Assembly (NCBI GenBank): GCA_029448655.1
Contig: JACCLO010000014.1
Location: 248,001-312,000, forward strand
Direction: 5' to 3'
DNA: 64,000 nt
Source: Wolfiporia cocos
Lineage: Eukaryota > Basidiomycota > Agaricomycetes > Polyporales > Phaeolaceae
Shown here: positions 1 through 64,000 of the stretch, piece by piece
Numbering within the stretch: position 1 is the first letter of the stretch
Layout: every line of letters starts with the position of its first letter
The notes under the pieces: generated by a model
Database searches by the model: none
What the model was told of the DNA's origin: nothing
Seen by the model: only the letters and a program-made list of their open reading frames with translations
Made by a program: the position numbers and the translations under genes

Positions 1-52
1 CACGTATTTTCGTACAGTGACATATCCTCTACAGTGTATATGCGCGTGCCAG

Positions 53-815
53 TCCCCCATTCGACGTCCTCGCCTCGCTCCTCCGCGGCGCATACGCCCT
101 ATCCTTCTCTGCCATCACCGACTTTGCATCTGCTGAGCTCCGAGAAATGTGGCCAAATGACTTGGCATATCTCACGTCTGAGACTCTAGAGCATGCGATC
201 GAGACGCTCGCGCTCGCACGCGAGTGTGACCTCCCCGAGGTGCGAAAGCGCGCGTACTACGAGCTCCTCAAGAACCCTACATTCGGACTGCTTCCGAACG
301 AAGATGACACTTTCGCCAGTGACGATGAGGAGGACTCTGCATCGAAATCGGCACCCACGCTCCGCCAAACGGATCTGCTGCGCCTCATTCATGCACGCGG
401 GCAGTTGCAACAAGCGTGGCTGCGCATCTGTCGCGCGCCCCCTGCACCATCCATTGTCCCTTGTCCTCTCAGCAATCGTTCAACACCTGAAGGTCAAGGC
501 TCGGCACGGGCACGTTGCCGTGAGGCGCACAAAGAGAGCACGACGCAGTGGTATACAGGCGTGATTCAGGGCCCCATATTCGACTTGGGCATGAGCGACC
601 CTCTTCGCGCGATACAAGACCTCATAGAAATGGACTGGGATGGGATGGAATACTGTGTAGGTTGTGTGGGCGCCCGCCGGGACTTCTGGCAGGAGGAACG
701 AGAGAAGCTCTGGGAAGGATTGGATCGCTGGCTAGGGATAGAGCTCGATGCCGATGAAGACGATGAAGGGCATGTCGACACAGGAGGCGCGAGCCAGGCA
801 CCAAGGACGAACTAA
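53..815 (+). CDS. BTB-domain-type protein, C-terminal exon (5' partial)
   Basis: An open frame runs from an apparent splice acceptor (the AG at 51-52) to a TAA at 813-815. The first residues read PPFDVLASLLRGAYAL and continue without a break through the Met at 147, so that Met is internal and the real start lies left of the window. The helical stretch ending in ALARECDLPEVRKRAYYELL is the usual region after the BTB fold in the large family of Agaricomycete BTB proteins. The middle is acidic (DDEEDS around 310-340). The C-terminal half has CVGCVGARRDFW and an acidic tail. BTB proteins usually act as dimerisation modules or cullin-3 adaptors, but the function of this fungal expansion is unknown. 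Family assignment rests on the C-terminal half only. Confidence 0.7.
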
Positions 816-3226
816 ATACAGTGTGCTTGCATCCACGCAGGATATGCAAGGGACCGCTAACGACTTTGCTAAGCCCTCAAGAAAGAGGGGTACTGATACC
901 CAAATGTACTATCGCTGACCCACCTATGCAATTTTTCGCTTCTTACACAAGGAAAGATATGTACTTTTGTCCCTTAGAGTTTGGCAGCCTAGTGTCTCTA
1001 GTATCCGTACGATTTTGTGATAGCAAGCATTTTGTGAATAATGCCGGGCCAGAACAAGCATCGCAGCAAACTTGAAAATGCCACTTTTCTCCGAGGACGT
1101 GTCACCCATCATCATGCATCAGTCACCATGCCGCTATGCCGTAAGTACTTAGATGGATTCCTGCTCGGACTTTGCTGTGGCCAGGCATAGCAGTTCTTGA
1201 GCACGGCAATCAGCCGGATCATCGTAATCAGCGTTCTAAGATTGTGAGATTTTCTTGAAGACATTTGTGCATCGCGTCAGCTCCAGCAAGCTAGTGGAAT
1301 TATGGCATTTGTCACGCTTGCATATCGTAGGAGGCATAATCCGTACCTATAGAAGAAACAGCTGGAGAAACATGTACGACATGCACCTGAGTTACTTGTA
1401 GAATTTCCGAGGTGAAACGCTGAATGACGAGATTGGCCGAAGCCATCAATGCGTCGATATGTACCTATTAACTAGACCGGTTCCATTCGTCACTCTAATG
1501 CATGATCCATCTGACTTGACGATACCGTGTTAATCAAATCATATGCCATAAAAATCTTGTAAATCAGGATTTGAAGGAGCGATGCTATAGCGAAATCACA
1601 TTGCTGTAGTGATTGCACGTAGCTTATCGAGTATCACGCGCTGTCGTGAGAACCCAATAACGATGCTCAGCCGTAATGCAATAACCAAAAGCCAACTCTG
1701 TCGGCATCTGTGGGTCTCAGTACTGAGGCCGCTTTGGTAAAGCGTCTGTCCATGGCTGAAAGTATGCACGCATCAGCGGCAGTCTGCAAAATTGGACTGA
1801 GAATGGGCGCAGCGCGTCCGACGTACCCGGGGTCAACCTGGGCGCACCGGAAGCCGCTAGTGGAGCAGCACGAACCCTCAGACGGAAATCTCATGTTGAG
1901 GAGCCACTGGATACCGGTCAAATGACATGACGGCAGCAGTGGCGGTGAACGTTGACCCCTTCGCTGTGCCGGCATTTGGTAGCCACACCGCAGCGTGCGG
2001 GCTTCATGAGAGCCGAACTGGTAGGCAGGCAGTGCAGCGCGGGAATGGAAGCTTGCTCGAAAGCAGCTGCTGTTGGAAACCACCGAACGAGGTGCATCTG
2101 AGGCGTCTCGTTGGCTCCTGTGGCGTCTCGGCTAAGGGGCCGGCATGGCCGATGATACAGAAGTGGATGCCACGAAGTGCCCTCGGCGACGCGGGGGCGA
2201 GACCGAGTGCTTCGGGCACGGTACATCTGCTTCCGGAAAACATGCTACAGGGCAGCTTGACCTGCGAGTGAGTTGTGCGCTGCGTCTTGCAAGGGATGAA
2301 CGTACGAGCTGAACACCTTGAGCGTGCCGGGCGATGGCAGTGATGGTAGAGAGCCTGATCGAGGAGATCAGAGATTGATCACAGCAAGCTATCTGATCGA
2401 CGGTCTCGCCAATGGCCGCCGGATGCAATTGACCAGACCTCGCTTGATCTTTAGGGTGTGAATCAACGCCACAGATTACGACAACTATCAGCACGAGTAG
2501 CAAGTAGTGGTCTGAGACAAGGCCGAGGACTCTGCGAGCTGATCTTGCCAGCTCGCCCTAAAGCAGAGAAGGTCAGGGTGCAGCAATAAATGAAAGTTTC
2601 CTCCGGAATGCAACGATGATTATGACTCGGCTTTTTCTGAAATGACGAGCGGTGGGATGTGGCGCTAACGAGACGAGTGCGCTTGCGTCGATATCAATGC
2701 TATGCTCCGCGGACTCTGGTAAAGGAGGTTTATGAACCGCAGATCCGCGTCGATACGCGGCCACATCTGATTGCTTCCCTGGTATGCCTCGTATCACCTG
2801 AACAGATTTATGGCCAACCGGCTTGCATTTGCATAATGTAGCCATGACGCGGATAGGAGGGCGACTCGGCATTCATCCAGACAGACAAAGTAGATAAACG
2901 TAGATAAGTGTTGGAAGAGGTACGCGCGTCGCGCCACTGCGCGCCACGAGGCCATCGTCGTTACTTACTAGAAACGGACGCTTATGTAATCGTAGACTTG
3001 TTTTCGCGCTCTCTCTCCCTCAGTCTTCTGTTGACAAACGGCGGCCACAGTCCAGCCAGCCACGTCAATTACTGACTACCACTCGGGATTTAGGTACAAA
3101 CGAGCGAAGGTACGCTACCCTACTATACCACCCCTTTTATACCGTTGCTAACTACAGTCTACAGGGCAGGCGGCGCAGCTCGCTTAACCGCGCGCCTCCG
3201 GCTATTCCGCCAACATCTTCTACTAC
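816..3226. other. Intergenic, no recognisable gene
   Basis: About 2.4 kb in which I recognise no protein family. Open frames around 1,667-2,271 overlap on both strands, start on non-ATG codons or lack any known motif, so they are not called. Polypyrimidine runs near 3,005-3,030 could belong to a promoter, but no downstream gene supports that. Confidence 0.5.
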
Positions 3227-4228
3227 TACTAAGGATGGACACAGGTTGCAAAACTTTCAGAAAGTCGTGGATAGTAAATTCAGCGCGCCGCCGTTTGCCA
3301 CCGGATCTTTTCAGATGGATAGCCAGGTATCCTGTCTATGTGTCAAAAATATAATGTCAACGGATGCGTATGTTGAACGAGTGAGCGAGACGTTCCAAGT
3401 GGAGGGTGTCAAATGGACAGAGGTTGCAAAATTATGTCACAGATCATCACGCACTGCTGCGCATGCCGAGATCGCGGCAGTCAGCCGGCTTGACCGGCAC
3501 GCAGGTCTTACCGTGATTCAGGCCACTGAAGGATTTATGATCAGACCTCCGTCAGGATACCGAGAACCAAAACAGATATATGTTCAAACTAACGGCGCGC
3601 AAATGCTCTTCATAAGTCACTGCCAATGTTCGATGGCAAATAGAAGGGATAAGCGGAGTGATAGTAAGTGTCGCCACCGCTATTTCTGCGAATTCGACCG
3701 CTGAGAACTTTGGCTTTAGGCATTGCTGATGTGGGTTCTTGTAGGAGAAGACAGCGCATCCAGCTCACGGCGACAAGGTGACCAACATGCCGAAGTGGCC
3801 GAAATGGAGTTTGAATATGTGAGATTGCGTGACTTCCTTTCTGGGTAATGAACCAGCGCTTTGTTGCATTTGAACATTGTTCCGTAATTCTACACAGAGT
3901 CTGTACCACAATGAGGACCGGGGATTGATCATAAGAGTGGTATTATGTATATTACATTACTCCAAGAAGAGTGAGACATTTCAATCACTGGATCGGATTA
4001 GATCTGGAAATCAATGCATGAATTTCACAATCTTGGAGGCATTTGCGACACTAATGATTTTCTACAGTGTCCGTCACTTGGAAATAGCAAAATATTTTGG
4101 CATCAACTTCAAGATCAGAAGCATGGGTATTGTTATGATTATTTCAGGGGGCCAGCCCGTACTACTTCTCGCTATGTGAGCCAGTTTGCAACCTGTGTCC
4201 GCTTTGCAACCTGTGTCCATCCTTAGTA
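3227..4228 (+). mobile_element. TIR DNA element, copy 1 (TA target duplication)
   Basis: The element proper is 3229-4226. It starts CTAAGGATGGACACAGG and ends with the exact reverse complement, a 24-bp terminal inverted repeat ending in CCTTAG. TA lies on both sides (3227-3228 and 4227-4228). The core GGTTGCAAA or its complement recurs inside both ends (about 3423 and 4188), giving sub-terminal repeats. A nearly identical copy lies at 21842-22808. One open frame of about 150 codons (to 3704) survives in both copies and contains the Cys/His-rich string CLCVKN...CHRSS...CQCSM, but it has no ATG near its start and no transposase motif that I recognise. Most likely a non-autonomous element mobilised in trans. 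TA duplication fits Tc1/mariner-like transposases, but that is inference. Confidence 0.75.
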
Positions 4229-4413
4229 TCGAGACTGAGGCCCGGATTTCGTATCCCACAGTCTCTCGTTCGCGCGGTCAGAAGATTCTAGCGCAAAAAT
4301 AAGTGTTGTCAGTCTTGTGATTGTGTCCAGACTGGCAATAGGTGAATCAACATAAAATATGTTTCGACTGTTGGATACCGGGCATGTGGGAAAAGAGACT
4401 AGCGCGGTGCTAA

Positions 4414-5335
4414 CGCATGTAGGGAGTCGATACGGCGGGGTCGAAAGTAGTATGACACGCAGTTGCATTGTGCGGGATTGATTAGTACAAGTCAAGGATT
4501 GGATGTGCGTGTTGGAATAAACCAGCAGGGGGCATACCACTACTCCACCGTGGAGTAGTGGTATGCCCCTGCTGGTTTATTCCAACAGTGCGTACCGACA
4601 TGAGACGTAGGCAGTCGGTACGGCGGGCCGGAAGTATTATGACATGCTGGAATTACTGCGTGGATTGGTAAGTGCAAAGTTGACGTACATATCAGCATGG
4701 ATAAGGGCGAAGAATACGCATATATGCGGTCACTATGACGGTGACAAAAACAGTACGACGCACCGTTCCTACGCGGGTGCGTATCCGCGCATCCATCTGA
4801 TGGAACTCGAGTGAGCGCATGGGGCTCGCGAGGATGGTCTGGGACTCGGGCATCGCTGCGGGCAGTATCAGCGGGCGCGCACGAGCATGGGCAGGGATGC
4901 ATCAAGGAGGTAGCCGAGGCAGTCATACTGGCCGTCGCAGAAGGCGACGAGCCCATTCAAGCCGTGTGAGAGCGCCGGCGGGGACGAGCCACAGATCGTG
5001 GTCGAACTCGGCCACGCGTAGGCACCATACTTCGGAGCTGATGTGCATCATCGTGAACGGAGCGTGGAATACCGGCGGGGCTGCAGTAAGTCAGCATGCG
5101 CTCAGCTGGTCATTGTGAGAAGTGAGAATAGAGGAGAGGCGCACTTGTCCAGCGCGGATGCGCGCAGGTGGAGGTATGCTCGACGATGTTGGCAGTGGCT
5201 AGTAAAAAGTCGAGAGGATGAGATGTACATACCAACATGTCGCAGAGCAGCGAATGCACACGTATGGAGTCGGTACGGCGTTGATAATGTGCATGGCGGG
5301 TTGATAGGAAGATTGGATTAAGTACCAGCATGAAT
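4414..5335 (+). repeat. Three diverged direct-repeat units around the palindrome
   Basis: Related blocks of about 80 bp start near 4414, 4604 and 5262. Shared strings are AGTCGRTACGGCGGG, then GAAAGTA or a near match, then TATGACA and a GGATTG...TAAGT-type tail. The palindrome at 4511-4586 separates units 1 and 2. Unit 3 is the most diverged. They could be remnants of an old tandem duplication or of LTR-like ends. Confidence 0.5.
4511..4586. repeat. Near-perfect 37-bp-arm palindrome
   Basis: The left arm begins GTTGGAATAAACCAGCAGG and the right arm ends with its complement. The arms meet at CCAC-CG-TGGA around 4548. The only mismatch I see is one extra G in the left arm (GGGGG against CCCC). 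The two-base loop makes this an almost perfect cruciform or snap-back. It sits between two diverged direct repeats. Confidence 0.9.
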
Positions 5336-6242
5336 TAGCGCAACATAGATCGAAGCGCCCGCACTCAAAGACGCAGCGCGTGGGTGTGTGGTAAAGCGGT
5401 AAGCTTATGAGGAGGATTGTCGTGGTGAAGAGAAGAGCGCAGAGAAAACTCACTAGTAGACGGTTCACGATCCATATAGATATGATATCGCGCAACGTCG
5501 AGTATGGTAGATGCCACATTACTCGATCTAGCAAAGCTGCCTCCCTGCAGTGATGGCATTGTGTTGAACGAGTGCTTCAAGCGCACACGCGAACGCGCCA
5601 CAGTTATGAAATATGCCACTATACCAAATCCCAGTCAGGCCTCGAAATCACCAATATATTACAGTCTTTGCTGATGTGCTTGCGATGAAACATACTGATG
5701 CAGACATATGGCACAGTAAATTGCACATGTTGGGCTGTCTCTACACATTCATAGATACAGATATCGATATCGATACGTAGGTAAGGCGTGAGCGTTACAT
5801 GCACACAGATGTATGCATATCAGGTTGATCGAGTCAGGAGAACAAACTGGTCGATATCGTTGTGGCAGGCGTCTATGGTGAGCATGTGACTTGCGAGGAT
5901 GGACGATGAATATTGAATATTGAACTTAACTTGCCACCAGTCTACTATTCTACCATCGCGCTACTTTTATGCCTCGCATGTACTCTGCCAGGCGAACAAT
6001 CGGCAATGGTCAAATGATAATCCGCCACATGGCTGACACGATCATGTCATTGATGATCAGGCTATGTACACCGACTATGAACCATGGATCAAATGCGGTA
6101 GAATCCGCTAGTCTCTGCAACATTGTATCACATCTCATGTCAGCAGTTAAGCAGGACTTTGTCTTCCATAACAGGGCAGCCTTTGTCAGCACGGGAAGCT
6201 TCTAGATGCGAAGCCTCGAGGCCTATTCTGCGCAGCCTTCTG
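4587..6242. other. Intergenic; no gene recognised
   Basis: Apart from the third repeat unit near 5262 I see no supported gene. The stretch from about 6040 to 6242 matches the sequence upstream of the NT2 gene (complement of about 49165-49375), so the 5' flank was duplicated along with that gene. Confidence 0.5.
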
Positions 6243-6250
6243 TATATAAA
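6243..6250 (+). promoter_or_regulatory. TATA box of NT1
   Basis: TATATAAA lies 50 bp before the ATG at 6300. The same TATAAATACCCG context lies at the same distance upstream of NT2 (complement of 49154-49161), so the core promoter is conserved between the paralogues. Confidence 0.55.
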
Positions 6251-6299
6251 TACCCGCAAGCCCATAGATAGCATCGCCCATTCTTGACCTGCTACCACC

Positions 6300-7033
6300 A
6301 TGGTGCCAACCAAGCCCATTTACAAGGAGATATTTGACATTGCCAGGGAGGCCATCTCAATATTCAACGAAAGAGGCTATGAGTGCTGCCTCTTTGGCAG
6401 TGCGGCATGCTCGCTGTACGGCGTGGACCGCGACCCCAATGTAAGCATACTTCCATGTTCCATTCACGCCTGCAGCTGTGCAACGATGTATACAGTTCTG
6501 ACGGTGCTTTACAGGACGTGGACATAATTGTATTGACTGAGGACGATCCGGAGTATCTTAAGCATATTCTCTGCAAAGAGAGTGCTAGTTTTTCCCTCGT
6601 ACCGTCCACGAAGCCTTGGGCAGACTACGAGGTGCTCTGGTACAAGCTTCCATCCCAGTGCAGGTGTAAGGTCGATATCCTTATACCTGGGATAAACCAC
6701 ATCCCAAACATGCCTCCGCGGCGCATAAGGCACCCGAAAGGGTTGCCCACACTGCCAATCCTCCCGCTGCTTCTCCTGAAGCTGCAGGGATGGAGCGACC
6801 ACCGCCGGTCGCGCCGTAAAGACTTTCGGGCGAAAATTCCCGTAGACGTGGATGACATCACTGAGCTGCTCGAAAGGGCATGCAACTGTGGAACCCATCT
6901 ACAGAGTCAAAGCCTGCGATGGCTCCCCAAGGACTTCATCAAACTAGCCCAGAGGAGGGTGTATAGGTATGTGAATAAGCATCCTGATTCAGCCAGGAAG
7001 TGGGAGAGACTGGGCTTTGATGCATACCGGTGA
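6300..7033 (+). CDS. Nucleotidyltransferase-fold protein NT1 (219 aa)
   Basis: Two exons, 6300-6440 and 6515-7033, joined in phase 0 across a GTAAGC...TTACAG intron. The joined protein reads LFGSAACSLYG then DPNDVDIIVL. This is the hG[GS]...DhDh signature of the polymerase-beta-like nucleotidyltransferase fold. A third candidate acidic residue lies in CKVDILIPG. Downstream, LLLLKLQGWSDH and DVDDITELL resemble the helical half of AbiEii/MNT-type nucleotidyltransferases, where a Lys-containing helix follows the catalytic sheet. The family role is to transfer a nucleotide to a protein, RNA or small molecule; the substrate here is unknown. No signal peptide. The start is chosen because exon 1 of the paralogue NT2 has the same 47-codon length. 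Both key Asp residues are present, so an active enzyme is plausible. Fold assignment rests on motifs only. Confidence 0.65.
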
Positions 7034-7215
7034 TGAGAATATACGTTTTGTTGCTTCGCGGTGCGTATCGCTGCCTGTTGATTGTGTTATTGAAGGATCC
7101 TGATTGGTATGAGCTTCAAGATCGGCAAAACGCGAACCCTCATATCTAGTCCGCTAACTATTGTAAATACCAGCTCGGTAGATATACGTAGATACGAGCA
7201 GATACTACACGCGGG

Positions 7216-7440
7216 GTAATGGCAGGATCAACGAGGACCGAAATATAATTTGTATGATCAATGAGGACCGAAATACTATTTTAAGGATCAACAAGGACTG
7301 ACAAGTTATTTGCAGGATCAACGAGGACCGAGATATTATTTATAGGATCAACGAGGACTGAAATGTCAAATTGCAGGATCACAGAGGACAGATATATTAA
7401 TTGCAGGGTTAGAGAGGATGGACATGTTCATTACAGGACT
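7216..7440 (+). repeat. Minisatellite, ~35-bp unit, about 6 copies
   Basis: Degenerate tandem units built on AGGATCAACGAGGACCGA followed by an A/T-rich spacer (AATATTATTTG-like). At least six copies are visible and they decay toward the right end. No coding frame runs through it. Confidence 0.75.
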
Positions 7441-9118
7441 AATGTCACAGCAGTAGTACCAATGGCAGTTAAAAGACACATGGCTTTACTTAGTAATATG
7501 CACAGTCCCTCAGAGAGCATGTAAAACAGAAGCTCATAGATTCATGCACAACAGATCAGTTACAACTACCATAAGGATCGAATAGCTTTGTTGAAGCAAG
7601 GAGGACATCCATGATGGCGCCCCGTCAAGTATAGGTGCCAGTACTACTTTCCACTAAGCACATGAAGCTGGGCGTGTGTAGTATGGGAAGGCGTCTGGGT
7701 ATCTGAGCATGATGCGGCTCCCATCCAATTTAGTAAGTCCCTTACTTGATCAGGCAACCCTTTGCGTCATACTTTGTAATCTGTCATACTTTCAGTCGGC
7801 TCTCAAAACTTGTAAGTACCATAAAGACTAGCTCTCGATGCTGTTAACGCGTGCGTCCTTTTTTTCTCTCAAACCATGTTGGGGTTCAGGCTGTTGCCCA
7901 TGCATGCCTCACCCATCCGCCACTCTCCCACATCTCTCTTTTCTTTCTCCTTCCGCTCTTGATGCCACGTGTTGTGGTCTTTGGAATTGCGCATATATGC
8001 GCAGCTTGTCCTGGCGCCTTGGCCAGGTTCCGCAGTGGCTCAACCCAGGGAAGCAGACCCACGATGGATGGGCAGACGGCTCCGTCGAGCTGTGCATCGT
8101 GCATCATGCACAGATGTTTGAGACGTACTCTGATACGGTGTTCAATAGGTGCGTGCGCTTCTGTCTTGTGTGCCTGGCAGATACTCACGCGTCCGCAGCC
8201 TTGCAATTGAGTTGCAGCTCACCAATGTACTGGACGTGGCGGATCACTTGTGGGTCGTTATCTGCAGAAACCATGGTATGACTAACGCGATTGCAATTGC
8301 GCCTGCACGGCAGTGTGTAAATGGTCAGTGACAGACACCGTCCACATTCATTCCAAATTCGCTGATGCTCGGTAGAACAATGACTTGTACTTTGCCCGTC
8401 CGATGTACCCCGCAAGTTTCTACACCTCCGGTGCATGTATACTGTGCTGCGCAACTGCTTGCTCGTCTGCCTGCTCATCATCATCTAGGTGTTTGCTGCA
8501 CACAACGGGCTGTACTCAAATATTTTTGAGCAGGTGTCCGTGCTTTTTTTCCCCACCTCTTCTGCCTCTCCCCCCCTCCCCCCATGTCCCCACCGCTCCT
8601 GACGTGTGCTGACGACTGTACCCCAACAGTATCACGATCACGCACCTGTTCAGCTCCGTCGCTGCGACACTCACAGACTTGCACAAGTTCTAGATCTGCT
8701 ACACCGCCATCTGCACCACATCGATTGCGCTCATCCTTTCCATATGCCCCCGTGCACTACCATGCCCACGCGCAACTGACGCATGCATCCGGCACAGGGC
8801 TTCATTATCCTCTGCGGAGCCTTGAGCTTGTATCGTGCACATCATCTCGGGCGTGGTGTGCGTGTGCTTCTCGATCATCTACTCACTCATCCTTAGGTTT
8901 GGGCTGTCAATTGATGCCACAGCATACTCGAAGATCATGCAGCATTGCCTGACCGGCACGGACTGTACTAATATGGTTGTGCACATGCATATTACAAATA
9001 CATCGAGGTTTTATTGGCATCACACTGTGTGAATACAATTTCGTCTAAGGGCTGCATGGTTGGAACCAGTATTCTAGAGCGGTGCTCCCGCACTGCCGGC
9101 TGCCCAAGCGACCGCTAC
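7441..9118. other. Intergenic; possible decayed membrane-protein gene
   Basis: Between about 7850 and 9030 short hydrophobic open segments alternate with intron-like GT...AG stretches. Examples are ELQLTNVLDVADHLWVV near 8220, DLYFARPMYPASFYTS near 8380 and GVVCVCFSIIYSLILRFG near 8850. They lie in different frames with stops between them. I could not assemble one continuous protein or name a family. It may be a multi-exon membrane protein, intact or decayed. Confidence 0.25.
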
Positions 9119-9205
9119 TGTAAGGTCCTCACAATAGCAAGGGCCTCAGGTAAGGTCCTTGCAATAGCAAGGGCCCTCAGGTGAGGTCCTTGCAAGAACG
9201 TGTCC
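9119..9205 (+). repeat. Short tandem repeat, ~31-bp unit
   Basis: About 2.5 copies of a unit containing AAGGTCCTTGCAATAGCAAG and then GGCCCTCAGG. AGGTCCTTGCAA and its partial complement TTGCTATTG make the array locally self-complementary. Confidence 0.55.
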
Positions 9206-9531
9206 CTTGGGCGCTTGCTATTGCGCGGACCTGCTACTATAAGGGGGTTATATATGAGTATACCGGTCCGGCTACAGTTACAGGACCTGCTAGGTATATC
9301 TATGTAGATACGAGTAGATCTACATCCTCGCACTTTGCTGATGTTAGATTTGCACGCTTGCCTTGTGTACGACATGGAATGTTTCTACGTTAAAAGGTCT
9401 GAGCTCATTATTATCTGATACAAACACACCTTGTACGGTGTTATCTGTAGATTCCTGAGAATTCCAGGGGCAGCAATACATGTGAGGTTCCCCTTCGGTG
9501 TCTACTGTCCTATATGCATGAGTACCTCCAT

Positions 9532-9670
9532 TATGCCCAGTGAAAATCCGAGGTATTTATATATATCTCAATGAATCCTGATGTATGTAAATCTATCCAG
9601 AAAAGTTCGATGTACCAAAATCTATCCAATGCAATCCAAATGTATCTACAGATCATGTGACCTGCTTTGT
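9532..9670 (+). repeat. AT-rich ATGTATCCA-type dispersed repeat, copy 1
   Basis: Begins TTATGCCCAGTGAAAATCC and continues as irregular reiterations of words such as ATCTATCCA and ATGTATC. The same opening (TAATGCCCAGTGAGAATC) and word pattern occur at 51882-52200. Confidence 0.5.
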
Positions 9671-10111
9671 AGATTGACATATGCCATTGAACGACAGATC
9701 TTACGGTAACGTTGCGTACATTGCGTACGTGTACGATTGCGTAACACGATTTCGTACGAGCAAGGGAGTTGCATCTAGAGTCATGCATATATTGTTGTGG
9801 TTAACGCGCTTATGGCGCTACGCTTCATTGCTGCCCTCTGTACCGCCACACTACCGTTTATGCGTCCATCCATACCCCTGCTTTTGATAAAATCATTGCA
9901 AATACGTTATACCTGTAGAAATTGGACTAGAACTCATTTTTGTGGCCGAGGTGAACAATTCCAGAAGAGGACCCCCCTTTTTGTGGCAAAAGCACCTTCT
10001 ACAGCCACACAGCAGCCAAGGCATATTGTGTGCCATCCACGTCAGGTTTTTCGTGTATATTGAACATGTTTTCACTGATGACGCAGCTTGCAACCGACTC
10101 CTTCTCGTCTT

Positions 10112-10645
10112 TGTTACGATCCGTATGAATCCGTATATTTTGACGCCTCACTGGAGAGGAGAACTTAGCGTCCAACCGCTGTATTGACCGATTATTCTTA
10201 GGGTCCCTGCTCAACCACCGACCCTCGTTTCATGTACAACAACCCTACGCCCCTAGTCTCATAGCGTATCAGGTTCTAGGTGATATCTGTTGTATATTTA
10301 CAGAGCTTCTACGTTTCAGCCATTGTTGCGCTCAACCGCAGCGTTTCGGCTTAGTTATCGTAGCGTACTAACCTTATGGACTTAGTGGTAGCAGTACCAA
10401 GGACACTATGACCCCGATTACAGAATCGTAGTATAAAGACCCTGTTGTAAATACTGGCCGAGTTCCTCAGCTCGACCTTGTTGAATTACAAGGATCCTAT
10501 ACTCGTTCTCAAAGGACTTAAGCAATTAAGTCTGCAGCCAGTATATCGACGCTCGACTCTGCTGAGTCCGACGAGTAGTGTACTACTCGATACGCTGAGT
10601 AACTCGACTTAACATCTCAGCTGAACGGATATTCGATCCGTAACA
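10112..10645 (+). repeat. 5' LTR, family A copy 1
   Basis: 534 bp, TGTTACGATCCG...GATCCGTAACA, with an inverted-repeat terminus of about 12 bp. Carries T at 10298. Contains TATAAAG at 10432-10438. Confidence 0.95.
10432..10479 (+). promoter_or_regulatory. LTR core promoter and predicted self-primer at transcript start
   Basis: TATAAAG at 10432-10438 is followed 37 nt later by AGCTCGACCTT at 10469-10479. That 11-mer is the exact reverse complement of AAGGTCGAGCT at 10647-10657, one base after the LTR. In Tf1 of fission yeast the first 11 nt of the mRNA fold back on the PBS and prime reverse transcription. The spacing here suggests the transcript starts at or near 10469. The same arrangement is in the family-B LTR. 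Confidence 0.6.
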
Positions 10646-10646
10646 G

Positions 10647-10657
10647 AAGGTCGAGCT
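10647..10657 (+). other. Primer-binding site, self-complementary to R
   Basis: AAGGTCGAGCT starts one base after the 5' LTR. It pairs over exactly 11 bases with 10469-10479 and the match stops on both sides. I did not recognise complementarity to a tRNA 3' end. Confidence 0.6.
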
Positions 10658-10690
10658 CTTAACAGACTCACTTACCAAGAGTGCAAGTCC

Positions 10691-12340
10691 ATGCAACGCT
10701 TTGACCTGGATCTCCCGAGCCGGTTGATCCATCTGCTCCCCGAAGAATACAGACGCATCTACTACGAAGACAAACTCGAGTGGAGAGATCCCCCCGCAGG
10801 GTTCTTTACGAAAGGAGGGTATCTCACCGTCCCGACTCCAGACAGACTTATTCCCTCGTGGGTACAGTTACCCCCATCCTCGAACGACCCCTGGGAGCAG
10901 ACGCGCGCCGCTTTCGAACGCTTCGGAAACGTCGCAAACTTGATGACACCGACCATCACCATATCTCGAACAGGCGATGGACAACTCGGAGGACAGACAA
11001 CGAACCCCAACCCTGCAGGAGGAAGCATGGGTCTGGGAGGTACAACCTTGGGCGGAAGTGCTGTTCCGGGAAGCAGCGGCACGAGCCAGGGCGCAGGGGG
11101 AGTGGCCAATATCCCTCCGCCAGTTAATAATCCGCTACCTGGAAATCCTAGCGGAACAAACCCCACCGGACCAGGAGCGTCTGGAGGAGGAGGAATTCCT
11201 GGAGGGGGAGGTCCCCCCGGGGGCGGAGGTCCCCCGGGCGGCACCGGTAATCCAGCAGGCGGCGCAGGAGGCAATCCAGGAGGACCGCCAGGCGGAGGAG
11301 GAGGACCACCAAGCGGAGGAGGCCCCCCAGGCGGAGGGAACCCCGCGGGATGGGGCGGGCAGTTCGCCCCACCAGGGCGAGGGAACCGCATAAAGCTCGC
11401 CACCCCCGAACCCTTCAAGGGAGAACGAAAGAAGCTACAACGCTTCAAGAATGATTGCAACACATGGTTCACCATGTTCGCGACAGACTATCAGACCGAC
11501 GATCAGAAAATCCTCTTCATCATGTCCTACATTCGAGGAAGCGACCGAGTAGACCAATGGAAGGAGAACTACTACGCCAAGCACACAGATCTGGCGACAG
11601 GAGCATTCGTCCTCCCCACGCTACTCCAGTTCAGTGCAGAATTCGACGCCGCATTCGAGCCCATCGAAGAGAAACAGAAAACCAATGACGATCTCTTCGA
11701 CCTCAGGCAGGAGAAGAAGAACATCGACGACTTCAATATTGAATTCGATAACCTCGTAGGGAAAACGGGACTGGACCGACAACAGTGCAACCCACTCCTC
11801 GTCACCTTGTACAAGAGAGCCATCCGACCCGCACCCGTTACGCATATCATAAATATTGTTCCCCCCGTCATAACCCTCACAGACTGGATGAAACAAGCAT
11901 CCATCAACGAGAACAATTATAACACGTTCATCAAAGGACGAGGAGACCCCAAGAAGAAACCCCAGTGGCGACCCAAGGGACCTAGCTCCCCAGCCACGCC
12001 GACTCCCGTGAAAGACCCGAACGCAATGGACGTTGACCGAATGTCCACGGAAGAGCGACGCAAGCTCCAAACTGAGGGGCGGTGCTTCAGTTGTAAGGAG
12101 AAGGGCCACCTCTCCAGCAACTGCCCAAAGCGAAAGAAGAAGTCTCCTGCGAAGGGCAAAACTCGAAAGGTAGAGGCCGTAGAGGAGGGGAACCCCGCCG
12201 CCCACACGGAAGAAGAAGACACCGAGGACGAGGACGATGGAGCCACCGCAGTGGAAGAAGCAGTTAACGCGATCAGGATTCTCAAAGCTAAGAACCCCTC
12301 GTTCCTTGCCCAGATTCTCGATGACCAGGATTTCGAATAG
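10691..12340 (+). CDS. gag: Gag polyprotein, family A copy 1 (549 aa)
   Basis: Begins with an ATG shortly after the PBS. Residues 1-90 (ending FERFGNVANL) are homologous to the gag remnant at 18681-18947. Residues ~95-235 are a Gly/Pro-rich low-complexity tract. Residues ~240-420 resemble the Ty3/Gypsy capsid (retrotransposon gag) region, with FNIEFDNLVGKTG. Near residue 475 lies a zinc knuckle, CFSCKEKGHLSSNC, a perfect CX2CX4HX4C, followed by a Lys-rich run and an acidic C terminus ending DDQDFE. Gag forms the particle and packages the RNA. The stop overlaps the pol frame by 16 nt. The proline-rich frames read on the opposite strand of the Gly/Pro tract are shadows. Confidence 0.92.
   Translation: MQRFDLDLPSRLIHLLPEEYRRIYYEDKLEWRDPPAGFFTKGGYLTVPTPDRLIPSWVQLPPSSNDPWEQTRAAFERFGNVANLMTPTITISRTGDGQLGGQTTNPNPAGGSMGLGGTTLGGSAVPGSSGTSQGAGGVANIPPPVNNPLPGNPSGTNPTGPGASGGGGIPGGGGPPGGGGPPGGTGNPAGGAGGNPGGPPGGGGGPPSGGGPPGGGNPAGWGGQFAPPGRGNRIKLATPEPFKGERKKLQRFKNDCNTWFTMFATDYQTDDQKILFIMSYIRGSDRVDQWKENYYAKHTDLATGAFVLPTLLQFSAEFDAAFEPIEEKQKTNDDLFDLRQEKKNIDDFNIEFDNLVGKTGLDRQQCNPLLVTLYKRAIRPAPVTHIINIVPPVITLTDWMKQASINENNYNTFIKGRGDPKKKPQWRPKGPSSPATPTPVKDPNAMDVDRMSTEERRKLQTEGRCFSCKEKGHLSSNCPKRKKKSPAKGKTRKVEAVEEGNPAAHTEEEDTEDEDDGATAVEEAVNAIRILKAKNPSFLAQILDDQDFE
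12328..12334 (+). promoter_or_regulatory. Candidate -1 ribosomal frameshift site, gag to pol
   Basis: GGATTTC just before the gag stop. The pol frame is closed by TGA at 12322-12324 and open from 12325, so only 16 nt (12325-12340) are available for the switch. Element C has GGATTTT at exactly the same place (62792-62798). The position is well fixed by the frames; the exact slip codons are inferred. Confidence 0.6.
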
Positions 12341-15300
12341 GGAGGAAGCGCACGGTCTTACCTCCCGAAAGCGCAGCTCATGTAATTACCTCGTATGAAC
12401 GCGACCGGTCGCTGTTTATCCCCGTAACCCTGAAGCTGCAGAAAGCCGTGAAAGTAAACGCCCTCATCGACTCGGGAGCCATGTCCTCCCTGATCCATTC
12501 AAAACTTGTCATTCGACACCGAATCGTGACTCGACCTCTAAGAAACCCAATCACCGTCCGGAACGTCGATGGAACCACCAACAAGGACGGACAGGTAGAT
12601 CGGGAAGTCTACCTTCCCATCAAATACGGAGGAAAGGAACGAAAAGTCCGCTTCCTCGTAGGAAACATCGGAAAAGAAGAAGTAATCCTCGGATACAATT
12701 GGTTGAAAAGGGAGAGCCCTGTCATCGATTGGGCAACAGGAAAGGTCGATATCGCCCCTGACAAACCAACAGAAAAAGCCCGAACGACCGACGCCATAAT
12801 CCAACTCGACACTGTCAAAATGACAGTAGCCCCCGAGGGGAAGCTCCCAACGCGGGGAACCGACGGTGCCATTGGATACGACCTATACGCCTCAAAGGAT
12901 GAGGAAATCACCCCTGGGGGATGGAAGGCGATCCCCACCGGGGTTCGGATGGAGATCCCGAAAGGATCTTACGGGAGGATAGCCTCACGATCGGGCCTCA
13001 CGCTCAAACACGGGCTCACGGTTGGGGCAGGAGTGATCGATCCTGACTATCGCGGAGAAGTCCAAGTCATCCTGTTCAACCAATCGACGACACCTCATCG
13101 TATCATTCCCGGAATGCGCATTGCGCAAATAATATTTGAACAAGCCCTCACCCCCGAAGTAGTCCAGGTAGAGGAGCTCGATGAAACAAGGAGAGGGGAT
13201 GCGGGCTTCGGCTCCACCGACACTCGGCAGCCAGTGGAGGATCCCATCTCAGACGAAGAATACCAACTACTCAGGAGATTTGTCCGGACCAAGAAACTGG
13301 TCGCCCCTAGAACCAGGAACCCAAGGCGATTCCGGCAGGAAAGCGCAGCCCTATCCCGCATACGCAAGGTAATGACGAAATCCCAGAAACTCTCCGAGAC
13401 AGAGAAAAGGGGGCCCACAGAGGACGCCCTCCCCGAACACCTGAAAGACTTCGCACACGTCTTCAGCAAGAAAGCCGCAGCCGCGTTTCCCCCTTCGAGA
13501 CCGTGGGACCATGCTATCGAACTAAAACCTGACTTCGTACCCCGGGACTGCAAGGTATACTCGCTGTCCCCCAGAGAACAAAAAGCCATGGACGAATTTC
13601 TGGCAGAAAATCTCACCAAGGGATTCATCCGACCATCAAAGTCCCCCATGGCGTCCCCCGCCTTCTTCGTCCCAAAGAAAGACGGAGGGCTAAGGCCCTG
13701 CCAGGACTACCGGTACCTAAACGAAGGAACGGTCAAGAACGCTTATCCCCTACCCCTGATATCCGAACTCATCGAGAAGCTAAGAGGGGCAAAGGTGTTC
13801 ACCAAAATGGACCTGCGAGCAGGATATAACAACGTACGGATCCGAGAAGGCGATCAATGGAAGGGCGCATTCAAAACCAATGCTGGCCTCTACGAACCAA
13901 CAGTAATGTTCTTCGGGATGTGCAATTCACCAGCAACGTTCCAGGCCATGATGAACGAGATACTGAAAGAGGAAATCACGGAAGGATGGGTATTAGTCTA
14001 CATGGACGACATCCTCATCTTCTCTCCAGACCAAACGACCCACAGAGAGCGAGAATGACGAGTCCTGCAAAAGCTGGCTGAAGAAAAGCTATTCGTGAAG
14101 CCCGAGAAATGCGCGTTCGGGGTAGAGAGGGTAGAGTTCCTTGGACTCGTAATCGCCCCCGGCCAAATCCAGATGGACCCCGCCAAGCTCAAAGGGATCC
14201 GCGACTGGCCACCCCCACGAAATGTCAAAGGGGTCCGCTCCTTCTTAGGGTTCGCGAACTTCTACAGAAAGTTCATCAACCACTATTCCACGCACGCGCG
14301 ACCGCTCATCGACCTCACAAAAACGGCAACGGGCACAGGGTTCAAGTGGACAGAACGAGAAAGCGAGGCGTTCGAATTCTTAAAAAGTCAGTTCGTAACA
14401 GCCCCCGCGCTGCTCCTCCCCGACAAAGAAAAACCCTTTATCCTGGAAACCGACGCCTCCCAGTTCGCCCTCGGAGCAGTGCTCAAACAAAAAGACGATA
14501 ACGGAAACGAGCGACCAGTGGGCTATCTATCACAGTCCCTCACCCCGGCCGAACGAAACTACGAAATCTACGATCGAGAACTCCTAGGAGTGGTTCGCGC
14601 GCTGGAAGAATGGCGCCACCTTCTAGAAGGGGGTCCACATCAGATCCTGATCAGGAGCGATCACCAGAACCTTACGTATTGGCGAAGCGCCCAGAGATTG
14701 AATCGGAGGCAAGCGAGATGGCACCTGTTACTATCTCAATTCGACATACGGCTACAGCACGTCCCAGGAAAGAAGTTGGTAATGGCAGACACCCTCTTGC
14801 GCCTCATGAATTTGGACAGCTCCGACCACGACAACGAAGACATTCTGATGCTGCCCGATACCCTATTCATTCACGCAATCGAAGTCCCGATCATCGATCG
14901 GATCAAGATCGCGAAGTCCTTCGATCCGATCGCGGAACAGGGACTCCGCGCCCTTGAACAAGGGGAACAGCCTCCTTTAAGGACAGTAATGGAAGACTGG
15001 CAGTACACCGAAGGGGTCCTCTTGTATAAGGGGCGGATGTACGTGCCACGGGACCCGGGCCTGAGAAAGGACGTTATCTCAAGATATCACGACCCAATAG
15101 CGGCAGGTCACCCCGGGATTTGGGGGACGACCCTGAAGGTGCAAGAGCACTTCTGGTGGCCCGACCTGCGAAAAACTGTGGCCGAATATGTCAAAGGCTG
15201 CGCCATCTGTCAGCAGATGAAACCCGACCGACATCCGACAAAGGCACCGCTGCAACCGATTCCGACCCGAAAAGACGCACTCCCCTTCTCACAATGCTCA

Positions 15301-16355
15301 GTGGACTTCATCACCGACCTCCCTCGGGTAGGGAAATATGATTCGGTTATGGTCATTGTCGATCATGGGCTGTCAAAGGCGATATCCCTGACCCCATGCG
15401 ATAAGACCATCACCAGCGAAGGAGCCGCCGACATATTCCACTGGAAAATCTACTCGAAGTACGGGCTCCCTAGGAAAATCATCTCGGACCGAGGCCCCCA
15501 GTTCACCTCGAAGTTTTTCCAAGCTCTCTGCAAGCTTCTAGGGATCGACTCCGCCCTGAGTACGGCGTATCACCCACAAACCGACGGACAGACTGAGCGA
15601 ATGAACCAACAAATAGAAGTCTACCTGCGTATCTACTGCATGAGCGACCCGTACCTCTGGGCCGCCAGACTCCCAGATGTAGAATTTGCCCACAACACGC
15701 GCAGGACCGAAAGAGGTTTGGCCCCCACCGAAGTCATCATGGGGTATATTCCCCGGGGATTGCCCGAAGAAGACAACCCGACATCGGTGCCAGCCGCGGG
15801 AGAAAGGCTGAAAAGCATCAAAGAGGCAAGGGAGAAGGCTATCGCCGCGCACGAACTAGCCCAAAAACGAATGGCCGGACGGACCCTGCGCGATTTGCCT
15901 AAACTTAGCAGGGGAGACAAGGTGTGGCTTGATGCCAAGAACCTCCACCTCCCGTACGAATCACGGAAGCTCGCTCCAAAAAGGGAGGGGCCGTTCACCA
16001 TCGCCGAGAAGCTTGGGGCCGTCACGTACAGGCTGGCTCTGCCCCCGCGGTGGAAGATACACCCGGTCTTCCATGCCTCGCTACTGAAACCGTTCAATGA
16101 GACAAGGGTGCACGGGCCCAATTACACGAAGCCACCCCCGGACCTGGTCGAAGGGCACAAAGAGTACGAGGTCGATTCTATCCTAAACCAAAGGCAACAT
16201 CGAGGGAAAAGGCAGTATTTGGTCCATTGGAAGGGCTACCCAACCGCTGACGACTCGTGGGAAGACGCAACGAACTTGAAGAATTCCCCCGACCTCCTGG
16301 AGGACTACAAAAGTCGGCGGAGGGGGAGCAGAACCCGCCAGGTCGAAGAAGTAAC

Positions 16356-17429
16356 ATGTCGACGCCTCCGCCTAGCCAACCCGACCGTCCCAGGGCGCCG
16401 ACGCTGCGTCGGTCCCTCGCCGTCCGCATGGGATACCAGACAGGCAGGTGTTACGGGTGTTCCGAGGAGGCTCACCTCCGCACCCGCCATGCGCTCACCT
16501 GGCACAGGTCCGACGTTCCCCCCGGAGGTTATCCAACCCCCTGGACCGATCGATTTGAGCTCGTACAGGAGCTCACCGCCATCTACGACAGCTATCAAGA
16601 CGTCACCGAGCGGCTTGTCCAACTCGAACGGACAGTCCGCTGGCAGAGACAGCAGCTTGGGCGGAACATCGATCAGTGGATCGACCACCTCGGGGCGTCG
16701 ACGCCATCGCGAATCCGGAGAGAGTTCAACCAAGGAGAAGAAGGCCCGCGTCGCCCGCCCCGTCAGCGAAGCCCCGTCCCTCCAATGCCCTCCTGGCTAC
16801 TCGACGACGATGAATTGGCTCGAATTGCAGAACCGTACGATTTTATGGAATACCGCTCTCTGGTACCTGACCACGCTCCCCCTGAGACCTCCGCCGCAGG
16901 AGCTCGACCTGGAGAACCGGAGGGCCCTGCTCCTCATCCACGAAGCAGCGAACGACGCCCAGTTCGAGAGGGGCCGAGCAGCGCTAGAATTGCCACCCCG
17001 CCGCTCACTGCCCCAGCTGACGACGAAGCTGGTCGACGATCTCCGTCAATTGAGGTCATCAGCCGAGAGGAGTTCGAGCGGGGTCGCGACGCCTGGAACG
17101 ACCCCCTTCTCAGTCTACCTAGATGGCTCCGGGAGCGCATCTGGGTCCACCACCACCACCAGCGGTACGAATCCGGCGACTATCTCCGCGACGTCCCCTC
17201 CGCTCGATCCCCGCCCAGGCCATCTCAGGCAGAGCCCTGTCGAAGCTGTGGCAGCCCCTACCACTGGATCCTCGACTGCCCCGACTACCGCTGCCCCACG
17301 TGTCGGGTATCCCAGCCCGGACATCAACGAGGGGAATGCGCGCCCTACCAGCTCTGGGTCCCTCCCGCCACGCCTCCTCTCCCCGATGGAGATGCAGGGT
17401 ATAACGACCCCGACCCCGAGGCCCTTTGA
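16356..17429 (+). CDS. ORF3, zinc-knuckle protein overlapping the 3' end of pol (357 aa)
   Basis: Starts at an ATG (MSTPPPSQP) just after the chromodomain; its frame is open from 16251. It lies one base back from pol, as pol lies one base back from gag. The protein has CYGCSEEAHLRTRH near its N terminus, a probable coiled coil (LVQLERTVRWQRQQLG), a Pro/Arg-rich middle and two knuckles near the C terminus. CRSCGSPYHWILDC is a perfect CX2CX4HX4C and CPTCRVSQPGHQRGEC is CX2CX6HX4C. These ordered motifs argue that this frame, rather than the low-complexity pol extension, encodes the functional product. Role unknown; nucleic-acid binding is the obvious guess. It sits where env would be in errantiviruses but shows no signal or membrane segment. 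Confidence 0.65.
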   Translation: MSTPPPSQPDRPRAPTLRRSLAVRMGYQTGRCYGCSEEAHLRTRHALTWHRSDVPPGGYPTPWTDRFELVQELTAIYDSYQDVTERLVQLERTVRWQRQQLGRNIDQWIDHLGASTPSRIRREFNQGEEGPRRPPRQRSPVPPMPSWLLDDDELARIAEPYDFMEYRSLVPDHAPPETSAAGARPGEPEGPAPHPRSSERRPVREGPSSARIATPPLTAPADDEAGRRSPSIEVISREEFERGRDAWNDPLLSLPRWLRERIWVHHHHQRYESGDYLRDVPSARSPPRPSQAEPCRSCGSPYHWILDCPDYRCPTCRVSQPGHQRGECAPYQLWVPPATPPLPDGDAGYNDPDPEAL

Positions 17430-17471
17430 GTGGCCGTGATGCTTGGATTTCATCGAGGGCGATGACGGCTT

Positions 17472-17484
17472 AGGAGGGGGGTGA
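17472..17484 (+). other. Polypurine tract
   Basis: AGGAGGGGGGTGA directly abuts the 3' LTR at 17485. This is the expected plus-strand primer, with a single T near its end. The mirror copy is at 53301-53313. Confidence 0.8.
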
Positions 17485-18018
17485 TGTTACGATCCGTATG
17501 AATCCGTATATTTTGACGCCTCACTGGAGAGGAGAACTTAGCGTCCAACCGCTGTATTGACCGATTATTCTTAGGGTCCCTGCTCAACCACCGACCCTCG
17601 TTTCATGTACAACAACCCTACGCCCCTAGTCTCATAGCGTATCAGGTTCTAGGTGATATCTGTTGTATATCTACAGAGCTTCTACGTTTCAGCCATTGTT
17701 GCGCTCAACCGCAGCGTTTCGGCTTAGTTATCGTAGCGTACTAACCTTATGGACTTAGTGGTAGCAGTACCAAGGACACTATGACCCCGATTACAGAATC
17801 GTAGTATAAAGACCCTGTTGTAAATACTGGCCGAGTTCCTCAGCTCGACCTTGTTGAATTACAAGGATCCTATACTCGTTCTCAAAGGACTTAAGCAATT
17901 AAGTCTGCAGCCAGTATATCGACGCTCGACTCTGCTGAGTCCGACGAGTAGTGTACTACTCGATACGCTGAGTAACTCGACTTAACATCTCAGCTGAACG
18001 GATATTCGATCCGTAACA
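17485..18018 (+). repeat. 3' LTR, family A copy 1
   Basis: 534 bp. It differs from its own 5' LTR by C at 17671 where the 5' LTR has T. It matches copy 2's 5' LTR at that base instead. Confidence 0.95.
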
Positions 18019-18379
18019 TCATGTACTTACCATCGAGGCTCTTCAGCTCGACCTTGTTGTATAAACAAGAAGTCTTATACTCGTTCTCAAACGTAGGAGA
18101 CTACGCTCAGTATTTCTCTCTCGAGCAACCGAACGACTAAGTCCTCGAAGTGCACACTGACTTCTCGGACTTAGGCGAGTCTTATATTCTATTAGACTCG
18201 CACCAGAACAGATTCTATCCTCTAACGCGTATTGGATATTATACGATCTCCTAGGAACTTCACCTAGGACCTGAAGGCATCTAACGAGCATTTGCCTTGC
18301 ATACGGCTATACGCCCACGTGCAGAAGAACGATCTATATTCGCGACTCGAATATACGAACGGGTATTCGACCCGTAACA
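18019..18379 (+). repeat. 3' half of a split family-B solo LTR
   Basis: Begins TCATGTACTTACCATCGAGG and ends GGGTATTCGACCCGTAACA. It matches the 3' half of the intact family-B LTR at 20011-20718. GAGGT follows at 18380-18384. Its 5' half is 42 kb away at 60674-61025, followed by ACCTC, the complement of GAGGT. The break is exactly where the family-A element sits. Confidence 0.85.
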
Positions 18380-18384
18380 GAGGT

Positions 18385-18675
18385 TCAGAGTGTAACTGAG
18401 GGACTCGCCCCAATGCCGATGATAATCGAACTGAGGTAGTAAGACCTCAGCGAGTAGGTTTATATACATGGGGAGACAACGCGCTACTATGTAAGTACTG
18501 CCCTAAAGGCATGGGCCGTGCGCTATCTATCATGTGCCCCAGTAGATACCATGTGACCTACTTATCATGTGACCGTATGTCCTGGCGGACGAGTACGCTA
18601 TATACCACTACACTACCGGGCACCAGTCATGTGACTACTAGAACGTGAAGTCCTGGGTTCGAGCCAGGGAGGGGT
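18385..18675 (-). repeat. Putative displaced promoter part of element C's LTR
   Basis: Read on the minus strand it has an LTR-like promoter (TATATAAACC near 18460). If the inversion is undone it joins the leader of element C at 61026, interrupted only by the GAGGT-flanked family-B LTR. A diverged relative lies near 23225-23365. The outer boundary is not resolved. Confidence 0.45.
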
Positions 18676-18680
18676 AATAC

Positions 18681-18947
18681 ATTAAAACATGCCACAAAAT
18701 CTGTGACAATTTCTCCGAATTGTTCGAACGCTTCACGCGTTATTTCCCAAGCGGTCGTTCCTGCGGAGGGGTATACTTGTACCCACTTCGATGCCCTATC
18801 TTCTCTGGGGATGACAACAATTCCTCCGCGGTTACGGAAGGCTCCAATGGTGTCAGTCCACTCGTATTGGTTGAGTCTGTAGACTCCCTGAATGTCCTCG
18901 GGCAAGAGTTCAATCAGTCGTGCTGGGAATTCTGGTCCAAATATCAT
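18681..18947 (-). pseudogene. Gag N-terminal fragment, family B
   Basis: Starts at an ATG (MIFGPEFPARLIELLPED) and runs about 85 residues to FEQFGEIVTDF. It aligns with residues 1-88 of family-A Gag: LPARLIxLLPE-like start, EW.D, GG, WVQ, and AW or PW followed by E..R.AFE.FG. No capsid or zinc-knuckle part follows. Confidence 0.75.
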
Positions 18948-19699
18948 GTGCCCTTACACCGTGGTAGGTGAGGGAGTGATAAGCTCGACCTTCTGTTACG
19001 GGTCGAATACCCGTTCGTATATTCGAGTCACGAATATAGATCGTTCTTCTGCACGTAGGCACGTTGCCGTATGCAAGGCAAATACTCGTTAGATGCCTTC
19101 GGGTCCTAAGTGAAGTCCTTAGGAGATCGGGTAATATCCAATACGCGTTAGAGGATATAATCTGTTCAAGTGTGAGTCGAATAGAATATAAGACTCGCCT
19201 AAGTCCGAGAAGTCAGTGTGCACTTCGAGGACTTAGTCGTTCGATTGCTTGAGTGAGAAATATTGAGCGTAGTTTCCTACGTTTGAGAACGAGTATAAGA
19301 CTTCTTGTTTATACAACAAGGTCGAGCTGAAGAGCCTCAACGGTAAGTACATGCGTTTTTATACTACGCTAGGTTTCAGGGGTCAAGTCTGTCCCAGATG
19401 CCACCGATACTATCTACGCTATAGTCCCAAACGTCTGATAAGTATGGAGTGATATATCTGAGACGATAGATAGGAATGATGGCGGTTGAACGCCATCTAT
19501 CAGCTAATAAATGATGAACATGAAACGGTGGCAGGGTTGGATCTGCCAAAGACGAAACGAGCCCTATAGACTAGTACAACCGGGGATGCGCCCAGTAGAT
19601 CACGAGTAGCCAGGGGGTTGGTTGCGCAACAAGTCCCTGTATCGTATTTGCCCAGTGGTGAGTTCTGTCGATATTCGAAAAATCAAAATAACCGTAACA
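18681..19699 (-). mobile_element. Truncated family-B element: LTR, leader and start of gag
   Basis: On the minus strand a complete LTR (19699-18994, ending CCCGTAACA) is followed by the PBS AAGGTCGAGCT and leader, then a gag start at 18947. Homology stops near 18685. AATAC flanks both outer ends (18676-18680 and 19700-19704), which looks like a 5-bp target duplication. If real, the element inserted already truncated, without its 3' LTR. A chance 5-bp match remains possible. Confidence 0.6.
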
Positions 19700-20010
19700 A
19701 ATACCATGTTGGGCCCAACCGCTTGCCATGGACGAAGAGTACACAGCTTCATATCTTTGTTGATTCTTCTATTACCCATAGCTGCAGAAAACAGTGCAGT
19801 ACACAAATGCAAGTAGGTGTGCTTACGGGCGCTTACGAGTCAGAAGATGGCTCGGAACTTTGGCGCGTCAAGATGATGTGCAAAAAAACGTGACTTTGAC
19901 ATTATTTTCGGGAATGACTGTAATTGGGGACGGGCAACCCCGCCTAGAAACTTGTCCACGGGCACTGATCTCGGTGTCATCGGACTTTGATTTACTTACC
20001 GAAAGCGGCC
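19700..20010. other. Spacer between inverted family-B LTRs, with a short dispersed repeat
   Basis: Contains about 90 bp (near 19835-19925) whose complement recurs at 51580-51680 inside the MITE-like element (shared word GGCTCGGAACTTTGGCGCG). No gene. Confidence 0.5.
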
Positions 20011-20718
20011 TGTTACGGTTATTTTGATTTTTCGAATATCGACAGAACTCACCACCGGACGAATACGATACAGGGACTTGTTGCGCAACCAACTCCCCTG
20101 GCTACTCGTGACTCTACTGGGCGCATCCACAGTTGTACTAGTCTATAGGGCGTGTTTCATCTTTGGCAGATCCAACTCTGCCACCGTTTTACGTTCATCG
20201 TTTATTAGCTGATAGATGGCGTTCAACCGCCATCATTCCTATCTATCGTCTCAGGTATATCACTACATACCTATCAAATGTTTGGTACTATAGCATAGAT
20301 AGTATCGGTGACATCTGGGACGGACTTGACCCCTAAAACCCAACGTAGTATATAAACCAATGTACTTACTGTCGAGGCTCTTCAGCTCGACCTTGTTGTA
20401 TAAACAAGAAGTCTTATACTCGTTCTCAAACGTAGGAAACTACGCTCAGTATTTCTCACTCGAGCAATCAAACGACTAAGTCCTCGAAGTGCACATTGAC
20501 TTCTCGGACTTAGGCGAGTCTTATATTCTATTCGACTCGCACTTGAACAGATTATATCCTCTAACGCGTATTGGATATTACCCAATCTCCTAAGGACTTC
20601 ACTTAGGACCCGAAGGCATCTAACGAGTATTTGCCTTGCATACGGCAACGTGCCTACATGCAGAAGAACGATCTATATTCGCGACTCGAATATACGAACG
20701 GGTATTCGACCCGTAACA
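20011..20718 (+). repeat. Intact solo LTR, family B (708 bp)
   Basis: TGTTACGGTTAT...GACCCGTAACA with the 5-bp target duplication CGGCC on both sides (20006-20010 and 20719-20723). TATATAAA at 20349-20356 is followed 35 nt later by AGCTCGACCTT (20384-20394), the same self-primer word as family A. It is in the opposite orientation to the LTR at 18994-19699. The two form a ~700-bp inverted pair with a 311-bp spacer. Confidence 0.9.
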
Positions 20719-20723
20719 CGGCC

Positions 20724-21839
20724 ACTCCGGCGCCAATATCACGATCACTCTGCCATCACCACTGGTATCGGCCTTGTCGATGGATGCAGCTAGAGTGATA
20801 CTTTACAATACAGATGCTATAATAGTACTCTGAGTATTTTGCTGCGTGGGTAAATATATAAACGTTTCTAATGCACTGTCTAACACAAAACAGCCAGGAT
20901 GCAAGCCCTGCAGTGCGTCATGATTGGAGCATTTGGTTCTTATCCCAATGAGGCAGGGAGGCCAGATCACTGCGCTGTGCACAAAACAATTCATGCATTG
21001 CTCAACCATGGAGCTTTTATCGTGAGACACTGTACTCACAGAGATGTACCCATATATTCCAACTTTAGATGTCTACTACATGGTAGAATCTACTCCATCA
21101 CCAGCAATTAGCATTTTAGCTTAATGTAAGTCCAGACCTTTAAATTCTGATCCCACTGCGCACATGCTTCTACAGCATCTATTGACAGTCTCAAAAATAC
21201 ATTCAATATGTTTCTGATAAATCGTTGGGAACAGATTTCTCTAAAGCTGCCTCGCTCTCTCTGGATAGCTTGCTTGCACATGAGATCTCGAGGGTGAAAT
21301 TATTCATCGAGAATCTGTTCCCAACAAAATGTCCGTTTTCGTATTCTAAGAAAATTTCTCTGCCATAGTATATCTTCAATCTTTTCACACAATGAGCTAT
21401 CGGTTATATACCATTGTGCATTGCAACATTCTGCACGCCAAACTGATGCCGCTGATGGCATGTCCGGCATCTGACAGCGGCGCATCAAGGCGCTTGGTCA
21501 AGCAGGAATTGCTGGCCCCCTACAGTTGCCCCTCCCCACTGTAATGTGTTGGAATATCCGGGCGATGATCGATGATGGGCACGGCAATTGGTACATGTCA
21601 CAGGCAAAACGTGACTCACGCTTGAACTCACGCTAAGTACATTTATTCCCGCTACCGGAGGTAGTGGGTCTTGGAGCGTAAATTGGAACGCAAAAGGTTT
21701 CAAAATTTCCCTTGGGCTTTAGGGCAGGTCTCCAGTTACAATTTTTCTTATCAGCTTGTATGTGTGGGAACATAAGTAACAAAATATCTGATCCGGATGT
21801 CTCCGACAGCAACCCAGACGGTGAACGTTTGAATGCTTA
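20724..21839. other. Intergenic; nothing recognised
   Basis: No supported gene. A short interrupted inverted repeat (GTTGGGAACAGAT near 21227 and ATCTGTTCCCAAC near 21315) is the only structure I noted. Confidence 0.45.
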
Positions 21840-22810
21840 TACTAAGGATGGACACAGGTTGCAAAACTTTCAGAAAGTTGTGGATAGTAAATTCAGCATG
21901 CCGCCGTTTGCCACCGGATCTTTTCAGATGGATAGCCAGGTATCCTGTCTATGTGTCAAAAATATAATGTCAATGGATGCGTATGTTGAACGAGTGAGCG
22001 AGACATTCCAAGTGGAGGGTGTCAAATGGACAGAGGTTGCAAAATTATGTCACAGATCATCACGCACTGCTGCGCATGCCGAGATCGCGGCAGTCAGCCA
22101 GCTTGACCGGCATGCAGGTCTTACCGTGATTCAGGCCACTGAAGGATTTATGATCAGACCTCCGTCAGGATACCGAGAACCAAAACAGATATATGTTCAA
22201 ACTAACGGCGCACAAATGCTCTTCATAAGTCACTGCCAATGTTCGATGGCAAATAGAAGGGATAAGCGGAGTGATAGTAAGTGTCGCCACCGCTATTTCT
22301 GCAAATTTGACCACTGAGAACTTTGGCCTTAGGCATTGCTGATGCTAGTTCTTGTGGGAGAAGACAAGGTGGCCAACATGCCGAAGTGGCCAAAATGGAG
22401 TTTGAATATGTGAGATTGCGTGACTTCCTTTCTGGGTAATGAACCAGCGCTTTGCTGCATTTGAACATTGTTCCGTAATTCTACACAGAGTCTGTACCAC
22501 AATGAGGACCGGGCATTGATCATAAGAGTGATATTACATTGCTCCAAGAAGAGTGAGACATTTCAATCACTGGATCGGATTAGATCTGGAAATCAATGCA
22601 TGAATTTCACAATCTTGGAGGCATTTGCAACACTAATGATTTTCTACAGTGTCCGTCACTTGGAAATAGCACAATATTTTGGCATCAACTTCAAGATCAG
22701 AAGCATGGGTATTGTTATGATTGTTTCAGGAGGCCAGCTCTTACTACTTCTCGCTATGTGAGCCAGTTTGCAACCTGTGTCCGCTTTGCAACCTGTGTCC
22801 ATCCTTAGTA
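21840..22810 (+). mobile_element. TIR DNA element, copy 2
   Basis: 21842-22808 matches 3229-4226 almost base for base, with a few substitutions and small deletions (about 31 bp shorter overall). The 24-bp TIRs are identical and TA lies on both sides. The ~150-codon internal frame is kept, ending at 22317. Near identity of two copies 18 kb apart implies recent activity. Confidence 0.75.
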
Positions 22811-23159
22811 GCTTATAGCGTTGCCTGACCCGCGTTGTGTACCCTACATTATCACAGCATTTGTCACAGACGTACCACGTCTGTGTGACCCTGGACTCAG
22901 GGGAGATCCTACATGCCTCTACAGGCCCACAAGCCACCGTGCCAGAGGTGAGCGTAGAGGCTAACATGGGATGGCACAAGGCGCATTCCCTAGCATACGC
23001 CGACGGGCCCTGCGCATGATGAACCACAAGTACAGACTACCAAAGGTAGTCCTCTGGGAGTACCTATGGTACTCCACGATGGGTCACGTAGCATCGGCGA
23101 CTCACAGACGAGCTAGACAAGATAGGGGCCCCGGGCCAGTGACATGCAGGGAAGTTGGA

Positions 23160-23400
23160 GCGAAAGGGACCTTAGTCCATTGACGAGAATCTTAGAGATG
23201 GGGTATTAACCCACATCTCGATGTATTATATACCTGCGCATGGTAACTACCGAGCTAGCCCTAAAGTAGTGGCCTGTGCGCCATCTATCTAAGAGGTCAT
23301 GTGCAAGGACACGTGCTATGTAAGTAATGTGACCATTGGTGTGGCACCTGACGTGCACGCTACCCTACAGCGCTAATCTAATGGGTCAGCTGATCTAGAC
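23160..23400 (-). repeat. Diverged relative of the element-C LTR
   Basis: Shares, with gaps, GCCCTAAAG, a GTGCGCCATCTAT-type stretch, CATGTGC and TATGTAAGTAATGTGACC with 18460-18590. Boundaries are unclear. Confidence 0.35.
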
Positions 23401-26335
23401 GGAATGAAACGAACGTGGAGGTGGCTGAGGCCTAGAGAGGCGCGCGCGCACGCAGAGGCGCCCATAGAGCCTATAGCAAGAGCTGTCAGATATCCCCCTA
23501 GATATTCTGTGACAGCATTAACAATCGTGTTGGTACGTGTATGCGCCAGTAGTAATATTGTGCGAATACACGCCTGCTCAGCTATCAATCTGATATCTTC
23601 CCCATTCATGAATTTGTATGCAACATGATCCTTGGGTCTAGCTTATTCGCCTCAAATTAAAAATCACAAGAAAGCAGAGACTCTTCGGATAGCTTGGATT
23701 GTGGTGAACATATATATGGTTGAGGTGCCTTGATTTTTGGGTTGACTCAGTTGGAATGCCTTCTGGTGGGCATCTTTCATCTGGATGCCGTCATCAAGCA
23801 AGACCTGCAAAGAATCAGCAAAAATGCCCGCAGCAAGCTCGGCAAGTCCGCGATGCTAAGTAGAGAATAGCTAGAACATGCACCATAGTCTTTGAGTCAC
23901 TACCTTCAGCCTCTAGTGCTGCATGTAGTTTCCGAGTACACTCCTGCTTATGTGAGCTGCCACCCAAGGAGTCCCCACAAGTGGTCATTGACGTCAGACA
24001 TTCCATCTTCAGTACTATCTGATTCAAAGTTGAGCTACTATTGTTGTATACCCATAGGATATATAGAGCATATAGTTATTTAAAGCAGCAGTAAGTAATG
24101 TCTCAAAAATGCCGGTACTAATTACAGCGTGCTAGACGCGTTGCAATGCGCGAGCGCGACAATTCACAACCACACATTGGTTTGGGGGGTGGAGTGGGGC
24201 AGAGCGAGATATACAGCCGCCTATACGAAAGCCATGACCACTTCTCTGTTTGTTCTGTACTGCATGCATTGATCTGCCCGCACACCAGTAGCGGGCTATG
24301 CCGTGCTTGCGCGGCCTTACTGCCTTATTTTCCCGGTATTGTGCTTCTAAAGCACCCTCTCTACGATCACGTGCACCTACGCTCACTACACAGCGCCATT
24401 ACCGGCGGCTAGGATATATATGTATAAATGCCACGCTAATATATATATAGGGGGTAGAGCGCTATGTTCAGACTTCATTCTGAACTTGGCGTTCTTCCGC
24501 CCGCCTCACCCCAGTTAGCTCTGAGGGCCCAGGGTGGTCTTGTCAGTACACCCGGTTGTTAGGGCGAGCGTCGCCACCGGTTTCATATGGTCTACGCGCG
24601 GCTTCGTGGTTAGTTAAGTAGCGCGGATTTTTCTGTACATACCTCGTCGATTTGTAACTCTTACATGTTGGAAGTCGACGCGCTCGGCGCGCGATGGTGC
24701 GATCGGAGTCGCACATCGATCGGAGTCAATAGGCGGAAATGGCGGGCGCGGCGGGAGTCGGGGGGCTGATAATCGGGGCGGTACGGGCAGATGAGTCACC
24801 GTTAGTATAAAATGGGACGGATTGTACGTACCTACGCCGTGCGTTTGTAACCCATCCAGACGAAGTCCCTGGAGTCCGAAAGGGAGCGCGTAGCCTCACG
24901 AGCGGGCGCCTTCCCGTGAATTTCGACATTACACTCCTCGGATCACTGCAGTACTTGACTGAGGTGTCGTCTCTCTGGAACAGTCAACATAGTGCTAGCT
25001 AAATTACCATGTATCCAGAATCTCAAGACCTCAACGTTCAACAACGTTCAACGTCAACACTTCTTGCTACTCGGCTCCATACAACTACGAGCTGCCTACG
25101 TATACACAAGATCAGAATATGTATGCGTTCTTGGGAGTCGATCCATCGTCATCAGATACATCACATGATATTGGCGTCTGTTGACCGAAACTAGATTTGT
25201 CCGGGTCCCTAAAGTCAAAGTGCTCAGGCGAAGGTTGTCTGCTAGCGCTAAAGACGAGGTTTGTATCGTCGCCTATTGATCGCAAAAGCATGATAAAGCT
25301 CTCAACGATAAATAAGATCTATACATCTAAACAGAGATGCTATACTGATCGATGCCAACAGATCCTGTTGCGACTTAGTTGCAATCATGCTACACACATC
25401 TCGAAGCTCCACAGAAGGTCGATAAATCAGATGCGTTATACCATGCACAGTGAGCAATGTCATATTATTGAGCTGCTGAACAGTCAGGAGGCGGACGAAT
25501 GACATGCTCGTGGACTGAAATACGGGATCAGCTGACCGCCCTACACCGCCCCTCGTCGGCTACCATCCACTCTTACCGTATAATTGAAAACTGGCGCGCC
25601 CTGACGTTCAGCTGACCTCGGGACAGACGATACCTCGGCGTTTCTCTCAAAGCATAACTTCCCAGTCTTCCCTATGGGAAAGTGATGTTCGGCCTTCAGC
25701 ATCTTCTAGCCTGTTAATCTTACTGTGAGCACACCTTTAAGCTCAAGCGTAATTTGCTAGACTCACTGGAAGTGCAATGATTCCATGTCAGACCCGACTG
25801 AGAACTTACCGCAATGACTAGGTTTTACTGCTCTGATCTTGACCAAATTCAGGGTCGCACCGGCGGAGTTCCGTCATGGGGAACTGAGTGCAATGTATGT
25901 ACCTCGTGAGAGGCACAAAAGATTGCGTCGCTTCTACTTTAGAGCTCGATAAGACATGCAAGGACAATCGGCAGCACAACGAAATGCATGAAGCCACAGA
26001 AATCCTTTCTCGTGAGCCACTGTTGCTCGAAGAGCAGTACACAAGCGCCGCGTTATAACCATGAGGACTCTGAACTCCAGAATCCCGTGCTCTGTCGATT
26101 GAGTAGGCATTCATTCTGCCCACTACTATTCGCCTAGCTCCTCCGCCCGGAGAAATGTGGGCAGTCATGCTCTGGCGAATCCTAGGAGAAAAGGCCATGC
26201 GGGATCACCTGAGATACCCTGACACCTTGATGTCTATCCTAACTTGTTGCTATATAGGCATGGCAATCCTCGATACGTATGCCCGATGATTTCACGCTCA
26301 TCAGGGCGCGCTGGCGTATTAAAATTTAAGTCAAC
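23401..26335. other. Intergenic; no supported gene
   Basis: About 2.9 kb. Minus-strand pieces near 23815-24027 (RKLHAALEAE) could be exon relics, but no family was recognised. TATATATATAGG near 24445 and a GC-rich block at 24560-24920 might be promoter DNA. The GC-rich block loosely resembles 49740-49900. Confidence 0.35.
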
Positions 26336-28434
26336 ATGGCTGTCGGCGGCGCAGTGACGACCAACGTAACCACAGGTGTGTCTCATCTATTGGATCCAAA
26401 AAGGAAGTGGTACAACAACCGGCGGTACGTTCCTGTCTTGCTCCAGGATCGACGAATGCTTATCTCGCGTTATCAGTCTCATAAACCTCCATGCGTGGAT
26501 CGTCCTCATGTATGTGCAAGGGCAATTTCTGGTTATGATACGCTAATCTTCCCCTAGTGTCATTATATCCTCCGCCAATGGCTTCGACGGTAGCTTGATG
26601 AACAACTTTCAATCTTTGTGGCAATGGGAGGGCTATTTCAAGAACCCTTCGGGCTCCCTTCTGGGCGCCCTGAGCGCTATGCAGGTAATTCCCACTCCGT
26701 TGGATGCCAATGATTTCGTTGTTGAAGGAGAGATAATCAGAACATCGGATCGCTGGCTGCCTATCCATTCGCTCCATATTTGTCTGATGGAATTGGCCGC
26801 CGTGCGACCATATTTTTGGGCGCCATTATCACACTGGTCGGTGTTGCACTCCAATCGGCGGCCTACAATATTGGGATGTTCATCGGCGGAAGGTCAGTCG
26901 TTAAGAAACAAAGTTGTCTTTTGCGTGAGGTGACACGTGCGCAATAGGTTTTTGATCGGGTTCGGAGTGTGTTTTGCCAGTGAGTATATTATTTGTTGAG
27001 GAATATGCCCAGCTTGCTGACATTCCAGATAGCCAACGCCGCCCCGATGCTCGTCACAGAGATATCATATCCTACATATCGTGCCCCGCTCACATCAGTG
27101 TACAATTCATTGTGGTACTCGGGCAACGTCATGTTTGTGATCACCTCTCGTCACAGGAAGCTAACGTGCTGAATTTTATTTAGTGCGTCTTGGGTGACAT
27201 TCGGAACCGCATACATACCAAATGAGTGGTCCTGGAGGGTGCCTTCTCTCATTCAAGGCATACCTTCTGTGTTGCAGCTCTTTCTGATTATGCTGGCCCC
27301 GGAAAGCCCTCGATGGCTGATCTCTAAAGGGAAGGAAGCAGAAGGCTTAAAAATTCTAGCCTACTACCATGCCGACGGTGATGATCAAGATCCCCTAGTG
27401 CAATTTGAGTTCGAGGAGATTAAAGCAAGCATCGAGTTTGAACAACATTGTTTGCATCATACTCATGGCGATCTGTATCTGTACTAACTTGACTATTCTC
27501 AGTGTACAAAGACGTCGGCTGGTTGACATTGTTTAAGACTCCCGGGAACAGAAAGCGGATGATGCTGGCCTGTGCGATAGCATGGTTCTCACAATGGTCC
27601 GGGAACGGGCTGGTTTCGTACTATTTGAACAAGGTCTTCGACACAATCGGCATCACAAACACGACTATTCAGTTACTCATAACAGGGTGTGTGTATATAC
27701 TGCTCTGGTATATTGATCTGACATCATCATGCACCAGAATTTTGGCTATCTGGAACCTCGTAATCTCCATCGGCGCATCCTTCTTAGTCGATCGGCTTGG
27801 CAGACGTCCACTCTTCCTGTGGGCTACGGGTGGTTGTCTTGTGTTCTTCACACTACAGACTATATGCTCGGCACGATACGCTCTGGAGCCTCAACCTGCT
27901 ACTGCACATGCCGTCATTGCGTTCATTTTCTTGTACTATGGCTTCTACGAGTCAGTAAAAGTGTGCATGCCCCTTGCTTGCAACGTTTCCTCACACTATT
28001 TACAGTCTCGCATACACGCCCTTAATCGTAACCTACACAGTGGAGATCTTGCCAAACTCACTCCGTGCCAAGGGGCTGACCGTGTATAGCGTCATGGTCT
28101 CCCTCTCTCTCATCTTCAATCAATACGTCAACCCGATCGCTCTGCAGCGAATTGCCTGGAAGTACTATGTACGACATCTTTAGTGTATTTCGAGCTGTCG
28201 CACTAATGTGTTGTTGCACAGATATTCTACTGCTGCTGGATTGCCTTCGAGTTCGTGTTCATTTTCTTCTTCCTTGTCGAGACGAAGAATAGGACCCTTG
28301 AGGAAACTGCCGCCCTATTCGACGACAATGCTGCAGAAGTGCTTCCTGTCGTCATTACAGAGGAGGGGCCACAAGACAAGATGTCTGAGTCGGAGAAGTC
28401 AATGGAAAAGGTCATCGAAGGCGCGTCAACTTAA
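26336..28434 (+). CDS. MFS sugar transporter (523 aa, 11 exons)
   Basis: Exons: 26336-26424, 26477-26509, 26558-26684, 26741-26892, 26948-26979, 27033-27132, 27184-27449, 27503-27686, 27738-27950, 28006-28168, 28222-28434. All joins keep frame. Features of the fungal hexose/lactose-permease branch are present in order: NGFDGSLMNNFQSL in TM1, GRR after TM2, GFGVCFATNAAPMLVTEISYP (split by an intron), PESPRWL before the central loop, FSQWSGNGLVSYYL in TM7, DRLGRRPLF, and VETKNRTLEE at the C-terminal end. Twelve membrane segments are expected; it should import a sugar at the plasma membrane by proton symport. The acceptor for exon 6 (AG at 27031-27032) was chosen because the AG four bases earlier breaks frame. 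The stop is 143 bp from the stop of the convergent AAA gene. Confidence 0.92.
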
Positions 28435-28577
28435 GCCGCATATATTGGCGACCAGGAGACTTTGTAATTGTATGCTTGTGCTGTATCTCGATTATCTAGC
28501 AATGTACAGCCACACTGATGGTGGGCAATGATCGTGCTGCTTGTATTGCCAATTTGCTATAGCTACATGACGTGTAT

Positions 28578-31390
28578 CTACTGGTACATTGTGTGACTGG
28601 CAAACAGGTCAATTACGTGGCCCTCGCCAGAGCGAAAAACATCGCACCTGGTATCAAATTGCTCCATCAACTCGAGGACCTGTACAAGGTGTCGGAACCC
28701 GAGTTTCTCCTGTCTGCCCACTGCGAGGGCCGCAGCAGTCTTCACTACATTCTTAATCTGACGTCCATTCACTTTCTTCTCTCCGAGCTCGCGCAGCTCT
28801 TCTTGCGTGATCCCTCCGTCGGAGAGATCCCCATTGACCTTGCGCAAGAACGCTAGCCATATCTGGCGCCGGGCGTCTGCAGTGAGGTCTTGGTATCGCA
28901 GTGAGACGTGAATGCGGGATTGAAACGCTTCGTCAAAGACGCGGACTCGGTTGGTTGTAAGGAAGAGTATTCCGCGGAAATATCTGAGTCTATGAGCACC
29001 ATTGTACATCAAATCGCATAAGACACGTACTCCAATTGCCTCAAGAACACAGCGACCATGGCATTTCGCTCCAATAGCTGTAAGGAACGCTCCTCGAGGA
29101 ACACATCGGCCTCGTCAATCAGGCATACAGCTCCCCACGAAGCAGCTACTTTGAAAACGCTTGTCAGACTCGTGTCGACTGCTGCTGCAGTCGTGCCTAA
29201 GTCTCCTGCACCGACTACGTAGAGGGGCTCTGCGGGAAGTACAGAATGTCAGCCACATCACCGCCCAAGGTAAGTCGTGGCTGGATACGTACTGCGTAAC
29301 TCTGAGACGAAGATAACAATCAATTAGAGTTATGCACTGGCTCAGGAGCCCAATGTACTAGTTACATACCTTCGCTCATGGCTTCAGCAGTGAGACTCTT
29401 TCCTGCAGTTGTGCAAACAGGAACAGCTTAGCATATGGACCTTGGCTGTTATAATCTCTCCATACCTGTACCAGGATTGCCAAATAGGTTGATGACGAGG
29501 CCGAGTCCTTTGCCTGAGATGAAGTCATCGAAGGCGGACGCCGCACCTGAACTGTAAGACTCGAGTAGAGTTTTCAGGACTGCCTTGTTTTGAGGAGGGA
29601 TTACAAGCTGTGCGAAAGCCTCGTCGTTCCATTGGAATGACTCTACATGCTCGATATTGAACTCCACTGTCGATAGCACAGAATAGGGACAATCAGCCAT
29701 GCTGCGATTACGCGCAGAGGACGTTACTCACACCATTGCTTGTCAGAAAGGCTGAATCCATAGACGATGGGAGTGGTCAACAGCAGCTCCTCGTCGGAGA
29801 GATTACGGATCTTATCAGGTGTGTTCTGACTATCGTCCGACCGTTGGGATCTCATGGCATGCCTATCTATGTGTTCGCCAGACAATGTCTTGCTGACATG
29901 GGGGAACCTAGCGTAATTCGGTGCTGTCTCAACGAAGGTCTCTATGATTTGCAGCTATATGAACACAGTGCCCAGATGTATCTGTCCTGGACTTACTCCT
30001 GTCTATCATGACTCGAGAATTGATCTGGGTAGCGGTTGTATTAATGTGAAAATCGAACAAGAAATAAACTTTACTCACACTATGTTTAATATACTGTTTC
30101 TGCATCCATTGGTATGCAATCCCTCGATAGGCAAGATGATGGACGCCACCGGCGATCCCTGCCCACTTCTTCCCACGTTGAACCAGGCGCTCTTTAAGAC
30201 CTTCTACACCGCCCGGTCCTGCATAGTACTGGATCGGATACGCAGGAAGAGACGAGATCTTCCGCGTCCCAGAGAAGCTGTAGATATCAATCACAGCCCC
30301 GAAGCCTGCAAATCCAAAGCCAATCGAGGTCGTCTCCTTGTTGCCAGGCTCAACTACGTCGGCCTCGACATACTCTACCACAAGACGCCATAGGTACCTC
30401 ATGCCTTGATCGGGGCCCTGCTGTCCTATGAAGAGGCCCGTTGGATCTTGAGCGGCAGGAATCACACCCTGCTGCTCCGGAACCTGGCACAGCTCTGCGT
30501 GTGCGAGACGCACTGCGCGTGGCTCTCCTGTCGCTGGACATAGAGTATACAATACCGTCTTCTTCGGGATATACAGGGCCCACAGCAGATCACCCGTGAT
30601 CTCGCTGTGCGCAAGCAGGGAGGACAGAGTGGCGAGCGTTTCCTCGTGAGTTTGGGTGAGATATGCCAGAAGGTGACTCAGGTGGGCGAGCGTCAGTCGC
30701 AGTGGAGAATCCTCTGCCGCGCTTTCAGCTTCTGCTTTTGTGGCAAGTTTCTCAGCGTGCAATTGTAGCTCTGATAGCCATGCAAGAAAAATCTGTGGAT
30801 TAACCTACAGTTTTATGCGTAGCTCTAGCAGTAGCGGTGAAAAAGCTAGAGATTCGCCCACCCGTAGTGGCTTCGCGGTCCATGAGACTCCAGGAACCTG
30901 CCCCATGACTTCTTGGCCGACATCTATCAACTGTGGACTGTTGATTTGCAGGAATGTAGACACATGGTATGTCTTTGAATTTACAGGGCCTTTGGGGGTA
31001 AAGCGACGTATTACTGTGAAAGCATAAGGAGTATATTTCGCACTGTCGCTTCGTGCTTCGGCTGTAGTCTCAACTGCGGGTGCTGGTTTGATGATATATT
31101 GGTGAGTGAGAGGGTTGAAGACCTCATGCAGACGCTTGACTTCTAGTACTGATCCAGGAGGGCCTATGACGACAATATCTTCTACTGCCTCCTGATCCAT
31201 AGGATCATATTCGACTACTTCCTCCCCTGGGTTGGCCGGAATTGCCAAAGGCGGCACATCAGGACCAGGGAGTATGTGAGGCACTGCTGGCGACGGTTGA
31301 TGCTTTGAGGATCATCGCTTCAAACGTCAACGACCGGACGAGACTCCCACCTATGCGAGCTTTATGAGCTGAGAGCTGCAGTCTGTGCAT
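28578..31390 (-). CDS. DUF7025/AAA-type ATPase (754 aa, 10 exons)
   Basis: Exons from the 5' end: 31390-31351 (tentative), 31286-30862, 30792-30079, 30024-29997, 29941-29732, 29666-29466, 29402-29370, 29301-29293, 29229-29031, 28983-28578. The sum is 755 codons including stop, in frame throughout. The N-terminal half is the DUF7025 region (EITGDLLWALY, RVMIDRKTF). The C-terminal half is an AAA ATPase: Walker A GNPGTGKSLTAE, split over an intron; Walker B CLIDEADVFLEER; sensor-1 TTNRV; and an arginine-finger region ending SRIHVSLRY. Proteins of this kind are common in filamentous fungi and mostly uncharacterised; remodelling of protein complexes is the family expectation. The 9-nt exon 29301-29293 encodes the centre of EELRKPLYVVGAGD. 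Exon 1 is supported only by splice sites, an ATG and phase. Confidence 0.88.
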
Positions 31391-32666
31391 GTTGCGTTGC
31401 ATGTTGCGTTGCAGGTGGAGGAGCTAACCTGGAGCGGTCAAAGTACTAGTTTGAAACTTGCTGGGAGGTCGTAATAACTCCCTTCGCGGCACCGACGTAC
31501 ATGACGATATGACTACATTTGGACTCCACCGTGCCAGCGCTCCCAGAATGACTGGGTGCCGCCTTATGTAAGGGAGAAGCAGCTTCCCTAATGAGGTTCA
31601 TGTTGGCGCCGAGCCACCTAGCAGTTATAGCGCCCAGCGACTCGCCTGTTCATAAAGTACGAGTTTAATTACCCGCGGCTTTGCCACGGATGTCAATTGT
31701 CACTTAAGTATGATAACTAATAGAATAAGGGAAAAACATATTGTATGGCAATGCGAGTCCACCCAACCCCAGGGTGTGTGATCACCCTGCTGCACCTCGC
31801 TCAGCCACTTCCGACACCTCGCTGATGCTCGGTGTCGTCGTCGCTTCGCTTGTGGTGCCTCATAAACCTCCCGGTTACTCTTAAATTTTCTAGCAGGTAT
31901 CTACAGTATAGGCCATTTACGTTACAACATCCCCGTGGCGCTGCACAGGGAGAACGCGCGAAACACGGTCGAAAGGACTTGACTTGAACGCCGCGCACGC
32001 GTTGTAGGCGCCGTCCGTGGGAAATGGCACGGGGGTGGTGGCGCGCGCCCTACGGGCCAATGAACGCACGGTTGCCACGCGAGAACCACATGGTTTTCTT
32101 CCACGGCCCTTTAGTACTTAGATCAATGTTATCTCCGCCGTGCTCCATCGCTCGCAATGCATCAACGACATGTAGGTGTATTTAACTGGTGTATTTAACT
32201 AATCCAATTGAGCGCTCAGAAGGGAATCTGCGATCTTCATATATCAATGTTGCACCCAAACTCGCTTGATCATTAAGGTTCACAGCGTCATCGAGTAATG
32301 ACTAATTTCAGTACTAATCCCACTGAGCTCACATTATGCGTTGTAGCTAAAACAGTGCATTGTGAAGTATATAGTGCGCTGAGGTAATAATGTTGAAGCA
32401 TTTTCAGCCACTTATCGTCATGTTCAAAATGTGAGTTTGAGGTTCCGCAGTCAATATTTTGTTGTTTAGTGCCCGCACACTTTTTGTCGGGGAATGATCT
32501 GGTATGGGGACCCCCATCTATAGGATTTGTTCGCCTCACACGGTGCGCCGAGGGAGGGATTGTGCGCGAATGGCGGGTTCTCTTCGCGCCGTTAGGGAAA
32601 AGATTCAGATTCATCGGTCAAGAATATCCTTACTTCAGTGAACAAATTATCAAGAACGTATTACCC
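31391..32666. other. Intergenic between AAA gene and its copy
   Basis: No supported gene. Direct repeats TGCGTTGCATGTTGCGTTGCA occur near 31390-31412. Confidence 0.45.
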
Positions 32667-34610
32667 TAAGAGCCGCATATAACGGCGACCTGGCGGTGCG
32701 GTTACTGTATGCTTGGCTTATATACTGACTATTTGGCGATTGACTGCCATGCTGACAGTGGCGATGATTGTGATATATTGGTTCCCAGTCTGTCATAGCT
32801 ACATGATCTACTAGCTGATCGCGTAACTAGCAAACAGTTCAATGACCAAGCTCTCGTCAAGGTAGAAAATCTCGTACTTGGTGTCGAATTGCTCCATCAA
32901 CTCGAGGACTTGTATGAGGTGTTGGAACTCGAGCTTCTCCTGTCTGCCCATTGCCAGCGCGCCAGCAATCTTTACTATATTCTTCCTGGCGCACATTAAC
33001 ATTCTTCTCCCCGAGCTCGTTCAGTTTTTATTACGTGATTCCTCCATCCGGAGTATCTCTGTTGACCTTGCGCAAGAACGCTAGCCATATCTGGCGTCTG
33101 GCGTCTGCAGTGAGGTCTTGGTACCGCAGCGAGATGTGAATGCTTATGCGGGATTGAAATGCATGATCGAAGACGCGGACTCGGTTGGTTGTAAGGAAGA
33201 GTATTCCGCGAAAATATCTGAGTCTATGAGCACCATTGTACATCAAATCGCGTGAGACACGTACTCCAAGTGCTTCAAGAACAGAGCGATCATGGCATTT
33301 TGCTCCAATAGCTGTAAGGAACGCTCCTCGAGGAACACATCGGCCTCGTCAATTAGGCCCACGAAGCAGCGACTTTGAATGCTTTTGTGAGACTTGCATC
33401 GGGCGTTGCTGCAGTCGTGCCTAAGCCTCCTGCACCGGCTACGTAGAGGGACTGTGAAGGATGCATATATTATGGCATTTCCGACTCGGATTATTCAGTA
33501 ACCGAAGACGTACTACGTAACTCTGAGACGCAAGTATTTGGATAGTCAATGAGACCGATGCACTCTACAGAAGCCCATTGTATTGGCTACATATCTTCGC
33601 TCATGGCTTCAGCAGTGAGACTCTTTCCTGCAGTGGTGCAAAACAGCAACAGCTTAGCATATGGACCTTGGCTGTTATAGTGTTCTCCATACCTGTACCA
33701 GGATTGCCAAAAGGTTGATGATGAGGCCGATTCCTTTGCCGGAGATGAAGTCATCGAAGGTGGACACCGCACCTGAGCCGTGAGACTCGAGCAAGATTTT
33801 CAGAAGTGTCTTGTGCTGTGGAGGGATTACAAGCTATCCGAAAGCCTCATCGTTCTATTAGAATGGATTCACATGCTCAACATTAAATTCCACTGTCGGC
33901 CAAAGGTGATCAATAACAGTCGATCATGCCGCAGTATGTATCCAGGGACGCTACTGACGCTACTGATTGTTAGAAAGGCTGAATCTACAGACAATCGGAG
34001 TAGTCAACAGCAACTCTTCGTCGGAGAACGCATGGATCTTGACAGTTTCATCTCTTGGCTATCATCCGGCCGTAGGCTAGCCTTCAAGGCGTGTTTATCT
34101 ATGATCTCCCCCGATAGTGTCTTGGTCACTTGCGGGAACTAAGGGTAATTTAGTAGCTGCTTGCGGTAAGTCTCTATACGTCACGCTTACATCAGTAGAG
34201 AGTCTAGAGGCATTTACACTGAGACTTACTCCTGTCTATCATGACTCGAGAGTTGCTCTTGGTAAGGATTGAATTAGCCTGACAGTCAACAAGAAACAAA
34301 CTCCATCTGCAAGAATGTAGACACATTGTGTGTCTTTGAACCTTTAGAAACAAAGCGACGGATCACTGTGAAAGCGTAGGAGATATACTTTGTATTGTCG
34401 TTACGTGCTTCGACCGGGGTCTCCGTCTCAGGTGCAAGCTTGGTGATCCATCGATTTCTGATAGGTTCGAGGATCTCATGCAGATGCTTCGCTTCCAGGA
34501 CAGAACCTGGTGGACCCTCGACAACATCATCTTCTGGTACTTCCTGCGCCGTAGGATCAAATTGTACTACGTCTCCTGGATTGACTGTAGTCACCGGGCC
34601 ACGTTAAGAT
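32667..34610 (-). pseudogene. Decayed tandem copy of the DUF7025/AAA ATPase gene
   Basis: Homology to the intact gene starts in its 3' flank (TAAGAGCCGCATAT at 32667 against TAAGCCGCATAT at the transporter stop) and runs to the N-terminal exon (NPGDVVQFDP at about 34600). Lesions seen: a deletion fusing exon 2 (near 34302) to intron 3, removing the rest of exon 2, intron 2 and all of the 714-nt DUF7025 exon; a 1-nt loss before Walker A (near 33710, GCCAAAAGG against GCCAAATAGG); two stops in place of QE in the C-terminal helical part (near 33035); and another frame change after it. The 9-nt microexon and its splice sites are still visible near 33517. It cannot make the parental protein. Confidence 0.85.
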
Positions 34611-35462
34611 CGGACCTGAATGGCAATACTGTGGCCAATGAGTATTGAAGACCAGAAGATATCAATGATACTACCTGGTGCTCTTGGAGGCTGCATGAGA
34701 TGCCTCCAGAGATATTAGCGAGGGCTTGATCTGGAATGGAAGATGTACATTGCGAACAGCTTGTATGCTCGTGGCAATTCTTGATGCAAGATAACTCGGG
34801 ATGGTACTGACCACGGCGCCCATCTCCGCATACGACTACGGCTGGACATTGATGTTGTCATCAATCATGATTCTGAGGCTTCGTTGGAAACAACTGACAT
34901 TCAAGACAGTAACACTTAAGTTAGTGACATTGTGAGAAAGAGTGCTATAGGATGGCGTGACACTGACTACGCTCCCCCTGAGGGCAGGAGGCGCCGGGCG
35001 CATGCCACATACAACGGCATCTCTGCTACGTCTGGTTCAGCATTTGATCACCAAAGTAATCCTTTGATGCACACGCACGATCCCAACAACTTGGTCGAAC
35101 GATAGACACGCCGAGAATGTGGCCGACTTTATCTTGCCTTCTGGTAAGAGTGAGAAGCAAGGGTCGTCCTACATCAGCAGTAAGACGATGAATGACTTCG
35201 ACACGTTGTCGAATCATGCGCGTCTTATATGCCGTCCAGCCAACATGATATGTACATTCGCTATTGGCGTGTCCGCTCGCAGCGATCCAAGTGGTGAGCT
35301 ATCCAGGATATAATGACTATACAATCCTGCCAAGATAGAGTGAAGCTGGTCAATGTAATCTCACGAGTCCAGAGTCTCGAATCGTTTCAATGATAGTCCT
35401 CAAGCTTCCTGTGATCTTTCGCCGCCATCGCCGGGTGAGACAGGATACCGATGTTCATGCTT
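34611..35462. other. Intergenic; nothing recognised
   Basis: No supported gene or element. The 3' flank of the GH92 gene occupies the right end. Confidence 0.4.
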
Positions 35463-38400
35463 CTAATAAAAGCCGCCTGTCGAGAGCGACGGCGGAAGCA
35501 CACCGCATCCAATCGTCGGGTCATCTGTAAGCTGGAGCTCTACTGTCGAGCCACTGACGAAAATGTCCCACTCGAGGTAGCATGTTGAGTTCCAGGGTTG
35601 TCCATCAATAGTCACGTTCTGTTTGTGCGTGCGTCACAACAAGCATTCGCGTGATGATTGCGGATGAGCCAGAGTTGTCCTGATGTATCAGCGTCATTCT
35701 CCGATTGAAGGGAAATATGACATACGGCAACATAGATCGGTCCGCTCGTGTTGTTCGTGAAGCCGTTCGCAATGATTGTTGCCGTCTTATTAAAGATGGG
35801 GTTGTAGAACGAGATCTGGGGGAACCATGGCGAGGAGAGGAGGTACTGGCGCGTCGCTGGCACAGGATACATCCCCGCGAGCAGGAAGGTCGCCCACGTC
35901 CCCATCGCGCCTGTGATCAGTGAGTTACAAATTGAATGGTATTGTTGATGAATTGTCGACATACCGGAGTCTAGTGTTAGAGTGTGTAAGTAAGTGCTGG
36001 ACTGCATGCAGAAATTCGGGACTTGCCATCGTTTCCCGGGATACCGCTGACGGAAGTGTTGAAGTATTCATTGATGACCATCCGCGCGCGCTGCGTGCTC
36101 AGCCCAGGCCGGTTGGCGTAGTGGTACATGAATGGAATCTGCATCGATGGCTCATCGGTCTCATCGAAATAGTGCTACAAAGACAGGTTATTTAAACAAA
36201 AGGGGAGGTAACGGTGGGCACACACTTGGTCGAAGAGGAAGTCAAGCCGCTGAATGAACGCTGCAGGGCCACCTTGCAACTCGACTAGCTTCGCTGTGTC
36301 TTGTGGCACGAACTGAACAAAAGCAGAAATACATAAGTATTCTCTTCAATCGTCAATGTCAACGTTCTAATAACCTGCGAGTACTGGGTGCAGAGCTGAG
36401 CGCATATACTTAATTTGAGGAGATTGAAAACTAACCACAAGCGGAGAGCTTTCATAGAATCCATCTGTGTTCACTGCATTCAGGTAGCACGTTGACTGTG
36501 TGGGGTCATTCACACTGCAGTGCCGTGGGTCAGTGTAGTTGAATGTCCCATTAGCAAACCGGGGCTATGGGGAACTGCATATCAGCCACATTACATGAGG
36601 AACAGCACAGAATATGTCAACCTGCATCATGCCGACAATGTACTCTGCGCCTGGTACAGTCGTGTTAGGGTTCCAGACATTGATGAAATTTCCAGCGCGC
36701 CCGTAATACTGTCGTAGTAAAAGAAGTTAGGGTCACAGCACTCCTGGAAGGAATCGCATGTACCTTGGCGGCATCCTCGGTCTTTCCCAGGGTGTTGGCG
36801 ACCTGCGCGACCGCGAAGTCATCGAATGCATACTTCAAAAGAGTGTCAGAATATGAATACCATCCCTTGTATGTGGGCTGACGAACCTCTATAGTCCGGG
36901 AGACCTGCTTGGTGTTCGTTCCACTCGGTTCCCAGACATCCGAGGGAATGTACCCTGTACACCACGTTATACACCGGTCGACTGCATATCCATCGAACAC
37001 AATACATACCGAGCGACTTCCATATATTAGCCTGCCGACCCTCCAGGTCCCAATCCGGCGGCTGGTCCTCGGCATCGGCAAGTAGCGCAGCGTACAGTGC
37101 AGACGTTGAGACATTGAGTTCTTCGGCCTGCTCATAATACCTAACCTTGAGATCAGCGACTGTTTTTCATTGACGTAGTTAGTAGCTCACTTCACGAGGA
37201 ACTCGCCCAGAATTGGGTCACCATCTGTAGTTGCTTTGGTCAATATTTTTTTCCAGATATGGATATGCTTGACATGCTACTCACTACTGCCGCCTTGTAT
37301 CCACTGTTTCTGGGTTGCGCCGCGGCACTCAGGAAGCCATCCTGTGTCGTCCGTTGGTTCAAAAACGTTGCATATCTTATCGAGATGGGTATCAACTTGC
37401 CTTCATGCTGCTGAATATTGATCATCCCTCTTACAATCCTGGAGAAGTCGACTGGATCATGCAAAGACATGAGTGCATACAGCGCGCGGAATGTATCCCA
37501 CTACACATAGTAATTAGGTAAATTTACATACACACATCCATGAATACGTACGTTGCAGTAGAAAGAGTCGTAGTATGGCTCTGTGGAGTTCCACAAGGGA
37601 TTTTCATCCGTATCTATCCAGACTCGGGATATCAGCGATGTGCGACGGCCAACGCAGAAAACGTGTAATATGAGTACGCACAATCAGCAGGGACCACATG
37701 TGTCCTGTAGAGCGAGCTGTAGAAGAGGGAGATGGTCTCGTTGTCGACACCCTCGGTCCCGACCTGGATGCGCCCAAGTAGTTCATTCCACTCAGCCCGC
37801 GCGACAGCCCGGACCGAGTCGAACTCGAAGTCCGGTATCTCCTCCTCGGCATTGGCACACGCCTGCTCGGTCGATATGAATGATACTCCGGCTCGGGCAA
37901 GAATTGACGTTGTGCCTAGCGCAACGTCATCGGAATTAGCTATCAGCTTGTACTCAAGAGAGACTTACCATTGGGATTGGGTGCGAACGTGAACAGAGCA
38001 CCCAATTGGCTCACGAACCCTGGGAGTGCCGGAGGTCAGCAAGCCCCATTTGTTGATCTAGCAGAGATCGTACCGGAATACTGCTGAGCTATGTTCACGC
38101 TATACTTGATAGGGCTGTCGCCTAACCAAGTTCCGTATTCCGTTGGTTGACCCTACGCGGAATCAGCTTGATATTCATTTTCATTACTCATGAATTATGT
38201 ACCAGCTCGTAGCCATCGCCGAGGAAGTCAACACAAGTGTATACCCGATACCGTCCTGGACCGAAGGAGGCCTGGAAGTCTGCACCGCCTGCATAACTGA
38301 GGTAAGATATCTCTCTACTAGAACAATATACCATCCCTACCTATCACCCGTGCTGTAGAAGCGTTCAGAGTCATTACGGGTATCGTATTGCTCATTTGTC

Positions 38401-39356
38401 CGTCGTTCGTGATGTCAACGAGCAACCTAGGATTAGCGGTGTTTGCTGGGAACGTGTAGCTGATGGGAAAGTTTAGATGCGGATACAACACGGGTATACC
38501 AAGCCAACATACCGATGCAACGCTGTTCGCCTCGTGGCGGTCAATTCAACACGAATGCCAGTAGACTGTGATTTGAGGGCAGGATAAGCCACAACGTCGT
38601 ATTATCGGACAGTAGGTACACCAGCAACATTCCACATGGAAGAAGATGAAATGTATAATGCCAACATACCAGGTTCGATGCGAAATATCCAGGCTCAGCA
38701 TAGTCATCCGGCGAACCTACAGAGGCATCAAACATGAACGATTGGCAAAAAGGCAATTACAATATACCATCCGGGAGTATATTCCTGAGGACCTTTCTTG
38801 ATTCAAGAGAAGTAGGGCACGCTGCAAAGGAATCATCCACAGGGCACTCCGCAAATGCCCATAGCTTGAAGTTGGAAAGCGAAACTCCCTATAACACGGT
38901 CACATGACATACGACACGCTCTGGACGCGAAATCAACTCACTCCACCGGTTCCCTGATCGTGAAGCTGGGAGAACCCAGTAGCATTGTAAATTGGGTCCG
39001 CATCATATCCTGCTTGCTAAGAGACCTTCGATATTCCTGATCTCACTACAATGGCTGTGGACTTACATCTCCAGGAGAATCGGTGTCCATGCCTGGTTTG
39101 GCCATTCCGTGAGGAAGCGTCGCGCCTGTAATACGCAATGGTTGCAGTCAGAGCCACATTGTCAGCTACGAGAGTATATATTACCTGGGAAGACATGGCC
39201 TCCATTCGTCGTCCCGATGAACATATTGACCCAACTAGCCGGGTCAGGAATGGACACAGATGTCGTCGTCGTCGCGGCCTTTGCTAGCAACAGAGCGGAG
39301 AGCCATGATGTAGTCAGAGCGAGGCCGCCCGGAGCGCGGCGCGTTAGTGAGTACAT
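35463..39356 (-). CDS. Secreted GH92 alpha-mannosidase
   Basis: Starts MYSLTRRAPGGLALTT with a hydrophobic signal-peptide core. Conserved GH92 blocks follow in order over many exons: FIGTTNGGHVFPG (39356-39185), ATLPHGMAKPGMDTDSPGD (39125-39067), YNATGFSQLHDQGTGG, GIRVELTATRRTALHR (~38550), SRTIE plus YAFDDFAVAQVANTLGK (~36800), PRFANGTFNYTDP, EPSMQIPFMYHYANRPG, then GNDDSGAMGTWATF around 36030-35880 and WDIFVSGSTVEL at the end; stop at 35463-35465. GH92 enzymes are calcium-dependent exo-mannosidases that remove alpha-1,2-, 1,3- or 1,4-mannose from N-glycans or yeast mannan. The acidic pair of GNDDSG lies in the catalytic region. That motif is assembled across a GC-AG intron (36026-35971) and a 6-nt exon (35970-35965). 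Internal exon borders not quoted here were read only by motif. Confidence 0.88.
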
Positions 39357-41224
39357 GCTAGACCCCTCCTGAGCCGAATGGTGTGAGTAACCAGGTCATT
39401 TATACCTTCGCGATCTTTACGACATCTTCGTAACAGCTATGCATCGGCGCCGGTGCATTGCAAGCCGCTAAAGACGTTCCCTAGGCTACTTCTTCCGCAC
39501 GCCGGCTCACATGGACGATGAATTCATGACTGACCTCGATGCTCAGCGTTGAACGTCGGTTATCGAATAGAAGCTGAGAATCGGCGAGAATAAGCCTCAC
39601 GTGAGCGGAGGGTGTTCTGCGGACCGTAATTTTCCCTCATAAATTCAGACTTGTGGACTCAATAGAGCAAGAGACGATAGGTGACCTAGTTGACGCTGTC
39701 CTAGTGGGGAACTATCAGAGCATGCAGACAAGCATCAGATCGATGGTCAAACGTAAGGCGATGTAATTTGTCAAACCCTAGTGACTCTGAATGTCGCCAC
39801 GAAGTGTGCTAGTGGGTATCCCATGGGATTATAGTGATGGGCGAACAGTCATATGAACCGAGGTCGCTTCGATATGCGCGCTCTATACTGCAGACGACGG
39901 ACCAATATTAGGAAGAAACCAGTATACAGGAAACTCGCACTGATCTCGGAGCTTGCTTCTAGAAGCCGACCTTCGACACTAGTTCACGATCGATGGGCAT
40001 GGACAGCAACTCGAATATGTAGAACACGCTGGATGACCCCATATCATCCTAGCAAACGCCGCTCTTCAGACCTTTATTCGCTTTCCCATCACATATTCTG
40101 TGCACCAGATTATGGCCAGATCTCCTCATCTGCTGTGAGTTTATATAACTGCAAGCAATGCGATTGATTATAAGACAAATCACGTACAGTCTTCAGGTAT
40201 CTTGCACTAAATTGTGTACCTATACCATACCATAACCGGTGTGCTGGAGCCCGATCTCGGTTCCCACTGAATGCCCAAGGCACCTGTGCGGCGGCGATAT
40301 CAATCGAGGTCTCTACGGTGGTTGTCCCTGTGACTCCGCATGAACGCTGAATAGATCTGACGGGGCGCGGCAGCTAGAGGCAATGCTAACAGCAAGACCT
40401 AATTGCGGGGCTGGAACGCTTGTCAGTACCAGGGTCTAGGAGCAGTGGTCGCCAGATAGAGGATATCGGAATCGCAAGTGTCAGAATGATTCTCGCAATG
40501 CAAGAATACAAAACACTATCGCGCTTTGAGATCGTGACAAGCGTCCGTCTGGGAAGGTACCCGCAGAGTCAACGAGTAGACCTCTCCATACCAGCTACTT
40601 CACATCTAATCCATAAGTGAACGTTGTGTCTATTGATACCTTGATCCGAGAGTGTCTAGCAAGCGAGGACATATTAACTTTGGGATAGCAATGCACCTAC
40701 CGCATTGCAGCCGGTCTGCACATAATATCGTCAGACTGAAGAGGTGTTGCTTTGACGTCGTAATCAGACTGCAGCGCATTACGTAAGCGAGCCATTTGCC
40801 TCTGGCTTCTCCCGTACTTATTGCTTACGCCGCCCTGCGAAGAATTACCAATTTGGACTCCTTAGCATTCCACTCCATCGTTCACTCCGCTCATGGTCAG
40901 TTTAGAAAAGAGGAGTAAACAAGTCGACAATTCTGCTAAGTGACTGAGGGCGATTAAACGGTTCAAAGTAGCAGCCGAGGATGATGGCAACAACGTCAAC
41001 AACGTGAGCTCCTCACTAGATGCGGCAGTGCACTGATGACTACCAACGTACTAATTCATGTCAGGAAGCATCCCCATCGCGTGTAGATTCGGTATGTCCT
41101 GCTGCGATCTGACATTCGTTCTTTCTATTGACCTCCATCAGTATCCACCGACCAGTGGCTTGTCACACATCTTGACAATTCTTGGACAATCGCCCAAGTC
41201 AAACAATGCCTGCTGGGCAAGTTC
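39357..41224. other. Intergenic, divergent promoters expected
   Basis: Lies between the starts of the GH92 gene (-) and the 924-aa gene (+), so both promoters should be here. No clear TATA box or other gene was recognised. Confidence 0.4.
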
Positions 41225-44123
41225 ATGCCGCAGGAGACGGGTTCTACCTCCAGATGGCGACGCGCACGCCGTGATCGCCCACTCTCTCCCATTACCTTCT
41301 CTGCGCATGGGCACAGCGACGATGAGGGCAATAGTACGAACTCGGGCAAGGAGTCAGACGTGGACACGCTGAACGATGTCTCCGAGAACCTTGACTACTT
41401 AAAGTACAAGTACGCTCCTGCCCCTCGGCAAACAGGCTCCTCTAGCACTGCGCAGGTCGGCCGCTCCGAGAACGCAAATCCGTCAGGCCACTCAACGCAG
41501 CGAACTAGCGAGCCCGCCAAGTATACACTCCTAGCATTCTCGACAGGGCAACTGCTTGAGGATCACTTAACTCTCAAATGGTATGCTTTGCAACCGAACG
41601 AACTGCTTGAACTGTATCCGCGCGCAGACGCGGTTGTCGCACTTCCGCGCGGTGTACCAGAAGCTTACGTGCGTCCATACTTTGAGGCGCGGGTGTTGGC
41701 CCTCCGTCTTGTCAACAGGGATCTTGCGGTGGAGGACGTGGTGCCGTACGAACCATCCAAAAGCAGCAAGGCAAAGGGGAAGGAACGCGAGAGGAGAACA
41801 GGGAGCGGCTCTGGGCAGATGAACGAGGATATACAAGACTTTAGTGAGTCAAAGAGGAGGGACAGGGCGGACAAGAAGCGTAGGAAGCGAATGGAATGGC
41901 GCGAGCGCTGGGTTGTCATAAACCAGGGCATGTTCAAGCTGTGCGAAGATCGCTACGTGAGTCGCCGGTTCTTTGCATTCGCGCAGGCCCTCAATGCCTC
42001 TTAGGACCCTAATCCAATGCACGCCGCGCCGCTGTCCGCCCTTCTCTCTTTGCGCCGCGGGGACGAATTCCCTCTGTATCTTCCCTCTCACCCAAAGTCC
42101 TCCGCCTCGATCCCTCGTGTCTCTACGCCCTCTCCGCGATCAACGCCGCTGGCGTCTCCCACGCAGCCGCAGCCGCAGCTGTTCTCGCACCGCGACCCGT
42201 CGCCTTTCGCGCCCCCACGCCCCGCGACAAGCCCAACCGGCGCCCGCCAGATCGTTTGTGTCCAGTTTCGCGCCGGGCCGCACCCCCCGCCGCACTCGCC
42301 GACGTATCCACACACACGCTCACAGACATACTCGCATTCGCGCACAAAGGGCAGCCTGAGCCTCGTCGATGGCCGCCGGTCGAGTTTTGAGAGCGGCGGA
42401 TGGTGGCGACGCAGCTCGCGCGACGAACTATCTGCGACGAATAAGTCTGCACGGTCCGCTTGCGGGCTCGACAGCGAGGACGGCGAGAGCGTTAGCTGCT
42501 CGGGCGACCGACTCGAGACCGGCGATGAGCGCGAAGATGAGGATGCTGTTTGGATCATTATGGACCTGCTTGATGACACAGGTAAGTCTACTCTCTCAGG
42601 AGGCCTTGTCCTATGATCATCGCTCGCTGACTCCATGTCCGTGAACGTCATGAACAGCGTATCGTAGTATTCTACGTATTCTGCACCGACATGCACCACA
42701 GTCGTGCACATCATCTCTCGTGGCATTTTCCTCAATTGCTGCTTCACAATCCATCTTCCCAGAAGCACAGCAAGAACACCCGTCTCCTTCCACCATTGTA
42801 GCATCAGCGCTGAGCCGCACTCCATCCGCTGGTCCCTCCCTCTCTTCTCTCGCGACTCTAATCGGTCCGACTGTCGAAAGTAAGCAAGATGCATACGAAG
42901 CTCGCCCATTTCACCCTTCATGTGACAGCTTCCCCTACCCCGAGTGGCGGCTCGCCGTCGTTCAACGTGCACGCAGGGCCGGACTCGGGGTAGTTGGACG
43001 TGCCATGGAGCTTGTCATGTTCGGCGAAGAGGACGACGGGTCAAGCGAGTATGAGGAAAACGAAACGGACTTCCTGAACAATCTCAAGCTGGACTCCGAT
43101 GATTCCGAGAGCTCCCGTGCTTCTCCCACGACGCTCGCATCTGCAGTTGATAATGCTGATACTACTGCCGCGTCACCTGCACAAGACAGCCCAGCGAAGA
43201 GCATTGCGCCCGTCCTCTCGCCGATGCTGTGGAGGGATATGCTCATTGAGGACAGCGAAAGTGACGAGGGGAGCACCGGCGACGAGAGCGAACGAGAATG
43301 GGAGAACTGGATGGAGGACCTTCCACGGCAGCGGCAGGTTCAAGCGCGCGCGGAGGAGCGACGCCTGCGCCATATCGAGGTTGGCGCGCGATCGTCCATG
43401 GATAGCAACGATGCCATACCCTGGGCGCCAGATTGGGACCCCAATTGGGATGAAAATGAGTCTCCGAGGTTCGTGCGAGGCAGCGGGTCAGTGGAGGGCG
43501 ACGCCTCTCCCCATAGGGCCAGGGCGCAGTCGTCGTCTCCACCGCGCCGCGTACTGAACAGCTATTCGTCCGCGGATTCGCTCATACGGCGCACAATCCG
43601 CGGTGCCCCTCCGGCGTCGCGCGCCAGGATGTTCCGAGGCGCTGGCAGCGACCTAGACTCTGCACGCACACGCCCGCGATCACCTCTGTCTTCCCGGACG
43701 GACGCCTCTGGATCTGAGCGGTCTGGGTTCCCTGGTTCGAGCATGCTGCCACAGCTTCATCAGCTTCCGCTTCGCATGCCCATACCGAAGAGAATGCGGA
43801 TGTCTGTGATTCGCACGAACACCGCAAGTACCAATGAGGAAGACGCCGAGAAGAAAGAGTTCTCAGCCTTCCGGATTGGGAGTCCCATCAATGGAACCGA
43901 CGAGCCCGTGTTAACGACGTTGCAGTCTCCTCCGCAGCAGAGCACTCAGCTTACCGCTAGTTCATCCGCTCGCAGCCTGCTCAAACCTGCACGACTCAAG
44001 CTATCCCTCGCCTCCACCCTCAATGCTCGATCTGGTATTGGCTTGCGCTCACCAACCCCACCTTCAACGCCACAGAGCCTTGAGAGCATGACTTTCGCCA
44101 GTCCCGTCTCTGAATCTGAATGA
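41225..44123 (+). CDS. Unknown protein with PH-like region (924 aa, 3 exons)
   Basis: Exons 41225-41956, 42005-42581 and 42658-44123 join in frame to 925 codons including stop. The N-terminal third contains KWYALQPNELLELYP, VVALPRGVPEAYVRPYFEA and, after a basic stretch, EWRERWVVINQGMFKLCEDR. The last string looks like the strand and W/R pattern of a pleckstrin-homology-type fold common in Agaricomycete proteins of unknown role. The middle is Pro/Ser-rich, then acidic (DSEDGES, EEDDGSSEYEENE). The C terminus is Ser/Arg-rich low complexity. A possible intron at 42881 was rejected because removing it breaks frame. No signal peptide or membrane segment. The start ATG is the first good one in frame; upstream exons cannot be excluded. 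Confidence 0.7.
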
Positions 44124-44674
44124 TTGTATTGAATCCAGCAGGGATTCAGATATCGTAACTAGTGCCTAATTATTTATGTTGTACCACTAATGTCCGTTAA
44201 CTGAGCCAGCCTAGTTCCGATTCAAGATCGCCCTCCACCGCATCGAATAGTTATACTGTGTTCACTTAAGCTCACCCGGCAATCATGACCTTTCCTAGCA
44301 GTCAGGGTTTGTATTTGATAGTCTGCAATGTATTAAGTCTCCTGGTGTAACCTACGTGTCCCTCGCCTCAATGAAATAGAGAGGTGCCTCTCAGTGCACT
44401 TCCAGAAAAGATGTAGTTCGACGTCTGGAGATACACTCGCTCATACCACGTTCATTCTGGCTGCTTGTTACTGTTGACCCTGGTTGCCTCCGGCATCGTG
44501 ATGCCGGTGAGAAAAATGCTCACGGAGGGTTACCAGAAGTCTCGTTGTCAGTATTATTGTTACAGGTAAGGACGTACTCAGTCTCAAGGGAGCCCCGAAT
44601 ATAATTTATAGGCAGCCGGAGTAGCTGGGGTAGTGTCTAGCTACTAGCCCCGCGCCAATTTGGTAGCTGCCAAT

Positions 44675-46749
44675 ATGTGGCCTTTCTCGACTTATCCTGA
44701 ACTGACTGCAAACCAATTGTCTGAGGAATATGATTTCGTTATAGTCGGTGAGTTAAAAGCCCTTTAGCTGATCAATTTATCGGCGCATTGCCTGACAAAA
44801 CTACAACAGGTGGCGGGACAGCAGGTTGTGTGCTCGCCAATCGCTTGAGCGCAGATCCTGCAGTGAAGGTTCTGCTGCTCGAACGCGGTCCGCTCGCGGA
44901 CTCATGGGCGGCTCGGGTTCCACTTTTTTCCTCAGACTTTGCATCTGACGGATCGCGTACTCTGAGAGTCGCGAGCAAAGAGCAGAATCAACTGGGACGC
45001 TCTCTCCTATTGTTTACCGGTCGTGCGCTCGGTGGTACCAGCAGGATCAACCAGATGTTATACACTCGCGGCCTCCCTGCTGAATATGACGCATGGAGTG
45101 AGGCAGGCCGCAAAGGATGGAGCTGGGCCGATTTGAGGCCTTATTTCCTGAGGTCTGAGCGTTCTCTGTCGGGAGCCGTCGCCGATGTCCACAATGCTCA
45201 TGGTAGGATCACTGTTCTGTGTAATATATCGAAATCCTTACCATAACTGATTATACTTAGGAGAATGGATGAACAGGACATTCGGCCGATTCTACTTCCC
45301 TGGCTTTGAACAGTTGGTCGTTTTATCCATTTTCGTATTTGAAATACTAACTTGCGATTGAGAGCAATCACTGCCGCAGAGGACCTTGACCTACCATACA
45401 TCGACGATCTCAACTCCCCAACTCATCCTCCTTTCGGCTGCGGTCGCCTACATTTCACCATTGACGAGAGGGCAAAGAGGAATTCCACATACCATGCATT
45501 CTTGCCGGAAGCGTTGGCGCGCCAGCGTGCGCAGAATCTGCACATTTGCACGAACACTCTTGTCGAGAAGATAGACATCGAACGGCTGGAGGGTGACGGC
45601 CTCGTTGCTCGAGGAGTGACTCTACTGTCAAGCGGGGACAAAAATCCGGAAAGAAGGTATCACATACGGGCCAGGCGCGAGATTGTACTTTCCGCAGGAC
45701 CGTTTGGAAGCCCACAGACCTTGATGTTGAGGTAAGCGCCATTTGCTGCAGCATACCTGCTCATAGTGAACTGCTGCCAGCGGTATTGGTCCGTCTGGAC
45801 ACCTACAGGAACACGGCATTCCTGTACTGAAAGATTTGCCAGCTGTGGGGAGCAACCTTGTAAGCATCAATCGAACGACGACTAAGCGATGTATCAACTT
45901 ACATTGCGAGATAGCAAGACCACTTTGCAGTGTCTACCGGATTCTTCGTCCCCATGCGCGATTCCCTGCTTTCGTTGCAGACCAATCCGTGGCGTTTCCT
46001 GAAGGAATTATTCAAGTATCTAATCTGGGGAACCGGGTGGCTGCTGGGCCCTGTTCTGCAACTTGCCATCTTCACGCACACTAGGCTGCTCGACGAGTCT
46101 GGACGTCCGACAAGAACAGATAAAGCATTCGCACAGGACTTGCCAGATATTGAGATCATGCCTGTATGACAATTGACCCGTGTCGCAGTATGTTCTGCTG
46201 ACGCAGCTTCAGATGGCCTATAGCAGCCATGATGGGATCGTTCCGCGCACCCGCGGTCTCTTCAGCTTCCTCAGCGTACTCCTCCATCCCCGTAGCAAAG
46301 GCAGCGTCCGCCTCTCCTCACCAGATCCTCGCGCGCCGCTGGTCGTCGACCCCAAGTACCTCTCGAATGCAGAAGATATGGCTCCTCTGCGTGCATCCCT
46401 CAAGTTATCCCTGCGCCTGCGAGACCAGATGCGGGAACGGGGTTACACCATGGACGACTGGCTGGTGCCTGCGAGCGAGAGTGACAGCGATCTCGACGCG
46501 TTCATCCGCACGAGTAACCGCACGACGTATCACTATTCGTCTACGTGTCGCATGGCCCCAGAGGACGACACGGACGGTGGCGGCGTTGTAGATGATGAGC
46601 TCAATGTGCATGGGGTAGGGCATCTGCGCGTGGCGGATACGTCCATCTTCCCGTGGATCCCAGGGACCCACCTGCAGGCACCAGCTGTCGCGGTGGCAGA
46701 GAAGTGTGCCGATATGATGCTAACTTCACTAAACAGCCTATACCGTTGA
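44675..46749 (+). CDS. GMC oxidoreductase, intracellular type (591 aa, 7 exons)
   Basis: Exons 44675-44747, 44810-45202, 45261-45312, 45363-45731, 45781-45859, 45915-46163 and 46189-46749 keep frame. The N terminus MWPFSTYPELTANQL has no signal peptide. The FAD-binding start YDFVIVGGGTAGCVLANRLS is split by intron 1. Next come GRALGGTSRINQMLYTRG, SGIGPSGHL, and GSNLQDHF (acceptor at 45914 chosen to give QDH). The C-terminal active-site block reads TYHYSSTCRMAP, then DDELNVHGVGHLRVADTSIFPWIPGTHLQAPAVAVAEK, with two conserved His. Members oxidise alcohols or sugars with FAD, often giving H2O2. The substrate cannot be told from sequence. Next to GH92 and a sugar permease, a carbohydrate or aryl-alcohol role is possible. 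Confidence 0.9.
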
Positions 46750-48360
46750 TGCTTCGACACTCGAGAATAGACAGACCTTGAGAGATATAACCACTCGAAA
46801 CCGGCCATGTGTCGTTTGATTGCGGCGGTATCTGTGGCAATTGCAGAAACGAGGGCTGTCATTGCCAGACCACACTCTCGTTGTCGTGACTCCGAGTTGT
46901 CAGGCATGATCAGGATTTGATGTCTTCGATGCCTCTGTCATTCATGTAGTGACCGGAGCCATACTATTTGCACCTGTTCAGAGTCTGACTGGGGCTAATT
47001 GAGAGCACGTTTCCAGCTGTAGACCACATGGAGAGACGATGCCATAACTCTAAGCCCGGTGAAAACTACGGTCAAGCGCCGTCAAGCTGATCCACACTAG
47101 CCAGTCTCGATCATGTTCTTCCAGACGCACCTGTATCAGATCAGCGTCACCCACGCTCTACCAGCCTTCGTGAGCTTGGCTTCGATTACGTATTTAGATT
47201 AAACTGATCCGTTGGTAGATGGTCGACATAAGTCAGCGCCTCTCAGCCCCACAAGTTCCAGTATGACGTAACGTGAATACTTTCTGCGCATGCAGAGCGC
47301 GGCTTTTTCTCTGACCACCATCTCATTTTCTCTTACCACCATCTCATTGTCGCAGCCTTACAGTACGGATCCTCTGCATTAGTATATTGGAGTCGACCCA
47401 CGGCAGAACATTTACTACTACCAATATAGCAGTACTGCATACAGCTATTTCCACAGTAACAGCTGTGGCCACCGTCTCAATTTCGTCCACGGCGGTTGAT
47501 GGCAGCTTTGCGGCTGCAGGAGCAGCGATCTCGGCATCTACGTCGATGGACACCGGGGCTCCTGAGCCAGTCACGCCAGCAGGTGACTCCCTGTTGCGAC
47601 CTATGGGCCATTGGCGATGACCATGTTTTAAATAGCACCAGTCCACTGAGGTCCATTTTTCCGTTGTGGAGGTTAACTAGAGGCCAAAGTCGTCGTGCCG
47701 ATTACTGACAGTGGCATAAGATGACAATTCAGGTCTAATCCATTGACTTAAGTGGATCATCTTACACGTCTGTCGCAGCTAAGTGCGGCTTGGACGGAAT
47801 TGTCAGTTCTCTGACACTTGTTCGGGAATGCAAAGCTCCGTTAGAGCTTAATGCCCGGCTGTTGTAAGTGGTAATCTGAAGCTGGATGATTCGAGGTTGC
47901 AACGAGGCTCAACGACTTCGAGTCCAGCACGCGTTACTGTGGCGCGTATTTGTGACTATTTGTGGCAGGTTCGCGTCCAAAGGCATGTTCGTAACATTCG
48001 TAACAACATATTATATGCAGCTCTCAGCGCTGCAGGATGCTCTCATTATGTGCGGTGACGTGACCTTCACTATCCGGCATGTAGTCAATCGGTACGCTCA
48101 TTATCTACTTCGAACCGGAACATCCCGCGTCACCGGCTATAGCCCACTTGTAACGCTGAAAGCAGCCCGTATCGTACGAGGTGTGTTTGTATCAGATAGC
48201 GATGAACATAGACCTTACAACGTTGATACTTGAGACTTCATATTGTACATACGGCGAGCCCACAGACTACATATCTAAGAGTTTGCAACAATCAGGATCC
48301 TTTAATAACAGAGTATAGGCGGCGGCACGCACCGCTGAAGCAACACAGCGCAAATTCTCA
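46750..48360. other. Intergenic; nothing recognised
   Basis: About 1.6 kb. Open frames near 47344-47646 overlap on both strands, are Ala/Val/Thr-rich and match no family. They are not called. Confidence 0.45.
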
Positions 48361-49106
48361 TCACCGGGATGCATCAAAGCCTAGTCTCTCCCATTTCTGG
48401 GCGGACTCAGGATACTTTTTCACATACCATTTCACCCGTTTCCGAGATGCGTCAACAGTTTTCTCGGGGAGCCATCTCAGGCTTTTACTCCCTAAGTGGG
48501 TTCCGCGGTTGCACGCTATCTCGAGCAACCCGGTGATGTCGTCCACGTCTGCAGGAATTTTTTTCCTCCGATAGTCTCCGAAGGGGTAATGCCGGTGATC
48601 ATTCCATCCTTGCAGCTTCAGGAGGAGCAGCGGGAGGATCTGCAGGATGGGAAACCCACCCTGCCGCATTATGTGCCGCTGAGGCATGTCTGGGATGCGC
48701 ATTTTCCCAGGTACAAGGACATCGACCTTGCATTTCCGCTCGGGTCCGTCTTCTGTCGAAGGAAATGTGTAGTAGAGCTTCTTGAACTTTTTCTTAGGCT
48801 TTTGGGATGGTTCAAGAGAATAGCAGCTGGGATCCTCGGCACAGACGAGCCACTTGAGATATTCCGGATTGTCCTTAGTTAATACAATTATGTCTACGTC
48901 CTTTCAAGTACCATCAGACATTGCACAGCCGCGCGTGAGAGTAGAGTATGGATGGTTACGCTTACATTGGGGATGCGGTCTGGCACGCCATATAGCACGC
49001 ACGCCAAACTGCCAAAGAGGCAGCAGTCATAGTCATTTCTGTTGAATATTGAGATGGTCTCCCTAGCGATGTCCAACATCTCCTCGTATGTGGGCTTGAT
49101 TACCAT
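48361..49106 (-). CDS. Nucleotidyltransferase-fold protein NT2 (226 aa)
   Basis: Two exons, 49106-48966 and 48900-48361, with the intron in the same place and phase as NT1. It reads LFGSLACVLYGVPDRIPN then DVDIIVLTKDNPEYL, followed by CKVDVLVPG and LLLLKLQGWNDH. The GS and DVD motifs and the third acidic position are intact. Compared with NT1 it has a Lys-rich insert (KPKKKFKK) before the third strand. The 5' flank, including the TATA box, matches NT1's. Orientation is opposite to NT1 in this assembly, but it becomes the same if 18019-52766 is flipped. Confidence 0.65.
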
Positions 49107-50246
49107 AGTGGCAGCAGGTCAGGATTGGGCGACGCTATCGATGGGATCACGGGTATTTATACACAGAAGGCTGCGCAGAAGTGACTCACTAGGCTTCGAG
49201 GCTTTGCATCTAGAAGCTTCCCGCGCTGACAAAGGCTGCCTTGTTGTTAGGGAAGGCAAAGTTTTGGTTAGCCCCCGACATTGGATGTAATACAATGCTG
49301 CAGGTTGACGGATTCTACCACATTTGATCCGCTGCTTATAGTCCGTGTGTACATAACTTGATCATCAATAACACGATCATGTCAGCCATGTGGGATCGTC
49401 ATTGTTCGTGTATGTCCGGTACGGAGCATCTCCGTAACCGACTGTTCGTCCGGTAGAGTACGTGCGAGGCCATGGAAAGTAGCACAACTGCAGAACAGTA
49501 GACTGGCAAGTTCAGTTCAATATCCAAACCGACCCACATCCCCGCAAGTCATATGGGACGCCACACTTAGCGCTTTTGAAGGTGATGCCACAACCCTTCA
49601 AGTGGCATATGTGGCAATGGTGGCGTGGTGCGCAGTGCCTGCCTGCTGCGATACTGACGGATGAAGTTATATTGCAATAATCCATCTCGCGAGCCATAGC
49701 CCTCTCACGAACCCGTAGCATTGGTTGAAAGTCAGTCGCAGAGGGTATCAGTTGAAAGTGCGCGCGCTCTGGGCGCGGCGCATGGTGCGATCTCGTCGCC
49801 ACTGTACGGGAACAGTCGGGCGGGTTCGTGCGCGTACCGGAAATCGAGTACGGCGGGGCCGGGGATCGTACGATGGGGACCTAGGATGGATAGGTGCGAA
49901 TCAGTATATAAGTGAGTGCAGGATTCAGATATACGTACTGGTGCGCTTTTGTAAACTCAAACCCACCACACCTGAGCCTGGCGGGCAGTAAGGCGCGGCC
50001 GTTGTACGGCGCAACCCGAGTTTTTACAGCATCTCCAATGACTATGACTTTTACACATTGCGGAATGCGTCCGTATCGACAGCGCAGAATGGAGATATTC
50101 CGATATAAACAATCATGTACATCAGGAGTTTACCAACATTGTACAACGGGTCCAAATTGGGTCTCGGACATACCCACTTGAGGTCTCTGGGGCTACAGTC
50201 AACATGCGGGACACGTACTGGCCAAGCAACCTCGCGCGGTCCCTCA

Positions 50247-51004
50247 TCACCATGCATCAAAACTCAGTTTCTCCCACTGCCAGGACGTGTAAGGATACTC
50301 CTCCACATATAGATGCACTCTCCTTTGCGCTTCGTCCACAAAATCATCCGAGAGCCATCTCAGGCTCAGGCTGTGTATGTGCGTGCCGAGATCACACGCG
50401 ATATCCAGCAGCCCGTTAATGTCCTCCACAACCAAGGGCTGCTTCGCCTGAAAGTCAGAGCGCTCCGACGCACCTGGTCTTCCCATCCTTGCAGCTTCAG
50501 GAGGAGCAGCGGGACGACCGGGAGGACGGGGAACCCATGCCGGCGCTTGATGTGCTGCGGGGGCATGTCCGGGATATTCATCCCGATCGACCAAGGTGTG
50601 AGAATGTCGACCTTGCACATGCGCTTGGGGTCACGTTGTGGCGAGGGAAGTCTGTAGTAGAGCTTCTTGTAGGATTCCTGACGGTCCCGCGGCCGTCTGA
50701 GATAGAAGCTCGAGTCCTCGTCGACGACGAGCTGCTTGAGATATTCTTGATCGTCATCCGTGAATACAATGATGTCTGCGTCCTGTGAGTACATGTCAGC
50801 GCTGTGCCATCATTCGAGCCCTGCCATGTGCGAAAGTAGAGCGTGGATGGTTATACATACATTGGGGCAGGGCCGGCTCACGCCGTACAGCGCGCACGCC
50901 ACACTGCCGAAGAGACAGCAATCGTAGCCGCACCTATTGAATATAGAAGTCGTCTCATCGACGATGTCTAAGATCTCCTCGTATGTGGGCTCGGGCGACT
51001 CCAT
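50247..51004 (-). pseudogene. Nucleotidyltransferase-fold paralogue NT3, frameshifted
   Basis: Exon 1 is 51004-50861 (48 codons, LFGSVACALYG). Exon 2 starts at 50782 (DADIIVFTDDDQEYLK, then CKVDILTP and LLLLKLQGWEDQ). After EDQ the homologous reading moves to another frame (SERSDFQAKQPLVVEDINGLL) and ends FDAW at 50247. The change lies in 50448-50473. Either one base was lost, which is the simple view, or the 26-nt GT...AG segment there is removed; its removal restores frame but it is far shorter than any other intron here. The first motif Asp pair is DAD instead of DVD, still compatible with the signature. Confidence 0.6.
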
Positions 51005-51558
51005 GGTGGTAGCGGGTCGAGAATGGGCGACGCTATCTATGGGCATACGCGTATCTATGCACGGAAGGTTGTGCAGGACTGAACCCGGCCTCGAGTGGGC
51101 AGCTCATCCGAGCATCGGCTGCAATGTCACTCAAATACTGTAAAGAATGGCGATTCTGCCATGTCTGTTCAATTGTTTGTAGTCCTTCAATTCGGACCCG
51201 TGCACTGGAGAGGAGGGCCCATCGAAAACGCATCGTTGACTCGACTAGCTGGCGCACACAGGCGAGCCCATGATCTCGTGGCGAGCATCACCGATGCCAT
51301 CAATCTGCAGCAGAAGCTGGAACGTACGGAAGACTCGGCCGTGGTGACTTGGAGAATCGTGCAAGCCCAGCGGCAATGAATCTGTCTAGGCGATCCAAGA
51401 AAGCATCCAGCTGTGACCGTGTGTCCACGCGGATCTGTGTTTATTGAGCTCCCTCAGGGAGGAGTCCGCGGAGCATAGCGTCGATGCAGGTGCACCCGTC
51501 TTGTTAGCGCCCTGGGGTATTGTATGGGGTGCGGAGAAAGCCGAGTCATAAGTAGAGT

Positions 51559-51870
51559 TTCAGTCAATTATCTTACAGTCGTTCCCGAAAATAATGTCAA
51601 AGTCACTTTTTTTTGCGCGTCGTCTCGGCGCGCCAAAGTTCCGAGCCAAAGTTCCGAGCCATCTTCCGACTCGTAAGGTTGGCTAATGTTTGCTGTGATG
51701 CTGTTATTCTCATCTGCGCTAAGGTCCTTGGTTCGACCCCGGGGTGTACCATTTTATTGTCACAGTAGATTAATCTGCCGCAGTTAGCAGATTAATCTGC
51801 GTGCAAACCTAGCTCGCAACTGCGATTTCTTAAGTGAAGGGCAGTTGGCAGATTAAGATAATTGACTGAA
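51559..51870 (+). mobile_element. MITE-like element with 17-bp TIRs (~312 bp)
   Basis: Starts TTCAGTCAATTATCTTA and ends with its exact complement. Inside are a duplicated AAAGTTCCGAGCC, a palindromic CAGATTAATCTG-type stretch, and a segment shared with 19835-19925. No coding frame. Flanks GT...GT give no clear target duplication. Confidence 0.6.
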
Positions 51871-51881
51871 GTCCCTCGTCA

Positions 51882-52200
51882 TAATGCCCAGTGAGAATCA
51901 AATGTATCCAGATGTGTCGGATACATTTGGATATAACGCGAACCATAGACTACATTAGGATACATCGTAGACGCTCATACAATGTATCTCATCTACACTA
52001 AATGTATCCAAAGGTATCTCGGAGAAGTTTCGATACATCAAATATATCTGAGTGTATCCTCAGTGTTGCATAAGATGGTCCAGAGATATCCTTCAGTGTA
52101 GCTCAATATAGCTCAAAATATGTATTCAGATGTAACCTAATGCATACAAAAGTATCGACGTATACTACCGGTGGTACCTGAATGTGCCCCAGAAATATCT
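51882..52200 (+). repeat. AT-rich ATGTATCCA-type dispersed repeat, copy 2
   Basis: Opens TAATGCCCAGTGAGAATC like 9532 and continues with many variants of AATGTATCCA, GGATACAT and TATCTCAATG. Local GGATACAT/ATGTATCC pairs make it self-complementary. Longer than copy 1. Confidence 0.5.
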
Positions 52201-52766
52201 CAATCTACCTATATTCATGCTCCCCCCATGCCTGCTCCCTGTCCCTACTCCCTGCCCCTAATCCCCATTGCGGAAAACTGTCAGTTTTCCGCATGTTCAT
52301 AGAATCGTCTTGCATTCTGCAGTATATGAATGAGTATTTTTAGGATATTTCAGAGTGATGAAATACATACCAGTCTGTTCACCGTAGCGGTTACATCTCA
52401 CAATAAGAACAGTTGCATACTAACTAAATGTAAGTAGACAAGACAAAACTAAAAACTAACAACTTAAGTACTTATGCGCACAGGTGGTCATCCACTCATG
52501 TGTGGTCATTTAGCTCCTCTTGAAGGGATGGAGTTGCCTCGCCAAGACCTGGAGACCAACTGGATGTGAGAAAAGCACAGGAGAAGACAAAATAGAGATA
52601 GACTGCACCGTGCCATGAGCCCGTTTATGTGTAGCGAAATAAGGTTCAAGGGGCGACAGAATAGTGAATGAACCTAAAACGAAGTCATGAAATGACGTGA
52701 TGATACTGCGAGTTCAGGTAGAAGCGTTACCATAAATGGATTGTGGCTAAGGTGTGATGTGAAGAC
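52201..52766. other. Non-coding flank left of family-A copy 2
   Basis: No gene recognised. It ends in AAGAC (52762-52766), the complement of GTCTT found left of copy 1. If the inversion is real, this DNA was once continuous with 10111 and leftward. Confidence 0.5.
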
Positions 52767-53300
52767 TGTTACGGATCGAATATCCGTTCAGCTGAGATGT
52801 TAAGTCGAGTTACTCAGCGTATCGAGTAGTACACTACTCGTCGGACTCAGCAGAGTCGAGCGTCGATATACTGGCTGCAGACTTAATTGCTTAAGTCCTT
52901 TGAGAACGAGTATAGGATCCTTGTAATTCAACAAGGTCGAGCTGAGGAACTCGGCCAGTATTTACAACAGGGTCTTTATACTACGATTCTGTAATCGGGG
53001 TCATAGTGTCCTTGGTACTGCTACCACTAAGTCCATAAGGTTAGTACGCTACGATAACTAAGCCGAAACGCTGCGGTTGAGCGCAACAATGGCTGAAACG
53101 TAGAAGCTCTGTAAATATACAACAGATATCACCTAGAACCTGATACGCTATGAGACTAGGGGCGTAGGGTTGTTGTACATGAAACGAGGGTCGGTGGTTG
53201 AGCAGGGACCCTAAGAATAATCGGTCAATACAGCGGTTGGACGCTAAGTTCTCCTCTCCAGTGAGGCGTCAAAATATACGGATTCATACGGATCGTAACA
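52767..53300 (-). repeat. 3' LTR, family A copy 2
   Basis: 534 bp. It has the T-type base at the variable site (A at 53114 on +), like copy 1's 5' LTR. Confidence 0.95.
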
Positions 53301-53345
53301 TCACCCCCCTCCTAAGCCGTCATCGCCCTCGATGAAATCCAAGCA

Positions 53346-56300
53346 TCACGGCCACTCAAAGGGCCTCGGGGTCGGGGTCGTTATACCCTGCATCTCCATC
53401 GGGGAGAGGAGGCGTGGCGGGAGGGACCCAGAGCTGGTAGGGCGCGCATTCCCCTCGTCGATGTCCGGGCTGGGATACCCGACACGTGGGGCAGCGGTAG
53501 TCGGGGCAGTCGAGGATCCAGTGGTAGGGGCTGCCACAGCTTCGACAGGGCTCTGCCTGAGATGGCCTGGGCGGGGATCGAGCGGAGGGGACGTCGCGGA
53601 GATAGTCGCCGGATTCGTACCGCTGGTGGTGGTGGTGGACCCAGATGCGCTCCCGGAGCCATCTAGGTAGACTGAGAAGGGGGTCGTTCCAGGCGTCGCG
53701 ACCCCGCTCGAACTCCTCTCGGCTGATGACCTCAATTGACGGAGATCGTCGACCAGCTTCGTCGTCAGCTGGGGCAGTGAGCGGCGGGGTGGCAATTCTA
53801 GCGCTGCTCGGCCCCTCTCGAACTGGGCGTCGTTCGCTGCTTCGTGGATGAGGAGCAGGGCCCTCCGGTTCTCCAGGTCGAGCTCCTGCGGCGGAGGTCT
53901 CAGGGGGAGCGTGGTCAGGTACCAGAGAGCGGTATTCCATAAAATCGTACGGTTCTGCAATTCGAGCCAATTCATCGTCGTCGAGTAGCCAGGAGGGCAT
54001 TGGAGGGACGGGGCTTCGCTGACGGGGCGGGCGACGCGGGCCTTCTTCTCCTTGGTTGAACTCTCTCCGGATTCGCGATGGCGTCGACGCCCCGAGGTGG
54101 TCGATCCACTGATCGATGTTCCGCCCAAGCTGCTGTCTCTGCCAGCGGACTGTCCGTTCGAGTTGGACAAGCCGCTCGGTGACGTCTTGATAGCTGTCGT
54201 AGATGGCGGTGAGCTCCTGTACGAGCTCAAATCGATCGGTCCAGGGGGTTGGATAACCTCCGGGGGGAACGTCGGACCTGTGCCAGGTGAGCGCATGGCG
54301 GGTGCGGAGGTGAGCCTCCTCGGAACACCCGTAACACCTGCCTGTCTGGTATCCCATGCGGACGGCGAGGGACCGACGCAGCGTCGGCGCCCTGGGACGG
54401 TCGGGTTGGCTAGGCGGAGGCGTCGACATGTTACTTCTTCGACCTGGCGGGTTCTGCTCCCCCTCCGCCGACTTTTGTAGTCCTCCAGGAGGTCGGGGGA
54501 ATTCTTCAAGTTCGTTGCGTCTTCCCACGAGTCGTCAGCGGTTGGGTAGCCCTTCCAATGGACCAAATACTGCCTTTTCCCTCGATGTTGCCTTTGGTTT
54601 AGGATAGAATCGACCTCGTACTCTTTGTGCCCTTCGACCAGGTCCGGGGGTGGCTTCGTGTAATTGGGCCCGTGCACCCTTGTCTCATTGAACGGTTTCA
54701 GTAGCGAGGCATGGAAGACCGGGTGTATCTTCCACCGCGGGGGCAGAGCCAGCCTGTACGTGACGGCCCCAAGCTTCTCGGCGATGGTGAACGGCCCCTC
54801 CCTTTTTGGAGCGAGCTTCCGTGATTCGTACGGGAGGTGGAGGTTCTTGGCATCAAGCCACACCTTGTCTCCCCTGCTAAGTTTAGGCAAATCGCGCAGG
54901 GTCCGTCCGGCCATTCGTTTTTGGGCTAGTTCGTGCGCGGCGATAGCCTTCTCCCTTGCCTCTTTGATGCTTTTCAGCCTTTCTCCCGCGGCTGGCACCG
55001 ATGTCGGGTTGTCTTCTTCGGGCAATCCCCGGGGAATATACCCCATGATGACTTCGGTGGGGGCCAAACCTCTTTCGGTCCTGCGCGTGTTGTGGGCAAA
55101 TTCTACATCTGGGAGTCTGGCGGCCCAGAGGTACGGGTCGCTCATGCAGTAGATACGCAGGTAGACTTCTATTTGTTGGTTCATTCGCTCAGTCTGTCCG
55201 TCGGTTTGTGGGTGATACGCCGTACTCAGGGCGGAGTCGATCCCTAGAAGCTTGCAGAGAGCTTGGAAAAACTTCGAGGTGAACTGGGGGCCTCGGTCCG
55301 AGATGATTTTCCTAGGGAGCCCGTACTTCGAGTAGATTTTCCGGTGGAATATGTCGGCGGCTCCTTCGCTGGTGATGGTCTTATCGCATGGGGTCAGGGA
55401 TATCGCCTTTGACAGCCCATGATCGACAATGACCATAACCGAATCATATTTCCCTACCCGGGGGAGGTCGGTGATGAAGTCCACTGAGCATTGTGAGAAG
55501 GGGAGTGCGTCTTTTCGGGTCGGAATCGGTTGCAGCGGCGCCTTTGTCGGATGTCGGTCGGGTTTCATCTGCTGACAGATGGCGCAGCCTTTGACATATT
55601 CGGCCACAGTTTTTCGCAGGTCGGGCCACCAGAAGTGCTCTTGCACCTTCAGGGTCGTCCCCCAAATCCCGGGGTGACCTGCCGCTATTGGGTCGTGATA
55701 TCTTGAGATAACGTCCTTTCTCAGGCCCGGGTCCCGTGGCACGTACATCCGCCCCTTATACAAGAGGACCCCTTCGGTGTACTGCCAGTCTTCCATTACT
55801 GTCCTTAAAGGAGGCTGTTCCCCTTGTTCAAGGGCGCGGAGTCCCTGTTCCGCGATCGGATCGAAGGACTTCGCGATCTTGATCCGATCGATGATCGGGA
55901 CTTCGATTGCGTGAATGAATAGGGTATCGGGCAGCATCAGAATGTCTTCGTTGTCGTGGTCGGAGCTGTCCAAATTCATGAGGCGCAAGAGGGTGTCTGC
56001 CATTACCAACTTCTTTCCTGGGACGTGCTGTAGCCGTATGTCGAATTGAGATAGTAACAGGTGCCATCTCGCTTGCCTCCGATTCAATCTCTGGGCGCTT
56101 CGCCAATACGTAAGGTTCTGGTGATCGCTCCTGATCAGGATCTGATGTGGACCCCCTTCTAGAAGGTGGCGCCATTCTTCCAGCGCGCGAACCACTCCTA
56201 GGAGTTCTCGATCGTAGATTTCGTAGTTTCGTTCGGCCGGGGTGAGGGACTGTGATAGATAGCCCACTGGTCGCTCGTTTCCGTTATCGTCTTTTTGTTT

Positions 56301-58460
56301 GAGCACTGCTCCGAGGGCGAACTGGGAGGCGTCGGTTTCCAGGATAAAGGGTTTTTCTTTGTCGGGGAGGAGCAGCGCGGGGGCTGTTACGAACTGACTT
56401 TTTAAGAATTCGAACGCCTCGCTTTCTCGTTCTGTCCACTTGAACCCTGTGCCCGTTGCCGTTTTTGTGAGGTCGATGAGCGGTCGCGCGTGCGTGGAAT
56501 AGTGGTTGATGAACTTTCTGTAGAAGTTCGCGAACCCTAAGAAGGAGCGGACCCCTTTGGCATTTCGTGGGGGTGGCCAGTCGCGGATCCCTTTGAGCTT
56601 GGCGGGGTCCATCTGGATTTGGCCGGGGGCGATTACGAGTCCAAGGAACTCTACCCTCTCTACCCCGAACGCGCATTTCTCGGGCTTCACGAATAGCTTT
56701 TCTTCAGCCAGCTTTTGCAGGACTCGTCGCTCTCGCTCTCTGTGGGTCGTTTGGTCTGGAGAGAAGATGAGGATGTCGTCCATGTAGACTAATACCCATC
56801 CTTCCGCGATTTCCTCTTTCAGTATCTCGTTCATCATGGCCTGGAACGTTGCTGGTGAATTGCACATCCCGAAGAACATTACTGTTGGTTCGTAGAGGCC
56901 AGCATTGGTTTTGAATGCGCCCTTCCATTGATCGCCTTCTCGGATCCGTACGTTGTTATATCCTGCTCGCAGGTCCATTTTGGTGAACACCTTTGCCCCT
57001 CTTAGCTTCTCGATGAGTTCGGATATCAGGGGTAGGGGATAAGCGTTCTTGACCGTTCCTTCGTTTAGGTACCGGTAGTCCTGGCAGGGCCTTAGCCCTC
57101 CGTCTTTCTTTGGGACGAAGAAGGCGGGGGACGCCATGGGGGACTTTGATGGTCGGATGAATCCCTTGGTGAGATTTTCTGCCAGAAATTCGTCCATGGC
57201 TTTTTGTTCTCTGGGGGACAGCGAGTATACCTTGCAGTCCCGGGGTACGAAGTCAGGTTTTAGTTCGATAGCATGGTCCCACGGTCTCGAAGGGGGAAAC
57301 GCGGCTGCGGCTTTCTTGCTGAAGACGTGTGCGAAGTCTTTCAGGTGTTCGGGGAGGGCGTCCTCTGTGGGCCCCCTTTTCTCTGTCTCGGAGAGTTTCT
57401 GGGATTTCGTCATTACCTTGCGTATGCGGGATAGGGCTGCGCTTTCCTGCCGGAATCGCCTTGGGTTCCTGGTTCTAGGGGCGACCAGTTTCTTGGTCCG
57501 GACAAATCTCCTGAGTAGTTGGTATTCTTCGTCTGAGATGGGATCCTCCACTGGCTGCCGAGTGTCGGTGGAGCCGAAGCCCGCATCCCCTCTCCTTGTT
57601 TCATCGAGCTCCTCTACCTGGACTACTTCGGGGGTGAGGGCTTGTTCAAATATTATTTGCGCAATGCGCATTCCGGGAATGATACGATGAGGTGTCGTCG
57701 ATTGGTTGAACAGGATGACTTGGACTTCTCCGCGATAGTCAGGATCGATCACTCCTGCCCCAACCGTGAGCCCGTGTTTGAGCGTGAGGCCCGATCGTGA
57801 GGCTATCCTCCCGTAAGATCCTTTCGGGATCTCCATCCGAACCCCGGTGGGGATCGCCTTCCATCCCCCAGGGGTGATTTCCTCATCCTTTGAGGCGTAT
57901 AGGTCGTATCCAATGGCACCGTCGGTTCCCCGCGTTGGGAGCTTCCCCTCGGGGGCTACTGTCATTTTGACAGTGTCGAGTTGGATTATGGCGTCGGTCG
58001 TTCGGGCTTTTTCTGTTGGTTTGTCAGGGGCGATATCGACCTTTCCTGTTGCCCAATCGATGACAGGGCTCTCCCTTTTCAACCAATTGTATCCGAGGAT
58101 TACTTCTTCTTTTCCGATGTTTCCTACGAGGAAGCGGACTTTTCGTTCCTTTCCTCCGTATTTGATGGGAAGGTAGACTTCCCGATCTACCTGTCCGTCC
58201 TTGTTGGTGGTTCCATCGACGTTCCGGACGGTGATTGGGTTTCTTAGAGGTCGAGTCACGATTCGGTGTCGAATGACAAGTTTTGAATGGATCAGGGAGG
58301 ACATGGCTCCCGAGTCGATGAGGGCGTTTACTTTCACGGCTTTCTGCAGCTTCAGGGTTACGGGGATAAACAGCGACCGGTCGCGTTCATACGAGGTAAT
58401 TACATGAGCTGCGCTTTCGGGAGGTAAGACCGTGCGCTTCCTCCCTATTCGAAATCCTGG
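53346..58460 (-). CDS. pol: Pol polyprotein, family A copy 2, open
   Basis: Open for ~1,704 codons after the -1 shift near 58451-58457. Domains in order: protease DSG 58316-58308; dUTPase ~57941-57563 with all five motifs; RT with YMDD 56786-56775; RNase H; integrase with HHCC and DD35E; chromodomain ~54620-54465; then the long Ser/Thr/Pro-rich extension. At the site of copy 1's stop it has CGA (Arg). Replacements noticed relative to copy 1 are EEIAEGW/EEITEGW, RNAKG/RNVKG, FHRKI/FHWKI and DIDEG/DINEG. The protease should cut the polyprotein. dUTPase would keep uracil out of the cDNA. The integrase chromodomain probably targets chromatin marks, as in other chromoviruses. Confidence 0.93.
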   Translation of the reverse strand, partial: PGFRIGRKRTVLPPESAAHVITSYERDRSLFIPVTLKLQKAVKVNALIDSGAMSSLIHSKLVIRHRIVTRPLRNPITVRNVDGTTNKDGQVDREVYLPIKYGGKERKVRFLVGNIGKEEVILGYNWLKRESPVIDWATGKVDIAPDKPTEKARTTDAIIQLDTVKMTVAPEGKLPTRGTDGAIGYDLYASKDEEITPGGWKAIPTGVRMEIPKGSYGRIASRSGLTLKHGLTVGAGVIDPDYRGEVQVILFNQSTTPHRIIPGMRIAQIIFEQALTPEVVQVEELDETRRGDAGFGSTDTRQPVEDPISDEEYQLLRRFVRTKKLVAPRTRNPRRFRQESAALSRIRKVMTKSQKLSETEKRGPTEDALPEHLKDFAHVFSKKAAAAFPPSRPWDHAIELKPDFVPRDCKVYSLSPREQKAMDEFLAENLTKGFIRPSKSPMASPAFFVPKKDGGLRPCQDYRYLNEGTVKNAYPLPLISELIEKLRGAKVFTKMDLRAGYNNVRIREGDQWKGAFKTNAGLYEPTVMFFGMCNSPATFQAMMNEILKEEIAEGWVLVYMDDILIFSPDQTTHRERERRVLQKLAEEKLFVKPEKCAFGVERVEFLGLVIAPGQIQMDPAKLKGIRDWPPPRNAKGVRSFLGFANFYRKFINHYSTHARPLIDLTKTATGTGFKWTERESEAFEFLKSQFVTAPALLLPDKEKPFILETDASQFALGAVLKQKDDNGNERPVGYLSQSLTPAERNYEIYDRELLGVVRALEEWRHLLEGGPHQILIRSDHQNLTYWRSAQRLNRRQARWHLLLSQFDIRLQHVPGKKLVMADTLLRLMNLDSSDHDNEDILMLPDTLFIHAIEVPIIDRIKIAKSFDPIAEQGLRALEQGEQPPLRTVMEDWQYTEGVLLYKGRMYVPRDPGLRKDVISRYHDPIAAGHPGIWGTTLKVQEHFWWPDLRKTVAEYVKGCAICQQMKPDRHPTKAPLQPIPTRKDALPFSQCSVDFITDLPRVGKYDSVMVIVDHGLSKAISLTPCDKTITSEGAADIFHRKIYSKYGLPRKIISDRGPQFTSKFFQALCKLLGIDSALSTAYHPQTDGQTERMNQQIEVYLRIYCMSDPYLWAARLPDVEFAHNTRRTERGLAPTEVIMGYIPRGLPEEDNPTSVPAAGERLKSIKEAREKAIAAHELAQKRMAGRTLRDLPKLSRGDKVWLDAKNLHLPYESRKLAPKREGPFTIAEKLGAVTYRLALPPRWKIHPVFHASLLKPFNETRVHGPNYTKPPPDLVEGHKEYEVDSILNQRQHRGKRQYLVHWKGYPTADDSWEDATNLKNSPDLLEDYKSRRRGSRTRQVEEVTCRRLRLANPTVPGRRRCVGPSPSAWDTRQAGVTGVPRRLTSAPAMRSPGTGPTFPPEVIQPPGPIDLSSYRSSPPSTTAIKTSPSGLSNSNGQSAGRDSSLGGTSISGSTTSGRRRHRESGESSTKEKKARVARPVSEAPSLQCPPGYSTTMNWLELQNRTILWNTALWYLTTLPLRPPPQELDLENRRALLLIHEAANDAQFERGRAALELPPRRSLPQLTTKLVDDLRQLRSSAERSSSGVATPGTTPFSVYLDGSGSASGSTTTTSGTNPATISATSPPLDPRPGHLRQSPVEAVAAPTTGSSTAPTTAAPRVGYPSPDIDEGNARPTSSGSLPPRLLSPMEMQGITTPTPRPFEWP
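53356..54429 (-). CDS. ORF3 zinc-knuckle protein, copy 2 (357 aa)
   Basis: Same frame relation, start and length as 16356-17429, with both CCHC-type knuckles kept. One base difference from copy 1 changes both frames at once: Arg/Gln in ORF3 (QPGHRRGEC against QPGHQRGEC) and Asp/Asn in the pol extension. Confidence 0.65.
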   Translation of the reverse strand: MSTPPPSQPDRPRAPTLRRSLAVRMGYQTGRCYGCSEEAHLRTRHALTWHRSDVPPGGYPTPWTDRFELVQELTAIYDSYQDVTERLVQLERTVRWQRQQLGRNIDQWIDHLGASTPSRIRREFNQGEEGPRRPPRQRSPVPPMPSWLLDDDELARIAEPYDFMEYRSLVPDHAPPETSAAGARPGEPEGPAPHPRSSERRPVREGPSSARIATPPLTAPADDEAGRRSPSIEVISREEFERGRDAWNDPLLSLPRWLRERIWVHHHHQRYESGDYLRDVPSARSPPRPSQAEPCRSCGSPYHWILDCPDYRCPTCRVSQPGHRRGECAPYQLWVPPATPPLPDGDAGYNDPDPEAL

Positions 58461-60094
58461 TCATCGAGAATCTGGGCAAGGAACAAGGGGTTCTTAGCTT
58501 TGAGAATCCTGATCGCGTTAACTGCTTCTTCCACTGCGGTGGCTCCATCGTCCTCGTCCTCGGTGTCTTCTTCTTCCGTGTGGGCGGCGGGGTTCCCCTC
58601 CTCTACGGCCTCTACCTTTCGAGTTTTGCCCTTCGCAGGAGACTTCTTCTTTCGCTTTGGGCAGTTGCTGGAGAGGTGGCCCTTCTCCTTACAACTGAAG
58701 CACCGCCCCTCAGTTTGGAGCTTGCGTCGCTCTTCCGTGGACATTCGGTCAACGTCCATTGCGTTCGGGTCTTTCACGGGAGTCGGCGTGGCTGGGGAGC
58801 TAGGTCCCTTGGGTCGCCACTGGGGTTTCTTCTTGGGGTCTCCTCGTCCTTTGATGAACGTGTTATAATTGTTCTCGTTGATGGATGCTTGTTTCATCCA
58901 GTCTGTGAGGGTTATGACGGGGGGAACAATATTTATGATATGCGTAACGAGTGCGGGTCGGATGGCTCTCTTGTACAAGGTGACGAGGAGTGGGTTGCAC
59001 TGTTGTCGGTCCAGTCCCGTTTTCCCTACGAGGTTATCGAATTCAATATTGAAGTCGTCGATGTTCTTCTTCTCCTGCCTGAGGTCGAAGAGATCGTCAT
59101 TGGTTTTCTGTTTCTCTTCGATGGGCTCGAATGCGGCGTCGAATTCTGCACTGAACTGGAGTAGCGTGGGGAGGACGAATGCTCCTGTCGCCAGATCTGT
59201 GTGCTTGGCGTAGTAGTTCTCCTTCCATTGGTCTACTCGGTCGCTTCCTCGAATGTAGGACATGATGAAGAGGATTTTCTGATCGTCGGTCTGATAGTCT
59301 GTCGCGAACATGGTGAACCATGTGTTGCAATCATTCTTGAAGCGTTGTAGCTTCTTTCGTTCTCCCTTGAAGGGTTCGGGGGTGGCGAGCTTTATGCGGT
59401 TCCCTCGCCCTGGTGGGGCGAACTGCCCGCCCCATCCCGCGGGGTTCCCTCCGCCTGGGGGGCCTCCTCCGCTTGGTGGTCCTCCTCCTCCGCCTGGCGG
59501 TCCTCCTGGATTGCCTCCTGCGCCGCCTGCTGGATTACCGGTGCCGCCCGGGGGACCTCCGCCCCCGGGGGGACCTCCCCCTCCAGGAATTCCTCCTCCT
59601 CCAGACGCTCCTGGTCCGGTGGGGTTTGTTCCGCTAGGATTTCCAGGTAGCGGATTATTAACTGGCGGAGGGATATTGGCCACTCCCCCTGCGCCCTGGC
59701 TCGTGCCGCTGCTTCCCGGAACAGCACTTCCGCCCAAGGTTGTACCTCCCAGACCCATGCTTCCTCCTGCAGGGTTGGGGTTCGTTGTCTGTCCTCCGAG
59801 TTGTCCATCGCCTGTTCGAGATATGGTGATGGTCGGTGTCATCAAGTTTGCGACGTTTCCGAAGCGTTCGAAAGCGGCGCGCGTCTGCTCCCAGGGGTCG
59901 TTCGAGGATGGGGGTAACTGTACCCACGAGGGAATAAGTCTGTCTGGAGTCGGGACGGTGAGATACCCTCCTTTCGTAAAGAACCCTGCGGGGGGATCTC
60001 TCCACTCGAGTTTGTCTTCGTAGTAGATGCGTCTGTATTCTTCGGGGAGCAGATGGATCAACCGGCTCGGGAGATCCAGGTCAAAGCGTTGCAT
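58445..60094 (-). CDS. gag: Gag polyprotein, family A copy 2 (549 aa)
   Basis: Same layout as copy 1: conserved N-terminal domain, Gly/Pro tract, capsid region, CFSCKEKGHLSSNC knuckle, acidic tail. Two replacements noticed: RPALVTH for RPAPVTH and NPLFLAQ for NPSFLAQ, both C to T at the DNA level. Confidence 0.92.
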   Translation of the reverse strand: MQRFDLDLPSRLIHLLPEEYRRIYYEDKLEWRDPPAGFFTKGGYLTVPTPDRLIPSWVQLPPSSNDPWEQTRAAFERFGNVANLMTPTITISRTGDGQLGGQTTNPNPAGGSMGLGGTTLGGSAVPGSSGTSQGAGGVANIPPPVNNPLPGNPSGTNPTGPGASGGGGIPGGGGPPGGGGPPGGTGNPAGGAGGNPGGPPGGGGGPPSGGGPPGGGNPAGWGGQFAPPGRGNRIKLATPEPFKGERKKLQRFKNDCNTWFTMFATDYQTDDQKILFIMSYIRGSDRVDQWKENYYAKHTDLATGAFVLPTLLQFSAEFDAAFEPIEEKQKTNDDLFDLRQEKKNIDDFNIEFDNLVGKTGLDRQQCNPLLVTLYKRAIRPALVTHIINIVPPVITLTDWMKQASINENNYNTFIKGRGDPKKKPQWRPKGPSSPATPTPVKDPNAMDVDRMSTEERRKLQTEGRCFSCKEKGHLSSNCPKRKKKSPAKGKTRKVEAVEEGNPAAHTEEEDTEDEDDGATAVEEAVNAIRILKAKNPLFLAQILDDQDFE

Positions 60095-60127
60095 GGACTT
60101 GCACTCTTGGTAAGTGAGTCTGTTAAG

Positions 60128-60138
60128 AGCTCGACCTT
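60128..60138 (-). other. Primer-binding site, copy 2
   Basis: On the minus strand AAGGTCGAGCT starts one base after the 5' LTR (60140-60673). It is complementary to AGCTCGACCTT at the predicted transcript start inside that LTR. Confidence 0.6.
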
Positions 60139-60139
60139 C

Positions 60140-60673
60140 TGTTACGGATCGAATATCCGTTCAGCTGAGATGTTAAGTCGAGTTACTCAGCGTATCGAGT
60201 AGTACACTACTCGTCGGACTCAGCAGAGTCGAGCGTCGATATACTGGCTGCAGACTTAATTGCTTAAGTCCTTTGAGAACGAGTATAGGATCCTTGTAAT
60301 TCAACAAGGTCGAGCTGAGGAACTCGGCCAGTATTTACAACAGGGTCTTTATACTACGATTCTGTAATCGGGGTCATAGTGTCCTTGGTACTGCTACCAC
60401 TAAGTCCATAAGGTTAGTACGCTACGATAACTAAGCCGAAACGCTGCGGTTGAGCGCAACAATGGCTGAAACGTAGAAGCTCTGTAGATATACAACAGAT
60501 ATCACCTAGAACCTGATACGCTATGAGACTAGGGGCGTAGGGTTGTTGTACATGAAACGAGGGTCGGTGGTTGAGCAGGGACCCTAAGAATAATCGGTCA
60601 ATACAGCGGTTGGACGCTAAGTTCTCCTCTCCAGTGAGGCGTCAAAATATACGGATTCATACGGATCGTAACA
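60140..60673 (-). repeat. 5' LTR, family A copy 2
   Basis: 534 bp. It has the C-type base (G at 60487 on +), like copy 1's 3' LTR. Confidence 0.95.
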
Positions 60674-61025
60674 CATGAGTTTTTATACTACGCTAGGTTT
60701 CAGGGGTCAAGTCTGTCCCAGATGCCACCGATACTATCTACGCTATAGTCCCAAACGTTTGATAAGTATGGAGTGATATATCTGAGACGATAGATAGGAA
60801 TGATGGCGGTTGAACGCCATCTGTTAGCTAATAAACGATGAACATGAAACGGTGGCAGGGTTGGATCTGCCAAAGATGAAACGAGCCCTACAGACTAGTA
60901 CAACTGGGGACGCGCCCAGTAAGATCACGAGTAGCCAGGGGAGTTGGTTGCGCAACAAGTCCCTGTATCGTATTTGCCCAGTGGTGAGTTCTGTCGATAT
61001 TCGAAAAATTAGAATAACCGTAACA
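60674..61025 (-). repeat. 5' half of the split family-B solo LTR
   Basis: CATGAGTTTTTATACTACGC...CCGTAACA matches 19352-19699, the 5' half of the LTR read on minus. ACCTC follows at 61026-61030, the complement of GAGGT found after the other half at 18380-18384. Confidence 0.85.
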
Positions 61026-61202
61026 ACCTCTGTGTGCTAGACTGGTGGTCGACATAACTACTTGGTTACTGTCTACCTTGGGTCGTTAGTCAACACCCAT
61101 CCAGTCGCCCTTCAAGACGTTAGGTCTTAGCCTTGAACGTTAGGTTATAGGCGGGGCGTTAGTATCGTACGTCACAGTAAAACTGTGTCAGAAATCCCTC
61201 CG

Positions 61203-62804
61203 ATGTCAACCGCGACGTTGACCGAAAACGAAGCCGAAACCATCAACAGAACCTTCGATGCCGATGGAAATATGAATCAGCCTTCGGGCGCCACAGGAAT
61301 GGCAGGAATTGAGCGCATCGGAGATGATGGGAGAAATCCTGGAAACTTTACAGGAACAGATAACAGCCAGACCGGAGGACAGGACCCTCCAGGATTTATA
61401 TCTGCTTTTGCACAGAGTGGGATTGGGCCTATGGCTGGAGGAACAGACCTCTTTGGAAACCCCCCACAGAACGCACCCGGAATGGGTAGCGGAGGAAATC
61501 CGTCTTGGACTAGCCCAAGCGGAGGAATGGGAACGACAAACCCAGGAACATGGCCTTCAGGCCTATTTGGACGAACCTCCGCAGGTACAAGCGGAGGAGG
61601 ACTGGGAGGAAACTTCGGACTCGGAGGAGGGAATGCCCCTCCTCCTGGAGGACTCGGAGGAGGAACCCCCGCGAACCCCGGAGGAGGAAACCCTGGAGGG
61701 AACCCAGGGAACCCCGGAGGAAACCCAGGAAACCCGGGTGGAGGATACCCGGGAGGAGGAGGACCCCCAGGAGGGCCTCCACCACCGAATGCACCGCAGC
61801 CTCAACCTCCGGCGCCGAACCCGTACTACCGACCCCCAATGATAAAGATCAATCCCCCAGACGTATTCGACGGGGAACGATCCGACATGCAGAACTTCAT
61901 AAACCAGTGCAATTCCTGGTTTACGATGTACGAAACGTCATTCCAGAACGACGTTCAGAGAGTGATCTTTATCCTCTCTTATATTTCGAACAAGGGGAAA
62001 ACGGGCCAATGGAAACAGAATTATCACCGGGTTTATACGAACCCCCAGACGAAACGATTCTTCCCGCCTAGTCTTGCACAGTTTGATGCAGACTTCCAGA
62101 AAGCCTTCGGAGCCATCGAAGAGGTACAGAAGGCGCAGAAGAAAATCCTGGACGTAACCCAGGACAGGAAGGACATCGATGATTATATCACCGAGTTCAA
62201 CAACTTGGCCAGGAAGGCCCAGTACGATCGATACAGCGTGGACGGAAACGCGTTGCTCATAACCCTCTTTGAGAAAGGGTTACCCGAACATACGACCCGA
62301 TACATCATCGGCGTCCGGCCACTACCAGCGACCATTGATGAATGGCAGTCCGCTGCCTCGTACTATGAAAATACGTACAAGATGTTCTTGAAACGGGATA
62401 AACCGTTTGTCAAGAAAAAGGCTTGGCAAGCCTCGAACCAGAATAACGGACGCACTAGTGCTCCACAGACAACCGCACCAAAAGATCCGAATGCGATGGA
62501 TGTAGATCGAATGACCACCCAGGAAAGGGACGATCACATCAAGAAGGGAAAATGTTTCACCTGTCATCAGCCAGGGCATATGTCGCGAGACTGCCCGAAG
62601 AGGCCAAGGAAGCCAGCCCGCCCTAGGCGGACCACTCGAAAAACCGAGGAAGAAGAAGCCGAGCAAGAAGCTCGCATCGAAGAAGTCTCAGACGAAGAGA
62701 CTGAATACATCACCGCGAATAGAGCGGTCACAGCGATTAGGGCCCTGAAAGCCAAGAACCCCGAGCTCCTAGCACAGTTCGTAGAAGAACAGGATTTTGC
62801 CTAG
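61203..62804 (+). CDS. gag: Gag, element C (~533 aa)
   Basis: The first ATG in frame (MSTATLTENEAETINR) is at 61203; an in-frame GTG at 61185 is unlikely to start a fungal protein. Gly/Pro/Asn-rich tract in residues ~60-205. The capsid region starts near PPDVFDGERSDMQNF and contains DDYITEFNNLARKA. Zinc knuckle CFTCHQPGHMSRDC (CX2CX4HX4C), then an Arg/Lys run and acidic end EEQDFA. It lacks the N-terminal domain shared by families A and B. Confidence 0.88.
   Translation: MSTATLTENEAETINRTFDADGNMNQPSGATGMAGIERIGDDGRNPGNFTGTDNSQTGGQDPPGFISAFAQSGIGPMAGGTDLFGNPPQNAPGMGSGGNPSWTSPSGGMGTTNPGTWPSGLFGRTSAGTSGGGLGGNFGLGGGNAPPPGGLGGGTPANPGGGNPGGNPGNPGGNPGNPGGGYPGGGGPPGGPPPPNAPQPQPPAPNPYYRPPMIKINPPDVFDGERSDMQNFINQCNSWFTMYETSFQNDVQRVIFILSYISNKGKTGQWKQNYHRVYTNPQTKRFFPPSLAQFDADFQKAFGAIEEVQKAQKKILDVTQDRKDIDDYITEFNNLARKAQYDRYSVDGNALLITLFEKGLPEHTTRYIIGVRPLPATIDEWQSAASYYENTYKMFLKRDKPFVKKKAWQASNQNNGRTSAPQTTAPKDPNAMDVDRMTTQERDDHIKKGKCFTCHQPGHMSRDCPKRPRKPARPRRTTRKTEEEEAEQEARIEEVSDEETEYITANRAVTAIRALKAKNPELLAQFVEEQDFA
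62792..62798 (+). promoter_or_regulatory. Candidate -1 frameshift site, element C
   Basis: GGATTTT in CAG GAT TTT GCC TAG. The pol frame is one base back and open past the gag stop to the window end. Same place as GGATTTC in family A. I recall GGAUUUU as the -1 shift heptamer of red clover necrotic mosaic virus. Confidence 0.6.
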
Positions 62805-64000
62805 GAGGGAAGCCCACGGTCTTACCCTCCGAGAAAGCAGCGCATGTAATTACCTCGTTTGAGAAGAATCGATCCCTCTTCATCCCGGTAATCATGACGC
62901 TGGCAAAACCTGTGAAGTGCAATGCACTAATCGACTCAGGAGCAATGTCGAACCTGATCCACAGCAGAGTGGTAGAAAAATACAAGGTGCCCACGCAATC
63001 CTTGAAGAACCCGATCATCGTCAAAAATGTTGACGGAACAGAAAACAAAGATGGGCGAATAGACCGAGAAGCCACCATACTACTACAATATCCGAAGACC
63101 CAGAAAACGCGAAAAGTCCGATTCCTAGTAGGATCAATCGGAACGGAGAATATGATTCTAGGGTATGGATGGCTAAAAGACGAAAACCCCACAATCAACT
63201 GGAAGGACCAAACAGTCGATGTACGATCAATACTAGGGGCAGAAGAAAAGAAACAGGAAACCACGATCCGAATGGATACGGTAGAAATGGTAGTTGCCCC
63301 AGAAGGGAAAATTCCAACAAGGGGGACCCAAGAAGCTGCAGGGTACGACCTTTACGCCGCAGAAGAAACCGAGATTCCCACCGGAGGATGGAAACTCGTC
63401 TCCACAGGAGTAAAAATGAAGATCCCGAAGGGATCGTATGGAAGGCTGGCCGGACGATCAGGCAACACCCTCAGACACGGATTGGTAGTACAAGCCGGAG
63501 TCATAGACTCGGACTACCGAGGAGACGTCGGAGCCATCATCTTCAACTACTCAGACAAGGCACATAGAATTATCCCGGGCATGCGAATAGCCCAGATAAT
63601 TTTCGAACGGCACCTCACCCCCGACATTATAGAGGTCGAAGACCTAGATGAAACAGAACGAGGGGAGAAAGGGTTTGGATCCACGGACCAGCCAGAGGAA
63701 ACAGCGCAGCGGCTCTATACTCCCGAGGAGTACGAAGCGATCCGACGCTTTGCAAAAGATAACCCTAGGATCATAGGAAAGAAAGGGGAGACGCGAAAGA
63801 AGTTCCGAACAAAGATACAAATCATCAACGCTGTCAGGAAAGCGCTGACAAAATCCCAGGAATTCGCGCAGAAAACCCCCGAACCAGAACGAACGATTGA
63901 GGAGATGGTCCCGAAACACCTACTGGACTTTGCCAAGGTGTTCAGCAAGGAGTCCGCAGCAGCGTTCCCCCCGTCGAGACCATGGGACCACGCAATCGAA
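62792..64000 (+). CDS. pol: Pol, element C (partial: protease and dUTPase)
   Basis: Open to the window edge. Protease ALIDSGAMSNLIH near 62924-62962. dUTPase ~63312-63684 with motif 1 GYDLYA, motif 2 GRLAGRSG, motif 3 AGVIDSDYRGDV, motif 4 GMRIAQIIFE and motif 5 RGEKGFGSTD. Then a charged linker (LTKSQEF, DFAKVFSKESAAAFPPSRPWDH) that matches the start of the family-A RT region. All five dUTPase motifs remain despite strong divergence from family A, which suggests the activity is selected. Confidence 0.88.

What the first reader, a model, noticed from the sequence alone, without database searches (positions are those of the whole stretch)
10107..60678. Crosswise-swapped target duplications: the 34.7 kb between two inverted retroelements has been flipped
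Copy 1 has GTCTT at 10107-10111 and TCATG at 18019-18023. Copy 2 has AAGAC (= GTCTT complement) at 52762-52766 and CATGA (= TCATG complement) at 60674-60678. Neither element has matching flanks, but each flank has its partner at the other element. Ectopic crossover between two inverted copies gives exactly this pattern and inverts 18019-52766. An assembler choosing the wrong orientation for a segment between 7.9 kb inverted repeats would give the same pattern, so biology and artefact are not separated by sequence alone.
Basis: seen in the sequence. Interest (0 to 1): 0.92.

Follow-up and report, generated by a model that had tools for sequence, protein, structure and literature searches.

The report
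Chromosome segment flipped between retrotransposon copies
Two nearly identical retrotransposons lying in opposite directions in a medicinal mushroom's genome appear to have recombined and flipped the roughly 35 kb of DNA between them, by a mechanism known from other organisms, and a second copy pair in the same genome shows the same footprint.

Summary
Two 7,907-bp Ty3/gypsy chromovirus copies (10112-18018 +, 52767-60673 -; 12 differences) carry crosswise 5-bp target duplications, GTCTT and TCATG. Three further lines agree. (1) The only LTR difference (position 187) is crosswise too, so each parental element had identical LTRs. (2) Both targets are repeats; rejoining the crosswise flanks gives sequences that match uninterrupted copies end to end, while the as-written joins match one half at a time. 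(3) Three paralogous genes become co-oriented when the segment is flipped back.

In the same genome 17 of 23 full-length copies have matching duplications. Four of the six misfits form two crosswise inverted pairs: this one, and one 93 kb apart on another contig with its own crosswise LTR difference.

Assembly statistics match the published homokaryotic Wolfiporia hoelen SS20 assembly (about 330x PacBio, mean read about 14 kb), so on average about 100 or more reads should span each element. A real crossover inversion is therefore more likely than an assembly flip, but no reads were available. The mechanism is known (Drosophila Galileo). This is a well-documented new case of a known kind.

The parts
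10112..18018 (+). Copy 1: full-length Ty3/gypsy chromovirus, a hybrid of element A (5' side) and element B (3' side)
52767..60673 (-). Copy 2: full-length copy of the same family in opposite orientation, a hybrid of B (5' side) and A (3' side)
10112..10645 (+). 5' LTR of copy 1; identical (534/534) to the 3' LTR of copy 2; allele T at 10298
17485..18018 (+). 3' LTR of copy 1; identical (534/534) to the 5' LTR of copy 2; allele C at 17671
60140..60673 (-). 5' LTR of copy 2; allele C (element strand) at 60487
52767..53300 (-). 3' LTR of copy 2; allele T (element strand) at 53114
10107..10111 (+). Target duplication of A, left copy (GTCTT)
52762..52766 (-). Target duplication of A, other copy (AAGAC on +), now at copy 2
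18019..18023 (+). Target duplication of B (TCATG), now at copy 1
60674..60678 (-). Target duplication of B, other copy (CATGA on +)
9536..10111 (+). One half of the repeat into which A inserted
51900..52766 (-). Other half of the repeat into which A inserted; rejoined to 9536-10111 it matches three uninterrupted paralogues over 1,438 of 1,438 bases (93.6-97.4%)
18019..18384 (+). One half of the repeat into which B inserted
60674..61026 (-). Other half of the repeat into which B inserted; rejoined, it matches intact copies in the window
18988..19700 (-). Uninterrupted copy of B's target repeat (94.6% over all 714 bases of the rejoined site)
20011..20718 (+). Second uninterrupted copy of B's target repeat (92.1% over 708 of the 714 bases)
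18019..52766 (.). Segment between the copies, inverted relative to the arrangement when the elements inserted
5810..7116 (+). Member of a local gene family, outside the flipped segment
48289..49555 (-). Paralogue inside the segment (74% to 5810-7116, inverted); same orientation once flipped back
50195..51076 (-). Third paralogue inside the segment (68% to 5810-7116, inverted)

Best explanation
Element A inserted into one repeat (5-bp duplication GTCTT) and element B into another (TCATG), in opposite orientation on one chromosome. Later the two nearly identical elements recombined at matching positions, somewhere between element positions 187 and 7560. One crossover exchanged their 3' parts and inverted everything between them. 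Shown: crosswise target duplications, crosswise LTR alleles, crosswise halves of both target repeats, and inverted copies. Inferred: that it was one homologous crossover, that it happened in the fungus rather than in the assembler, and where inside the element it fell.
For: TSDs crosswise. LTR position 187 crosswise, with 0 of 534 differences within each reconstructed parental element. Rejoined empty sites A and B match uninterrupted repeats across the junction, whereas the as-written joins match only one half at a time. Three paralogous genes become co-oriented when the segment is flipped back. TSDs match in 17 of 23 full-length copies and 6 of 6 solo LTRs, so the family normally leaves matching duplications. 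A second crosswise inverted pair exists, C75:542876-550782(+) and C75:644071-651977(-), with TSDs CATAG/CACTA, LTR position 386 crosswise and paralogues spanning both rejoined sites. Both crosswise pairs fall among the 13 same-contig inverted pairs of 253 possible pairs. The matching published assembly used 1,497,235 PacBio reads, 21.02 Gb; by convexity alone, on average at least 119 reads should span each element plus 500 bp on both sides, or 96 with 1 kb. The copies keep 10 non-LTR differences through the interior (largest gap 1,884 bp), so adjacent differences are linkable by single reads.
Against: No reads, Hi-C map or second strain could be examined here. The published assembly is 64.44 Mb against a k-mer estimate of 70.2-77.3 Mb, so some repeats may be missing or collapsed, and contig C27 ends inside a copy of this family. 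A one-base LTR mismatch is not special by itself: 4 of the 9 TSD-matched copies compared have 1 or 2 LTR differences; only the crosswise identity is telling, and it rests on one site per pair. Two of six misfit copies have no partner found. The species identification rests on matching statistics and one gene. The crossover point cannot be located: polarising the 12 sites with 12 other copies does not phase A against B.
Confidence: 0.86

Rival explanations
1. Assembly flip: the true chromosome still has the uninverted order, and the assembler joined the 34.7-kb segment the wrong way round through two 7.9-kb inverted repeats that are 99.85% identical.
For: Gives exactly the same footprint. The crosswise pairs are among the three most similar same-contig inverted pairs in the 14 copies compared (6, 8 and 12 differences), where an assembler would err most easily. 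The matching published assembly was made from PacBio subreads by Falcon and is smaller than its k-mer estimate.
Against: On average about 100 or more reads should span each element with anchors. Seventeen of 23 copies, including three that span 16.9-17.9 kb between their outer LTR ends, have matching TSDs. Element C75:558308-566214, inverted to C75:542876-550782 with only 8 differences and 7.5 kb away, has matching TSDs, and so do both members of an inverted pair on C76 about 98 kb apart with 22 differences. Two independent flips would be needed.
Confidence: 0.1
2. Both orientations coexist: the inverted pair recombines repeatedly during mycelial growth and the assembly shows one isomer of a mixed population of nuclei.
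For: Near-identical inverted copies allow it, and two pairs show the footprint. In Marasmius oreades, TE-related deletions and one inversion were found in monokaryotic protoclones (passages).
Against: Nothing here shows a second orientation. Searches with 4600-10111 and 44000-52766 gave no second copy of the locus among the 40 candidates scored in each; the rest of the segment was not searched.
Confidence: 0.03
3. No crossover: both elements inserted without making normal duplications, or flanks changed later, and the matches are coincidence.
For: Two other full-length copies of the family have unmatched flanks with no partner found.
Against: Chance of the double 5-mer match about 1e-6 per pair. 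The repeat halves and LTR alleles match crosswise too.
Confidence: 0.01

Closest known systems
Galileo-generated inversion 2z3 of Drosophila buzzatii (PMC2775673; passages read)
   Same: Two copies of one TE in opposite orientation at the two breakpoints, exchanged target duplications, both copies chimeric; read there as ectopic recombination.
   Different: [quoted passage not shown] The non-inverted chromosome was sequenced there; here only paralogous empty sites are available. Here the element is a 7.9-kb LTR retrotransposon in a basidiomycete and chimerism is shown by LTR alleles.
Inter-element recombination between LTR retrotransposons that makes a copy's two LTRs mismatch (REANNOTATE paper, PMC2672092; passages read)
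   Same: Hybrid elements whose two LTRs come from different insertions, which invalidates LTR dating.
   Different: The passages discuss detection in general; here both reciprocal products and their flanks are present.
TE-related inversion and deletions in protoclones of Marasmius oreades (PMC9674265; passages read)
   Same: Rearrangement at TE copies in a mushroom; some deletions there are put down to non-allelic homologous recombination between copies.
   Different: There the inversion involved hAT copies with loss of the middle sequence; here a balanced inversion with crosswise TSDs.
Ty3/gypsy chromoviruses (Pfam domains; the family definition is recalled)
   Same: Aspartyl protease, RT, RNase H, integrase and a C-terminal chromodomain, in that order; 5-bp target duplications.
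   Different: A dUTPase domain lies between protease and RT; whether this is common in fungal relatives was not checked.

Membership tests
Inversion by ectopic recombination between inverted TE copies | Two homologous copies in opposite orientation at the two breakpoints | tested here: met
   7,907 bp each, 12 differences, inverted
Inversion by ectopic recombination between inverted TE copies | Target duplications exchanged between the copies | tested here: met
   GTCTT and TCATG crosswise
Inversion by ectopic recombination between inverted TE copies | Both copies chimeric | tested here: met
   LTR position 187 alleles crosswise; this rests on one variable LTR site
Inversion by ectopic recombination between inverted TE copies | Single uninterrupted target at each breakpoint in a non-inverted chromosome | tested here: inconclusive
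   Paralogous uninterrupted repeats match the rejoined sites A and B; the orthologous uninverted chromosome was not available
Inversion by ectopic recombination between inverted TE copies | Junctions physically present in the organism | not testable with these tools
   Needs reads or PCR
Ty3/gypsy chromovirus | RT and RNase H before integrase, with a chromodomain at the end | tested here: met
   RVT_1 408-568, RNase H 634-765, integrase zinc-binding and core 870-1043, Chromo 1240-1290 of the 1,663-aa frame of copy 2
Ty3/gypsy chromovirus | TG..CA LTR ends and 5-bp target duplications | tested here: met
   Matching 5-bp flanks in 17 of 23 full-length copies and 6 of 6 solo LTRs

The most novel reading that the evidence does not exclude
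Near-identical copies of this chromovirus cluster locally: 7 of 14 compared copies have their closest relative within 150 kb on the same contig (permutation p 0.0004), although the copies checked have their own target duplications. If copies land near their source, or convert each other locally, the family keeps setting up near-identical inverted pairs, and two of these have already flipped 35- and 93-kb segments. It would then be a standing generator of local inversions, possibly with both orientations present in one mycelium.
Probability: 0.15. Interest if true: 0.65.

Novelty: new member of a known kind. Interest (0 to 1): 0.45.

Why it matters
The case carries unusually complete evidence from one genome: crosswise target duplications, crosswise LTR alleles and four rejoinable insertion sites over two pairs. 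It gives a method that needs only an assembly: look for crosswise TSDs among misfit copies to find retroelement-made inversions or assembly flips. It also shows that a 1/534 LTR mismatch used to date such copies can come from recombination, not age. If the junctions hold in reads, one young family has made at least two inversions in this fungus.

Tried and rejected
Locating the crossover: the 12 differing sites were polarised with 12 other full-length copies of the 21 others found. Copy 1 carries the rarer state at 9 sites (at two of these, 3867 and 5135, one other copy shares it) and copy 2 at 3, but nothing phases A against B inside the element, so only the LTR-bounded interval stands.

Partners for the two orphan misfits (C6:1154484-1162388, 5' CAACC / 3' GGATG; C75:3201824-3209730, 5' AGCGC / 3' CATGG): one outer flank each was read for the partial copies on C2 and C11 (5') and C27 (3'), and none fits; for those on C8 and C13 the bases read were internal, so their outer flanks were not seen. 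Flank searches for the C6 orphan gave no paralogue joining both flanks among the candidates scored (7 of 7 and 40 of 548); the C75 orphan's flanks were not searched. Deletion between direct copies would leave such orphans, but this was not tested.

A second haplotype in the assembly: searches with 4600-10111 and 44000-52766 found only the locus itself and repeat or paralogue matches among the 40 candidates scored in each.

Paper searches for the genome size with '64.43 Mb' and '64.4 Mb' found nothing; the match came through a weak Wolfiporia gag hit. The word 'inversion' occurs 0 times in the main text of either Wolfiporia genome paper looked through. Searches listed no title or abstract start reporting this event; most of the listed papers were not opened. 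Passages of PMC12510652 and PMC10085805 were looked at and not used.
Full report
OBSERVATION. Copy 1 is 10112-18018 (+), copy 2 is 52767-60673 (-). They align over 7,907 bases with 12 substitutions, all transitions, and no gaps. Copy 1 has GTCTT before and TCATG after. Copy 2, read in its own direction, has TCATG before and GTCTT after. Using 5-mer frequencies of the window, a crosswise double match has a chance of about 1.2e-6 for one pair and about 3e-4 over 253 pairs.

INDEPENDENT LINE 1, LTR ALLELES. Each copy's two LTRs differ at one site, position 187. The 5' LTR of copy 1 is identical to the 3' LTR of copy 2 (T), and the 3' LTR of copy 1 is identical to the 5' LTR of copy 2 (C), 534 of 534 both times. 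LTRs are expected to be identical at insertion (established knowledge). So the parental elements were A (T/T, GTCTT) and B (C/C, TCATG), and both present copies are hybrids. The switch lies between element positions 187 and 7560. A caution: a within-copy LTR mismatch alone proves little, since 4 of the 9 TSD-matched copies compared have 1 or 2 differences; the crosswise identity is what counts.

INDEPENDENT LINE 2, EMPTY SITES. A's flanks are two halves of a multi-copy repeat. In the three uninterrupted paralogues compared (C56, C23 and C45; loci L014-L016) the rejoined site, with GTCTT once, matches over 1,438 of 1,438 bases at 97.4, 96.5 and 93.6%. B's rejoined site (714 bases) matches the uninterrupted repeat at 18988-19700 end to end at 94.6%, and 20011-20718 at 92.1% over 708 bases; two more copies in locus L012 match at 90.3 and 89.3% over 709. 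The joins as written in the assembly match these repeats only one half at a time. These halves are hundreds of bases long, so coincidence is excluded.

INDEPENDENT LINE 3, GENES. Three related genes lie at 5810-7116 (+), 48289-49555 (-) and about 50195-51082 (-); the two inside the segment are inverted to the one outside. Flipping the segment back puts all three in one direction. Two relatives at C6:450778-453784 lie on one strand, one after the other. No Pfam family was found for the open frame at 6383-7033 inside the first.

FAMILY SURVEY. Searching LTR start and end patterns with up to 3 mismatches gave 55 and 54 places, which resolve by hand into 23 full-length copies, 6 solo LTRs and 5 partial copies. 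Matching 5-bp duplications: 17 of 23 full-length and 6 of 6 solo; the partial copies were not scored (two of the full-length matches, C67:783463 and C75:1870457, were read by eye from the printout). More diverged members would be missed by the patterns. Of the six misfits, two are the window copies, and two are C75:542876-550782 (+) and C75:644071-651977 (-). That second pair has TSDs CATAG and CACTA crosswise, 6 differences in 7,907, and its one LTR difference (position 386, A/C) crosswise. Its CATAG site, rejoined over 200 bases, matches all six paralogues fetched across the junction at 96.0-98.5%. Its CACTA site has one diverged paralogue spanning the junction (78.8% over 339 aligned columns). 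The last two misfits have no partner among the copies found.

REAL OR ARTEFACT. The genome holding the window has 64,431,438 bases in 76 contigs, with a longest contig seen of 5,289,744. The contig numbers fit an alphabetical listing of size-sorted names (inference); on that reading N50 is 3,762,476. The published homokaryotic Wolfiporia hoelen SS20 assembly has 64.44 Mb, 78 contigs, longest 5.29 Mb, N50 3.76 Mb (PMC9503964; abstract, sections 2.3, 3.1 and 4.1 and passages seen). A hand-spliced GMC oxidoreductase from the window is 93% identical (over 63% of the query in the best local alignment) to a Wolfiporia cocos protein; the next listed is 67%. I infer that this is that assembly. It used 1,497,235 PacBio reads (21.02 Gb, 20-kb library, Falcon), a mean of 14.04 kb. 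The expected number of reads covering an element plus 500 bp on each side is then at least 119 for any length distribution with that mean, assuming even placement; with 1 kb anchors, 96. Repeated passes of one molecule would lower the independent number. The homokaryotic strain is given 0.01% heterozygosity, so a mixture of two nuclei is unlikely. Near-identical inverted neighbours with intact TSDs (C75:558308, 8 differences from C75:542876 and 7.5 kb away; the C76 pair, 22 differences) show that the assembly did not scramble every such pair. Against this, the assembly is smaller than its k-mer estimate of 70.2-77.3 Mb, contig C27 ends inside a copy of the family, and I had no reads. I put a real inversion at 0.86 and an assembly flip at 0.1.

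MECHANISM. One crossover between homologous positions of two inverted copies on one chromosome gives exactly this outcome: balanced inversion, swapped duplications, hybrid elements. Aberrant integration or independent insertion would not be expected to restore both empty sites crosswise (inference). Each reconstructed parental element has 0 of 534 LTR differences, so both insertions and the inversion are young; with recalled rates of 1e-9 to 1e-8 per site per year the 95% upper limit is about 2.8 to 0.3 million years (rates recalled, worked by hand, from no call).

COMPARISON. The Drosophila buzzatii 2z3 paper states the same criteria: opposite orientation, exchanged TSDs, chimeric copies (PMC2775673, passages). 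I found no report of this event in the searches made, which cover open-licence papers only. It is a new member of a known kind.

EXTRA. Among 14 full-length copies whose sequence I held (of 23; taken from the best LTR hits), 7 have their nearest relative by sequence within 150 kb (permutation p 0.0004) and 9 on the same contig (p 0.00001). Against this, C6:180371 lies about 70 kb from copy 1 yet differs at 93 sites. Different target duplications rule out simple segmental duplication for these pairs. Local landing or local conversion would explain it; neither was tested.

Noticed in passing
G000 C75:542876-550782 and C75:644071-651977 (loci L022, L021): A second crosswise inverted pair of the same family about 93 kb apart, with its own crosswise LTR allele and rejoinable insertion sites; a third close copy (C75:558308, matched TSD) lies between them.
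   Followed up: yes
14 full-length copies in G000, loci L017-L028 and the window: The most similar copies lie close together on the same contig more often than chance (7 of 14 within 150 kb, p 0.0004), though with separate target duplications.
   Followed up: partly
G000 C6:1154484-1162388 (L020) and C75:3201824-3209730: Two full-length copies with unmatched TSDs and no partner found; they could be products of deletion between direct copies or of translocation.
   Followed up: partly
window 53346-58337 (-): The pol frame carries a dUTPase domain between protease and reverse transcriptase.
   Followed up: no
window 10112-18018 versus 52767-60673: All 12 differences between the copies are transitions, several at CG dinucleotides, as deamination of methylated C would give; the pol frame is one open frame in copy 2 and split in copy 1.
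   Followed up: no
window 61185-62804 (+): A second, different gag-like open frame (Retrotrans_gag, zinc knuckle) just outside the right breakpoint.
   Followed up: no
G000 C27:132716-135554 (L034): This 135.6-kb contig ends inside a copy of the family (element positions 5068-7907 present), so the assembler did stop at one copy.
   Followed up: yes
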